Below, piece after piece: positions 1 to 64,000 of a stretch of 64,000 nucleotides of DNA. The notes below the pieces were generated by a model. That model had not been told where the DNA came from. It was given only the letters and a program-made list of their open reading frames with translations, and did not search any database. The number at the start of each line of letters is the position of its first letter. Positions within the stretch are counted from its first letter, which is position 1. Origin of the DNA: Cymbidium sinense (Eukaryota > Streptophyta > Magnoliopsida > Asparagales > Orchidaceae); contig CM038215.1 in NCBI GenBank assembly GCA_021442155.1, positions 273,523,014-273,587,013 of the forward strand. The letters are read 5' to 3'. The position numbers were made by a program, and so were the translations under genes.

Positions 1-76
1 AACTTGGTGTGTTACTTGGTTGATCAAATCGAAAAGAAGAAATGTTGAATATGAATTTGTTGTCTATTAAAAAATA
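1..76 (+). pseudogene. 3'UTR tail of a GRP retro-fragment, cut by window edge
   Basis: This is the last ~75 nt of the 3'UTR seen in the other glycine-rich RNA-binding protein (GRP) fragments of the window (AACTTGGTGTG, then GAAAAGAAGAAATG, then an A run at about 68-73). The coding part lies outside the window to the left. The oligo(A) passes into CCCTAAA-type repeats within about 25 bp, as in the complete copies. Confidence 0.75.
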
Positions 77-3000
77 TCATAAACCAAATCATGAACCCTA
101 AACCTAAAACCTAAACCCCAAACATTAAACCCTAAACACTAAAGCCTAAAACCTAAACTCTAAACCCTAAAACACTAAACCCTAAACCCTAAACCTTAAA
201 ACATAAACCCTAAACCCTAATCCACAAAAAGCTAGAAACATAAAGCTAAACTAAATTAAACTAATAAATAAAATAAACAAAAAAGCCTAAACCAAAATAA
301 AATAAAAAAATAATATAAAATAAAAACCTAAATTAAAACCTAAATGTAAACCTAAAAAAAGTTAAAAAATATAAATAAAATTGAAATAAAATAAATAAAA
401 AAGTAAACTAAAATAAAAAAATAAAAAACCTAAATAAAATAAAAACTAAACCTAACATAAAATAAAATAAAAACAAAATAAAAACCTAAACCTAAAAAAT
501 AAACATAAAAATAATTAAAAAAATTTAACCTAACTATAAACTAAAAAAATAACCTAAACCAAAACTAAAGTAAACTAAAGTAGAATAAATAAAACCTAAA
601 CCTAAACCTAAACCTAAACCCTAAACAAATAAAATAAACTAAAAATAAACCTAAACCTAAACTAAAAAATAAATCTTAAAAATAAACCTAAATTAAAAAT
701 CTAAAGCCTAAACTTAAAAAATAAAAATAAAAACCTAAACCTAAAAAATAAAATAAAAATAAAACTAAACTAAAAAATAAACCAAAACCTAAACTTAAAC
801 CTAAAAAAAATATACTAAAATAAAAAACCTAAACTAAAATAAGTAAACCTAAAAAAAGTAAACTAAACTAAATACAAATAAACATAAACCTAAATAAAAA
901 TAAAAAATAAAATAAATAAAAATTAAACTAAATAAACTAAAATCGACAAGTTTACTTAATTTAAAAAATTAAACAAAAATTAAAAAAAACCTTAACCCTA
1001 AACCCTAAACCCTAAAACTAACCCTAAACCCTAAACCTACAACCCTACCCCCTAAACCCTAAACCTTAAAACCCTAAATCCTAAACCCTAAACCCTAAAC
1101 CATAAAACCTACAACCCTAAACCCTAAACCCTAAACACTAAACCATAAACCCTAAAAACCTAAAAACCTAAACCTAAACTAAATAGAACCTAAAAACAAA
1201 ATAACTAAATAAAACATAAACCTAAATAAAATTAAATAATAAAAAAATTTAAACTGAAACCTAAACATAGACCCAAAAGTTAAAATAAAAAAAAATAAAA
1301 AATAAAAACTAAACTAAAATAAAATAAATAAAAATCTAAAGTAAACTAAAAAAATGAAATAAACTTGAAAATAAAAAACCTAAATAAAATAAAAATTGAA
1401 CGTAAAATAAAAATAAAATAACACTAAATAAAAGAAAAACTAAATGAAAACCTAAACCTAAAAGATAAATCTAAAAATAAATAAAAAAACTTAAACACTA
1501 AACTAAAAAAACTAAACTTAAAATAGATAAAATAAAATAAACCTAAACCTAAACTAAAATAAACTAAACTAAAATAAATAAAACCTAAACCACAAACAAA
1601 CCCTAAAACTTAAATTTTAAATCCTAAAACTAACTCTAAACCTTAAACCCTAATCCTACAAACCTAAACCCTAAACGCTAAACCCTAAAACCCTAAACTC
1701 TAAACTCTAAACCCTAAACCCTAAACCAAAACCATAAACCCAAAACCCTAAACTCTAAATCTAAAACACTAAACCCTAAACACTAAACCCTAAAATAAAC
1801 CCTAAGCCCAAAACTCTGAACCCTAAACATACAACCCTAAACCTTAAAAAACCTTAAATCCTAAACCCTAAACCCTAAACCCAAAATAAACCTTAAACCC
1901 TAAACTAACCCTAAACTATAAACCCTAAAACCTAAACCCTAAGCCCTAAACCCTAAACCTTAATTCTTAAAAACTTGAAACCCTAAACCTAAACTAAATA
2001 AACACTATTAATAAAATAAATAAATAAAACATAAAGCAAAATTAAATAGAATAAAAACCTAAACTAATACCTAAACTTGAACCTAAACCTAAAAAGAAAA
2101 TAAATTAAAAAAAAATAAAAACTAAACTAAAATAAAATAAATAAAAATGTGAACTAAACTAAAAAAAATAAAAAACCTAAATAAAATAAAAACTAAACCT
2201 AACATAAAATAAAATAAAAACTAAATAAAAACCTAAACCTAAAAAATAAACATAAAAATAAATAAAAAATAAAACCTAAACCTAAAATAAAAATAAAATA
2301 AACCAAAACCAAAACAAAAATAAACTAAAGTAGAATAAATAAATCCTAAACCTAAACCTAAAAAAATTAAATAAAAACCTAAACCTAAAAAATAAAATAA
2401 AACTAAAAAATAAATCAAAACCTAAACTTAAACAAAAAAAATAAACTAAAATAAATAAACGTAAAATAAATAAACTAAACTAAATAAAAATAAACATAAA
2501 CCTAAATAAAAATAAAAAATGAAATAAAATAAAAAAATAAAAAATAAACTAAAGAAACGAAAACCTACGAGTTTACTTAATTTAAAAAAAATTAAACAAA
2601 AATTAAAGAAAAAACCTTAACCCTAAACCCTAAACCCTAAAACTAACCCTAAACCCCTAAACCTACAACCTTACACCCTAAACCCTTAACCATAAAACCC
2701 TAAACTCTAAACCTTAAACCCTAAAACATACAACTGACCCTAAACAAACCTTGACTAAATCGCATGACAAAATCTAAAACCTAATCCTAAACTAAATAGA
2801 ACATAAAAACAAAATAAATAAGTAAAACTTAAACCTAAATAAAATTAAATAATAATAAAAAACTTAAACTGAAACCTAAACCTAGACCTAAATGTAAAAA
2901 TATATATAATAAAAAAATAAAAACTAAACTAAAATAAAATAAATAAAAATCTAAACTAAACTAAATAAAATAAAATAAACTTGAAAATAAGAAACTTAAA

Positions 3001-6000
3001 CTGAATAAAAATTGAACATAAAATAAAAATAAAATAACCCTAAATAAAGGAAAATTAAATAAGAACCTAAACCTAAAAAATAAACCTAAATAAAACCTAA
3101 ACCTAAAAAAAACCTTGAAACCTAAATCCTAAATCCTAAAACTAACCCTAAACCCTAATCTTACAAACCTAAACCCTAAACCCAATCATAAACCCTAAAC
3201 TCTAAACCACAAACCACAACCTAAAATAAACCTAAACTTAAACTCTAAATCTAAATCCACAAACCATAAAACTAAACCCTAAAAGAAACCCTCCTAAACT
3301 CAACCCTAAACTTACAACCCTAAACCCTAAAAACCCAGCCAAATCTGAGCCCACCTAAACACCCTACTAAACTGACTTAAAATCAATCCAGCCCTAAACC
3401 CTAAGCCCTAAAATTCCTAAAAAAAGCTAAAACCTAAACCTAAACTAAATAAAACTTATAAATAAAATAAATAAAAAAATATAAAGTAAAATATAATAAA
3501 TAAATAAAATAAAATAAAAACCTAAACTAATACCTAGACCTTAACCTAAACTTAAAATGAAAATAAATTAAAAAAATAAAAACTAAAATATAATAAAATA
3601 AATAAAAATTGAAACTAAAAAAATAAAAAACCTAAATAAAATAAAAACTAACTAGAAAGCTAAACCTAAAAAATAAATGTAAAAATAAATAAAAAATAAA
3701 ACCTAAACTGTAAACTAAAAAAAACCTAAACCTAAAATAAAAATAAAATAAACGTAAACCTAAAATAAAATAAACTAAAGTAGAATAAATAAAACCTAAA
3801 CCAAAATCTAAAATAAACTAAGCCTAAACCTAAACCTAAACCCTAAACAAATAAAATAAACTAAAAATAAATCGAGACCTAAACTTAAAAATATATCATA
3901 AAAAATTAACTTAAAATAAAAATCTAAAGCCTAAACCTAAAAAAATAAAATAAAAACTTAAACCTAAACAATAAAATATAAATAAAACTAAACAAAAAAA
4001 ATAAACCAAAACCTAAACCTAACCCAAAAAAATAAACAAAAATAAAAAATTTAAACTCAAATAAATAAACTAAACTAAATAAAAATAAACATAAACCTAA
4101 ATAAAAAAAAACAAATTAAACTAAAATAAATATAAAATAAACTAAATAAACCTAAACCTACGAGTTTACTTAATTTAAAAAAAGTAAACAAAAATAAAAA
4201 AAAACCTTAACCCTAAACCCTAAACCTTAAAACTAACACTAAACCCTAAACCTAAAACCCTGCACCCTTAAACCCTAAACCTTAAAACACTAATCCCTAA
4301 ACCCTAAACATTAAACCCTAAAGCCTAAACCCTAAACCCTAAACCCTAAACCTTAAAACATTAAACCCTAAACCCTAAACCCTAAGACCTACAGCCCTAA
4401 ACCTTAAACCCTAAAAACCTAAAAACCTAAACCTAAACTAAATAAAACCTCAAAATAAAACAAATAAATGAAACCTATACCTAAATAAAATAAAATAATA
4501 AAATAAAATAAAAACCAAAACTTAAACCTAAACCTAAACCTAAATTTAAACCTAAACCTAAACATTAAATTAAAATAAAATAAAATAAAACAAAATAAAT
4601 AAATAAAATTAAATAAACTTGATTAAATGAAAATAAAACCTATATAAAATAAAATTGAACGTGAAATAAAATAAAATAAACCTTAAAAAATAAAACTAAA
4701 TAAGAACTTTAACCTCAGATAAATAATAAAAACACTAAACTAAAAAGAACTAAACCTAAAATAAGCAAAATAAAATAAACTAAACCTTAAAATAAATAAA
4801 ACCTAAACCTAAACCACTAAATCCTAAGGGTGACCTAAACCCTAAACTAAACCACAACCCTGGCTAAACCCTAAACTAAACCATGGGCACCTCTACCACT
4901 CTTGCATGGAGTCTTAAATCCTAAACCTAATGACCCAACCCTAAACCACCCTCTAAACCCTGGGGGATCCTAGGCCCTAAATTCTAAACCCTAAATCCTA
5001 AAACCCCACTAAACCCTAAACTCTAAATCTTGTTCCTAAACCATAAACACTAAACCCTAAATAAACCCTGATCACTCTAAACCCTGATCACTAAAACCCA
5101 AATCTTAACTGACCCTACTCTAAATCCTAAACTAAAACCTAAAGCTTAAAAGGCAAAACAAAAAACATAAACTAAACAAAACCTATAAATAAAATAAATA
5201 AAAAAACATAAATCAAAATAAAATAAATAAATGAAATAAAATAAAAACTTAAACTAGTACCTAAACCTTAACCTAAACCTAAAAAAAAATAAATTAAAAA
5301 AATAAAAACTTAACCAAGATAAAATAAATTAAAACCTAAACTAAACTAAAAAAATAAAAACTAAACATAACATAAAATAAAATAAAAACTAAATAAAAAG
5401 CTAAACCTAAAAAAATAAACATAAAACTGTATAAAAAATAAGACCTAAACCTAAAATAAAAATAAAATAAACCTAAACCTAAGCTAAGATAAACTAAAGT
5501 AAAATAAATATAACCTATACCAAAACCTAAAATAAACTAAACCTAAACCTAAACCTAAACCCTAAACAAATAAAATAAACTAAAAATAAACCTAAACCTA
5601 AATTTAAAAATAAATTCTAAAAATAAACTTAAAATAAAAATCTAAAGCCTAAACTTAAAAAAATAAAATAAAAATAAAACTAAAGTGAGCCAAAGACCAA
5701 ACTGAGCCAAAGAAATATAAACAAAATAAAATCTAAACTTGAGTATAAAATTAGGCTAAATAAAGAATAAACAAAACATACCTAAATAAAAATAAAAGAA
5801 AAAATAAAATAAACTAAAATAAATTTAAGATAGACTAAATAAAGGAACCTGAGGGTTTGTAATTTAAAACTAAACAAAGGAATTAAAGAAAGGAAAAGAC
5901 CCTGAGGCCAAGCCACAAGACTAACCTACTGATCATGAGCCTGCAGCCACTGCGGCCATGAGCCCTGACCTTAAGCAAGCCCTGCCCTAGGTACTGGAAG

Positions 6001-9000
6001 TCCTAGGCCCCACAAGACCCTGCCCTGGGCCACACAAACCTAAAACACTAGGCCCTAGGCCACAGATCTTAATACCACTAAACTGACTAAAAGACCTCAA
6101 AATAAAATAAAATAAATAAAACTTTAATCCTAAAAGTAAAATTAAATAATGAAATAAAAATAAAACCCTGAAGCTTAAACTAAGCCTAAAGCTTAAAATC
6201 TAGAGCAAGAGCCACAACATAAAAATAAAATAAAATAAATAAATAAAACAAAACTAAAACAAAATAAAATAAAAAATCTAAACAAGATAAAATGAAATAA
6301 GGTTGAAAAATAAAACCATATAAAATAAAATTGAAGGCGGTAAAATAAAAAATAAAATAAAGGCAAAATAAAATAAATTAAACCTAAAAAATAAATAAAA
6401 AACCTAAACACTAAACTAAAAAACTAAACCTAAAATAAACTAAATAAAATAAACCTAAACCTAAACTAAAATAAATAAAACCTAAACCTAAAAAAACCAT
6501 AAAACCGAAACCCTTAATCCTAAAACTAATCGTAAACCCTAAACCCTAAACTTACAACCGTAAACCTACAACCTTAAAACCTAAAACCCTAAATCATAAA
6601 TTCTAAACCCTAAACACTAAACCCTAAACCCTAAATCTTAAAACCTAAAGCCTAAACAATAAACCCTAAAATTAACCCTAAACTCTAAACTCTAAACCCT
6701 AAACCTACAACCCTAAACCCTAAAAAACCTTAAATCCTTAACCTTAAACCTTAAACTAACCCTAAACCCTAAATCCTAAACCCTAAACCCTAAAACATGC
6801 ATCCCTAAACCCTAAACCCTACACCCCAAACCCTAAACACTAAACCCTAAACCTTAAAAAATCTAAAAAATTAAACCTAAACTATAAAAAATCTAAAAAC
6901 AAAATAACTAAAAAAACCTAAACCTAAATAAAATAAAATAAAAACTTAAACTAAAACCTAACCCTAAACCAAAATGTAAAAATAAAATAATAAATAAAAA
7001 CTTAAGCTAAACTTAAAAAATAAAATAAACCTAAAAGTAAAAAACCTAAATAAAATAAAAAAAACATAAAATAAAAATAAAATAAAATAAAAATAAGATA
7101 AAAGAAAAATTAAATAAAAACCTAAACCAAGAAAATAAATAAAACTTAAACCCTAAACTAAAAAAAACTTAAACCTAAAATAAACAAAATAAAATAAACC
7201 TAAACTTAAACTAAAATAAACTAAACTAAAATAAATAAAACTTAAACTAAACCTAAAATAATCTAATCCTAAACCCTAAACTAAACTACATAAATTAAAC
7301 TAAAAATAAAGCTAAACCTAAACTAAAAAAAAAACCTAAAATAAAAACCTAAAACCTAAACCTAAAAAAATAAAATAAAAACCTAAACCTAAAAATAAAA
7401 TAAAAATAAACCTCAACTAAAAAATAAACCTAAACCTAAAAAAACAAAAATAAAAAACCAAAGCTAAAATAAATAAACCAAAACATAAATAAAAATAATA
7501 AACCTAAATAAAAATATAAAATAAAATAATCTCAAATAAATAAAAAACTAAATTAACTTAAATCTATTGGTTTAGTTAATTTAAAAAAAAAACCTAAACC
7601 CTAAACCCTAAATCGTAAGCCCTAAACCTACAACCCTAAACCTACAATCGTAAACCCTAAACCCTAAATCCTAAAATCTTGAACCCTAAACCCTAAAACC
7701 TAAACCCTAAAACTAATCCTAAACCCTAAACCGTAAACCCTAAACCTACAACCCTAAACCCTAAACCCCAACCCTAACCCTAAACCCTAACCCCTACACC
7801 ATAAACCCTAAAACCCTAAACCTTGAACCCTAAACTAACCGTAAACCCTAAACCCTAAACCTTCAAAACCCTAAACCCTAAATCTTAAACCATAAACCCT
7901 AAATTAACCCTAAACCATAAGCTAACGCTAAATCCTAAAGCCTAAACACTAAACCATAAACCCTAAACCTTAAACCCTAAAAACTTAAAAACCTAAACTT
8001 AAACTAAATAAAACCTATAAATAAATAAACCTTAACCAAAATAAATAAAATAAAATAAAATAAAAACCCAAACTAAAACCTAAAACTATAGCTAAAAATA
8101 AAATAAAATAAAAAATAAAAACTAAACTAAATAAAAGAAATAAAAACATAAACATACGTAAAAAATAAAATAAACCTAAAAATTAAAGACCAAAATAAAA
8201 TAAAACTATATTTAAATTAAAAATAAAATAAACCTAAAATAAAATAAAATAAAAACTAAATAAAAACCTAAATCTAAAAAATAAACCAAAACATAAATAA
8301 AAAATGAAACTTAAACCATAAACTAAAAAAAGATTAACTTAATCCTAAAATAAACAAAATTAATTAAACCTAAACCTAAACTAAAATAAACTAATCAATA
8401 TAAATAAAACCTAAACCTAAACCTAAAATAAACTAAACCTAAACCCTAAACTAAATAAAATAAAATAAACTAAAAATAAACCTAAGCCTAAACTAAAATA
8501 GAAAACCTAAAATAAAAACCTAAAACATAAACAAAAAAATAAAATAAAAACATAAACTTAAACCTAAAATTTAAAAATAAAACCTAAACCTAAAAAATAA
8601 AATAAAATTAAACTAAACTAAAAAATAAACATAACCCAAAACATAAACCTAAAAAATAGACTAAAATAAAGTACCTAAACTAAAATAAATAAACTTAAAA
8701 TAAATAAACCAAACAAAATTAAAATAAAGAAAAAAATAAACTAAAATAAATAACAAATTAACTAAATAAACTAAATAAACCTAAACTTATTAGTTTACTT
8801 AATTTTTTTAAAAAAAAACCTCTAAACCCTAAACCCTAAACAATAAAATTAACCCTAAACCCAAAACCCTAAACCTACAACCCTAAACCCTAAACCATAA
8901 AATCCCTAAACACTAAACCCTAAACCCTAAACTAACCCTAATCCATAAACCCTAAACCCTAAACCCTAAACCTTAACCCTTAATCCTATGCCTAAACCCA

Positions 9001-11004
9001 AAACCCTAAAAGCCAAAAACTTTAAACCCTAAACTAATTATAGACCATAAACCCTAAACTCTAAAAACCCTAAACCCTAAAGTCTAAACCTTAAACCCTA
9101 AACTAACCTAAACCCTAAGCTAACCCTAAACCCTGAACACTAAAACCTAAATTCCTTAAACCCTAAAGCCTAAACACTAAACCCTAAACCCTAAACCCTT
9201 AGCCAAACCCTAAATCCTAAAATTCTAAACCTTAAAACACTCAACCCAAAATGCTAAACCCTTAAACCCTGAAAACCTAAACTTAAACTAAATAAAACCT
9301 AAAATTAAAATAAATAAAAAACCTAAACCTAAACAAAATAAAAAATAAAATAAAATAGAAACCTAAACCAAAACATAAACCTAAACTTAAAAATAAAATA
9401 AAATAAAATAATAAAAATAAACTAAAATAAAATAAAGAAAAACTAAAACTAAACTAAAAAAGAAAATAAGCCTAAGAATAAATAATCTTAATAAAATAAA
9501 AACTAAACGTAAAATAAAATTAAAATAAACTTAAATAAAATAAAATAAAAACTAAATAAAAACCTAAACATAAAAAATAAAACTAAAAATAAATAAAAAA
9601 CCCTAAAATAAAAAAAAACCTAAACATAAAATAAAAATATAATAAACCTAAACCTAAACTAAATAAACTAAACTAAAATAAATAAAACCTAAACTAAATA
9701 AAATAATATAAACTATAAATAAATCCAAACCAAAACTAAAAAAAAAAACCTCAAAATAAACCTAAAATAAAAACTTAAAAGCTAAACCTAAAAAATAAAA
9801 TAAAAACCAAAACCTAAACCTAAAAATAAAAATAAAACCTAAATTGGAAAAATAAAATAATAGTAAAACTCAATTAAAAATAAACCTAAACCTAAACCTA
9901 ATAAATAAACTAAAATAAAAAACCAAAATTAAAATAAATAAACCTAAAATAAATTAACTAAACTAAATAAAAATAAAAAATAAATTAAACTAAAATAAAT
10001 AAATAAAATGATGTAAACCTAAACCTATCGATTGACTAGATTTTAAAAAAAAAACCCTAAAACTTAAATCTTGAACCCTAACCCCTAAACCTTAAACCTT
10101 AAACCCCAAAACTAACCCTAAACCTTAAACCCTAAACCTACAATCGTAAACCCTAAACCCTAAAATACCTAAACCCTAAACTCTAAACCCTAATCCTAAA
10201 CCCTAAACCCTAAAAGCATAAACCCTAAAATCCTAAACCCTAAACCCTAAACCCTAAACCCTTCACCCTAAACCTTAAACCCTAAACCCCAAACCCTAAA
10301 CCAAAACCTAAAGTAAGTAAATAAATTTTAAAAAGAAACTTAAAATAAAATAAAATAAAAACCTAAACCTAAAAAATAAACCTAAAAATAAAACTTAAAA
10401 AATAAATAAAGAATTAAACGTAAACCCTAAACTAATAAAATATACCTAAACCTAAACAAAAATAAACTAAAGTAAAATAAATGGAACATAAACCAAAAAA
10501 TAAAATAAAAATAGAACTCAACTAAAAAATAAACCTAAACCTAAAAAATAAACTAATATAAAAAGCCTAAACTAAACTAAAAAAACCTAAAATAAATAAA
10601 CTAAACTAAAAAAAATAAACTAAATAAATAAAAAATAAAATAAAACAAAAAAATAAACTAAATAAACCTAAACCCATGGGTTTACTTAATTTTAAAAAAA
10701 AACCTAAACCCTAAACCCTAAATCTTAAAACTAACCCCAAACCTACAACCCTAAACCCTAAACTGAAAACCCAAAACCCTAAATAACCCCTAACCCTAAA
10801 TCCACAAACCCTAAACTCTAATCTTAAACCCTAAATTCTAATAGACCCTAAAACCCTAAATCATAAACTAAACCTACACCAAAACCCAAACTAAACCCTA
10901 ACCCTAAACCCCATTCCTAAACCCCAAACCCTAAACCTAAACCTAAAGTAACTAAATAAATTAAAAATAAAACCTAAACCCTAAAACCTAATAAACCTAA
11001 ACGC
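77..11004 (+). repeat. Degenerate telomere-like array with higher-order structure
   Basis: The DNA is almost entirely C(0-3)TA(3-5) words. Near-canonical CCCTAAA blocks (for example 100-230, 985-1150, 1610-1980, 4200-4400, 6530-6860, 7590-7990, 8815-9260, 10060-10300) alternate with AT-rich blocks of CCTAAA, CTAAA and TAAAATAAA. A junction motif close to GTTTACTTAATTT plus an A run separates AT-rich from CCCTAAA blocks near 950, 2571, 4164, 5853 (decayed), 7569, 8792, 10030 (decayed) and 10680. This gives unit lengths of about 0.65-1.7 kb. The AT-rich parts also share internal words such as AACTAAAGTAGAATAAATA near 565, 2323 and 3772, so the degeneration was copied with the unit. I see no coding capacity; the long open frame at 6193-6411 on the minus strand is a consequence of the A-rich composition. 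Confidence 0.9.
5843..6085. repeat. G/C-shifted tract inside the array (CTGAGCC-like words)
   Basis: The array changes here to words such as CCCTGAGGCC, GAGCCCTGACC and CCCTAGGCC for about 240 bp, then returns to the TAAA grammar. It sits exactly where the GTTTACTTAATTT junction is expected (decayed form at 5853). Similar tracts occur at 13940-14420, 16630-16860 and 48770-48920. It could be real divergence or a consensus error in telomeric reads. Confidence 0.55.
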
Positions 11005-11275
11005 TAAGAATCCATAGAACCTTGACGATGAGAACATCACCCTCAACTAGGCTCAATCTAGATCTAGTAGTGGAGGTGAAAGTGACGATGATGGTTATCG
11101 CATTGGTGGTGGGGGATTTGGAGGTGCTGGTGGATTTGAGGGTGGTGGTTATGGATGCAGGAGGAGCGACGAAGGTTCTGAGTGGTGGTGATAGATGGAG
11201 AGATGGGGATCGATGGTGGATCCGTACCACAGAGGCTAGGGTGGTTCGATGGGAACTCTGACTGAAGAGCGGCCA
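11005..11275 (+). pseudogene. GRP retro-fragment, coding part only
   Basis: This copy begins with the decayed RRM end (the NG-x-NLD block, then the NITINQAQ block) directly after CCTAAACGCTAAG. It continues into the glycine-rich tail (GGGGFGGAGG, then Asp/Arg-Gly words). It stops near the original stop codon and the 3'UTR is absent: GCGGCCA is followed at once by AACCCTAGAG and array repeats. The frame is broken by substitutions and small indels. It is the only copy in the window that lacks the whole 3'UTR, so it was either deleted later or joined by recombination. The parent family (glycine-rich RNA-binding proteins with one N-terminal RRM) binds RNA in plant nuclei or organelles; this copy cannot. 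Confidence 0.8.
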
Positions 11276-14200
11276 AACCCTAGAGCGTAAGCCTAAACCA
11301 CAAATCCTAAACCCAAAACCTTAAACCCTAGGAAGCTAAAAACCTAAACTAAATAAAACCTAAAAAAACCTAAACAAAAATAAAATAATAAAATAAAAAC
11401 CTAAACTAAAACCTAAATGTAAAGCTAAACCTAAAAAGAAAATAAAATAACAAATAAAAATAAGACTAAAATAAAATAAATAAAAACATAAACTAAATAA
11501 TTAAAAACTTAAATAAAATAGAAAGCAAACCTAAAATAAAAATAAAATAAACCTAAAATAAAATAAAATAAAAACTAAATAAAACATAAACCTTAAAAAA
11601 AACCTTTACAAAATACCTAAACCCTAAACTAAAAAAAACTAAACCTAAAATAAAAATAAAATAAACATAAACCTTAACTAAAATAAACTAAACCAACAAA
11701 AATAAAACCTAAACCTAAACCTAAACTCTAAATAAAATAAAATAAACTAAAAATAAACCTAAACCAAAACTTAAAAAATAAAACCTAAAAATAAACCTGA
11801 ATAAAACCTAAGCGTGAAACCTAAAAAAAATAAAATAAAACCTAAACCTACATAAAATAAAAAAATAAAACTATAAGAAATAAACCAAAACATAAATATA
11901 AAAATAAAAAATAAACTAAAATAAAAAACCTAACCTAAAATAAATAAACATAAAATAACTAATCTAAACTAAATAAAAATAAAAATACACATAAATAAAA
12001 ATAAAAAATAAAAAAAACTAAATAAACCTAAATCTACTATTTTACTTATTTAAAAAATAAAAAAAATAAAAGAATAAAAAATAATAAAGTAAAAAACCCT
12101 AAACCCTAAACTCTAAACTCTTAAAGTAATCCTAAACCCTAAACCCTAAACCCTAAACTTTAAGATCATATAAAACCTGAGCCCAACCTTAAAACCCACA
12201 ATCCTAAACCCTACCCTGTACTACAAAAACAAAAAAACTAAATACTAAACCACAAAACTGAAAACATAAAACCTAAACCTAAACTAAATAAAACCTAAAG
12301 ATAAAATAAAACCTAAATCTAAATAAAGATAAAATAAAATAAAACTCAAACTAAAGCCTAAACCCAAACCTAAATCTAAATGTAAATATAAAATAAAATA
12401 AATAATAAAACTAAACTAAAATAAAATAAATGAAACCTAAACTAAAAATAAAAATGAAATAAATCAAAATTAAAAATAAAATAAAATAAAAACTAAAGAA
12501 AATAAAATAAAATAAACCTAAAATAAAATAAAATAAAACTAAATAAAGCCTAAACTTAAAATAAACCTTGAAAAAATAAAAATAAAACCTAAAAAACAAA
12601 AAACCTAAATCAAAAATAAATAAAATAAAATAAACCTAAACCTAAACTAAAATAAACTAAACTAAAATAAATAAAACCTAAACCTAAACCTAAAATAAAA
12701 ATAAAATAAACATAAACCTAAACTAAAATAAACTAAACCAACATAAATAAAACCTAAACCTAAACCTAAACCTATACTCTAAATAAATTAAAATAAACTA
12801 AAAATAAACCTAAACCAAAAGAAAATAAAACCTAAAAATAAACCTAAAATAAAACCTAAAACCTAAACCTAAAAAAATAAAATAAAAACATAAACCTAAA
12901 CAATAAAATAAAAATAAAATTAAACTAAGAAATAAACTAAAACATAAATGTAAAAATAAAAAATAAACTAAAATAAAAAACCTAACCTAAAATAACTAAT
13001 CTAAACTAAATAAAAATAAAAATACACGTAAATAAAAAAAATAAACTAAATAAACCTAAATCTACTAGTTTACTTATTTATAAAAATAAATTAAATAAAA
13101 GAATAAAAAATAATAAAATAAAAAACCCTAAACTCTCTAATCTAAACCACAAACCTCAAAACCCTAAACTTTAAAATCATAAACCCTAAAACTACCACCA
13201 AAAACCCTAATCCCTAAAACCTAAAACATGCCCTAAAACATAAACTAAAACACTAATCCACAAAAACAAGTGAAAACATAAAACTAAATAAAACCTAAAA
13301 ATAAAATAAATAAAAAAACCTAAATCAAAATAAAATAAAATAATAAAATAAAATAACCCAAATTAAAGTCTAAACCCAAACCTAAATCTAAATGTAAATA
13401 TAAAATAAAATAAATAATAAAATCTAAACTAAAATAAAATAAATAAAAGCCTAAACTAAACTAAAAAAATTAAATAAATCAAAAAATTAAAAACCTAAAT
13501 AAAATAAAAAATAAATGTAAAATAAAATTAAAATAAACTAAACTAACATAAATAAAACCTAAACCTAAAATAAACTAAACCTAAACTCTAAACAAAATAA
13601 AATAAATTAAACTAAAAATAAACTTAAATCTCAGCCTAAAAAAATAAAAACCTAAAACTTAAACCTAAAAAAAAGAACCTAAACCTGAACCTAAAAATAA
13701 TAAATAAAACCTAAACATAATAAAAGAAAATAAAAATAAAACTAAAATAAAAAAATAAACACAAACCTAAACCTAAACCTAAAAAATAAACTAAAATGAA
13801 AAACCTAAATTAAAATAAATAAACTAAAATAAATAAAAATAAAAATAAGCACCTAAATAAAAATAAATAAAATAAAATAAACTAAAATAATAATAAATAA
13901 ACTAAATAAAATAAATAAACATAAACCTATTGGTTTACTTAATTTACAAAACCATACCACTGACTGCAACCTACTGAGCCACAACCACTGACCCCCACTC
14001 TTAATCCAGGCCCAGGCCACCCCAAACCACTGACCACCCCAGGCCCTAGGCCTACCATACCTAAAACTTCTAAAACTAAATCTGGGCCACTGAGCTAAAT
14101 CCTGAGCCATGAGGCCAAACTAAACTGACCAACCACTGGCTGCCCAGGCCTGAGCCACTGAGCCCTGAGCCCTGGAGCCTAAATCCTAAACTGTGGATCA

Positions 14201-15155
14201 TGGCCACAAGGCCCCAAAGACCTCCCTAAAGGCTGAGCCCAAACCCTTGGCTGCTGAGCCATGAACCTGATCACTGAGCATAGGCCCTGAGCTATAAACC
14301 ATAGCCATACCTGAAACTGTCCAGGCCTGATCCTGGGCCCTAACTCTGACCTGACCTACCATGGACTCTAGATACCACTGGGCCACCAGGCCACACTGCT
14401 ACCTAAAAAGGCTACTAAATAAAACCTAAAATAAGATAAATAAATGACCTACCTAAATGGTTTTAAAAGATGGGATAAAACTGAGCTAAAATCTGGGCCT
14501 CAAAATAAGATAAAATAAAATAAATCTAAAATAAAATAAACACTAAATAAACCTAAATAAACCTAAAATAAATTAAAGAATAACCTCCCTAAACTAAAAT
14601 AACTTTAAAATAAAATAAAATAAACCTAACTATAAAATGAAAAAAGATAAACTAAACCCACTAAAATAAAATAACTAAAACTTAAACCTAAACTAATAAA
14701 TAAAACCCTAAAATAAATGCCTAAAGTCTAAACCTAAAATAAAATAAAACCTAAACCTAAATCTAAAATAAAAAATAAAACCTTAACAAATTAAAATAAA
14801 TAAACTCAAACTAAAAATAAACCTAAACCTAATGATAACCAAAATAAAACTTAAACTATACTAAATTGAACTAAAATAAATAACTAAATAAACTAAACCC
14901 ATGGGTTTGCTTTGTTTAAAAAACCCCAAACCCTAAATCCTAAACCAAACCACTACCCACTAACCTACTGCAACTGCTGATCTACACACTAAACCCAACC
15001 TAAACCCTAAACTCTAAAACCCTAAACTCTAAATCCTAAACCCTAAACCCTAAACCCCACAAACCTAAAACTAAACACCCTCCAGCTAAACCCAAAACCT
15101 AAACCCTCTCATAAACCCTAAAATGTACAACCCTAAACCTTAAACCCTAAACCCT
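11276..15155 (+). repeat. Degenerate telomere-like array
   Basis: This stretch has the same C(0-3)TA(3-5) grammar as the left array. Junction motifs (TTTACTTA plus A runs) lie near 12040, 13068, 13932 and 14904, giving units of about 0.9-1.0 kb, shorter than in the first 7 kb. CCCTAAA-rich blocks are at 12090-12200, 13120-13260 and 14920-15150. A G/C-shifted tract (13940-14420) is listed separately. No gene is visible. Confidence 0.9.
13940..14420. repeat. G/C-shifted tract (CTGAGCC/CCAGGCC words) in the array
   Basis: For about 480 bp the sequence is built from words such as CCACTGA, GAGCCCTGAGCC and CCAGGCC, bounded on both sides by TAAA-type repeats. It starts right after a GTTTACTTAATTT junction (13932). 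Minus-strand open frames at 13853-14110 and 14198-14386 (Gln/Trp/Gly-rich) come from this composition and match no family I know. Confidence 0.55.
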
Positions 15156-15644
15156 CATAATGGGTAGAACCTTGGCGATAGGAACATTACCGTCAACTAG
15201 GCACAATCTAGATCTAGCTGTGGAGGCAAAGGCGAAAGTGGCAATTTTCGAAGGGGTGCAGGGGGATCGAGAGGTGCTGGTGGATATGGACGTGGTGGTC
15301 AGAGTAGTGGCTATTATTGAGGTAGGAGGAGCGATGAAACTTAGAGCCATGGTGGTAGTGGAGGGAGAGGTCAGGGATATGATGGTTCATCCCGCTACTC
15401 GAGAGGTGGGCATAGTTCTGATGGGAACTAGAGAAACTAAAGAAGGATCAATTTGATCTACTGCTTATCGAACTGCATCTTTACAGTACAGATGGTTCTA
15501 CTTATCTAGAATTTTGATTTGCTCTATGGGTGCTCATTTTTGATCGATGTCATCAGTTATGTCTTAGAAAACATGGGGTGCTACTTGGTTGATGAAATCA
15601 AAAAGGAAAAATGTTGAATCTGACTTTATTTTCTATTAAAAAAA
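15156..15644 (+). pseudogene. GRP retro-fragment with 3'UTR and oligo(A)
   Basis: This is a near full-length copy of the recurrent fragment. It opens in the RRM C-terminal end (AATGGG, then the NLDDRNIT/NQAQSR block), then the Gly-rich region, then the RYSRGG...SDGN terminus, then about 230 nt of 3'UTR, then A7 at 15638-15644 that runs into a CCTTAAACCCTAAAC array. In the GRP frame there are stops in the Gly-rich part (TATTATTGAGG and AAACTTAGAG). No intron is present and the 5' part of the gene (RNP1/RNP2) is missing. An open +1 frame of 98 codons exists but is a by-product of GGN codons. Confidence 0.85.
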
Positions 15645-17068
15645 GCCTTAAACCCTAAACTAAAATTTAAAACCTAAACCAAAAACCTAAACCCTAAATC
15701 ATAAACCCTAAACCCTAGACCCTAAAACCTAAACCCTAAACCCTGAAAACCCTAAACCCTAAATAGTAAACCTTAAACCCTAAACCCTCAACACTAAAAC
15801 CCACAAGCCAAACACCTAAACCTTAAACCCCAAAACCCTAAACCCTAAATAATAAAACCTACAACCCTAAACACTAAACCCTAAACCCTAAACCATAAAC
15901 CTTAAAAACCTAAAAACTTAAATTTAAACTAAATAAAACCTTAAAATAACATAAATAAATAAAACCTAAACCTAAAGAAAATAAAATAAAATAAAAACCT
16001 AAACCTAAGCCTAAACCTAAAAATAAAATAAAATCTAAACTAAAATAAAATAAATAAAAACCTAAACTTAACTAAAAATAAAATAAACCTAAAATAAAAT
16101 ACTAAATAAAATAAAAACTAAACCTAAAATAAATAAATAAACCTAAACTAAAATAAAAACTAAATAAAAAGCTAAACATAAAAAATAAATCTAAAAATAA
16201 ATTGAAAATAAAACCTAAACGCTAAACTAAAAAAACCTAAACCTAAAATAAAAATAAAATAAACCTAAACTAAAAATAAACTAAACTAAAATAAATAAAT
16301 TTTAAACCTAAATGTAAAATAAACTAAACCTAAACGAGTAAATAAAATTAAAAAAAAATAAAATAAACTAAACCTAAACCTAAACTTAAAGTAAAAAATA
16401 AAACCTAAAATAAAGCTAAAATAAAACCTAAAACCTAAACCTAAAAATTAAAATAAAAAAAAACATAAACCTAAAATATCAAATAAAACCAAAACCAAAA
16501 AGAAAAATCAAATTATACTAAAATAATAAACCTAAATTAAATAAACTAAACTAAATAAAAATAAAAATAAACTTAAATAAAAATAAATAAATAAATAAAA
16601 GATAAACTAAATGGCTTAAACTATTGAGCTTGATTTTAAAAACATAAATAAAACCAACCCCTCCTAAAAGGCCATAAAATCCTAGCCCTACTCTAGGCCA
16701 ACAAGCCTGATCCATAAACCCTAGGCCCCAATCTGGCTGACCTGACTCAAACCCTAAACTCTCCCTAAACAACCTTACTAACCCAGGCTCTGACCCAACC
16801 CTGACCCTGATCCTGATCCTGAGCACAAATCCTGGGCCCTGAGCCAAAATTTAACAAACTCTAAGCTAAACCTAACCCTAAACCACTGAGCCAATAACAA
16901 ACCAAACCCTAAAATTGTAAACCTAAACATAAAACCTAAACCTAAACCTTAAACCCTAAACCCTAGACCTCAACTAACTACACCTTAAACCCAAACTAAA
17001 CAAAACCTAAAGTAACTAAATAAATTAAAAAGTAAATTGAAACCCTAAAAGCTAATAAACCTAAACCC
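15645..17068 (+). repeat. Degenerate telomere-like array
   Basis: A CCCTAAA-rich part (15650-15910) follows the oligo(A), then an AT-rich part to about 16620, then a decayed junction (GAGCTTGATTTT near 16625), a G/C-shifted tract (16630-16860) and CCCTAAA again. The order oligo(A), CCCTAAA, TAAAATAAA, junction, CCCTAAA, GTAACTAAATAAA (about 17011), GRP is the cleanest complete unit in the window. Confidence 0.88.
16630..16860. repeat. G/C-shifted tract (CCTGATCC/CCCTGAGCC words)
   Basis: This is a short tract with words such as CTGATCCTGATCCTGAGC and CCAACAAGCCTGATCC. It lies immediately after the decayed junction motif, at the same position in the unit as the tracts at 5843-6085 and 13940-14420. 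It holds part of a chance minus-strand frame (16551-16847). Confidence 0.5.
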
Positions 17069-17543
17069 TAAGAATGGGCTGAACCTTGATCTCGAGAACC
17101 TCAATGCCAACCAGGCTTAGTCTAGATCTCATGGTGGCGGCAAAGGTGGAGGCAGTGTTCATCGTAGTGGTGGTGGGGGATCTAGAGGTGCTGGAGATAT
17201 GGAGGTAGCACTTATGGAGGCGGGAGGAGCGATTGAGGTTACATCCATAGTGGTGGTGGAAGGAGGGATCAGGGATTTGATGGCAGATCCCGTTACTCAA
17301 GACGAAAGGGTGAGTTTGATGGGAACTAGAGAAACTGAAGAACAGCCAATCCGATCTATTGCTTAAGGAACTCTATATTTATAGTAGAGACTGTTCTATT
17401 TATCATGGGTTTTTGATTTGCTCTATGTGTGCTCATTTTTATCTATGCCATCGTTTGTGTCTTAGAAAACTTGGTGTGCTACTTGGTTGATGAAATTGAA
17501 AAGAAGAAATGTTAAATCTAAATTTAGTCTCTATTAATAAAAA
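17069..17543 (+). pseudogene. GRP retro-fragment with 3'UTR
   Basis: The copy starts at AGAATGGGCTGAACC after CCCTAAACCCTA and ends with CTCTATTAATAAAAA before CCATAAACCTAAAACCC. The Gly-rich tail contains several frameshifts (the GGNGGN register changes around 17150-17260). The 3'UTR is well kept, including GTGTCTTAGAAAACTTGG and GAAAAGAAGAAATG. The junction word GTAACTAAATAAATT lies ~60 bp upstream, at 17011. Confidence 0.85.
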
Positions 17544-18636
17544 CCATAAACCTAAAACCCTAAATCCTAAACTAAAACATAAATCCTAAACCTAAAACTT
17601 AAACCCTAAACCATAAACCCTAAACCCTAAACCCTAAACCCAAAACAAAAAAATCCTAAACACTAAACACTAAACCTAAATCCACAAACCTAAATCTACA
17701 AAACCTAAACCCTAAACCCCAAACCATAAACCCTAAACCATAAAGTCTAAACTTTAAACCCTAAACCCTAAATCCCAAAAAGCTAAACCTAAACCAAATA
17801 AAATCTAAAAATAAAATAAATAAAAAAATCCTAAACTTAAATAAGATAATAAAATAAAATAAATTTAAACCTAAACTAAAACCTAAATCTAAACCTAAAC
17901 CTAAAATAAAATAAAATAATGATAAAACTAAACGAAAATAAAATGTATAAAACCTAAACTAAACTAAAAAAATAAAATAAACCTAAAAATAAAAGCCTAA
18001 ATAAAATAAATATTGAACCTAAAATAAAATAAAATAAATCTAAAAAAAATAAAATAAAACCTAAACCTAAATCTGAAAATAAAATATAAAATATAAAAGA
18101 AAATAAAAATAAAACTAAAACAAAAAATAAACCTAAACCTAAACCTAAACTTAAACAATTAACTAAATTAAATAACCTAAACAAAAATAAATAAACTTAA
18201 AATAAATAAACTGAACTAAATAAAATTAAAAATAAACTTAAATAAAAATAAAATAAAATAAACTAAAATAAATAAAAAACTAAAGTCAATAAACCTAAAC
18301 CCTAAGAATCTTAACCCTAAATTCAAAACCAAAAACACAAACCCTAGGCAAACCCTAAACCATTAACCAAACTTACAACCCTACTACAAGCCCTGATCCT
18401 AAGCTCTCTAAGCCCTAAACCTAAACTTGGACTAAACACAAACCCTAAACCCAAAACCCAAACTAAACCATAAACCCTAAATCCTACCCTTAACTAAAAC
18501 CCTAATAACTAATCCAAAACCTTAAACCCAAACCCTAAACCCTAAAACCCACCACAAGCCTAAACACTAAACCCTAAACTCTAAACCCTAAACCTTAACC
18601 ATAAAACCTAAACCATAACCTTAAACCCTAAACCAT
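17544..18636 (+). repeat. Degenerate telomere-like array up to the LINE insertion
   Basis: CCCTAAA-rich (17550-17790), then AT-rich (17790-18300), then CCCTAAA-type again (18300-18636) with some CCCTGATCC words near 18395. The array stops abruptly at AACCATAATCCCC, where the LINE 5' end begins. Confidence 0.88.
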
Positions 18637-18699
18637 AATCCCCAATCATTTCACTTTAGATCTCTCTTGCGAATTCATTTCATTAACGATTAATTCCTT

Positions 18700-19684
18700 T
18701 TTGCTATGGGTGCTTTATTTGGTTGACCATTATGAATTGATCAGGAAATGAATACGAAATCTCATCCTTCAGTGGCTTGAATTCTTGTTGAATTGGACAT
18801 TACCAAGAAACACCCAAAAGAAATCTACTTGGGATCTGAGAATTACGGTTAAATGCCAAGAATTGAATTTGAAAATTTCCCTGTCTTTTGTTCTCACTAC
18901 AAAATCCATGGGTATGATAATTCTGAATGTTTCATTCTTCATCCTCACATAGAAAAAATATCCCTGTTAAGGAAACTTCTATTCCTAACCCTAGGCTGAC
19001 CATTGTTAAATATCAAAAAGGTACTTCAAAACTAAAAGAATTTTTTGAAAGTTTGTAGTAAGGTTATTTTACTTATTACCTCTTCTGTGCAATTGAAGGC
19101 TTCTAATATGGATGATAATAGTTTTCCTAAACTTTTTGATGATGATTCTATGTCCTCTGATTCGATCTCTGCATCCTTACTGGCTTTGATTGATGAAAAT
19201 GAAGCTTTAATTGAAAATCTTAATGTGGATATTAATGTTATGCATCATTCAAATTCTATGGAGAATATGGTTTTGGTTCCTCATGATAATCAAGTTGCAA
19301 AACCAAATTCTAATTTTCAAGTTCAAGATGATTTAAATTCTCAAAAAGATTTGGTTTTGTCTAATTATTTGGGTATTGAAGAGGAAGGGCTGGGTGTTCA
19401 CACTTTCCTTCTTAATAAATTTATTTCTACTCCCTCTCTCGCTATACCTAATGCTCATTTTCCTTTAAGAATTTCTAATATCTTGGAAGAAGGAGAACTC
19501 ACTTCTATCTGAGACTTCTCTAAATCTGACTAATGTTACTAAATCCTTCTTAGATGATGATTATATGGGAAAAAATGGTTTCCAAACTTATCATGCTAAT
19601 AAGAGAAAGAATGTTAAAAATTTCCCTCCTAAATTGTCAAAAAATACTAGATTTTCTGCGACCTCCCTCTCCTCTCTTAATTAA
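18700..19684 (+). pseudogene. LINE ORF1 (DUF4283/zinc-knuckle type), decayed
   Basis: ORF1 of plant L1-like LINEs makes a nucleic-acid-binding protein that packages the element RNA. The region 18785-18960 reads, with stops, as the ELDITKKHPK and FENFPVFCSHYKIHG blocks followed by SECFILHP. This is the segment of DUF4283 proteins that leads into a CCHC knuckle; the second Cys is a Tyr here and the His of the knuckle is altered. An open stretch at 19045-19512 follows (acidic, Ser/Asn/Asp-rich, 155 codons), and after one frameshift it continues as a Lys/Asn-rich tail to a stop at 19682-19684. ORF2 starts ~28 bp later, the usual spacing. It is frameshifted and not functional. Confidence 0.7.
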
Positions 19685-19712
19685 CCTTTTCTTAACCCCA
19701 TTTTATTTCCTT

Positions 19713-20434
19713 ATGTTTAATTTTATTGTTTGGAATGTTAGAGAAATCAGTACACTCTCTATTCATAACCATATTAGAAATCTTTGTAGAGTTTATATAT
19801 TTCTTTACTTTTTGTTATGGAGCCTCTTATTCATGCTAATAAAATTAACCATGTTGCTAGAATGATCGGTTTCAATAAATTTTTCTCTAATGTTAGTAAT
19901 AAGATTTGATGTTTTTGGAATAATTTTGTTGATATTTCTATTCTTGATGATTTTCAATTAGTCAACGCTCAAATCTCTTAAGGTGATTATTGTGTTTTGG
20001 GCTCTTTGTTTATGCATCTTGTAATAGATCCGTAGAAATCTTCTTTATTATTTGAGGAATTTTGCTACATCAATAAACCTGGTTTGTTGGAGGGGATTTA
20101 AACATTATTTTATTCTCTTCTGAACAAAGTGTTGGTTGCTCTCCTAATATTCATTCCATGGAAGAATTTTGTAATATGATCCTTGATTGTAATTTGATTG
20201 ATATTGGTTTTAGGGCTTCTAATTATACTTGGTAAAACTCTAGAATTTGGTAAAAGGTTAGATCAAATTCTTTTTAATACTCATTGGATTACTCAATGAC
20301 CTATTACTTATATAGATCATTTAAGTAGAACCTTGTTTGATCATTCTCCTCTTTGGTTTCTATTAAAGATACTTATAATATATTAAAGAATTTCTCTCCT
20401 TTCATTTTAGAACATGTTGATTCAAAGATATTAA
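19713..20434 (+). pseudogene. LINE ORF2, apurinic-like endonuclease part, decayed
   Basis: The probable ORF2 start is the ATG at 19713 (MFNFIVWNVR, the usual opening of plant LINE endonucleases). Later blocks, across frameshifts: a GDxN-like block near 20090-20110 (GGDLNIILF); a long readable piece to about 20230 ending in IDIGFRASNYTW; RLDQILFNTHW near 20255-20290; and FDHSPLW at about 20335-20357, which holds the catalytic-type SDHSPL motif. The endonuclease nicks target DNA to prime reverse transcription. The frame is interrupted at 20434/20435 by the 7.5-kb block just before a Trp-rich linker that resumes at 27963. Confidence 0.8.
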
Positions 20435-21180
20435 TGTTGACATCACTTTTGGAGTGAGTTCTCAACCTCCTCTTCTTAGACCTTGGGATCTTCTAGACAC
20501 TAGACTTCCTTAGCCATAAGACACTTCTAGTGATTAGTGAACACTTAACCTAAACCTAAAGACATAGAAGGGTTAATCATAGATTAGACTATGCCTTAGG
20601 AATTAAGGAGACTCACTCTATAGCCTAAATCAAATTGTTCACCTTCTCAAACCAAACCTCAAATTCAATTCAAATATAAAAATCCAAATTCAAATCCTAA
20701 TCAAATGATTGAAGCCCATGATTGAATTGAAAATCAAAATCCTTCATAAGACCCATGATTTATCTTATGGACTTAGCCTTAGCCAAATCCAAATCAATCC
20801 AAAAATTAATTTTCAAAGATCAACTCAACCCTTCAATCAATTTATCAAATTGAAACTCAAACTAAACTTCAAATCATGATCCAAACCTAAATCCAAATCC
20901 AAATCAAAACTTTAAGCCAATTTCATGGACTTAGCAAGTTCAACCTAAAACCAATCAATCCTTCAATCATCATTCAAAGTTTTACATATAATCACAATCA
21001 ATATCAAGTAAATCATTCATATTAGAATTCAAAATCAAATGCAATTTTAGTCAAGTTTAAGACTAAAATTAAATCAAATCATGATTTGAATGTTAAGTCA
21101 CTAATATGTATAAAAAAGAAAATGATAATAACAATAACAAATTTTAATTTAACATACACAATCCATTTGAAATCTAAAAT
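20435..21180 (-). repeat. End segment of block A, matching the right end of block B
   Basis: The words GAGTTCTCAAC, CACTTCTAGTGATTAG, GGTTAATCATAG and CTATAGCCTAAA occur in the same order, inverted, at 47246-47030. After about 20650 the match weakens into A-rich CAAATCC/AATCAA words that correspond to the TTTGGATTTG words of block B. No gene is seen. Confidence 0.7.
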
Positions 21181-21185
21181 GAACT

Positions 21186-21233
<48 letters not shown>
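21186..21233. repeat. (AC)n(AG)n microsatellite
   Basis: A perfect AG run of about 19 units is preceded by a short AC run. It has no counterpart at the matching place in block B that I can see. Confidence 0.95.
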
Positions 21234-21236
<3 letters not shown>

Positions 21237-21289
21237 AACCAATTAAACATCAAACAAAATTTATTCAGAATTAAATCAAAATAAAAACT

Positions 21290-21640
21290 ATAAATAAATG
21301 TTATATATATATATATTAACCATTAAATCAAAATAATTAATTTATCAAATTATGAATCCATATTATCAACAATTATTAATCATAATTAAAATTATCTTAT
21401 TTGATACACTAACTTATAAATTTTCATTCAATTATTTACTAAAGTTATTAAAATTTTGTAAAACTTTTAAAATCATTTATTTAAAAAAAAATTTAAAGTT
21501 TAAAAAAAAAAGTAAAAAAAACAAAACTTTTAAATGACCTACTCCTTGCTAATTTATGTGATCATGACAACATATAAAAAAATGCAAAGAAAAAAAGAAA
21601 TAAAAAATGGGAACATGGGAGAAGTTTGGGCATGTAAGAC
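21290..21640. other. A/T-rich spacer in block A
   Basis: Very A-rich DNA with a short TA run (21303-21316) and poly-A stretches around 21480-21520. No gene is seen; the open frames here are composition artefacts. Confidence 0.6.
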
Positions 21641-21651
21641 CAAGTTGGCAT

Positions 21652-21674
21652 ATCTCTCTCTCTCTCTCTCTCTG
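21652..21674. repeat. (CT)n microsatellite
   Basis: A perfect CT run of about 11 units, ~400 bp upstream of the peptide deformylase fragment. In plants CT runs are common in 5'UTRs, so it may belong to the captured gene's leader; this is inference. Confidence 0.9.
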
Positions 21675-22075
21675 ATAGCAAAAAACACACAATACAATAA
21701 AAAAAAAAATGAGGCCTTGTCCTTTTCTCATCTCCTCAAGAGAAGCCAAAGCCCTCTCATTCCTACTTCACTTGAGAGCTGCTCCCATCCCATCCGTCCT
21801 AAAAAATAAAAAAAATAAAAATATCTGAAAGCACCTCTCCTCCTTGGATGCAAAGTAAAGCAACTCCCTCATGTTCCCATCTCTTCCAACCAACCAAGCC
21901 TTGTCAAGCAAAGCATCCATGCCTCCCTCATCCTCCAGTAGGTGACCTCTTCCCTCACTTTCTCCAAAATTGAGACACACAGTAGCATGAAGTAGGTAGC
22001 TGATTGAGACTTTTTTATCCCAACTAGGCCCCATAAATCTGCGCTACCTAGACACATGAGACAAATTTTTATTGA

Positions 22076-23093
22076 TTGATCGAACCATGCCACTCACATA
22101 GCTTGGCTGCCAGTGAACTATCCTTCTATGCCTCCATCCTCCTTCATAAAGACTGTGTCTTTCTAGCTCTAAGCATTGGTCTAATTCTTCATTGCTTCTC
22201 CCATTGCATCGCTGGTCATAGAAGAACCCCTTCAAAAGTCTTCGCTGGATGGTTCTATGGATTTAGCATGATGAAAGAATCCCTGATTAAAATTGTCAAG
22301 GTCAGCGATATGGTCCTCCATGAGCCCACCATTGAGGTCTCCTTGGAGGAGATCAAATCAAAGAAGATCCAGAAGATCATAGATGACATGATTGCAGTTA
22401 TGCGGAAGGCTCCTGGTGTCAGCTTCACTGGTCCACAAATTGATATTCCTATGAGGGAAATAAGCTGAATGACCATGGAATAGGTGCAAGTATTGATGCA
22501 AAAAAGTATGCCAGGGGTTTAGTTTCCATGAAATCCATCCTCAATGATCTATACAGAAATTCTAAATAAAAGGCACTGATGTTAGCTCCGAGGGTTCTTT
22601 AATGATCCATAGTGCTCGCTTCTAGAGGATTTTGAACCTAATATCTCAATGCCCTAACACATCATATATAATATGATTTGAGATTATTATTCTTGAAGAC
22701 ACAAAGGAATACATTAGCTACGCTCTTAGAAGTGAAATTGATGCACAAGACCATCGACCTTTAATCTCTCGGTAATAATTAATCCAAAGCTTCAAAAGAA
22801 GGGAATAAAAAATAGCTTTGTTCTTTGAAAGATGTTTAAGCTTGATGGATTTAGAGCTATGGTAGAGCAAAGATCACAGTGAAGGTTACAGTCACGATCA
22901 TTTTGGTCAACCTATCAAAATTGCTTTTTGGATGGAGTGATATTATACATGAGTTTGAGTTTGATCATCTAAATGAGACTATATATGTGGATAAGATTGT
23001 TCTAGAACATTTAGAAAAGTCAAGAATTTTGATTTTCCTCTTCCAAGAAGATGCCAAAAGCCGTGTGTCTATGAGCAAGTGAGGAGGAAGCAA
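22076..23093 (+). pseudogene. PDF1A: Peptide deformylase 1A pseudogene captured in block A
   Basis: Plant PDF1A removes the formyl group from the first Met of proteins made in mitochondria and plastids. Readable pieces: AGWFYGF (about 22239), SDMVLHEPTIEVSLEEIKS, then IQKIIDDMIAVMRKAPGV and GPQIDIP (to 22465). After a ~220-bp insert come IIILEDTKEYISY (22686 on), NPKLQKKG, the motif-2 relic ERCLS (family EGCLS) and the motif-3 relic HEFEFDHLNETIYVDK (22947-22994, family HECDHLDGTLYVDK). The tail around 23010-23080 matches the family C-terminus in broken frames. The metal-binding Cys and His positions are still recognisable, but several stops, frameshifts and the altered motif 1 (GLAAPQ region) make it inactive. 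The insert 22466-22685 ends in AG right before the next coding block, so it may be a retained intron, meaning capture of genomic DNA and not of mRNA. The N-terminal 50 codons from 22076 could be a decayed transit peptide. Confidence 0.85.
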
Positions 23094-23129
23094 ACCATAG
23101 GAGCAAAGAAAAAGAATGCTAGCTAAAGT

Positions 23130-24885
23130 ATTGATATGACCAACAAGCACTCAATAGGGCTTTGTTTTCTTCCAAATGAAGCCACCTCTTGGTCAATCCA
23201 TCACATTAAATGAGGAGGTATAATTCTTAAATTCTTAGAAAGCCTTAGGATCTCATGTTTGATTGTTGAATGCTAGCATCATTAGGATCCAACCTTTAAA
23301 GCATGTGCACTTTACTTTTTAATCATTTTGGTGAGAGTTTAGAGACAAAAGTAAGACCATTCATTTTATGTGTTTGAATTGAATTTTTTTGATTAGGTCA
23401 AATGACATAGTGATTTGATTGCACATAATAAGCCATGATTAACTCTTGGGCCATTTGATCTTTGATCAAATAATCATGATTAATCCAATATTTTATTTAT
23501 TATTAAATTCAATGAGATCTAAAAAAAGAGTTAATCAATCTTTAGAATAAAAAAAGAAAGAAATAATATGTGATCAAACAAAATCCAAAAAAATGTACAA
23601 ATTAAATTATCATAAAATTAAAGTAAAACTTTGTATAAAAAATTAACTAAACCAATAACATTATAAATATTATAATCAAATATAAAAATTTGTATGGACA
23701 TAATTTATTAATGTATAAAAAAATCAATTCAATCCATAATTATATATGTTCATCCTAAAAGTCAAAAATAAATTTTAGTTATGAGACATATTCTTAATTA
23801 TAATTAATTTAACTATTAATTACAATTGACTATGCTTTATTTGATTAGAAATTCATATAAAGTATTGGAGGAAAATAATTAGGATATCTTTCTCATTTGG
23901 AGGATAATTAATCAATTTGGCATATTAAGTAAGAGAAATTAATTAATTAATTAATGATTTGATTAATCAAATTAAAATTACAATCATATCTGATCTTCAT
24001 TAATTAATTCATGTGTAGTTCTTTAGGTGTTTAAAAGCCTCAAGAGAGTTAATGAAAATATGATTTATCCATATGTGTGGGAAAATAATAAAAGTAATTA
24101 ATTAAGTTTCTTAATCTAATTAATCAATAATTATGTGCTAATTTCATTAGGCTCTTTCATTTCTTAGTATCATTGCAAGTTATTTTCCATGCATATCATG
24201 TTAGCTCATAATTATTTAATTAATTACTTTAAGGTAACATATAGGTAAGTTAATAGTAGATTTAATGCATATTATAACCTAATTAATCCATAAAATCCAC
24301 TTAATTACATTTTATTAAACAAAATCAATTCACAAACATGGGAATGGGTTAGGATCAGCAAACTTTCCTTCATTTCATTAAATCAAATTGAAACATAAAA
24401 GTTAAAAGTGACATAAGAAACTTTGGTTTCCTATTATGATTTTATTTGATATGATTATCCTTATGAATTAATTTAATTGAACGAAATCATGTGTTTTGTT
24501 TAGTTATTCTTCTCCAATCATATTAAATGTTGTATGTCATTTGATTCATGCATTCATATTTTGAAAAATTAACTAAATCAAATGGTTCCCTTTATGCCAA
24601 GATTGCATGTGTTGATCTAATTTAATATATGTGTGGCTATTATCACTATTATATCAAAGTTATTTTCAAAAGTTTATAAGTAAACTATTATATTTGGAGT
24701 GATAATAGTTATAAATATTTTGAAGCTTGCATGTGTCTATGGCTTAGAACATGTGATATGGAGTTCTCTTTCTTTAGTCTATATGGATTTACATAAAGTT
24801 TGAATGTTAACATGTGTATAGTCCATTTGAAAAGGACACAACATTTGTTTGGATTCATTCCTATGTATTTCTATGTTAGAATTTA
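23130..24885. other. A/T-rich part of block A without genes
   Basis: AATTAA-rich DNA. From about 23440 on it matches block B inverted (for example GTAATTAATTAAG at 24094-24106 against CTTAATTACTTTTA at 43302-43315, and CTTTAGGTGTT at 24019 against the inverted word at 43370-43385). The cargo difference between the two copies therefore ends near 23400. No coding signal is seen. Confidence 0.6.
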
Positions 24886-24888
24886 GAT

Positions 24889-25410
24889 AGAACTTTAGCT
24901 CACATGTATAAATAATTCAATTGAAAGAAATACAACTTTTGCATGATTTTCCATTCTTGTAATCACTTGTACATTCATGTGTATTCAAGAATAGTGGGTA
25001 TATCTAGTCTGGACATTCTAGGGATGCAAGGATTTAAGTAGCTCCAAGGAGGGTTTTACCTCACTCGCTGGTTTAACAATGGCAAGTATCGCTTAAAACT
25101 TTTTTTACAATTCTATGTGCATTTAGCTAATGAATGAAAATTTCCTATTCAAATTTAGCTCACATGTACACATAATTCAATTTAAAGAAATACAACTTTT
25201 GCATGATTTTCCATTCTTGTAGTCATTTGTACATTCTTGTGTATTCAAGAATAGAGGGTATATCTAATATGGACAATCTAGGAATGTGAGGCTTTAAGTA
25301 GCCCAAGGAGGTCTTTACCTCATTCCCATAATTTAATAATGGCCAAGAATCTGCTTAAAACTTTTATACACTTGTATGTGCATTTAGCTAATGAATGAAA
25401 ATCTCCTTTT
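24889..25410. repeat. ~255-bp tandem duplication in block A
   Basis: Two adjacent, diverged units (about 24889-25145 and 25146-25410) share TTTAGCTCACATGTA, CAACTTTTGCATGATTTTCC, GGTATATCTA and GCATTTAGCTAATGAATG in the same order. The matching duplication is present inverted in block B (42020-42495), so it existed before the two copies separated. Function unknown; it may be a regulatory repeat of a long LTR. Confidence 0.8.
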
Positions 25411-27962
25411 CTACAAATATACACATCTACATTCATCATCTAAGTGTGCTAAAACATATTGTATGTCTAGGTATATTTAGGATTAATATGCCTATTACAT
25501 GTGATGGAAATCAATGATTGAACATATGTCATGTGATAGTAATTCAATTGAATTAATCTTAAGATGCTTTTCATATTAAATAAGATTATTTAAAGTGAGC
25601 CTAAACTTAGGATTAAGTTAAAATGTGTAATAAGCCATTCACTAAAATGAACTAAATCAAATTAACATGCTTTAGAAAGTGGCTTAAGGTAAGGATCAAA
25701 GAGGGCAATCCTCTTTTCTTCTCTTTATAACACTTAGTTGCTATGTAATCAAATGAAACAAAAGAAAACATAAATTAAAATTCTAAAATCAATTAAATAA
25801 CTTTAAGTGAAACTAACCCTTCATGTTAAATTAAATCTTTCTATACTTAGAGAACTACAACTCTAATGCCTAAAGACATACAACAAGCCTTAACACACAC
25901 ATTAGAATTAAGTCACTACTTCTAGCTTTATGTTAGGGCGGTGTTTGGTATGATGTATATTTTGGTTTGTGATGTATTAATGTAGACTGGATCTTAGGGT
26001 GTATGCCTCATAGACTAAATGGTAGGCTATGATTAGCCTAATCATGTTTTCTACATGGGATTATGCTTAAGGGGCCTCTTAAAAATAAATATAAATTCTC
26101 TCTTTGCAGGTTGCTTAAGCACCTAAGCATAATCCAAGTTAGGACATGTGGGCTTAGTTAACCATGTGCATGGTGCTAAGTCTAAATTATGATATAATTG
26201 CTTGGGATTGTATGTATGTTTAATTAACCTCTATTTTGCAAGTGTAGCTAGATTTACTTTTCCTATTCTTAATGTAATTTTGCATTTAGGAATTATGATT
26301 AGTGCTATGGGGGATAAGGATGAGCAATGGCTAGAAGGCTTTGTCCTGGGAGGCCATGTGATGCCTTTGAAGTGGAGCAAATCAAATCAAAGGAAAGAAA
26401 TGAAGACATGTAGAATGAAGAATGAAGAATGAAGACCCCCATAGCATTCATTCATTATAAATTATAATTATTATTTTGTAATTTTGGGTTGTATAAGGGT
26501 AGAGCTCGGCTACCCATCTTTTCTTTTGGGTTGTACGACAGTATTTGACCGCATCAACCTTTTATTTTTTCACGATAGTTATAGAAATTGGTTGATGATT
26601 TATTTAGGATTTCTACAAGAAATGGCATGCTTTCCATAGTTTCTTAAATGATTGATGTTTGAATGTGTGGCCTATATGTGTTTAGGCTCATTAGGAAAAA
26701 TAAATCTTTTACCCAACTACAACTCATAACTAAAGTTTTAAATAATTCATAACCTCACATAAAGCCTAGGTATTAAATCAAAAAAATTAAAAGATTTGGT
26801 AACCCCTAAGTTGAATGTTGTATGTCTCACATCATGCATGCATATTGCTTCACTCTTGCTAAGAGAGGGTTTCCATCCTTTCATGGGGAAGGACCTTTGA
26901 GGGCCTCCTCATGGAGGAAAACACCTCTTTCTCATTGATTTAGCTAATAATCTAACTTCATCATGCATATAGGCATACAAAATTCCAAAACCTTTGTCAA
27001 AATAATGTGCCTAAAATAAAATAAAATTTGAAATATTTTCATTTGTAGATTAAGTCATTACTCATACCACTCATGCTCTAGTCTCTTAGGGAGTGGGTTT
27101 AAGGACTTTTATCTCTTTCTAAATTAATAATAGCCTAACTATCTTCCAAATTCATAATACTTTTCTATATGGTTTTAAAATTGTATGAGTAGTTAGCTAG
27201 CGACCACTCTAGGCAGTTATAAGCATAACAATTAGGTGGTTTATTCTCTCTTGTGGAGGTAAACCTTATGCCCATTTTTTCTTAGACCTAGGTCGTGCTT
27301 TTGCTTATGCCAAAGCTCCTTAGATATAGGGTCTAAGATTGCTATTTCTTTCAAACAACTAGCATAAATCCTCACCTCTTATGCATTTCCACAACCTTGT
27401 GTTGTTTGATTATAAGTCCTAGCTTTATAATAAAATGTCAACTTCAATAAAATTAATCTCTTCAACTTCAAACATATAAAGCCCAACTATAGGATAGATT
27501 AGAATGTTCACTAGGCTTCCTAGTATTTTGATCATTTCCTACTCATTTCATTTGGCTTCGATAATAAGTCTTCTCCTTGAACAATCACAATTGATTTTCC
27601 TATACAAACAAACCTTTGATAGTCTATCCTTGAAATCTTTAGAGACCTTAATTTCTACTTTCATTGAGAGTATTCCTAAGGAATTCCCATTCCTTAAGAT
27701 GTAATTAACTATGGGGCTTGATCAATAGGAACTTAAACAAACTCTTAATAAACCCTACTTTACTTCTCCATGTAAAGGGAAAGATCTGTATATTCAAGAC
27801 CCATCATACCTTAGGAGTCCTTATTAGGTGATTAAGTTCAATATAGAGTGATGATTTCTATCTTTTTAGATAGTGCATCATTCCTTAGTATTGTACCTAG
27901 TCAATTCAATAAGTACTCCCTAAGATCTGCTTGGTGTCCACTTCTAAAAAATAAACATAGTA
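25411..27962. other. Right-hand part of block A, no genes
   Basis: A/T-rich DNA matching block B inverted: the words around 26330-26450 (GGCTAGAAGGCTTTG, GATGCCTTTGAAG) correspond to 41075-41160, and the words around 26490-26530 (GTAGAGCTCGGCTACCC) to about 40980-41015. The open frame at 26202-26432 lies in this shared region, has no matching frame in B and is not considered a gene. Beyond about 27720 the match to block B ends and the last ~240 bp are found only in copy A. Confidence 0.55.
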
Positions 27963-30900
27963 ATTAAATTTTTAATGTTGTTACTAAAAAATGGAAAGCT
28001 CCTATATATCCTAATAATTCGATTAGGGGGATGAACAGGCTCTAGTTTAAATAGAAATGACAGAAACAAAATCTAGTTTGATGGAATAAGTATTATTTTA
28101 AAAATCTTTTTGCTAATATCAAGGATATGGAAAATTTGGTTTGTGATCTTGAAGTTTCTGTTATGATGGAACCTTCCAAGATTATGTACTTGAATGAGGT
28201 GAAGGATAAACTTGTTAATTTTCAAAATATGGAAGAAACTTATTGGCATCAAAAAGTCGTTAGTAAACATATTGCAGATGGTGACAGAAATACTAGGTAT
28301 TTATATACTTTAGTTAATAAAAAGATAGCTCTAAATAATATTCAAAAAATTAAAAATGATAATGGAGAATGGATTATGGAGAATAATGATATTAAGGATT
28401 CAGTTATTAATTATTTTTGAAATCTACTTATTAAGAGTTTCTCTTATGAAGCTATTTTTAAATTGTGCTAGATTCCCTCTATTATCACCAATGATGAAAA
28501 TTCTTTGCTTACTATTTTGCCTAATGAAGATGAAAATTTTAAAGTTCTTAATAGCATAAACATAGATTTTGTCGGTCTGAGGGTTTCACTACTCAATTTT
28601 TTCAAAATGTTGTTTATTATTAAAAATGATTTGATTGATGTTATGGTTGATTTCTTTATTGGTAATCCTTTTCCTAGATATTTTCTAGCACTTCTATTGT
28701 TCTCATACCTAAGAAAGATAATCTGGACTATTGGAGTGAGTTTAGACCAATTAGTCTTTGCACCTTCTTCAATAAGCTAATTTCCAAAATTATTGCCAAT
28801 AGGCTTAGTTCTTTTTTTCATAAGATTATCTCTCTCAACCAAACTAGTTTTGTTAGAGGTAGATCTATTTCTTATAATATTTTACTTTCCCAAGAATTAA
28901 TTCATGATTTAGATGTTAAGACTAGGTGGAAACATTATTTTTCAAATTAGATATTAACAAAGATTTTGATAATATCTCTGGGATTTCCTTTTCAAGTTTT
29001 AATTTATTTGGGTTTCTAATAAATTATTTTTTATTAAAAATTGTATTAATAATGCCTAGTTTTTATTTTGCTTAATGGGGAAACTTTGAGTTTCTTTCCT
29101 TCCTCCCATGGCTTAAAGGGGATCCTTTATCTCCTACTTTATTTATCATTGATGTTGAATACTTATCTAGAGCATGAATGATTTATTCTTAAATAATTAT
29201 AGTATGTATTACAAAACTATTGGTGGTCTTCTATTTCCCATTTAAGCTTTGTGGATGATTTTATTATTTTTGCAATGCTTCTATTCATCATATGAAGAAT
29301 CTTAAGAATTTTTAAATACATTTGGTAGAGAAAGTGGTCTTACTATCAATGATAACAAAAGCTATTTTATTACTTCTTCCAAGTATCTCCAATAATAAAA
29401 TCAATCACATCCTGCATATCACTAATTTTATACATCAACATTTACCTCTAAGTACTTGGGTGCTCCTCTTTTAAAGGTCCAAAATGATCACATCTTTTGA
29501 TGAGTTAATTCAAAAAATTTTAAATAAAATTTCTATTTGGGAATTTCATTTACTCTCCTTTGTGGTAGGCTCACTCTCTTAAAAGCACTCTCAATTCAAT
29601 GCCACTATATTTGATTCAAACTATTATTCCTACTAATTCTACTCTTATTAGAATTGATCGCTTGCTTAATAAATTTTTTTGGGGATCCAATAATTCAATT
29701 AAAAGAATGCATTGGACATTCTAGTATAAATGTTGTGGTCCTTTGGATGAAGGTCGTCTTGGTTGCGAACTTATTCTTGAAGCGAATACTGCCTTCTCTC
29801 ATAAGCTTTGGTGGATTTTTAGAAAGAACGATAGCCTTTGGGCTAATTTTGTGATGAAAAAATATTGCCAAGGTAAACACCCTCTTATCTATGCTTATAA
29901 AGTTGGCGACTCTCTGGTTTGGAAAAGGCTTTGCTTCATTAAATGGGTTATTGAATTCTTAATATCTTGGGGTATGCATTCAGGTTCATCCATCTTTTAG
30001 CAAGACATTTAGATTGGCAATGGCTCTATTAACTCCCTTTTATCTACACACTTTACTGCTGCTATCAAAGTTAACTCTTTTTGGCTTAATAATAATTGGA
30101 ATGAAAATAAACTTGAGAATTATATTTCTATTTTTCTTTTTGATAATTTTAGAAATTTCCCTATTTTTTCTAACAAACTTGATCAAATTCTTTTTAAGCT
30201 CTCTTACAATGGTGATTTCATTCTTAAAGAGGTTTGGAATTTTATTAGAGATAACTAGAACTCCTCTAATGTTTTCATTAAACTTTGAAACAATATCATT
30301 CCCATTTCTTATTCAGTTTTAGCTTGGAGGATTTTGAATAACTTTATTCCTGTAGATTTCTTGCTCTGGAATAAAGGGTTTTATTTACCTTCTAAGTGTT
30401 ATTGTTGCTTTCATATTGAAAATGTTAATCATGTTTTTGTCAATGGTGTCATTGCTTCCAAATTATGGATATGGTATGATGATTTATTTAACACTAATTA
30501 TTTTCTATTTTTCTTCTTGAAGCTTGTTTTCAAAAAATTGTGAAAGGTCATATCAAAATCTTAATTGCTATTACCTATATTTGGTTCATTTGGATGGATA
30601 GAAGTGATGATAAATATCATGGTATTCCAATGAATCAAAAAATGATCTTGGCTAGAACGAAAGAAAAAATTCATGCTTTGTTTAATGCTAATTTAATTAG
30701 TAACATCCATTTTAGAGGTTACAAATTTGTGGCTAAAAAATTAAGTCTCATTATGCCTAATGTTTCTTTCAATAAGGCTATTAGGATTATCCATTAGATC
30801 TAACCTAAAGATCACTTTATTAAAATCAATACTTATGGTCCATTTTCACCTAATAAAATGGTTGTGGTGGTATTATTAGGGATTCCAAAGGTACTGCCAT

Positions 30901-31272
30901 TTGTGCTTTTGCTTATCCCTTCAAAGCCTATTTTGTTATTTATGCTGAGCTTATGGTTGTTAATAAAGCTATTGATATTTTTTGAACAAAGGCCTATTTA
31001 ATATTTGGATTGAAGTTGACACTCTTCTTTTACTTGATATGCTCAATTCTAATAAAATGGGGAATGCTGACCTCTTTAATCACATTAAAACCATCCTGTC
31101 TCAAGTTTGCTACAAAATTTTTCATATTCTTCATGAAGGTAATTCTTATGCAGATTTACTAGCCAATTTGGGTGCAAAATTAAATGAGCTCACTATATTA
31201 GATAATCAAAACTTACCTAAGCTGCTTTTGTGCTTTCCCATATTAGGATTGTTCCTTACTAATCTTCTTTAA
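27963..31272 (+). pseudogene. LINE ORF2, RT, zinc finger and RNase H part, decayed
   Basis: The second half of ORF2 makes the reverse transcriptase that copies element RNA at the nick. Pieces in order: linker VVTKKWKAPIYPNN (27976 on); EETYWHQKVVSKHIADGDRN (28229-28288), the conserved pre-RT block; IVLIPKKDN ... EFRPISLC (28698-28765), the RT start; FVRGRSISYNILLSQELIHD (28850-28912); motif A relic KLDINKDFD (28942-28972); SHGLKGDPLSPTLFI around 29107-29150; SFVDDFIIF at 29250-29276, the YxDD-box equivalent with the Asp pair kept; a zinc-finger region with CYCCFHIENVNHVF (30397-30440); RNase H with GGIIRDSKG (30866-30892), YAEL (30939-30950) and HILHEGNSYADLLANLGAK (31126-31182). Stops and frameshifts occur every few hundred bases. 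Confidence 0.85.
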
Positions 31273-33192
31273 GGTCTTGGCTAACCTCATTCTATGAGGC
31301 TGCCTTGTTTGGTGGATCCTACTGTTTGTTTCTACCCTCTGTCTGGTTGTCCTAGATGGTTTTTGTTTGAAGTGTGCTATTAGTCTTTTCATTTCTATCT
31401 TAGTGTTGGGATATTTGGTGGTTGATGCTTTCCTTTCCTATTTTGGCTTGGTGACTACTGATTGTTGGATGTTCCCTCTAACTTGTGGCTTGAAGGTTGA
31501 TGTTTTGTGGTTGTTGCCTTCCTATTTTGTCTTTGGTGATGGTTATTTGTTCTCTGGGTCTGAAGGGACCTTATTTTGCTCTAGTGTTCCTTTCTCCATG
31601 GTCAGGGGGTTGGTGGTCCTCCAGTTTTCCTTTCTTGATTGTTGGTGATTAGCATAATTATTTCTTTGTTGATTTTGGTGGCCTCTTATTGGGTTATGGC
31701 TATGCCTGCTATCGATTTTTCCCTCTAAATGAGGTTTGCCTCATATCTGGGTTGGTTACTTCCTTATCTTAGTTGGATCTTCTATTGTGGTTGGTTGGTG
31801 GCCTGTTGGTCATTGGGTTGATTAGCTGGTTGGTTGGTCGGTTGGTTGGCTATGTTGGATGGTCTTACCTCCTCAATTGGTGGTAGATCTGGGGGGTTGT
31901 TGGTGCTTTATCTTTGGTTTTGATTTAGCCTGGTGGAGGCTATTTGTTGGTTGCTATTTTTATTTTGTTGATTGGGGCTTAGTGGTCAGTTTTTGGTTTT
32001 GGTTCTTTTAGTTGTTTTTATCCCTCGTAATGGTCTTCCTCTTGGAGAATGCTTATTTTTTGCTTTTTTTCCTATTTGGGTGGTAGCTTAGCTATGGGTC
32101 TATTTTCTCCTGGCATAAATGTTGTTTGTTGGTGTACTGGGTGGCATTATTGGTTGTTTGCTTTTATTTTGTTGCTAGTCAGCTCTTGTTGTTTTTTTAG
32201 TCTTTATTTTTGGTTTAATGTCATTTTGGATTGGCTGGTTGAAGGCTACATAGTGGCTATTGTTTTGCCTTGGGTGTCTGGACTTGGTTTGGTCTTGATT
32301 TTATTTTGTTGGGGTATTACTTTTTGGTGTATTTTGCTCTCCTTGTTTCCTAATACCTCTGTTTGTGATGGTGGTTTTGCTATTACACTGGTTCTTGGTG
32401 GTAGCCTTGTGGATGCTCCTTTGGTCTTTTGTTTATGTTTTGGTGGAGGTGTGGCCACCCTCTTTATCTCTGCTTGGCCGCTTGGGTTATCCTCTACCTG
32501 GATTGGATTGGTGGCTGTTGTTGGTGTTAGCTATCCCCTCTATTTGGGTATTAGTTTGCTATTGCTTTCTGGGACAATCTTAGGATGATTCTTTGGCTTT
32601 GGGCCTATATTTTTGGACTGTTGTTATCCCTATTAATGATGCTTGCACTTTTTGGTATTTCTCTTCCCTTTTGGTGTTGGCTTTGGTGGTTTTCCTATTG
32701 TATTATTGTTGTCCTTGTTGGATGGCTATTAGTCCCTACTTTGGTTATTGTTTTGGTGGCTTTGTGCTTGGATGTTCTATTTGGAAAGACTTTCTTGTTG
32801 GATGATGATCTCTTGATGACTGCATACATGAGGTATGCTGGCTATGATGGCCTTGATGTTTCTCTCTTTCTTCTTTTGGTTGGTAGCACTATTTATAATT
32901 GTACCCCTTCTTCTCAAGTTTGAAATTACATATAGTGTAGCTCCTTGAGATGATTAGACCGAGCTGAGCCTTTTCTTTACTTTGCTCTTCTCTCTTTATG
33001 CTTTATGCTTAATTGTACTCATCCTTTCCTTAGTTGTAGATTTCTTTTATAGGTTGGCAATCTTGCAAGTGGATTTTATATCATCAAAAGAAATCAAGTG
33101 GATTTTGTTACTTATATGGATCTTTTGTTGTTGTGATTTGGTTTTTCTTTTGCTTCTTTATTTAATATTGTAATTGTTTGGGGATTCATCTC
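31273..33192 (+). other. LINE 3' segment, T/G-rich
   Basis: After ORF2 the composition changes to long T/G-rich runs (TTGGTTGGTTGG-type words near 31793-31850, GGTGGTTTTGC elsewhere). It reads through in several + frames, the longest at 32049-32588 (179 codons, almost all hydrophobic) and 32585-32923. These frames are most likely a product of the composition and not a membrane protein gene: overlapping frames are open too and no start context or homology is seen. I treat it as the LINE 3'UTR; it could also contain another insertion. It ends at CTTTAGGTTTAAACC next to the array. Confidence 0.55.
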
Positions 33193-33233
33193 TTTAGGTT
33201 TAAACCAAAACCCTAAACCTAAATCTAAACCCT
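33193..33233 (+). repeat. Telomere-like words at the LINE 3' junction, with a local inversion
   Basis: TTTAGGTTTAAACC at 33194-33207 holds one G-strand repeat facing C-strand repeats and includes the perfect palindrome GGTTTAAACC (33198-33207). It is followed by AAAACCCTAAACCTAAATC and the next GRP copy. Confidence 0.6.
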
Positions 33234-33666
33234 AAGAATGGGTAGAACCTTGACAAGATAACATCACCTCAATCGCTCAATCTAGATTTGGTGGAGGTGA
33301 AGGCGGAGGCGCAGTGTGGTGGTGATCCGAGATGTTGATATGGAGGTGGGAGGAAGGTGATGAGTAACAGGTTACAAATTGGTGGCGGAGAGAGATTGGG
33401 GATATGATGGCGATCCGCTACTGAGAGGTGGGTGGAGATGATTCTGCCATGGAACGTCTTTAAAATTGGAGAAATAAGAATGGCCAATCCGATCTATCGC
33501 TATGGAACTTACAAGAGAGAATCTGCTTCTAGGTTTTGATTTGCTATATGCATGCTCATTTTTATCTATGTCAATGCCTGTGTCTTAGAAAACTTGGTGT
33601 GCTACTTGGTTGATGAAATTGAAAAGAAGAAACATTGAATCTGAATTTGTTCTCTGTTAAAAAAAA
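33234..33666 (+). pseudogene. GRP retro-fragment with 3'UTR and oligo(A)
   Basis: It starts at AAGAATGGGTAGAACC only ~40 bp after the LINE end. The coding part is shortened by many small deletions relative to the 38173 copy (parts of the NQAQ block and Gly repeats are missing). The 3'UTR is nearly complete (GTGTCTTAGAAAACTTGG, GAAAAGAAGAAAC) and ends in GTTAAAAAAAACC at 33656-33668. No intron. Not functional. Confidence 0.83.
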
Positions 33667-34812
33667 CCATAAATCATAAACCCTAAACTAAAACCTAAAC
33701 CTAAACCTAGAACCTAAACCCTAAACCCTAAACCCTCCTTAAACCCTAAACCCTAAACCCTAAACTCTAAAACCCTAAATATTAAACCCTAAAACCCTAA
33801 ACCCTAAACCATAAATCCTAAATCCTAAAAACTACAACCCTAAATCGTAAACCCTAAACTCCAAACCCTAAATCCTAAACCCTAAACCCTAAACTAACCC
33901 TAAACCCTAAACCATAAAAACCTAAACCTAAACTAAATAAAACCTAAAAATAAAATAAAAAAAACTTAAACCTAAGTAAAATAGAAAAATAAAATAAAAT
34001 AAAAACCTAAACTAAAACCTAAACCTAAACCTAAAAATAAAATAAAATAAAAAATTAAAACTAAAATAAAATAAAATAAATAAAAACCTAAACTAAACTA
34101 AAAAATAAAAAAACCTAAAAATTAAAAACCAAAATAAAATAAAAATAAATTAGACCTAAAAAATATAATAAAACCTAAACCTAAACCTAAAATAAAAAAA
34201 ATAAACCTAAAACAAAAAATAAAATAAAATAAACTAAACTAAAATAAACCTAAACCTAAACCTAAAATTAAAATAAAACCTAAACTAAATTAAATAAACC
34301 TAAAATAAATAAACTAAACTAAATAAAAATATAAACCTAAATAAAAATAAAAAATAAAATAAACAAAATAAAACTAAACCTATCGGCTTATTTAATTTTA
34401 AAAAAAAACTCTAAACTCTAAACCCTAAACCCTAAACCCTATATCCTAAACCCTAAACCTTAATCCTACAACCCTAAACCCTAAACCTATAACCATAAAG
34501 CCTAAACCCTAAATCCTAAAAACCCTAAACCATAAACCCTAAACCATAAACCTACAACCTACATCCCTAAAGACTAAACTGTAAACCCTAAACCTTAAAC
34601 CCTAAACATTAAACCCTAAATCCTACAAAACCTTAAACCTTAAACCCTAAATGCTTAATTAACCCTAAAAACTCAAAAAACCCTAAACCCTAACCCTAAA
34701 TCATAAACCCTAAAACCCTAAACCCTAAGACCATAAACCCTAAACCATAAATCCTAAACCATAAACCCTAACCATAAACCCTAAACTAAATAAATAAATA
34801 AACCTAAACCCT
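33667..34812 (+). repeat. Degenerate telomere-like array
   Basis: CCCTAAA-rich (33667-33925), AT-rich (33925-34380), junction motif TTATTTAATTTTAAA near 34388, CCCTAAA-rich to 34812. It is one complete higher-order unit between two GRP copies (start-to-start 1,579 bp). Confidence 0.9.
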
Positions 34813-35250
34813 AAGAATGGGCAGAACCTTGATGGCAAGAACAACACCATCAACTAGGCTCAGCTTAGATCTTGCGGTGGAGGCGAAGGTGGAGGCGGAA
34901 TTACAAGCACATGGGGATATGGAGGTGTTGGATATGGAGGTGGTGGTCAAGCAGGGTATGGAGGGAGGAGACGGAGGTTACAAATGGTGGTGGCGGGAGG
35001 GAGAGATTGTGGATATGATGGTGGATCCCGCTACTCGAGAGGCAAAGGTGGTTCTAATGGGAATTGAAGAAACTAAAGAACGGTTGATCCGATCTACTAC
35101 ATACGGAACTGTTTATTTACATTAGAGATGGTTCTAGTTATCTAGGGTTTTTTATTTGCTCTATGCGTGCTCATTTTTTATCTATGTCATCGCCTCTGTC
35201 CTACAAATCTTGGTGTGCTACTTGGTTACTGAAAATAAAAAAAAAGAAAA
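34813..35250 (+). pseudogene. GRP retro-fragment, 3'UTR end altered
   Basis: It starts at AGAATGGGCAGAACC; here the RRM end reads NGQNLDGKN...TIN without a stop, the best-preserved version of this block. The Gly-rich part is frame-broken and shortened. The 3'UTR is intact up to GGTGTGCTACTTGGTT, then the last ~40 nt are replaced by A-rich DNA (ACTGAAAATAAAAAAAAAG) before CCTTAAACC. An open +1 frame of 102 codons (34817-35125) is a by-product. Confidence 0.83.
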
Positions 35251-36157
35251 CCTTAAACCTTAAACCTTAAACCATAAACTCGAAACCCTAAACCCTAAAC
35301 TAAAACCTAAACACTAAACCTAAAACCTAAACCCTAAAATCTAAAAACCTTAAATGCTAAATGCTAAACTCTAAACCCTAAACCTTAAACCCTAAACCCT
35401 AAACCATAAATCCTAAACACTAAACCCTAAAACCTAAACCTAAAAAAAAATAAATTAAATTAAAATAAAACCTAAACTAAAACCTAAACCTAAACCAAAA
35501 CCTAAGCCTAAACTAAAAAAATAAAATAAACATAAAAATAAAAAAAAACCTAAATAAATAAAAAACTAAACCTAAAATAAAATAAAATAAACCTAATAAA
35601 ATAAAATAAAACTAAATAAAACCTAAACCTAAAAGATAAACCTAAAAATAAAACCTAAAAATAAATAAAAAATAACACCTAAACCCTAAACTAAAAAAAA
35701 CCTAAATCTAAACAAAATAAAATAAACCTAAACCTAAACTAAAAATAACCTAAACTAAAATAAATAAAACCTAAACCTAAAATCAGCTAAACTTAAACCT
35801 AAACCTAAACCTAAACTAAATAAAATAAAATAAAATAAAAAGCTAAACTTAAACTAAAAAATAAAACCTAAAATAAACCTAAAATAACAACCTAAAACCA
35901 AAACCAAAAAAAAAAAAATAAAAACATAAACCTAAACCTAACAATAAAAAAAATAAATCCTAAACCTAAAAAATAAAATAAAAATAAAACTAAACTAAAA
36001 AAAACCTAAACCTAAAGAAAATGCATAAACCCTAAACCTTAACCCTAAACCTTAAACATTAACCCTAAACCCTAAACCCTAAATCCTTAAACCCTAAAAC
36101 CCTAAACCCTAAACCCTAAACCCTAAACACTAAACCCTAAATCTAAACCCTAACCCT
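35251..36157 (+). repeat. Degenerate telomere-like array
   Basis: CCCTAAA-type (35251-35430), AT-rich (35430-36015), CCCTAAA-rich (36015-36157). There is no clear GTTTACTTAATTT junction; the AT-rich block changes directly into CCCTAAA near 36020, so part of the unit is deleted. Confidence 0.88.
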
Positions 36158-36621
36158 AAGAATTGGCGTAATAATGGCAGAACATCACGCAACCACTTAG
36201 TCTAGATCTAGAGTGGAGTGATGAGGCGATTATCGCTATGGTGGTGGGGGATTTGGAAGTGCTGGTGGATATGGAGGTGGTGGTCAGAGCAGTGGTGGTT
36301 ATGGAGGGGGGAGGAGCGATAGAGGTTACAACCGTGGTGGTGGGAGAGGGAGAGATCGGGATATGATGATGGATCCCGCTACTCGAGAGGCTGGGGTGGT
36401 TCTGATGGGAAATGGAAAACCTGAAGAATGGTTGATTTGATCTGCTACTTATGGAACTGTGTCTTTATAATAGAGACAGTTCTAGTTATCTAGGGTTTTT
36501 GATTTGCTCTATGCTCATTTTTATCTATGTTGTCACTTGTGTCTTAGAAAACTTGGTTTGTTACTTGGTTGATGAAATCAAAAGAAGAAATGTTTAATCT
36601 AATTTGATCTATTAAAAAAAA
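36158..36621 (+). pseudogene. GRP retro-fragment with 3'UTR and oligo(A)
   Basis: The RRM end is damaged by deletions (AATTGGCGTAATAATGG), but the Gly-rich tail is one of the clearest: GGGGFGSAGGYGGGGQSSGG, then RSDRGYNRGGGRGRDR, then a frameshift before SRYSRG. The 3'UTR is complete and ends in TATTAAAAAAAATAAAACCCC. No intron. Confidence 0.86.
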
Positions 36622-38172
36622 TAAAACCCCAAAGTAAAACCTGAACCCTAAACCGTAAACCCTAAACCCTAAACCCTAAACCCCAAACCTAAAGCCTAAA
36701 CCCTAAACCCTAAACCCTAAACCAACCCTAAACCCTAAACCCTAAACTAACCCTAAACCCTAAACCCTAAACTTTAAAAATCTAGAAACCTAAACCTAAA
36801 CCTAAACTAAATGAAACTTAAAATTAAAATAAATAATTAAAATTTAAAGTAAAATAAAATATAAAATAAAATAAAATAAAAACCTAAACTAAAACCTAAA
36901 CCAAAACCAAAACCTAAACTTAAACCTAAAATGTAAATATAATAAAAAAGAAAATCTAAACAAAAATAAAATAAAATAAAACTTAAACTAAACTAAAAAA
37001 TAGAAAAATTAAATAAAATAATAACTAACCTTAAAAAATGAATTAAATAAACCTAAAATAAAATAAAATAAAAACTAAATAAAAAACTTAAACCTAAAAA
37101 ATAAACCTAAAAATAAAACCTATAAATAAAGAAAAATAAAACCTAAACCCTAAATGAAAAAAAAACCTAAAGTTAAAATAAAAATAAAATAAACCTAAAG
37201 CTAAACTAAAATAAATAAAACCTAAGCCTAAACCTAAACCTAAACCCTAAACTGACCTTAAATGCTAAGTCCTAAACTAACCTTAAACCATAAGCTAACC
37301 CTAAACCTTATACCCTAAATGCTAAAAACCCTAAACCCTAAATAAACCCTAAAGCCTAAACCCTAAAAACCTAAACTCTAAAACCTAAACCCTAAACTTA
37401 AACCTAAACCCTATACCATAACTATACTAAACTAATAAACCCTAAACCTAAACTAAAAAATAAACCTAAACCTAAACTAAAACCCTAAACTAAACTTAAA
37501 CTTAAACTAACCTAAACACTAAACTTAAACCCTAATTTAAACTAACTAAACTACTAAACTCTAAACCTAAACTTAAGACTTAAACTCTCTAAAACTCCTA
37601 AACTTTAAATAAAAAACTTTAAACCTAAATCTAAACCCTAATTCTAAAACTATAAACTCCTAAACTTAAACTCTAAAACTTAAAACTCTAAACCTAAACT
37701 TAAACCTAAACCTTAAACCTAAACTCCTAAACTAAACTATAAACTTAAACCTAAACTTAAACTTAAACCCTAAACCATAAATCTTAAACCCCAAACCCTA
37801 AACCCTAAACTAAAACCTTAAACCCCAAACACTAAACCCTAAACCATAAACCCTAAATTAACCCTAAACCTTAACCCTAAACCCAAACCCTTAAACCCAA
37901 ACCCTAAACCCTAAACTCTAAACTCTAAACCCTAAACTAACCCTACACCCTAAGAACCCTTAACTCTAAAGCCTAAACACTAAACCATAAATCCTAAAAT
38001 GTAAACCTTAACTCTAAACCGTAGGTTCTAAAAGAATAAACCCTAAAACTATAAACCCTAAACCCTAAACTATAAACCCCAAAACCTAAACCTAAACATA
38101 AAGTAACTAGATAATTTAAAAAATAAATCAAAACCCTTAAACCAAATAAACCTAAACCTAAACCTAAACCCT
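36622..38172 (+). repeat. Degenerate telomere-like array
   Basis: CCCTAAA-rich (36640-36790), AT-rich (36790-37230), then a long mixed part (37230-38100) with ACTTAAAC and CCTAAACTTAAAC words not common elsewhere. The conserved word AAAGTAACTAGATAATTT (about 38100) precedes the next GRP copy by ~70 bp. Confidence 0.88.
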
Positions 38173-38660
38173 AAGAATTGGTAGAACCTTAACTACAGGA
38201 ACATCACCATCAACCAGGCTTAGTCTAAATCTAGCAGTGTAGGCGAAAGGGGAGGAGGCGATTATCACTGTGGTGGTGGGGGATTTGGAAGTGCTGGTGG
38301 ATATGGAGGTGGTGGATAGAGCAATGGTGGTTATGGAGGTGAGAGGAGTGACAGAGGTTACAGCCGTGGTGGTGGCAGAGGGAGAGATCGGGGATATGAT
38401 GGTGGATCCCGCTACTCAAGAGGCTGGCTTGGTTCTGATGGGAATTGGAAAAACTAAAATACGGCCGATCTGATCTATTGTTTATGGAAATGTGTCTTTA
38501 CAGTAGAGACATTTCTAATTATCTAGGGTTTTTGATTTGCTCTATGCATGCTCATTTATTATCAATGTTGTCGCTTATGTCTTACAAAACTTGGTGTGTT
38601 ACTTGGTTGATGAAATCAAAAAAAAGAAATGTTGAATTTTCTTCTCACTAGAAAAATAAA
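38173..38660 (+). pseudogene. GRP retro-fragment, best-preserved coding tail
   Basis: The parent is a glycine-rich RNA-binding protein (single RRM plus Gly-rich tail; RNA chaperone-like roles in the family). This copy shows, in one frame with a single stop, the ITINQA block, GGGGFGSAGGYGGGG, then SNGGYGGERSDRGYSRGG, then GRGRDRGYDGGSRYSRG and GSDGNWKN followed by a stop, which fixes the reading frame for the other copies. About 210 nt of 3'UTR follow, then GAAAAATAAAAAACCC. The RRM N-terminal two-thirds (RNP2, RNP1) are absent. There is no intron in the retained part, but since GR-RBP genes usually have their intron inside the RRM upstream of this point, absence of an intron alone does not prove an mRNA origin; the oligo(A) does that better. 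Confidence 0.88.
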
Positions 38661-39765
38661 AAACCCTAAACCCTAAACTAAAACCTGAACCCTAAACCTA
38701 AAACCTAAACTATAAACCTTAAACTCTAAACCCTAAACCCTAAACCCTAAAACCTAAGCCCTAAACCTAAACTCTAAACCCTAAACCTTAAACCCTAAAC
38801 CCTAAACTCTAAACCCTAAACTAACCCTAAACCCTAAAAAGCTAAAAACATAAACCTAAACTAAATAAAACTTAAAATTAAAAAAAATAAAAACCTAAAC
38901 CAAAATAAAATAAAATAAACTAAAACTTAAACCTAAACTAAACTTAAACCAAAAAACAAAAAAAAAATTAAACTAAAATAAAATAAAATAAAACTTAAAC
39001 TAAACTAAAGCATAAAAAACCTAAATAAAATAAACACTAAGCTTAAAATAAAAATAAAATAAACCTAAAATAAAATAAAATAAAAACTTAAACCTAAAAA
39101 ATAAACCTAAAAATGAAACCTATAAATAAATAAAATAAAACCTAAACCATAAATAAAAAAAAACCTAAACTTAAAATAAAAATAAGATAAACCTAAACCT
39201 AAACAAAAATAAACTAAACTAAAATAAATTAAACCTAAACTTAAACTAAACCCTAAACCCTAAACTAACCCTAAACCCTTAGCCTAAACCTAAACCCTAA
39301 AACCCTAAACCCTAAACCTAAACTTAAAACATAAACCCTAAAACCTAAACCTAAACCCTAAACCTAAACCCTAAACCTTAAACCCTAAACCCTAAACCAT
39401 AAAAGTTAAAACCTAAACCTAAACTAAATAAAACCTAAAAATAAAATAAATAAAAACCTAAACCAAAATAAAATAAAAAAATAAAATAAAATAAAAACAT
39501 AAACTAAAACCTAAACCTAAACCTAAAAAAATAAAAAAATAAAAAATAAAATAAAATAAAATAAATAAAACCTAAACTATAATAAAAAACTTAAATAAAA
39601 TAAAAACTAAACCTAAAATAAAAAAATAAAATAAACATAAAATAAAATAAAAACTAAATAAAAAACTTAAACCTAAAAAACCTAAAAATAAATAAAAAAT
39701 AAACCTAAACCCTAAATGAAATAAAACCTAAACAAAAATAAATTGAACTAAAATAAATAAAATTG
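38661..39765 (+). repeat. Degenerate telomere-like array up to block B
   Basis: CCCTAAA-rich (38665-38840), AT-rich (38840-39240), CCCTAAA-rich (39240-39410), AT-rich (39410-39765). It ends where AATTGAATGTTATTTAAGCC starts block B. Confidence 0.88.
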
Positions 39766-42019
39766 AATGTTATTTAAGCCATTTTTTTAAGCCAGGTTCT
39801 AAAGTTCCTAATGTTATTTAAGCCCCCATAGTTAATTACATCCTAAGAAAAGTGAATTCCTTAGGAATACTCTTGATTAAAGTAGTTAATTATTGCCTCT
39901 AAAGATTTCAAAGATAAGACTATCAATAAATTGGCTATGTTAGAAAATCAAATGGGATTGATAAAAAAGGAGAGACTTATTGTTGAAGCCAAAGGAGATG
40001 TGTAGGGAATGCTCATGATACTAGGACACCTAGTGAGCATTCTAGCCTATCTTATGATTGGGCTTTATATGTTTGAAATTAAGGAGGATTACATGTTTGA
40101 GTTAAAATTTATTAGAAAGCTAAGACTTATAATCTCACAATACAAGATTGTGAAAAGCCTAAGAGGTGAGGACTTATGCTTTTGAGGGAAAATAGTAACC
40201 TATCATAAATCTAGGGAGCTTTGATGAGGGCCAAAGCACATCCTAAATCTAAGCGAAGATGGGTATATGGTTTAGCTCGACAAGAGAGAGTAAGCCACTC
40301 AACTACTGAATTTATAACTTCCTAGAGTGGCAGCCAGTAAACTCCTCCTACATTTTAAAATCATGTGGTCAAGTCATATATTTTTGCAAGATAATTATGG
40401 TTGTTTTTATTAGAAAGAAACTAAAGTCTTTAAACCCACCCTAAGAGACTAGAGCATGAGTGGTATGAATAATGACTTAATCTAATGTAAATCTTTCAAT
40501 TTTTATTTAATTTTGGACACTTCATTTTGACAAAGGCTATAGGATTTTATATGTCTAAATGCATGATAAAATGAGGTTATTGGCTAAATCGAGAGAAAGA
40601 GGTATTTTCCACACGTGGAAGACCTTCAAAGGTCAAGCCTTCCCCTATCATGCAAGAATAAAAACTTTCTCTTAGCAAGAGTGAAACAAGATGACATGCA
40701 TGATATTAAGCATACAATATCGAGCTAATGGGTGCTAAATCTTTTAGTTATCTTGATTTAATACCTAGGCTTTAAATGAGGTTTTGAGTTATAGTTGGGG
40801 AAGAAAAATTAATTTTCCCTAAGAGCCTAACCAGATCCAAGCCACACGTTAATTCACCATATATGAAGAAACTAGAAAGAGACATGTCATTTCTATTTTG
40901 TAATTGTAAACAAAATATCAAATAATTTATAAACCCAACATAAAAGAATAATAGGGCCTGCACCTGCATAACCCAAAAGAGAAATGGGTAGTCGAAGCTC
41001 TACCCTTATACAACCCAATATATGAAAGAATTACAATTACAAATAAATAAATGTTATGAGGTCTTCATTTCTTCATTCTTCATGTCTCCTTCATTCCTCG
41101 ATTGGATTTGCTTGCTTCAAAGGCATCATGAGGGCCTCCAAGATAAAGCCTTCTAGCCTCCACTCAACCTAATCCCCCATAACACTAATCCTAATTCCTA
41201 ATGCAAAAATTAAAATTTTAAAAAAGTAAATCTAACTATACCGCAAGACAAGTGTTAGCAAAACACATACAACCCAAGAAGTTATATATGTAATTTGGAC
41301 TCAAACTACAATAACCAAGTCCACATGTCCTATTTAGATTATGCTTAGGGTTAAGCAACCTGCAAAAGAGAGCATTTATATTTATTTTAAGCATCTTAAG
41401 CACAATCTCTTGTAGAAAATATAATAGCTAATCATGGCCTAACATCTAGTCTACAAGCATATACCCTAAGATCCATTCTACACATCATAAAAACCAAACA
41501 TACATCAAACCATGCACCACCCCTAACATAAGGATAAAAGTGGTGACTTAATCTAAGGTGTGTCTATTAAGCTTATGTGGTATGTCTTAACTAGGCTCAT
41601 ATAATTTTTGAGTGAGAAAGGATGATTTCACTTTAAGTGGCTTAATTGATTTATAAGTTTTACTTAATGTTTTCTTTCATTTCACTTGGTTTACACTTAA
41701 CAACTAAGTGTTATAAAGAGAAAAAAAGAGAGGATCACCCTTTTTATCCCTACCTTAAGCCACATCATAAGCATATTAATTAATCAATTCTTTTTAATGA
41801 ATGGCTTATTACATATTTTAATTAATCCTAAGTTTAAGTTCACTTTAAATAATCTTATTCAATAAGAAAGGCATCTTAAGATTAATTAGAGTTAATTACT
41901 ATCACACAACACATGTTTGTTCATTTCCATCCATATGTAGCATGCATATGATTAAGTCTAAATATATCTATGCATACAATATTTTTGGCACATTTAAATG
42001 CAGGATGAATGATTTTTTA
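39766..42019. other. Left part of block B, no genes
   Basis: A/T-rich DNA matching block A inverted in patches (39800-40080, 40440-40560, 40980-41170, 41380-41520). No coding signal; the minus-strand frame at 40772-40969 has no counterpart in block A. Confidence 0.55.
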
Positions 42020-42495
42020 AAAAAGAGGATTCTCATTCATTAGCTAAATACACATTCAAATGTATGAAATTTCTAAGAAAGTACTTCCATTGTTTATTGT
42101 GAGAATGAGGTAGGAACCTCCTTGGGGTACTTAAAGATGTGCATCCCCGGGTGTCCAAACTAGATATACCCCCTATTCTCAAATACATGTGGATGTATAA
42201 ATAGTTATAAGAATGAAAATCATGCAAAAATTATATTTTTTTTGTTTTGAATTATGCATATGGAATAAGGTGAGGTTTTCACTCATTAGCCAAATTCACA
42301 CACAAGTGTATAAAATTTATAAGTACTTCACAATTGTTTGATCAAGAGAATGAGGTAGGAACCTCCTTGGGGCTACTTAAATCCATGCATCCCCGGGTGT
42401 CCAGACTAAATATACCCGCTATTCTTAAATACTCATGAGTGTACAAACAACTATAAGAATGTAAACCATGCAAGAATTATATTTTGATTTTTTTT
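42020..42495. repeat. ~245-bp tandem duplication in block B
   Basis: Two units (about 42020-42235 and 42236-42495) share CATTAGC(T/C)AAAT(A/T)CACA, GAGAATGAGGTAGGAACCTCC and CATCCCCGGGTGTCCA. They are the inverted counterparts of the duplication in block A (24889-25410). Confidence 0.8.
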
Positions 42496-44290
42496 ATACA
42501 TGTGAGCTAAAATTCATCTAAATTCTAACATGGATATACATAAGAATAAACCCAAGCTAGTGTTGTGTCCTTTTCAAATGAACTATACACTTGTTAATAT
42601 TCATATCCTTATGTGAATTCATGAAGATTAAAGAAAAGAGAACTTCAAATCACATGTTCTAAGTTGTAAGCACATACAAGCTTATAAATACTCATAATTA
42701 TCATTACTCTATGTGTTATAGTTGATTTATATACTTTACATTTAATTTTCTATTTAATAGTGATAATAGCCACACATATTCTTAATTTAAGCCAACACAT
42801 GCAACTTGACATAAAAGAAGTCATTTTATTTGATTAATTTTTGAAAAGGATGAATGCATGATTACAAGTGGCATACAACATTTAATACAATTGAAGAGAA
42901 ATAAAAGAACATAAGCACATAATTTCATTCAATCTAATTAATTCCTAAGGACAATCATATTAAACAATGTCATTTAAAACAAACCAAAGTTCCTTAATGC
43001 CATTTTCATGTTTTATTTGATTTAAGAAATGTAAGAAAGATTTTCTAATCCTAATTCCTCATATGTGAATTAATTTGATTTAATGAAAAGTAATTAGGTT
43101 GATTTTATGAATTGGTTAAGTTTAGCATGGATTAAAATTAATTAAACCCTTACCTATGTTACCTAAAGGTAATTAATTAAATAATTATGAGCTAATATGA
43201 TATGCAAATAAATTGAAAAGTAAATAGCAATGCTCCTATGAAATTAAAGGGGCCTAATGCAATTAGCTCACAATCATTAATTAATTAAGCTTAAGGAACT
43301 CACTTAATTACTTTTATGGTTTTCTAACACATGTGAGCTAACCATAATTTAATTAGCTTTCTTAGGTTATTGAACACCCAAAGAACTACCCAAGGATTAA
43401 TTAGGGAAATTAGATTTAATTAAAATTCTAATTTAATTGATCAAAGGATTAGTCCATTAATTCATTTTTCTTTCTTAATTATCAACTTTTGATTATCTTT
43501 TCAAAATGAGATGGACTTAAGAGAAAAGGTTCGAAAAGAGGTCCAATTCCATAAGTTCCATCCAAATTAATCAAGCATGAATTCATATAATTGAGTTTTA
43601 ATTTAGCCAATTATCATTGATTAATTAACTAATCATTAATTAGTATTTTGGATGAAAAGATGAAAATTAGGGAAAGGATCGGGAAGCCCCAATCTCATTC
43701 CCCAAACCAACTTACTTCTTCAATAATTAAGGAGTCCAAATAATTAATTAATTATGTTCATATTTAATTATCACTTAATTAAGTTAAGAAGGTAATTAGG
43801 GATTAATCAATCAATTTCCTAATTAACCAACCAATATATTCCAAGAAAAATAGGGAGGTAGAGGTCATCTCCCTAAACATCCTCAAAAAAGTTTGAAATC
43901 AATTGATGATTAATTAGTAATTAAGCTAATTAAGTTTTAATTAAACCTTAATTAAGCCAAAATTACAATTCAAAATTAATTAAGGATAATTTTAATGGAT
44001 TTCTCTCTAAAATAACTTTAGAATGAGCCCATTTGTATTTTTCAGATTTTTCTATAATTAGTTATGAAGTTTCATCATTAAAATGGATTACTTAACCCTA
44101 ATTGAAGCCCTAATCCTATGCCATGTGGCGTACAGGATGTGCTTTCCACATGGTACCATGAGATTGGTTATTTAAGTTATCACATCACATAAAGAGGGTG
44201 GATGCTTTCTCATGAGCCTCGATCAAAGATTGGATGACCATGATCAAACCCGCTAAGTAGGATTAATTCAATGATCTAGCATGACGATCA
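42496..44290. other. A/T-rich middle of block B, no genes
   Basis: AATTAA-rich sequence matching 23440-24880 of block A in reverse orientation. A short G/C-richer piece near 44110-44160 (CCATGTGGCGTACAGG) marks the approach to the cargo. No gene is seen. Confidence 0.55.
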
Positions 44291-44332
44291 CCATTCCAAT
44301 CATGCGAATAGACGTCCATCTCCTCTCGAGCA

Positions 44333-44761
44333 GTGAGAGATGGAGATTATCCATCGTTCATTGCTCGATCTGAGCTTACTCTAGCTCGAATGGAGATCAA
44401 ATTTATTCCACACCATCAGGGAAGCAAAATGAAGATATCTGAAGGTGGAAATCACATGACATGCAACATTTCTTCAAAAGCTCCAAACCATTTTAAGCTA
44501 AAGGTTAGTTTCAATGGCATACCAGAGCTTAGGACCGAGGTTCCAAAGATTAAGGAAGCTTCGTTTAGTAGAAATGAAGCCCTATTGGGATACATGAGCT
44601 TTGATTTGAGTGGATTGCTTGGAAGGCCATGGCAAGTGATGGAAGTGGTCACTTTGATCAAGCTCCACCTCCATCATCGAAGCTTGGGAGATGATTGCTC
44701 TCACTTGTCCTGCTCCAAGGATGGTGTGTGCAAAGTTAATTTCACTTTGATGGAGGTTTGA
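44333..44761 (+). CDS. Unidentified open frame in the block B cargo (142 codons)
   Basis: I do not recognise this protein. It lies in a cargo segment (about 44290-45100) of ordinary base composition, at the place where block A carries the peptide deformylase pseudogene. The predicted protein is soluble, with no membrane segment, a basic N-terminal half and His/Cys residues near the C-terminus (HHRS, CSHLSCSKDGVC). The start chosen is the first ATG after a stop and is uncertain. Codon composition is more even than in the surrounding AT-rich DNA, which suggests captured genic DNA, but the opposite strand is also open in part (44452-44661, 44742-44939), so either strand, or neither, could be the original coding one. 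It may be one exon of a host gene or non-coding. Confidence 0.3.
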   Translation: MRDGDYPSFIARSELTLARMEIKFIPHHQGSKMKISEGGNHMTCNISSKAPNHFKLKVSFNGIPELRTEVPKIKEASFSRNEALLGYMSFDLSGLLGRPWQVMEVVTLIKLHLHHRSLGDDCSHLSCSKDGVCKVNFTLMEV

Positions 44762-45149
44762 GTAAATGGCAATTTGATTGGGGATCCCCTATTTTAGTTT
44801 TCCATAAAATTGATAGAGGAAGAGTTGGGGAGCCCGAGAAACCTTGGAAATCACTCCGGTGTGTGTGTCTTTGGCTGCAAGGTTTGAATCGAGTGTGTCT
44901 CTGGATTTGAGTGAGAATGAGGAAGGTATACACCCTCATTCCTTGGATTGGATGGCTAGCTCTATTTTGCTATTTTGATCAAATGGCTATCATGGGGAGC
45001 TCAATTTGGGTGGGGAATCACCTTAGCTAGCTTCACTTGAGTGGAGTAGGGTGTGAGTGGATGCCATGGGAGTGGTGGGTGTATGGCTTTCCAATTGTTC
45101 CAATAGGAATGGGAGGTTTCACCTCCCATGAGTCATGGCACCCAACCAC

Positions 45150-46000
45150 CCTTGGGTCAAGTTAACCTGTCCTTGGTGCCTAAGTTGACCAATGGATTGC
45201 TACCAAGTTGCCAAAGAAGAGAAATGACCATTCCTCAAAGTGATTTGCCTCATGTGATGCCCTAGCCTAATGCTATCTGGGACATTTGATAATGGATTTG
45301 ATTTGGACAGATTTTAGATGAGTCAAAAGTGGGTTAGCCCAAATTTTGAGTAATTTGGAGTTCATTTAGTTTGATTTGGCTTAATTTGACCTATTTAGGT
45401 CAAATTAGGTTAGGTTGGGTCAAGTTGACCAATTGGTCAATTGGGTCAAACCAAGGGTCAAGTTCACATGACCATTTGGAGTGTATTGGTGTCATTGGTT
45501 TCAATTTGGATTTGATTTTGGCTCTTTTGGATTCATATAGGTCAAATGGTTGTTGACCAATTTGACCAAATTGGCCAAATTGGCTTGGGTGTTGTTGGTT
45601 CACAATTGGTTATTTAAAAATGATTATAGGCTTTGGATTGAATCAATTTGGATTTAATTTAGATTTTGGCCAATTTGATCCTTTAGGTCAATTTGGGGTT
45701 AGTTGACCAACTAGTCAAATTGGGCTCAATATTGGTCAAGTTCAATAATGAATTTGGAATGAACTTGAGCCATTGGTTGCAATCAATTTGGTTTAGTGTA
45801 ATTTGGCTAGTTTGAGTTCATATTAAAGGTTGACTTCAACAAAGGGTTGACTTGGTTTGACCCAATTCATGCAAATTGATTAACTTAGGATGATCAACAA
45901 TCATGACATGAAGTTTGGATTGGCTTAATTCACTTTGATTTGAATTGAATTGGATTTTGGTTCATGTAGGCCAAATTGGCCACTTTGGGTCAAGTGAGCT
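45150..46000. promoter_or_regulatory. Dense TTGACC/GGTCAA cluster (W-box-like)
   Basis: The hexamer TTGACC or its complement GGTCAA, or the core TTGAC/GTCAA, occurs roughly 20 times in 850 bp: for example near 45154, 45184, 45399, 45419, 45426, 45436, 45445, 45457, 45540, 45554, 45562, 45685, 45702, 45732, 45831, 45849, 45858 and 45987. TTGAC(C/T) is the core of the W-box bound by plant WRKY factors. The words are embedded in TTTGG/AATTGG-rich DNA that looks like a decayed tandem repeat, so the cluster may just be repeat amplification. Block A at the matching place has only a few such words left. Confidence 0.45.
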
Positions 46001-46169
46001 AATTGGGTTTAGTTGGCTTGATTTTGAGTTGAGTTTGATTTATGTGAGTTTATATATGGATTTGAGATTGACATATAAATTCAATTGCAATTGGTTTGGG
46101 TTCAAATGAGTTTTGTTCATTTGAATATTTCAAGTCAAATGGGCTAGGTTGGATTTGACTTGAGTTGAT

Positions 46170-46995
46170 TTTGATTTGGCTTGATGATTTTCATTTATAT
46201 TTGATAGATGATTGAAGGAATGATTGAAGAGAAAACCATTAGTTTTGCCTTGATTTGGATAGGATTGCTAAGTCCAAGAAATTGGCTTAAAGGTTATAAA
46301 TTAGATTTTGACTTGATTTTGGATTTGTTTTTGTCTATTTGAATTTATATTTCATTTATATTTAAGAATATAAATGAAGATATAAATGATTCATGAGAAA
46401 ATCATTTGAGTTTTGAGTGGTTTGGAAGCAAATTTGACCAAGCTTAAGGATGTAGGTCAAAGGGCTTAAGTAGAATTGATTTAGTTTGATTTATTTTGGT
46501 CATTGGAAGGTGGGTTTCATTTAAATTTATGAGTATAAATGATGAAGTAATAGGTTTATAAAGAAACCAATTGATTTTGGGTTGATTTGTATGAGATTTG
46601 GCTAAGCTTATGGAGATAGGTCCATAGGCTTAAGAGGGATTTGGTTTGATTTAGGTTGATTTAGTTTTATTATTGAGTTTATATCTCATTTATGTTTGTG
46701 AGTATAAATAAAGATATAAATGATTCATTAAGAGATCAATCAAATATGGGTTAAATTGGGAGGAGATTTAACTAGGTTTATGGAATTCCACCATACGGCT
46801 TTCAGAGGGATTTTGATCATGGGTTCTAATCATTTGGTTTGGAATTTGGATTTAGATTTGATAAATGATTAAGGGATTGAATTGATCTTGGAGAAAATCA
46901 ATTGAATTTGGTTAAGGCTAAGCCCATAAGATGAAATCAAAGGGCTTTTTGATTTTGATTTTGATTATGGGTTTCAATCATTTGCTTTGGAATTT
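46170..46995. repeat. ~165-190-bp diverged tandem repeat in block B
   Basis: About five units (starting near 46170, 46330, 46500, 46680 and 46850) share TTTATATTTCATTTATATTT-like words, GATATAAATGATTCAT, a glycine of TTGGATTTGG words and AGGCTTAAG(A/T). Unit edges are approximate. They match AAATCCAAAT words in block A more weakly. Confidence 0.55.
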
Positions 46996-47246
46996 GGATT
47001 TAGATTTGGTATTTGAGTTGGAGGTTTGGTTTGAGGAGGAAAGCATAGATTGGGTTTAGGCTATAGGTGTAAGTCTTCCTAAGTCCCTAAGGCATAACCT
47101 ATTCCTATGCTAACCCTTCTAAGTCTCTAGGTTTAGTGTTCACCTAATCACTAGAAGTGTCTTAAGACAAGGAGCTCTTAGTGTCTACAAGAGTCCTAGA
47201 TCTATGATGAAAAGTTGAGAACTCCCTCCAAAATGAAGTCAACAAG

Positions 47247-47964
47247 AGCAAGAGCAAAAACTCCCTATAGAATTGACTACTTGAGTTGAGATAAGTCCCC
47301 CATGACACTCTCTCTTAGTAGCCTTTAGGTCGTTCAATATATTTTGCCACCAACAAGTTACCCCGTGTTTCTCTTTGGAAGATGTAACATTCTTTCCAAA
47401 GACCGTGCACACGATGGGCAGCCCTAGGTTGGGTTGATCTATTGTACATCAATGGGTCACCCAAGGTGGTCCCCGCTTAGAAGATGTAAGTCTACTTTTC
47501 TTCATGGTATGTAACAACGAAAGGCACCCTTAGGTTGATAGTCTTACCCTTCAAGTAGACTACCCCTTTGGATCAGTAAATCTGAGATAGGCCAAGACAT
47601 AGAGCCCTTCTCGGCAGGTCCATTGCACACCGATGGGATCCATCAAATCAAATTAATCCTGACTACTCTTGAGCTGACATAAGTCTTCAGCAGCATTCAC
47701 TCAGTAATCACCTTAGGTCAAGTTTGATTTGTTGTGCCATCAACAAGTCACCCTAGAAATTGTTCCCCACTTTGAAAGATGTAAGTCTGATACACTTTCT
47801 TCTTTAGCACAACCTTGCACACAAGGTAACCCTTAGTTATAGTCCTACCCTATGGGTAGACTACCCCTTTAGACTTGTAAATCAGATAGAAGGCGACATA
47901 GCCCCTTCTCAAGGTCCATCACACACCAACAGGTCCATAAACATAACACACCGCCAAATTAAAT
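47247..47964 (+). repeat. Fragment of Tat-element tandem repeat next to block B, cut by the gap
   Basis: Words such as AGATGTAAGTCTAC, TAGACTACCCCTTTGGA, AGCCCTTCTC and GTCCATTGCACACCGATGGG are the reverse complements of words in the array at 57940-58640 (GACTTACATCT, GGTGTGCAATGGACCCA). At least two units of ~330 bp are visible (landmark AGATGTAAGTCT at 47482 and 47777). The sequence runs into the assembly gap. Relative to pol it is in the sense orientation on the + strand. Confidence 0.7.
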
Positions 47965-48064
47965 NNNNNNNNNNNNNNNNNNNNNNNNNNNNNNNNNNNN
48001 NNNNNNNNNNNNNNNNNNNNNNNNNNNNNNNNNNNNNNNNNNNNNNNNNNNNNNNNNNNNNNNN
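47965..48064. other. Assembly gap of 100 N
   Basis: Exactly 100 N, the usual placeholder for a gap of unknown size. Sequence class differs on the two sides (retroelement tandem repeat to the left, telomere-like array to the right), so order and distance across it are not established. Confidence 0.99.
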
Positions 48065-50000
48065 TAGAATAAACTAAATGATAAAACATAAACTAAAATA
48101 AAATAAACCTATTAAACTAAAAAAATAAAATAAATAAATAAACCTAAAATAAAATGAAACCAAACTTAAAATAAAAATAAAAAATAAAATAAAATAAAAC
48201 TAAAATAAAACCTAAATAAAAATAAACCTAAAAAATAAAAAAATTAAAAACCCAAATAAACTAAAAAAACCACAAAATAAAATGAATAAAATAAAATAAA
48301 CTAAATAAAAAAAAAAAATAAATAAAATAAAATCAACCAAAAATAAACTAAATGTAAACAAAAAATAAAACCTAAAATAAACCTAATAAAAACAAACCTA
48401 AACCTAAAAATAAAATAAAATAAACAAATCTAAAAATAAAAAATAAAACCTAAACTTAAAAAAGGAAATAAAAATAAAATTAAACTAAAAAGATAAACAT
48501 AAATCTAAAGTTAAACTTAAAAAATAAACTAAAATAAAAAATGTAAACTTAAATAAATAAACCAAAAATAAATAAACTAATCGAATAAAAATAAAAAACA
48601 AACCTAAATAAAAATAAATAAATAATATAAACTAAATAATCCTACTGGCTCTTTGCTTATTAAAAAACCAAACCCAATCCCATCTAATACCACAAAACAA
48701 ATAATCTTAATTAACTAAAATCTGAGCTTAAATAAAATAAAATAAAAAAATAAAAAAACCACAGACCTAAAACCATACCCTAAAACCTAAACCCTACCTG
48801 ACCCTACACTACCACCCCTAACCTGATCCAGACCTAAAACCCTACCTACCAAAACTGAGCTAACATTAGGCCTGAGCCCTGAGCCTAAACCACACATGAG
48901 CCCTGACCCTACCTAAATCTAAACTACTAAACTAAACTAAAAAAGCCAAACCTTAAAACACTACCCTGAACCAAACTAAATGAGCCTTAAACCTAACTAA
49001 ACCCTAAACCCTAACTGAGCCACAAACTAAACTAAACCCTAAAACCTAAAAAACCTAAACCCTAAAATAATGAAACCTAAAAAAATAAATAAAACCTAAA
49101 ATAAATAAAATAAAATAAAATAAATAAAATAAAAAAAAACTAAAAATTAATAAAATAAAAATAAAAACTAAACTCAATTAAATAAATGACTATAAACTAA
49201 AATAAAATAAACCTAAAATAATAAACCTAAATAAAATAAAAACTAAATGTAAAATAAAAAAATAAAAATTAAAAACTAAATAAAACTAAACTTAAAAATA
49301 AACTAAAAATAAAACCTAAAAACCTAAACTAGAAAAAAAATAAAACCCAAAATAAACAAAATAAAATAAACTTAAACCTAAACTAAAATAATCTAAACTA
49401 AAATAAAAAAAAAACCTATACCTACTAAATTAAACAAAACATAAATCTAAACAATAAAATAAAATAAACTAAAAAACATAATACCTAAAAAAAACATACA
49501 AATGAAACTAAAATAAAAAAAATAAAACCTAAAACAAAAATAAATAAAATAAAACCTAAACCTAAAATAAGAAATGAAACTTAAACCTAAAAAATAAAAA
49601 TTAAACTAAAAAAATAAACTTAAACATAAACCTAAAAAAACTAAACTAAATAAAGACTTAACTAAAATATATAAACCTAAAATAAATAAACTAAACTAAA
49701 TAAAAAAAAAATAATCTAAATAAATATAAAAATAAAATAAACTAAAATAAATAAAAAATAAACTAAATAAACCTAAACTCTGCTTAGTTAATTTTTTTAA
49801 AAACCCTAAACCTAAAACTAACACAAAACATAAAAACCCTACCACAAACCTAAACCATAAAAGCATAAACCCTAAAACCAAATCTTAAATCCAAAACCCT
49901 AAACCTAAACCTAAACCCTAAACTAAACCCAAACCATAAACTAAACTAAAGTAACTAAATAAATTAAAAATAAATAAAACCTAATAAACCTAAACTTAAA
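48065..50000 (+). repeat. Degenerate telomere-like array, very AT-rich
   Basis: TAAAATAAA-dominated (48065-48640), a decayed junction (CTGGCTCTTTGCTTATTAAAA near 48645), a mixed tract with CCCTGAGCC words (48770-48920), AT-rich again (49060-49780), then the junction TTAGTTAATTTTTTTAAA near 49784, CCCTAAA-type, and GTAACTAAATAAATT (about 49951) before the next GRP. Runs of CCC are rarer here than in the left arrays. Confidence 0.88.
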
Positions 50001-50416
50001 TAAGATTGGGTAAACCTTGATAAACATCACCATCAACTAAGCTGTCTAAATCTAAAAAAGGTGGTGGTTAAAGGTGGGGATCTAAACTGGTGGATATGGA
50101 GGTGGTGAGTGGTGGTGGTTATGGTGGCTAGGCCAAGATTATAAATGGTGGCGTGGGATAGATCAAAATATGATGGTGGATCCACTACTAGAAGGGGTGG
50201 TTTTGATGGAATGAAACTAAAGAATGACCAAATCGATCCCTTATGGAACTATGTCTTTATAATAGAGATTCTAGTTATCTATGGTATTTGATTTGATCTA
50301 TGCATGCTCAATTTTGATCTATGTTGTCACTTGTGTCTTAGAAAACTTGGTGTGTTACTTGGTTGATGAAATTGAAAAGAAGAAATGTTGAATCTCAATT
50401 TATTCTCCTAAAAAAA
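50001..50416 (+). pseudogene. GRP retro-fragment with 3'UTR and oligo(A)
   Basis: It starts at AAGATTGGGTAAACCTTG. The coding part is shortened by many 1-10 bp losses; GGTGGATATGGAGGTGG and GATGGTGGATCC are still visible. The 3'UTR is nearly complete, ending CTCCTAAAAAAACC at 50405-50418. Clearly the same family as 38173-38660. Confidence 0.83.
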
Positions 50417-50662
50417 CCTAAATCCTAAACCCCAAACCAAAAAACACTAACTATAAACTCAACCCCAAACCCTAAACTATAAAAAACTTTAAACCCTAAA
50501 CCCTAAACCCTAAAAAGCATAAAACCAAACCCTAAACCACTAAACCTAAATCCTAAACCTAACTAAACACCAAACCTAAACCACCAAACCTAAAGTAACT
50601 AAATAAATAAACATAAAGTTATACCCTTAAACTTAAATTAACATAAACTAAACCTAAACCCT
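50417..50662 (+). repeat. Short telomere-like array
   Basis: Only ~245 bp of CCCTAAA-type DNA separate two GRP copies. The AT-rich block and the GTTTACTTAATTT junction are missing, while GTAACTAAATAAATAAA (50592) upstream of the next GRP is kept. This is a deletion derivative of the full unit. Confidence 0.88.
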
Positions 50663-51098
50663 AAGAATAGGCTAAACCTTGATGACATGAACATCATCAA
50701 AGACTTAAGATCTCATGGTGGATAAAAGGGAGGTGGAGGTTATCGCTGAGGTGGTGATCTAGAGTGCACTAGATATGGAGGTGGTGGTGGTAGTGGTGGT
50801 TATGGAGGTAAAGGTTCGAGGTTACCTATGGTGGTGGCAAGGAGAGATAGATATGATGGTGGATCCACTACTAGAGGGTTGAGGTGGTTGATAACTAAGA
50901 AACAAGAATATACTGATGCTTATGGAACTATGTCTTTATAGTAGAAGGTTATAGTTATATAGGGTTCTTGATTTGTTCTATGCATGCCCATTTTATAACT
51001 ATGTCATCACTTATGTCTTAGAAAACTTGGTGTGTTACTTGGTTGATGAGATCGAAAAGAAGAAATGTTGAATCAGAATTTGTTCTCTGTTAAAAAAA
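50663..51098 (+). pseudogene. GRP retro-fragment with 3'UTR and oligo(A)
   Basis: It starts at AGAATAGGCTAAACC. The Gly-rich part keeps GGTGGTGGTGGTAGTGGTGG and TATGATGGTGGATCC with deletions. The 3'UTR terminus is almost identical to the copy at the left window edge (GAAAAGAAGAAATGTTGAATC) and ends in GTTAAAAAAAATCC at 51088-51100. Confidence 0.83.
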
Positions 51099-51871
51099 AT
51101 CCTAAACCCTAAACCCTAAACCGTAAAACCCTAAACCCTAAAACCCTAAATCCAAAACCCTAAAAACCCAAAACTAAAGCCCAAAATAAAAATCTTAAAC
51201 TAAACTAAAATAAAATAAAAATTAGACTCAACTAAAAAAAATAGACCTAAACCTAAACCTAAACATTAAAAATAAACAAAAATAAAAAACCTAAATTAAA
51301 ATAAGTAAACTTAATATAAATAAACTAAGCTAAATAAAAATAAAAAATAAACCTAAATAACAATATATAATAAAACTAAATAAAAATATAAATTAAACTT
51401 AAAAAAATAAAAATAAAAATAGGCTAAAATAAGTAAAAAAAAAAGAAACTTACTAAATAAACTAAAATATTTACTTAAATAAAAAACTAAACCCTAAATC
51501 CTAAACCAAAACCACTAAAAAAATAAAAAAAACTAAACCAAAAATATAAACTAAACCTAAACCCTAAACTAAAAAACCACAAACCCTAAAACTAATAAAC
51601 TCTAAACCTAACTAAAGCATAAACCTAAACCCTAAATCTTAAACTAAAAAAACTAACTCCAAACTCTAAACCACTAAATTAAAAACTAAACTAAACCTAA
51701 ACTTAAACCCTAAACCTAAATCTTAAAAAAATACCACTAAATAAACCTAAACCCTAAACTCTGAATTAAACCCTAAACCCTAAAAAAACCCAAACCCTAA
51801 AAACTAAATGATAATAACTAAATAAATTAAAAAATATTCCTAAACCATAGTAAACCTAAATCTAAACCAAA
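51099..51871 (+). repeat. Degenerate telomere-like array
   Basis: CCCTAAA-rich (51100-51190), AT-rich (51190-51465), junction ATTTACTTAAATAAAA near 51468, CCTAAA-type (51485-51810), then AATAACTAAATAAATTAAAAA (51815-51835) before the next GRP. Confidence 0.87.
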
Positions 51872-52255
51872 TGAATGGGTAGAAATGATAGGAACATCAC
51901 TACTAACTAGTTAAGTGGAGGTGAAGTCAGTGGCGATTATAGTGGTGGTGATAAGTCTGGAGGTGGTTGGGTGCAGGTGGTTATGGAGGTCGATGGAGGT
52001 TACATCCATGGTGGTGGCAAAGAGATCATAAACATGATGGTATGAGAGGTAAATAAATAGAGAAACTAAAGAATGACCAATCCAACTTATGGAATGTCTT
52101 TATTAGAGATAGTTAAGTTATCAGTTTTAATTTGCTCTATGATCATTTTTTATTTATGTTGTCACTTGTGTATTAGAAAATCTAGGGTGTTACTTGGGTG
52201 ATGAAATTGAAAAGAAGAAATGTTGAATCTGAATTTGTTCTCTCTTAAGAAAAAT
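51872..52255 (+). pseudogene. GRP retro-fragment, strongly deleted coding part
   Basis: It starts at ATGAATGGGTAGAAATG. The coding part is reduced to about half, with GGTGGTTATGGAGG and CATGGTGGTGGCAAAG left. The 3'UTR end is still close to the consensus (GATGAAATTGAAAAGAAG, then GTTCTCTCTTAAGAAAAA). It shows the contrast between a decayed coding part and a kept 3' end most clearly. Confidence 0.8.
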
Positions 52256-52571
52256 ACCAAAAACTCTAAACCCTAAACTAAAACTTGAATTTCAAACCTA
52301 AAACCTAAGCCCTAAACCCTAAATCCTAAACACTAAAAAATGAAATAAAAATGCAAACTGAACCATAAACCCCAAATAAACTAAATACTAAACCCTAAAC
52401 CTAAACCAAAATAAAAACCTAAATAATAAAACTAAACCTAAAAGACCTTAAACCCTAAACTCTAAACCCTAAACCTAAACCCAAAATAAAAACCTAAACA
52501 CCAACCTAAAACTAAAGTAACCAAATAAATTAAAAAGAAACTTAAACCACAAACTTAATAAACTAAAAACC
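52256..52571 (+). repeat. Short telomere-like array
   Basis: CCCTAAA/CCTAAA words over ~315 bp, with AAAGTAACCAAATAAATT (52513) near the right end. There is no AT-rich block, as in 50417-50662. Confidence 0.87.
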
Positions 52572-52909
52572 CAGAATGGAAACATAACATCACCATAAAC
52601 TAACTAGATCTAGCTAAAAATATTATAGTGGTAGGGATCTAGGTGAGTGGATATGAAGGTGGTGAATAGTGGTGGTTTTGGAGGTGGGAGGAGATTAAAC
52701 TAAATGGTAAGTAAAATCTAAGGTGATGGGAATTATAGAAATTAAAACTAATAAATATAGAAACTGTCTTTATAAAAGAATAGTTATCTAGGGTGTTTGA
52801 TTTGCTCCGTGCTCATTTTTTTATCAATAAAATTAGAAAACTTGGTATATACTTGGTTGATGAAATCAAAAGAAGAAATATTGAATTTGAATTTGTTCTC
52901 TAAAAAAAT
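52572..52909 (+). pseudogene. GRP retro-fragment, strongly deleted
   Basis: Recognisable by CATCACCATAAAC, CTAGATCTAGC, GTGGATATGAAGGTGGTG, TTATCTAGGGTGTTTGA and GAAATCAAAAGAAGAAATA, ending CTCTAAAAAAATAAAAC. Large parts of the Gly-rich tail and the middle of the 3'UTR are lost. Shortest copy with an oligo(A) end (338 bp). Confidence 0.75.
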
Positions 52910-53673
52910 AAAACTTAAATCCTAAACTAAACTTGAACCCTAAACCTAAACCTAAACCCAAAATAAAATATTAAAAACTAAATAAACCCAACTCTCCAAC
53001 CCTACATAAATAAAACCCTAAACCTAAACTAAATATAAATACCCAAAAAACCAAAATAAAATACTATAACAAAAATATAACCATAATAAACCTTAAACCC
53101 TAAATTAAATAAATAAACTACTAAAAAAACCTAAACTTAAACTAAATAAAACCTAAATAAATAAATAAAATAAAATATAATAATAAATAATACACTAAAC
53201 CTAAATAAACCTAAATAAATAAAAAAAAATAAACTAAACTAAATAAATAAATAAAACCTAAATACTAAAAATAAAACCTAAAATAAAAACTAAACCAAAA
53301 ATAAAAAAATAAAATAAACCTAAAATAAATAAAATAAAACTAAATAAAACCTAAACCTTAAAATAAACTAAAAAAAAATAAACTAAACCTAAAGAAAAAA
53401 AAAAAAAAAACTAAACTAAAATAAATAAACTAAACTACATAAAAAATAAACTAAATAAATAAAAAAATAAAAAATAAACTAAAACTATTTAGTTAATAAA
53501 AAACAAAACTAAATCCTAAATAAACTAAAAACCTAAACCCTAAATCTAAACCTTAAACTAAACCATAAATAAAAACCCTAAACCCAAACTAAACTAAATC
53601 TTAAACCCACAAACCCAAAATAAACCCAAAACTAAACCTAACCTTAAACTCCAAACCCTAAACCCTAAACCCT
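52910..53673 (+). repeat. Degenerate telomere-like array
   Basis: CCCTAAA-type (52910-53110), AT-rich (53110-53480) with an A-rich run at 53395-53411, decayed junction TATTTAGTTAATAAAA near 53487, CCCTAAA-type to 53673. Confidence 0.87.
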
Positions 53674-54090
53674 AGAATGGGTAGAACCTGAAGGCAAACA
53701 TCACCATAACTAGGCTAATGTAGATATGGTAAGCAAGGTTAGGCAACATTTAGTGAAGGTGGTGGGGATCTGATATGGATATGGAGGTGGTGGTTAAAGT
53801 GATTATGGAGGTGGGAAGAGCGATGGAGGTTCTCTATGGTGGTGGCGAGAGGAGAATGGGATATGATGGAATCCTACTAGAGGTGGGGGTGGATAAACTA
53901 GAAGAAGACCATGATTGATCTGGTTATGGAATTATGTCTTTAAGAGATGGTTCTACATATCTAGAATTTTCTTTACTTTGTGGGTCTGATTTTTATATAT
54001 GTCACTTGTGTCTTAGAAAACTTGGGGTGCTACTTGGTAGATAAAATAAAAAAAAAAAAAAAAAAATGTTGAATTTGAATTTGTTAAGCT
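53674..54090 (+). pseudogene. GRP retro-fragment with partial 3'UTR
   Basis: It starts at AGAATGGGTAGAACC. Gly-rich words GATATGGATATGGAGGTGG and GGTGGTGGCGAGAGG are visible with deletions. The 3'UTR contains an expanded A run (about 54050-54066) in place of GAAAAGAAGAA, and then TGTTGAATTTGAATTTG before the array. Confidence 0.8.
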
Positions 54091-54949
54091 AAAATAAACC
54101 TAAACCAAAAACTAAAAGTTAAACCCTAAACCTAAAACTTAAACCCTAAACCCTAAACCCTAAATTAAACATAAACGCTAAACCCTAAAAATATAAAAAC
54201 TTAAATCTAAACTAAATAAAACCTAAACATAAAATAATTAAAAAACCTAAACTTAAATAAAATAAAAAATATAATAAAATAAAACATAAATAAACCTAAA
54301 AAATAAAACCTAACTAAAAACAAAACCAAAATAAAAAATAAAATAAACCAATAAAATAAACTAAACCTAAACTAAATTAAACTAAATTAAATTAAATACT
54401 AAACCTAAACTTAAAATGAACTAAAAATAAACTAAAATAAAATAAAATAAAATAAACCTAAACCTAAACTAAAAATAAAACCTAAAAATAATCCTAAAAT
54501 AAAACCTAAACCTAAACCTAAAAAATAAAATAAAAAACCTAAACTAAACCTAAAAATATAAAAAAAAATAACCTAAAATTAAAATAAAAATAAACTCAAC
54601 TAAAATAAACCTAAACCTAAAAATAAATTAAAATAAAACCTAAACTAAAATAAATAAACCTAAAATAAAAAAATTAACTTAAATAAAGAAAATAAAATAA
54701 AATTGAAATAAATAAAAATAAACTAAATAAACTAAACTATAAGTTTACTTAATTTAAAAAAAATTAAACTAAACCCTAAAATAACCCTAAACCATCTAAA
54801 CCTAAAACCTACCCTAAACCCTAAAATTGTAAAAATAAACCTAAACCATAAACCCTAATCCATAAACCCTAAACCAAAAACCTAAACCTAAAACCTATGA
54901 CCCAAAATCAAAACTAAAACACTAAACCCTAAACTAACCCTAAACCCTA
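54091..54949 (+). repeat. Degenerate telomere-like array
   Basis: CCCTAAA-type (54100-54200), AT-rich (54200-54735), junction GTTTACTTAATTTAAAAA at 54743, CCCTAAA-type to 54949. The complete unit order is kept here. Confidence 0.88.
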
Positions 54950-55430
54950 AGAATTTGCATAACCTTGATGGTAAGAATCTCCATTAACTAGCCTTAGTCT
55001 AGATCTAGCAATGGAGGAGAAGGTAAAGGAGTGATCATCATAGAGGTGGTGGGGGATCTGGAGGAGCTTATGGATATGGAGGTGGTGGCCGGATCAGTTG
55101 TGGTTATTAACGTGAGACAAGCGACGGAGATTACAATTGTGGTGGTGGTGGAGGGAGAGATCAGGGATATGATGGTGGACCCCGCTGCTCAAGAGGTTGG
55201 GGTGATTCTAATGAGAACTGGAGAAACTAAAGAATGGTTCGATCTGATCTACTACTTATGAAACTATGTCTTTATAGTAGATACATGACTTATCTAGGGT
55301 TTTGACTCTATGGGTGCTCATTTTTATCTATGTATTCTTGTGTCTTAGAAAACTTGGCATCTTTGCTTGGTTAATTAAATCAAAGAAAAAAATATTGAAT
55401 CTAATTTGTTCTCTATTAAAATAAAAAAAA
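54950..55430 (+). pseudogene. GRP retro-fragment with 3'UTR and oligo(A)
   Basis: The best-preserved copy right of the gap. CTAGATCTAGCAATGGAGG and GGTGGTGGGGGATCTGGAGG open the Gly-rich tail; GGAGATTACAATTGTGG and GATATGATGGTGG follow. The stop region GAGAACTGGAGAAACTAAAG and most of the 3'UTR are kept, ending CTATTAAAATAAAAAAAACC. Frameshifts break the frame. Confidence 0.85.
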
Positions 55431-55730
55431 CCTAAACCTAAAACCTAAACACTAAAACTTAAAACTAAAAAAACCCTAAACCTAAACCATAAACTAAACC
55501 CTAAAACCCTAAACCCTAAACACTAAACCTCAAACCTAAACCCTCACCCTAAACCTTAAATTAAACCAACCTAAACCTAAACCCTAACCACAACCCTAAA
55601 CTCTAAACCTAAACCATAAACCCTAAACCCAAAACCTATAACCTAAACCCTAAAACAACTAAACCCTAAACTACCTAAACCCTAAACCTAACTAAACCCT
55701 AAACCTAAACCTAATAAACCTTTAATAAAG
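55431..55730 (+). repeat. Last telomere-like block of the window
   Basis: CCCTAAA-rich, with few AT-rich words. After about 55720 the array ends for good in this window. Confidence 0.88.
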
Positions 55731-55840
55731 ATGCCATTAGGAGTAGATCTAAAGAATGACTTAATCCTAACATAGTTATGGTAGCAAAAAAAAATGTCTT
55801 CAAGAGACTTTCCCTTGACAATTAGAGATTTGAATACCAT
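55731..55840 (+). pseudogene. Possible remnant of a GRP fragment
   Basis: GGAGTAGATCTAAAGAATGAC, CTTATGG-like CATAGTTATGG and TGTCTTCAAGAGAC resemble the stop/3'UTR segment of the GRP copies (AAAGAATGACC, TTATGGAA, TGTCTTTATAGTAGAGAC). It is too short and diverged to be sure; it may be chance. Confidence 0.3.
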
Positions 55841-56788
55841 AAACCCTAACCATAAATTATATTATAATACTATATGTTATAGTATAATGTAGCATCATAT
55901 ATTTGAGCATGTAGTGATGTGTTTTTGGATGTTATAAGATGTTTGAAATGTTTTAGTATATTATGGTATTGTGCTCTATAGTTTATATTAATATAAATAA
56001 TAAAAATATTGATTTAATAAATCAGATGATGAAATTTGTTAAATTTGATGTGGAAATTAGGTTGTAGTACCAAAGGTGTGCTACGCCACTTGTAGTCTAA
56101 AATGTAAAATTTTGTGTTCAAAATAAATATTATATGTTGTAGCATTGTATAACATCATATATCATAATATATGTAGTCAATCCTACACTAGCATTATTTA
56201 TAAAAATGTTGATTTAGACTTTAAAATGGTGGAATTTGGCCAAATTCATAATAGGTAGAGCATGGCATCATAATATATTGTTTCAATTTAAAATATGTAA
56301 GTGATATGACTAAAATATATAGTTTTTATTATTTTGACTAATTTTATAATTTTTTATCTTAAGCAATCCCTTCTAATGTGATATGCAATATAATATAATA
56401 TAATATGTTATAGTGTATTATAATATAGGATCCCATAACATAGTGTAGCATCATGCATTATAGCATACTATTATGTTTTACTATTTATTGTTTAGCATAT
56501 TTTAGTTGGTTATAGTATGATGTGGTAGAGTTTTTACTGGTATAATTCATAAAATATTGATTTTAGGTGAGATGATGGGATTTGGCCAAATTTAAGGTAA
56601 GCTTTAACATCATTGGGGTGTGCTATGGTGTGTCATTTAATCAAAAGAATGGAATTTTGCATCAAAATAAATATTCATTTTCAACCAAATTTTATAAATT
56701 TTTTGCTTAAAGTGATTCATTTTAAGGTGTAATGTAAAATAATATATTATATGAAAACATATTAAAATATAATGTACATAACAATAAT

Positions 56789-56857
<69 letters not shown>

Positions 56858-57350
56858 TGTGGTGTGTGTTACTAAATGTTTTACATTTTAGTATGTTTTA
56901 CTTTTGTTATAATACATTGGGTCAAAACTCACAAAATGTTAATTTGATGGTTAAGATGGAAGAATTTGGCCAAATTCATGACACACACCAAGAAGCAACA
57001 CCAAAATTATGCTATTTTGTACCATTTCTAATAGAAAAATAAACAATTTTACATCCAAAATGAACAGTATTCATATTTTGAGAAAATTTTATTATTTGCT
57101 CTTTTTAAGTGATTCTAATAACGTCTAATGTTAAATATTATATTATATTATAGCAAATTATAATATAATATAGTATGTTAATTCACACTATAATATGTTT
57201 AACATGATATTGTATAGTTAGTTTGAGCTTGCACCATCATAAATCTTAAAATGTTGATTACAATGTTAAGATGATGTAATTTGAATGAATACATTGTTAG
57301 GCTTTGGTTGAAGTATTAAACATGTGCATAAAAGAAGAAATAAGATTTGA
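55841..57350. repeat. AT-rich degenerate satellite, ~200-390-bp spacing
   Basis: The landmark GATGG(A/G)ATTTGGCCAAATT(C/T)A recurs near 56030 (decayed), 56227, 56573, 56959 and 57273 (decayed), each preceded by AATGTTGATTT and often followed by TTTTGCATCAAAATAAATATT-type words. Between them are ATAATATAATATA runs. No coding signal; the + frame at 56857-57042 is chance. It could be part of the Tat element's terminal repeat, since it lies just beyond its 3' region, but I found no match to blocks A or B. Confidence 0.65.
56795..56854. repeat. (AT)n microsatellite
   Basis: Perfect AT run of about 30 units inside the AT-rich satellite. Confidence 0.97.
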
Positions 57351-57359
57351 TGAGAATTC

Positions 57360-59640
57360 CATGTCAAGGACCTAGAGGGAGATCCATTATGGGATCATAC
57401 ATGCATTGGACACGACATGTGAGGGTTCTATATCGAGGGCATAGAAAAAGAAAATTTGTTGGGGATTAAGTTTAAATTTGATTTGATTATTTAACTTCTG
57501 GAAAGAGGATCCGCTGGGTATAAGAATCTATAATCCACCAAGGATTAAGATCGAATCGACTTTAATTTGTTTGGTTTTAATTAATGTGAAGGCATATCTA
57601 CTAGAGATGAAGGATCGAGTCCACTGGGGATCAGGTATATGAACCTTCCACTAGGGACGCAAGTTTGGGCTATCCGTTGGGTATTGGAATTTGAGTTTGA
57701 TTTCATAAATTTGTTTGGGGCTATATCCACTAGTAATAAGAGTTTGGTTGGATTTCTTTGATTTAGACTCTACTGGGCGAGTTGGTTTAATTTGGCTCCA
57801 CTAGTGAGGTTGATTTTGAATTTTATTTGTTTGCTTGACTTGTTTATATATGATTTGGGGCTCCACTGGGGAGAAGGATGTGATTTAACTCACTAGGGAA
57901 AACTAGATTGGGTTTAATTTAATCTAAGTTAATGAAGAGACTCTATTGGTGTGCAATGGACCCACTAAGAAGGGAAATATATCAGTCTTGACCTACCTCA
58001 GGTTTACAAATCCAAAGGGATAGCCTATCGGCTAGGGGGTAGAGCTAGCCAACCTAAGGGGTTGCCTTTCGATGTGCATTGACTATGCTAGGTAGAAGAC
58101 ATAGAAGACTTACATCTTTCAAACCTAAGACCAACTGCTAGGGTGACCTACTGGATGCATGATAAATCATACCTGACTAATGGCGACTACTGAGTGAATG
58201 TCGTTGGGGACTTTTGTTAACTCAAAAGTAGATTGGATTAATTTTATATTAATTTCATGTGATTTGATATGGTTATTTGGTTTAGTTTGATTTGGAAAGG
58301 GCATATCCGCTGGGGATGTGAGCTCAGTAAAATTTGATAGATTTAATTTATGGACCATGTTGGTGTGCGATGGACCCAGAGAAGGCTATATTGACTTGTC
58401 TATCTTAGATTTACAAATCCAAAGATAGTCTACTAGATGGGGTAGAGCTAGCCAACGAGGGTTGCCTTTCATTGTGCAATGGTTGTGCTAGGAAGGCATA
58501 GTAGACTTACATTTTTTTAAAGTAGGGAACAATTAGGGTTTTGTTGGTAGCAACAAATCAACGACTTGGGGACTACTTGAGTGAATGTCGGGGACTTATA
58601 TCAATTCAAGAGTAGTGAGTGATTCCTATAGGGAGTTTCTCTTGCCCTAAAGATAAGATGCTTGCTTGGGAAAAGGTACCACTAGGGGTGTCCTCCTAAT
58701 CCATAAGTGAATATATATTTTGTTTATATGTTTGTGGACCTATTGGTGTGAGGGACCACACTAAGAAGGGGCTATGGACCCTATCTTAGATTCTTGGACC
58801 AAGGGAGAATCGCACATCCACAGATGAATTCTCCAACCATAGTGGTTATTAGGAAAGGGTTGTGTCGATAGTAAGGGTAGTGTCTAAATGGGCTCCCAAA
58901 TGATGTGATCCCAATATAGTGCTCAATGGGGAGGTGTTGGTAGGGGCGTTATCTTGAGCCCTAGAAAAGAAAGCTTATAGGTGTATGGTGGCCAACTCAA
59001 GGAGAAAACATAGAAGGCTTACATCTACAATTAGTGGTGTATCCTAGGGTTTGAGAACCAACCAACCTAAGGTGTATCCATCAGCATGAGTGGTGTATTC
59101 GTCAGCATAGTGAGAACCAACCAACATAAGGTGCCTGTCGGTGTCCAATGATCAATCTGGAAAAAAAACATGTTGGCTTACAACTTTCTAAGAGGAACTG
59201 ATCATCGGGATAGTCTATCATCGGTAGGATAGATGCTATCTGACCTAGAGCGACTACTAAGCGGGGAGCCCTGAAGAAGGACTAGAATCAGACTTGAAGC
59301 AGTCGGGAGGGAGGGAGCCACTAGGAGACTTATGCTAAACCTCAAATATACTCGACCTAGTCAGAGCATGAAGGCTAATCCAAGAAGAAAGCATAGTAGA
59401 CTCACATCCTCTTAAACGAAGCCAACATGAGGTAGCTTACCGGCCATGTAGTAAGGCCTACCAAACTAACAAGGCACTCGTCAATGTGTAGTGGCCAAGT
59501 AAGGAAGAAAAGCATAGTAGACTTACATCCTCTAAAGTAAGAAGATCATTGGGGTGACACACTAGCAGGGTAACACGTTAGCCAGACTTAGAGCAACTAC
59601 TGAGTGAGTGCCATTAGGGGCATTATCTCAACTCATAGTA
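57360..59640 (-). repeat. Tandem-repeat 3' region of the Tat element
   Basis: Units of roughly 300 bp share, on the + strand, GGTGTGCAATGGACCCA, (A/G)GGTAGAGCTAGCCAAC, GTTGCCTTTCGATGTGC, GACTTACATCT and GAGCGACTACTGAGTGAATG. Good units are at about 57950-58240 and 58340-58640; more diverged or partial ones at 58735-58930, 58935-59100, 59105-59370 and 59375-59640. The first 500 bp (57440-57940) carry shorter CCACTGGGGA words. It lies between the integrase end (59858) and where a 3' LTR should be. Tandem repeats in the 3' region are known for Tat elements and can seed satellites. Confidence 0.75.
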
Positions 59641-59857
59641 GCCTGAGACAAAGGATGTGTTTATTTTATATGTTTGTGTGCAGTTTGTGTTTGTGTTATG
59701 TCGATGAAGGATAGGATGCTGCTCAAGTTCCCTACACCTAATCTAAACATAGTGTGGTGGATTCACAAACAAAAATACTTTCAACATTGAAGAGATTGAA
59801 TTCAAAATGGAATTTTTTTCTTCTAATAAATATTTTCAAACATGATTTATAATATTT

Positions 59858-60130
59858 CTATAGGTAGAGCCCATTGATTGAAAGCATTGGGCACTCCCCC
59901 TTAAGATTAATAAGCTGATAAGATCCTCCTTGGTTGACCTTCTCTATGTCAAAAGGGCCTTCCCAAGTGGGTACAAACTTGCCTCCCATATTACGATGGG
60001 CAATAATCAATCTCCTTAGAACTAAAATAAGCACTCCTACTTGAAAAGCTCTAGGACAGACCAACTTATTATGAGCTTGAAACCTTTTAGCTTTATACAA
60101 CTCGAGGTTTTCCAGGCATCTCCTCCAAAC
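59858..60130 (-). pseudogene. Tat integrase C-terminal part
   Basis: The last open piece of pol: ELYKAKRFQAHNK, then a stretch ending in LVLRR, then GGKFVPTWEGPFDIEKV and GGSYQLINLKGE. This is the integrase C-terminal segment (consensus GKL.P.WEGPY.I....GAY.L....G). It helps bind DNA during integration. Open for 80 codons to a stop at the 59858 side; upstream frames are shifted. Confidence 0.85.
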
Positions 60131-60950
60131 CTTGAGCTCTTCTAACCACTTGGCATTACGCTTTTGTGATCTTGCTACCCACTATCCTTAGTGATGAGAG
60201 TTGGACTTCTAATGGTAGAATAGATTTGACCCATACACTTGGAGAAAAGAGTAGGCGAGTTGGAGTTCTATATGTGGTGCGATAGGCAATGCTTCAACTA
60301 CTCATGCCACTATTGCTTGTTATTGTCGAGTGTCTTCTTTAGAATTTGGATGATCATTTTATTGAAGGCTTTTGCTAAGCTATTTTCATTTGGGTAGTTG
60401 ATGGTAGAATATCTCCAATCTATGTTGTGTCTCTGGAAAAATTATTGATCTCAATGCTCTTGAATGCAGTACCATTATAAGATATAATTCATCAAGGCAC
60501 TCTGAACCGATATATGATATGGTTCCCAAAATCTAGAGCACATGTTGAGCTGTGACCTCTCTAAGTGAAATATCCTTCACCCATTTGAAAAAGTAGTCAG
60601 TAGCAACTAAGATGAACCAATGACCCTTGGAAGAAGGAGGATCAATTAGACCAACTATGTCAGTACCTCAACACTCAAATGTCCATGAGCCAATGTACGA
60701 TGTAGAATGTTGGGTGGTTGGTGTAGGACCACCATGTATATTTGACATTGGTGGCATCATAGCGTATCCATGCAATCTTTGATCATCGATGATGTAGTAT
60801 CCTAGTCTCTTGATCTTGGCTTTCATCTTGGACCAAATTGGTTGGCTCCACATAATCACGAGTGTACCTCATGATCTTATGGGCTTCATGCTTGTCTAAA
60901 CAACATAACCACATATGATCGAAAGATCACTAAGACACCATCCACAAGAG
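60131..60950 (-). pseudogene. Tat integrase zinc-binding and core region, decayed
   Basis: Read from about 60900 down: IKRLGYYIIDD, then a decayed HHCC region (a Cys is lost in MSNIHGG), HSTSYIGSWTFEC, then DIVGLIDPPSSKGHWF and LVATDYFFKWVKD (60640-60550), which hold the first two catalytic-type Asp positions of the DDE core. Downstream of about 60520 the frame is heavily broken, and the third acidic residue is not securely placed. It would insert cDNA into host DNA in an intact element. Confidence 0.8.
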
Positions 60951-61024
60951 CATGGAAAGTGCTCTCTTTCATCTAATGGGCTTGAGACTTCTCTTGAGGT
61001 ATTTTGCCATTTTTTTGGTAATCC

Positions 61025-61560
61025 ATGAATGGTTGCCTCCAATCTAACTCCTCATCCTTCTTGGCAATGGAAACCTCTCCTTCAGGAGAGTACTTTTTGA
61101 TGAGTTCAATATCAATAAGAGATAAGACTTATCAATTTTGGACCTTTATTGATATGGACTCATCCTCCGGACATGCCAACTCCCGGACATGCCAACTCCC
61201 TGGGAATCTTATAAAAAGTAACCTCTGGGATTTGGGCCAACAACTCAATGGTTTATTTTTGGTAGTGATGGAGCTTGGGCTTTATAACCTTATAAGACCT
61301 AGTGATTTGGTTAATAATTAGCTGAGAATCCCTGAAGATGTTGATGTTTTGGATGCTTAGAGTAATGGCTAACACGAGACTGGCAATTAGAGCCTCTTAT
61401 TTAGCTTCATTATTGGTGAAAGAATTGGATAGATGGTATGAGAATCCCATCACATCATGGTCCTAAGTTGAGAAAACTATTCCCACCCACGCCTTTCTTG
61501 AAATAGTAGATTAGTTCTTCTCCTCTTTGAGAAGTCGCACCATCAAAGTATATCTCTTAG
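61025..61560 (-). pseudogene. Second (archaeal-type) RNase H of the Tat element, decayed
   Basis: From 61550 down: YFDGA (first Asp), then TNNEAK and EALIASLVLAI around 61420-61370 (the Glu helix, family TNNEAEYEALIAGL), then NIFRDSQLIINQI (about 61345-61300, the DSQ block), then VTFYKIPRELA near 61220. A second RNase H after the RT-linked one is typical for Tat. Stops interrupt it. Confidence 0.75.
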
Positions 61561-61920
61561 TGCTGAATGCTAGCATCCCATAAGTTCATGATTTGTTCAT
61601 CGCAGAGATCATCACTAAGTGGAGAGCAGCAGGAAGTGGTTGTGCTGCTAAGAAATCAACAAGCGCTTATCATTTCACCGCACAAAGGGGTACAAATGTA
61701 ATGTCAAACTATGAGAGAATCATGTGCCATCATGCCAATCATTAGGATAACATCGACCATTTCATGAGATATTGTAGTGGATTGATCCTAGAGATTAAGT
61801 TTACTTTATGAGGAAGCACGTAGTACTGTAGCATTTGGGATGAAAATAGTAAAGCTAAGCATTGCTTCTCAATGGGTGGATAATTAGCCTCATCAGGGAT
61901 TAATGATAGTTGAGGTAGTA
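61561..61920 (-). pseudogene. RT-linked RNase H of the Tat element, decayed
   Basis: ENTLYYLNYH at about 61930-61900, then PDEANYPPIEK (about 61895-61865), LLFSSQMLQYYVLPHKVNL, the LMKWSML relic, FDITFVP and a DFLA end near 61650 correspond to the conserved order ALYYLSR, NYSPIEK, LRHYMLAHPIKL, FDITYVP, ADFLA of this domain. Frame broken by stops and indels. Confidence 0.78.
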
Positions 61921-63000
61921 GAGTGTGTTTTCCTTTCCTTTGTCATTACCTTGGGGAAATAAAGCACCAAGGGACAAGTGTAACACAGTAGTGTAAAGTA
62001 TGAGCTGCTTACCCGGGATAAGGGCTACTAGAATCGATGATGTCATTAGGTAATGCTTGATGTCTTCAAAGGCATCCTCACACTTGTCATCCCACTTGAA
62101 CTGGGCATCCTTTTTGACAAGTGCTGACAATGGCTGACATTTTTCTAAGAAATTGGATATAAAGCATCTTAGATATGCCAACCACCCTTGGAATGATCTG
62201 AGTTGAGTTAAACTTTTATGGGGTGGCATTTTTAATATCGCCTGATCTTCTCCATATCAATTTGATTCCCTGTTGTCGGACAATAAACCCAAAAAATTTT
62301 CCTAAAGCTACTACGAATACATAGTTTAGGGGTTTCATTTTGAGGTTAAATTATCTTTACTGTTCAAAAACTACTCTCAAGTCAAAGAGATGGTCTTCCT
62401 TTTCTCTTCTTTTGACCATGAGATCATCGACATAACTTTGACTTGATGATGAATGAGTTCTTCAAAGATTGAGTCATAGTCCGGTATGTAGCACCATTTT
62501 AAGGCTAAAAGGCATCACCTTATAGCAATAGATTGATCGGGGTTCTAAAGTAGTGTTTCTTTCATCTTGAGGCCATCTTTATTTGGTTATATCGGATGAG
62601 CCATCCATGAAAGAGATGACTACATTTGATGAGACAATGTCCACCATCAACTCCGAGATTGGTAGTGGAAATTCATCTTTTGGACATGCCTTATTTAAAT
62701 CCATAAAATTGATACATATGTGAATTTGGCCATTCTTTTTGTTAACTAGGATGACCCTAGCTAGCCAGGTAGGGTATTTTTCTTCCTAGATGTAGCCAAC
62801 ATCAATTAGTTTCTTGACTTCATAAATGATCTATTGTTCTACGTCTAATCACATGTGTCTAAGAGCTTGCTTGATAGGGTTAGTAGTAGGCACTATTACT
62901 AGTTTATGGATACATGAGCCAATCAAGCATCTCTTTATAACTCCATGCAAAGTAGTCCATAAACTCAATTAATAGCCTACTAAGTAATTGGTTTCAATTT
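61900..63000 (-). pseudogene. Reverse transcriptase of the Tat element, decayed
   Basis: Copies the element RNA into DNA. From about 62985 down: the HKLVIVPTTNPIKQ region, then EKYPTWLARVILVNKKNG (62790-62735), then DLNKACPKDEFPLPISELMV (62700-62640), SFMDGSS, YCYKVMPFSLK and SYVDDLMV (62435-62400), the catalytic YVDD box with both Asp kept, and then the thumb/connection LRSFQGWLAYLRCFISNFLE with QFKWDDKCEDAF (62229-62060). The piece 61900-62229 is open for 109 codons; the rest has stops and frameshifts. Confidence 0.88.
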
Positions 63001-63700
63001 CATTCAATAAAGAACTGATGTATGTCGGGCATAAATCTTCTTTAGTTCCTAACTTGATTTCTTAGAGCTCGTCAATGGTTGACTTGATCTCTTCTTAAAA
63101 CCCTGGCAGTGCATCTTTGACTTCAAAATCATATGAATCATCTGAAGTTTCTAAGCACAGCTCATCATATGAGTTAATGTAATTTGAAAAGAACCTATCA
63201 GATTCCAAATGATTGGTGATGACTAAGCATTAATCGTCATCATCGACAGGACCCATTGTACTGAATCCTAGTCTCGATCTTGATTGAGAGCTATTTTATT
63301 TGTTCTTCCATATTCTTTCAAATTAGTCTGATCTATACTTTCACCAAGTATGTGGGATTAACCCTTTCTTTGCTAAATTATGAACACATGGAAAGTACCA
63401 ATCGAAAGGTAATTATATTAAATATTTATATGAATTATCCTCAAGTTCTACATCAACTTCTTGACTTGAGGATGATGCTCCGAAAAGAACCTCTGAGTCT
63501 TCACACCTATGGATGACTTAGGGGCTTCCTTAAGTACCAAACCCTCAACTTTTTGAGAGGAAAGTAGGGTTAGAGCTAAGGTTCCCAACAAATGCCTAAT
63601 TATTTCACATTTATATTTGGATACACTTACGCTTTTCTTTGGAGCCCGGTCTTCATCACTATCTGGCTCAAGTGTCACCTCCAAGGGAATCTACTATTGA
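63001..63700 (-). pseudogene. Tat pol upstream of RT (protease-RT linker region)
   Basis: The minus strand keeps pieces of an acidic linker (DEL and EEIKSTIDEL near 63100) and an open 78-codon piece at 63448-63684 starting MEVTLEPDSDEDRAPKKS. No protease active-site DTG/DSG motif is visible, so the protease probably lies beyond the window. Assignment rests on position and orientation. Confidence 0.5.
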
Positions 63701-63889
63701 GAAGAGCTCGATGATGTGCTAACCATATAAGACTTATCTTCTATTGGGTGGCCAATAAGGAGGTTTTCCACCCATGGGACTGCCTGTGAACTACCTCTTC
63801 CTGCGGTGGAGGTCAATCATCTACCCATATGTTCAAATGGAGTAATGAACTGGGTGAATCTAATGTCGCTCCACTTCCTCCTCCAAGTC

Positions 63890-64000
63890 TATTTCGCTTT
63901 TATTTTCTTTTCATTTTCTTTTCTTTTCTTTTCTTTTCTATTTTTTTCTTTTCTTTCTTTTTCTTTTCTTTTATTTCTTTTCTTTTCTTTTCTTTTATTT
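63890..64000. repeat. TTTTC-rich polypyrimidine tract at the window edge
   Basis: TTTTC repeats with few interruptions up to the last base; on the minus (sense) strand it is GAAAA-rich. It is cut by the window, so its length is unknown. It may be a simple repeat in the Tat internal region. Confidence 0.9.

Follow-up and report, generated by a model that had tools for sequence, protein, structure and literature searches.

The window, i.e., the whole 64-kb stretch of DNA analyzed, contains three stretches of a telomere-like higher-order satellite in which fragments of the message for a glycine-rich RNA-binding protein (GRP) are embedded (Table 1). The array is one-stranded (429 CCCTAAA versus 2 TTTAGGG) and its telomere-like sequence is degenerate, the longest perfect CCCTAAA run in the window being 4. 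Each unit consists of an AT-rich block ending in ..GTTTACTTAATTTAAAAAAA followed by a CCCTAAA-rich block, with or without GRP. The GTTTACTTAATTTAAAAAAA-end motif is found near positions 949, 2569, 4162, 7569, 8792, 10030, 10679, 12039, 13067, 13932, and 14904, which are among at least 18 fuzzy matches in the window, and the AT-rich blocks of window units show homology to each other, tested against shuffles. No GRP match was found by blastn within the window between 86 and 11003, and Rfam gave no match at gathering scores.

The first-pass annotation had described at least 13 GRP copies plus a tail at position 1, and blastn searches inside the window, with two GRP copies as queries, recovered GRP-like sequence at all 13 places and at 1-85. 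All matches lie on the plus strand, i.e., the CCCTAAA strand, with nonself E values of 5e-5 to 7e-105, and the copies are unequally spaced. For the copies at 36158, 50001, 51872, 52572, and 53674, the blastn match starts 30 to 210 bases inside, and their 5' start was taken from the alignment and raw words. Visual inspection places the 5' break at the same position, or a few bases off, in 13/13 copies. The start had been characterized as nearly always AATGGG directly after a CCCTAA-type word; the common break was borne out, but exact AATGGG occurs in six of the 13 copies (15156, 17069, 33234, 34813, 51872, and 53674) and CCCTAAG immediately precedes the start in seven. Similarly, not every copy reaches the end of the message, as the 11005 copy lacks the 3' UTR and that at 34813 lacks approximately the last 40 bases. 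The copy at 15160..15647 is 88 to 92% identical to the 12 best copies elsewhere in the genome; its neighbor at 17073..17552 matches it at 74% (blastn).

Table 1. Features of the window, in order of position
Feature	Position	Strand	Basis
Telomere-like higher-order satellite, first stretch	1..18636	+	GTTTACTTAATTTAAAAAAA-end motif, AT-block homology
GRP copy, 3' UTR end cut at window edge	1..74 (blastn match 1-85)	+	blastn
GRP fragment, 3' UTR lost (match stops near 11279), conserved AAAGTAACTAAATAAATTAAAAA flank at 10945	11008..11279	+	blastn
GRP fragment, subfamily B, 5' junction CCCTCAT/AATGGG	15160..15647	+	blastn and alignment
GRP fragment, subfamily A, 5' junction CCCTAAG/AATGGG	17073..17552	+	blastn and alignment
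Block with decayed L1-type LINE and other repeats, interrupting the array	18637..33202	+	
RVT_1	28678-28950	C-rich strand	
zf-RVT	30289-30543	C-rich strand	
RVT_3	30976-31272	C-rich strand	
Telomere-like satellite, second stretch	33203..39750	+	motif matches, CCCTAAA counts
GRP fragment, immediately downstream of LINE-containing block	33237..33668	+	blastn
GRP fragment, 3' end lost	34816..35249	+	blastn
GRP fragment, 5' end disturbed	36150..36621	+	blastn match from 36190
GRP fragment	38176..38637	+	blastn
Telomere-like satellite, third stretch, behind 100-N gap	48065..55715	+	
GRP fragment, numerous internal deletions	50001..50418	+	alignment; blastn match from 50088
GRP fragment	50666..51099	+	blastn
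GRP fragment, numerous internal deletions	51874..52254	+	alignment; blastn match from 51919
GRP fragment, strongly decayed	52572..52902	+	alignment; blastn match from 52634
GRP fragment	53676..54085	+	blastn
GRP fragment	54953..55427	+	blastn

The copies share one parent, a GRP gene at C13:36.95 Mb (locus L029) with an intact open reading frame, two exons, and one intron. This intron (L029 1075-1163), the only one seen, lies upstream of the copied fragment, which starts in mid-exon 2 (L029:1256-1257) and ends 196 nt past the stop codon, near L029:1746. Comparison of exon structure, as suggested in the first-pass annotation, thus places the fragment within a single exon, so that intron loss cannot serve as proof of an RNA step. 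CCCTAAA flanks already present beside the parent gene, the genomic source that the same annotation had considered, are ruled out by the parent DNA: CCCTAAA is absent from the 3 kb read around the gene. The only two AGGGTTT words in this stretch lie approximately 400 bases before the fragment and within the 3' UTR. Among the best 120 of 7615 protein matches, the GRPs closest to the fragment are those of Dendrobium (score 426) and Phalaenopsis (410), and the next score is 353.

Genome-wide, nearly all copies scored have the same ends. The GRP feature aligned from query base 1, i.e., with the junction word included, in 40/40 scored matches (of 8805 first-look candidates; one of the 40 is the window itself). 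With parent DNA L029:955-1300 as the query (40 of 1062 candidates scored), all 39 nonparent matches scored begin at query 300-302 (26 at 302 and 13 at 300), and none of them extends further 5' than query 300. With L029:1600-1850 (40 of 2740 candidates scored), the end lies at query 140-150 in 39/39 nonparent matches and at 147, corresponding to L029:1746, in 24 of these. In a sample of 20 loci, drawn from a genome search at every 7th row (20 of 150 matches scored, from 96930 candidates), the 5' break is common to 20/20 and the 3' break to 18/20; all three tests covered the best-preserved copies. The consensus of the 20 loci is 91.1% identical to the parent inside the breaks (483 bases), compared with 36% (67 bases) and 42.5% (73 bases) outside. 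Ten matches of the genome search reach residues 45-59 and are read as alignment overrun because the longer ones have lower identity. The 5' end therefore proved to be a single shared truncation within the message, as expected of a retrocopy. That the scored copies have a single break at each end indicates one retrocopy founder and rules out many independent captures.

GRP and its flanks have spread together over multiple chromosomes. GRP-to-GRP unit length is 1.85 to 1.94 kb in four units (L005, L006, L008, and window 15160-17073). The 1.2-kb non-GRP part of six of seven units from elsewhere is 86 to 93% identical to the window unit (z 23-38, word shuffles); the seventh (L003) is interrupted and 78% identical, with z 13 versus word shuffles. 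Tandem kilobase-scale units are thus alike between chromosomes, as in a satellite, with all seven scoring above shuffles. The satellite was present at 6 of 80 random genome points (7.5%; CI, 3 to 16%). Of 22 matches to the conserved 5' flank, 19 continue into GRP; of the other three, L013 is an unrelated repeat, L018 breaks off into other DNA, and window 18213 matches weakly. Some satellite units lack GRP, and these could be deletion derivatives, since no true empty site was found among the 22 flank matches.

At the 3' junction, past ...TTTGTTCT(C/T)TGTT, 14 A stand in the column-majority consensus of the copies, against TGATCATTC in the parent; the parent DNA at this break contains neither an A-run nor CCCTAAA. 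A count over the first 16 bases behind the junction gives 12.2 A, against a control value of 10.0 (p=2.7e-5, n=18 versus 315). The consensus tract is what an untemplated poly(A) tail of a retrocopy would leave. Nevertheless, the longest A-run in single copies is 3 to 13, mostly 6 to 9 (20 loci, 120-base stretch around the junction), and the controls show that the satellite itself abounds in A-rich words; the tract alone is therefore only moderate evidence. As for a target-site duplication, the GRP flanks show a 9-bp flush match, a length that 12% of 5000 random satellite pairs also reach in this 7-bp periodic target.

The block that interrupts the array contains a decayed LINE, for which the label L1-type is assigned here. 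Its RVT_1, zf-RVT, and RVT_3 pieces place a LINE with reverse transcriptase in this genome; being decayed, they demonstrate presence of the family and not its activity. A second LINE copy adjoins an array in L028, oriented as in the window, and these are the only two LINE-array junctions seen. As the 3' side of the LINE adjoins the array in two places, the array was considered as a LINE 3' tail. This found no support: the point at which the LINE stops differs between the window and L028, and L010, where its 5' part also occurs, contains a single CCCTAAA in 10 kb.

In the model put forward by the first-pass annotation, GRP mRNA was copied at a chromosome terminus from a telomeric 3' end that served as primer, and telomerase then re-capped the resulting cDNA; internalization and amplification of the block would have followed. 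The polarity is as described there and, with the pairing of TTT to poly(A), fits this model, as do the lack of an A-rich tract in the parent, a fairly telomere-like 3' flank consensus (3 perfect heptamers in 44 bp), a CCCTAAA-rich 5' flank in subfamily B, and GRP arrays at ≤10 kb from 5 of 20 scaffold ends examined. However, an L1-type endonuclease that cuts the G-rich strand at TTT/A would produce an identical orientation, so that polarity does not discriminate. Furthermore, the scored copies trace to a single founder rather than to repeated attachments with differing breakpoints, many GRP copies lie in chromosome interiors, and the arrays at the five scaffold ends are of both orientations (three telomere-like and two inverse). 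The longest perfect heptamer run in the 20 scaffold-end loci is 5, so these ends are not known to be real chromosome ends. On the supposedly re-capped side, where fresh perfect telomere repeats would be expected, the commonest flank has one perfect CCCTAAA in 59 bp (20-locus consensus), with a nontelomeric AT-rich segment beyond; given the subfamily B flank, this argument presupposes that the commoner flank is the older one. With one founder, a degenerate commonest flank, and a polarity that an L1-type endonuclease would equally give, end-priming with re-capping is unsupported and appears unlikely. A founder at a real chromosome end, in which an overhang-primed GRP mRNA copy was re-capped, decayed, was internalized, and seeded the satellite, is similarly improbable; if true, a host message would have helped to found a telomere-derived satellite that now occupies several percent of the genome.

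Capture of the 3' segment of the GRP gene as DNA, through break repair or a DNA transposon and without an RNA step, would be compatible with a fragment from a single exon, for which intron loss offers no proof, and with short A-runs in a satellite that is A-rich by itself. It is nevertheless improbable, as the message could plausibly end where the 3' break lies, and the A-rich tract behind it has no counterpart in the parent. The degeneracy of the array and the decay of GRP could, in part, also be a sequencing or base-calling artifact in a repeat unpolishable by short reads. Nanopore sequencing can miscall telomere repeats, and CCTGAGCC-like blocks occur where other units have CCCTAAA (13.96 to 14.4 kb and 5.87 to 6.09 kb). 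One candidate species was sequenced by nanopore (PMC11697506). This explanation is very improbable, since base-call errors would not create breakpoints, flank words, and a unit structure that are the same at dozens of assembly locations.

The simpler alternative that the first-pass annotation had also offered is preferred: the fragments probably descend from a single retrocopy, made by a LINE and truncated at its 5' end, that sat in an interstitial telomere-like satellite and was amplified afterwards. The L1-type LINE machinery would have reverse transcribed polyadenylated GRP mRNA, and the cDNA, truncated in mid-exon 2, would have inserted once in an already degenerate interstitial satellite. 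The GRP piece would then have joined the repeat unit, which may have spread by tandem amplification and dispersal among chromosomes, with transposable elements breaking up the arrays at a later stage. An RNA step is strongly inferred. The LINE is the likely enzyme source, the founder site was probably interstitial, unequal exchange or circles may have been the amplifier, and the GRP fragments are presumably without function. The original description of a GRP mRNA 3' fragment with an A-rich tract in a telomere-like higher-order repeat is therefore retained, and end-priming with telomerase re-capping is not.

HeT-A/TART and endonuclease-independent L1 elements at telomeres, the latter reportedly described by Morrish in 2007, have their poly(A) side joined to the inner telomere side. 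The GRP satellite shares this polarity but, unlike these elements, has one founder, no repeated terminal attachment, and no fresh telomere repeats at its commonest flank. As far as the available parts of the following sources describe them, plant interstitial telomeric-like repeats and telomere-derived satellites, including the pericentromeric blocks of Cycas (PMC9827991; PMC8621592), are similarly large, nonterminal, degenerate TTTAGGG-type blocks with variant words; those are described as telomeric words, whereas here a host mRNA fragment is part of a kilobase-scale higher-order unit. DUX4 in the D4Z4 macrosatellite (PMC12376486) is likewise an mRNA-derived copy amplified together with its repeat unit; the present piece is 5' truncated and decayed, its unit is telomere-like, and copies occur on many chromosomes. 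Rodent TERC-ITS (PMC2246262) also combine telomeric repeats with a reverse-transcribed piece of cellular RNA, but that RNA is telomerase RNA, inserted at break sites with repeats thought to be added as exact hexamers, whereas the piece here is a protein-coding GRP mRNA in tandem amplifications. Plant satellites derived from retrotransposon tandem repeats (PMC7004042) are also arrays seeded by reverse-transcribed sequence; here, seeding was by the message of a host gene and not by part of a retrotransposon. No prior report of such a case was recognized from titles and abstract starts in the open-licence PMC literature. The GRP satellite seems to be an unusually big case of a known event type and not proof of message copying onto chromosome ends.

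By rough estimate, the satellite accounts for several percent of a 3.5-Gb genome, and with it a single host-mRNA retrocopy seems to have reached a copy number on the order of 1e4 to 1e5. Small RNAs derived from the arrays could, speculatively, meet the intact GRP gene via the common 3' sequence. As GRP is a sequence-unique tag in an otherwise featureless repeat, the spread of the satellite between chromosomes is traceable unit by unit.

All 13 places at which the first-pass annotation had reported pieces of a glycine-rich RNA-binding protein (GRP) message within a telomere-like repeat, and also the window start, matched when two window copies were used as queries, and every GRP-like match is on the plus strand. 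The arrays are one-stranded as well (CCCTAAA, 429; TTTAGGG, 2). When the 13 window copies are aligned with four others, GRP begins at a shared point following a CCCTAA-type word, and wherever its 3′ end is preserved, an A-rich junction leads back to the array; the exact AATGGG start described earlier occurs in only 6 of the 13. The window is >30 Mb away from both scaffold ends, since C2 is 306 Mb long (assembly of 3.526 Gb in 2,174 contigs). Perfect heptamer runs reached at most five at the 20 scaffold ends read, none of which showed a true telomere. The satellite stretch beyond the scaffold gap contains several GRP copies with many internal deletions.

The parent gene was sought by protein search of the assembly, with the best 150 of 96,930 first-look candidates scored, and was found on C13 (locus L029). 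It consists of exon 1, one intron, and exon 2, and its spliced frame is open from the ATG through GNWRN-stop. Protein matches start at residue 38 in the parent, at residues 60 to 72 in 139 of the 150, and at residues 45 to 59 in ten others; the fragment itself starts at query residue 70, in mid-exon 2. Among the 120 GRPs listed, the two orchid proteins are the closest to the fragment.

Coordinates of features in the window and at other assembly loci
Feature	Location	Strand	Observation
Window	C2:273.52-273.59 Mb		
Parent GRP gene	C13:36950460-36950846		residues 38-162 covered
Parent intron	L029:1075-1163		89 bases, gt..ag borders
TTAGGGTTT word	L029:857-865		single; ~100 bases upstream of parent GRP start codon; telobox-like
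Scaffold gap	window 47965-48064		100 N
Variant blocks	window 13960-14440, 5870-6090, 48780-48960		CCTGAGCC/CCACTGA-like words in place of CCCTAAA of other units
Right array edge	window 55715-55939; L111 (C9:33482665-33483264)		both join same flank, 84% over 225 bases; by eye, flank resembles old GRP 3′ UTR piece, then another AT-rich repeat
Peptide deformylase-like piece	window 22076-22468		Pfam PF01327, E 7e-9; within LINE-containing block
Neighbor of deformylase piece	window 20942-22116		similar sequence also adjoins an array in L003 (C7)
RT_RNaseH_2 piece	window 61903-62256	-	E 4.9e-9; retroelement beside array
Second L1-type LINE copy	L028:1-4720 (C15 start)		
Very AT-rich repeat-like sequence	L013 (C3:1-10000)		differs from the satellite; GC 0.13; at scaffold end

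Among the best-scoring copies, a single 5′ breakpoint was borne out. Ranking by score limits these searches to the best-preserved copies. For a query covering the 5′ part of the gene, 39 of 39 nonparent matches start at query 300 to 302, the AATGGG junction (best 40 of 1,062 candidates), and across the 3′ end, 39 of 39 end at query 140 to 150, most commonly (24/39) at query 147, which is L029:1746 (best 40 of 2,740 candidates). When every 7th row of the protein-search matches (20 loci) was aligned with the parent, the 5′ break was by eye common to all 20 and the 3′ break to 18, the exceptions being L097 and L099. The consensus of these loci is 91.1% identical to the parent inside the fragment (483 bases), versus 36% (67 bases) and 42.5% (73 bases) outside it. 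These sequence comparisons indicate that the GRP copies probably go back to one founder.

At the 3′ break, parent DNA reads TTTGTTCTTTGTTTGATCATTC, and the copies read TTTGTTCT(C/T)TGTT and then A. In the column-majority consensus, 14 A come after the junction; single copies have shorter runs, the longest within a 120-base stretch spanning the junction being 3 to 13 A across the 20 loci. The 16 bases past the junction contain a mean of 12.2 A, compared with 10.0 after TT in satellite controls (18 of the 20 loci versus 315 controls; P = 2.7e-5). Furthermore, the break lies 196 bases past the stop codon, a position expected of an mRNA end. Taken together, the A absent from the parent, the A excess, and the position of the break provide good, though not perfect, sequence evidence for an RNA step behind the fragment.

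The order of elements had been read as a pointer to copying at a chromosome end, in which a telomeric 3′ end primes copying of GRP mRNA and telomerase then re-caps the product. L1-type endonucleases have the specificity TTTT/AA, and a cut by such an enzyme at GGGTTT/A on the G-rich strand would yield the observed order too, so polarity fails to separate the two models. L1-type LINE pieces (RT, zf-RVT, and RVT_3) occupy the C-rich strand of the window, and the 3′ end of the second copy, at the start of C15, passes into the satellite with the orientation seen in the window.

The commonest flank before GRP, that of subfamily A (junction CCCTAAG/AATGGG; window copy 17073), is degenerate, unlike a freshly capped end; AAAGTAACTAAATAAATTAAAAA is kept at many places, with GRP next in 19 of 22 matches. 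The flank of subfamily B (CCCTCAT/AATGGG; window copy 15160) is CCCTAAA-rich and would fit end priming better if B were older. Subfamily A is taken as the older because its junction occurs in 20/20 sampled loci, 13 of which keep the parent CAG codon after AATGGG. End priming followed by re-capping appears improbable. Given the neutral polarity, the LINE pieces in and at arrays, and the degenerate commonest flank, the preferred explanation is a GRP retrocopy that would have been made by LINE machinery and would have entered an interstitial telomere-like array.

The repeat unit extends beyond GRP. A motif ending in GTTTACTTAATTTAAAAAAA recurs in the window (among the listed part of 18 fuzzy matches, some of them by chance), including at 86 to 11003, where the within-window search with two copies as queries gave no GRP match. 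AT-rich blocks compared with one reference block gave z of >3 in 15 of 19 comparisons, 3.0 in one, and 1.7 to 2.0 in three (word-shuffled controls, 10 shuffles each). The 1.2-kb non-GRP part of window unit 15160-17073 is 86 to 93% identical to units of C133, C7, C1, C3, and C4 (two) (z, 23 to 38) and 78% identical to an interrupted unit on C7 (L003; z, 13). GRP copy 15160 is nearer to distant copies (92% for C133; 91% for C7 and C1) than to its neighbor 17073 (74%), so multi-GRP units moved between chromosomes after the subfamily split. The variant blocks are either real or miscalled telomere repeats, and base-calling error may have inflated the apparent decay of the arrays.

Random sampling (80 points of 600 bases on C1 to C15, scored by word coverage) placed the satellite, wholly or partly, at six points (coverage, 0.26 to 0.67; next value, 0.14), a share of 7.5% (95% confidence interval [CI], 2.8 to 15.6%); GRP was present at one of the 80. 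Window density (14 copies in 32.8 kb) gives a rough estimate of ~1.1e5 GRP copies (CI, 4e4 to 2e5), which treats this window as typical. Telomere-derived satellites, the DUX4 retrogene in a macrosatellite, TERC-ITS loci, and retrotransposon-derived satellites each have part of this picture in common with the GRP satellite. Judged against the open-licence literature, the combination of features and the scale appear new.
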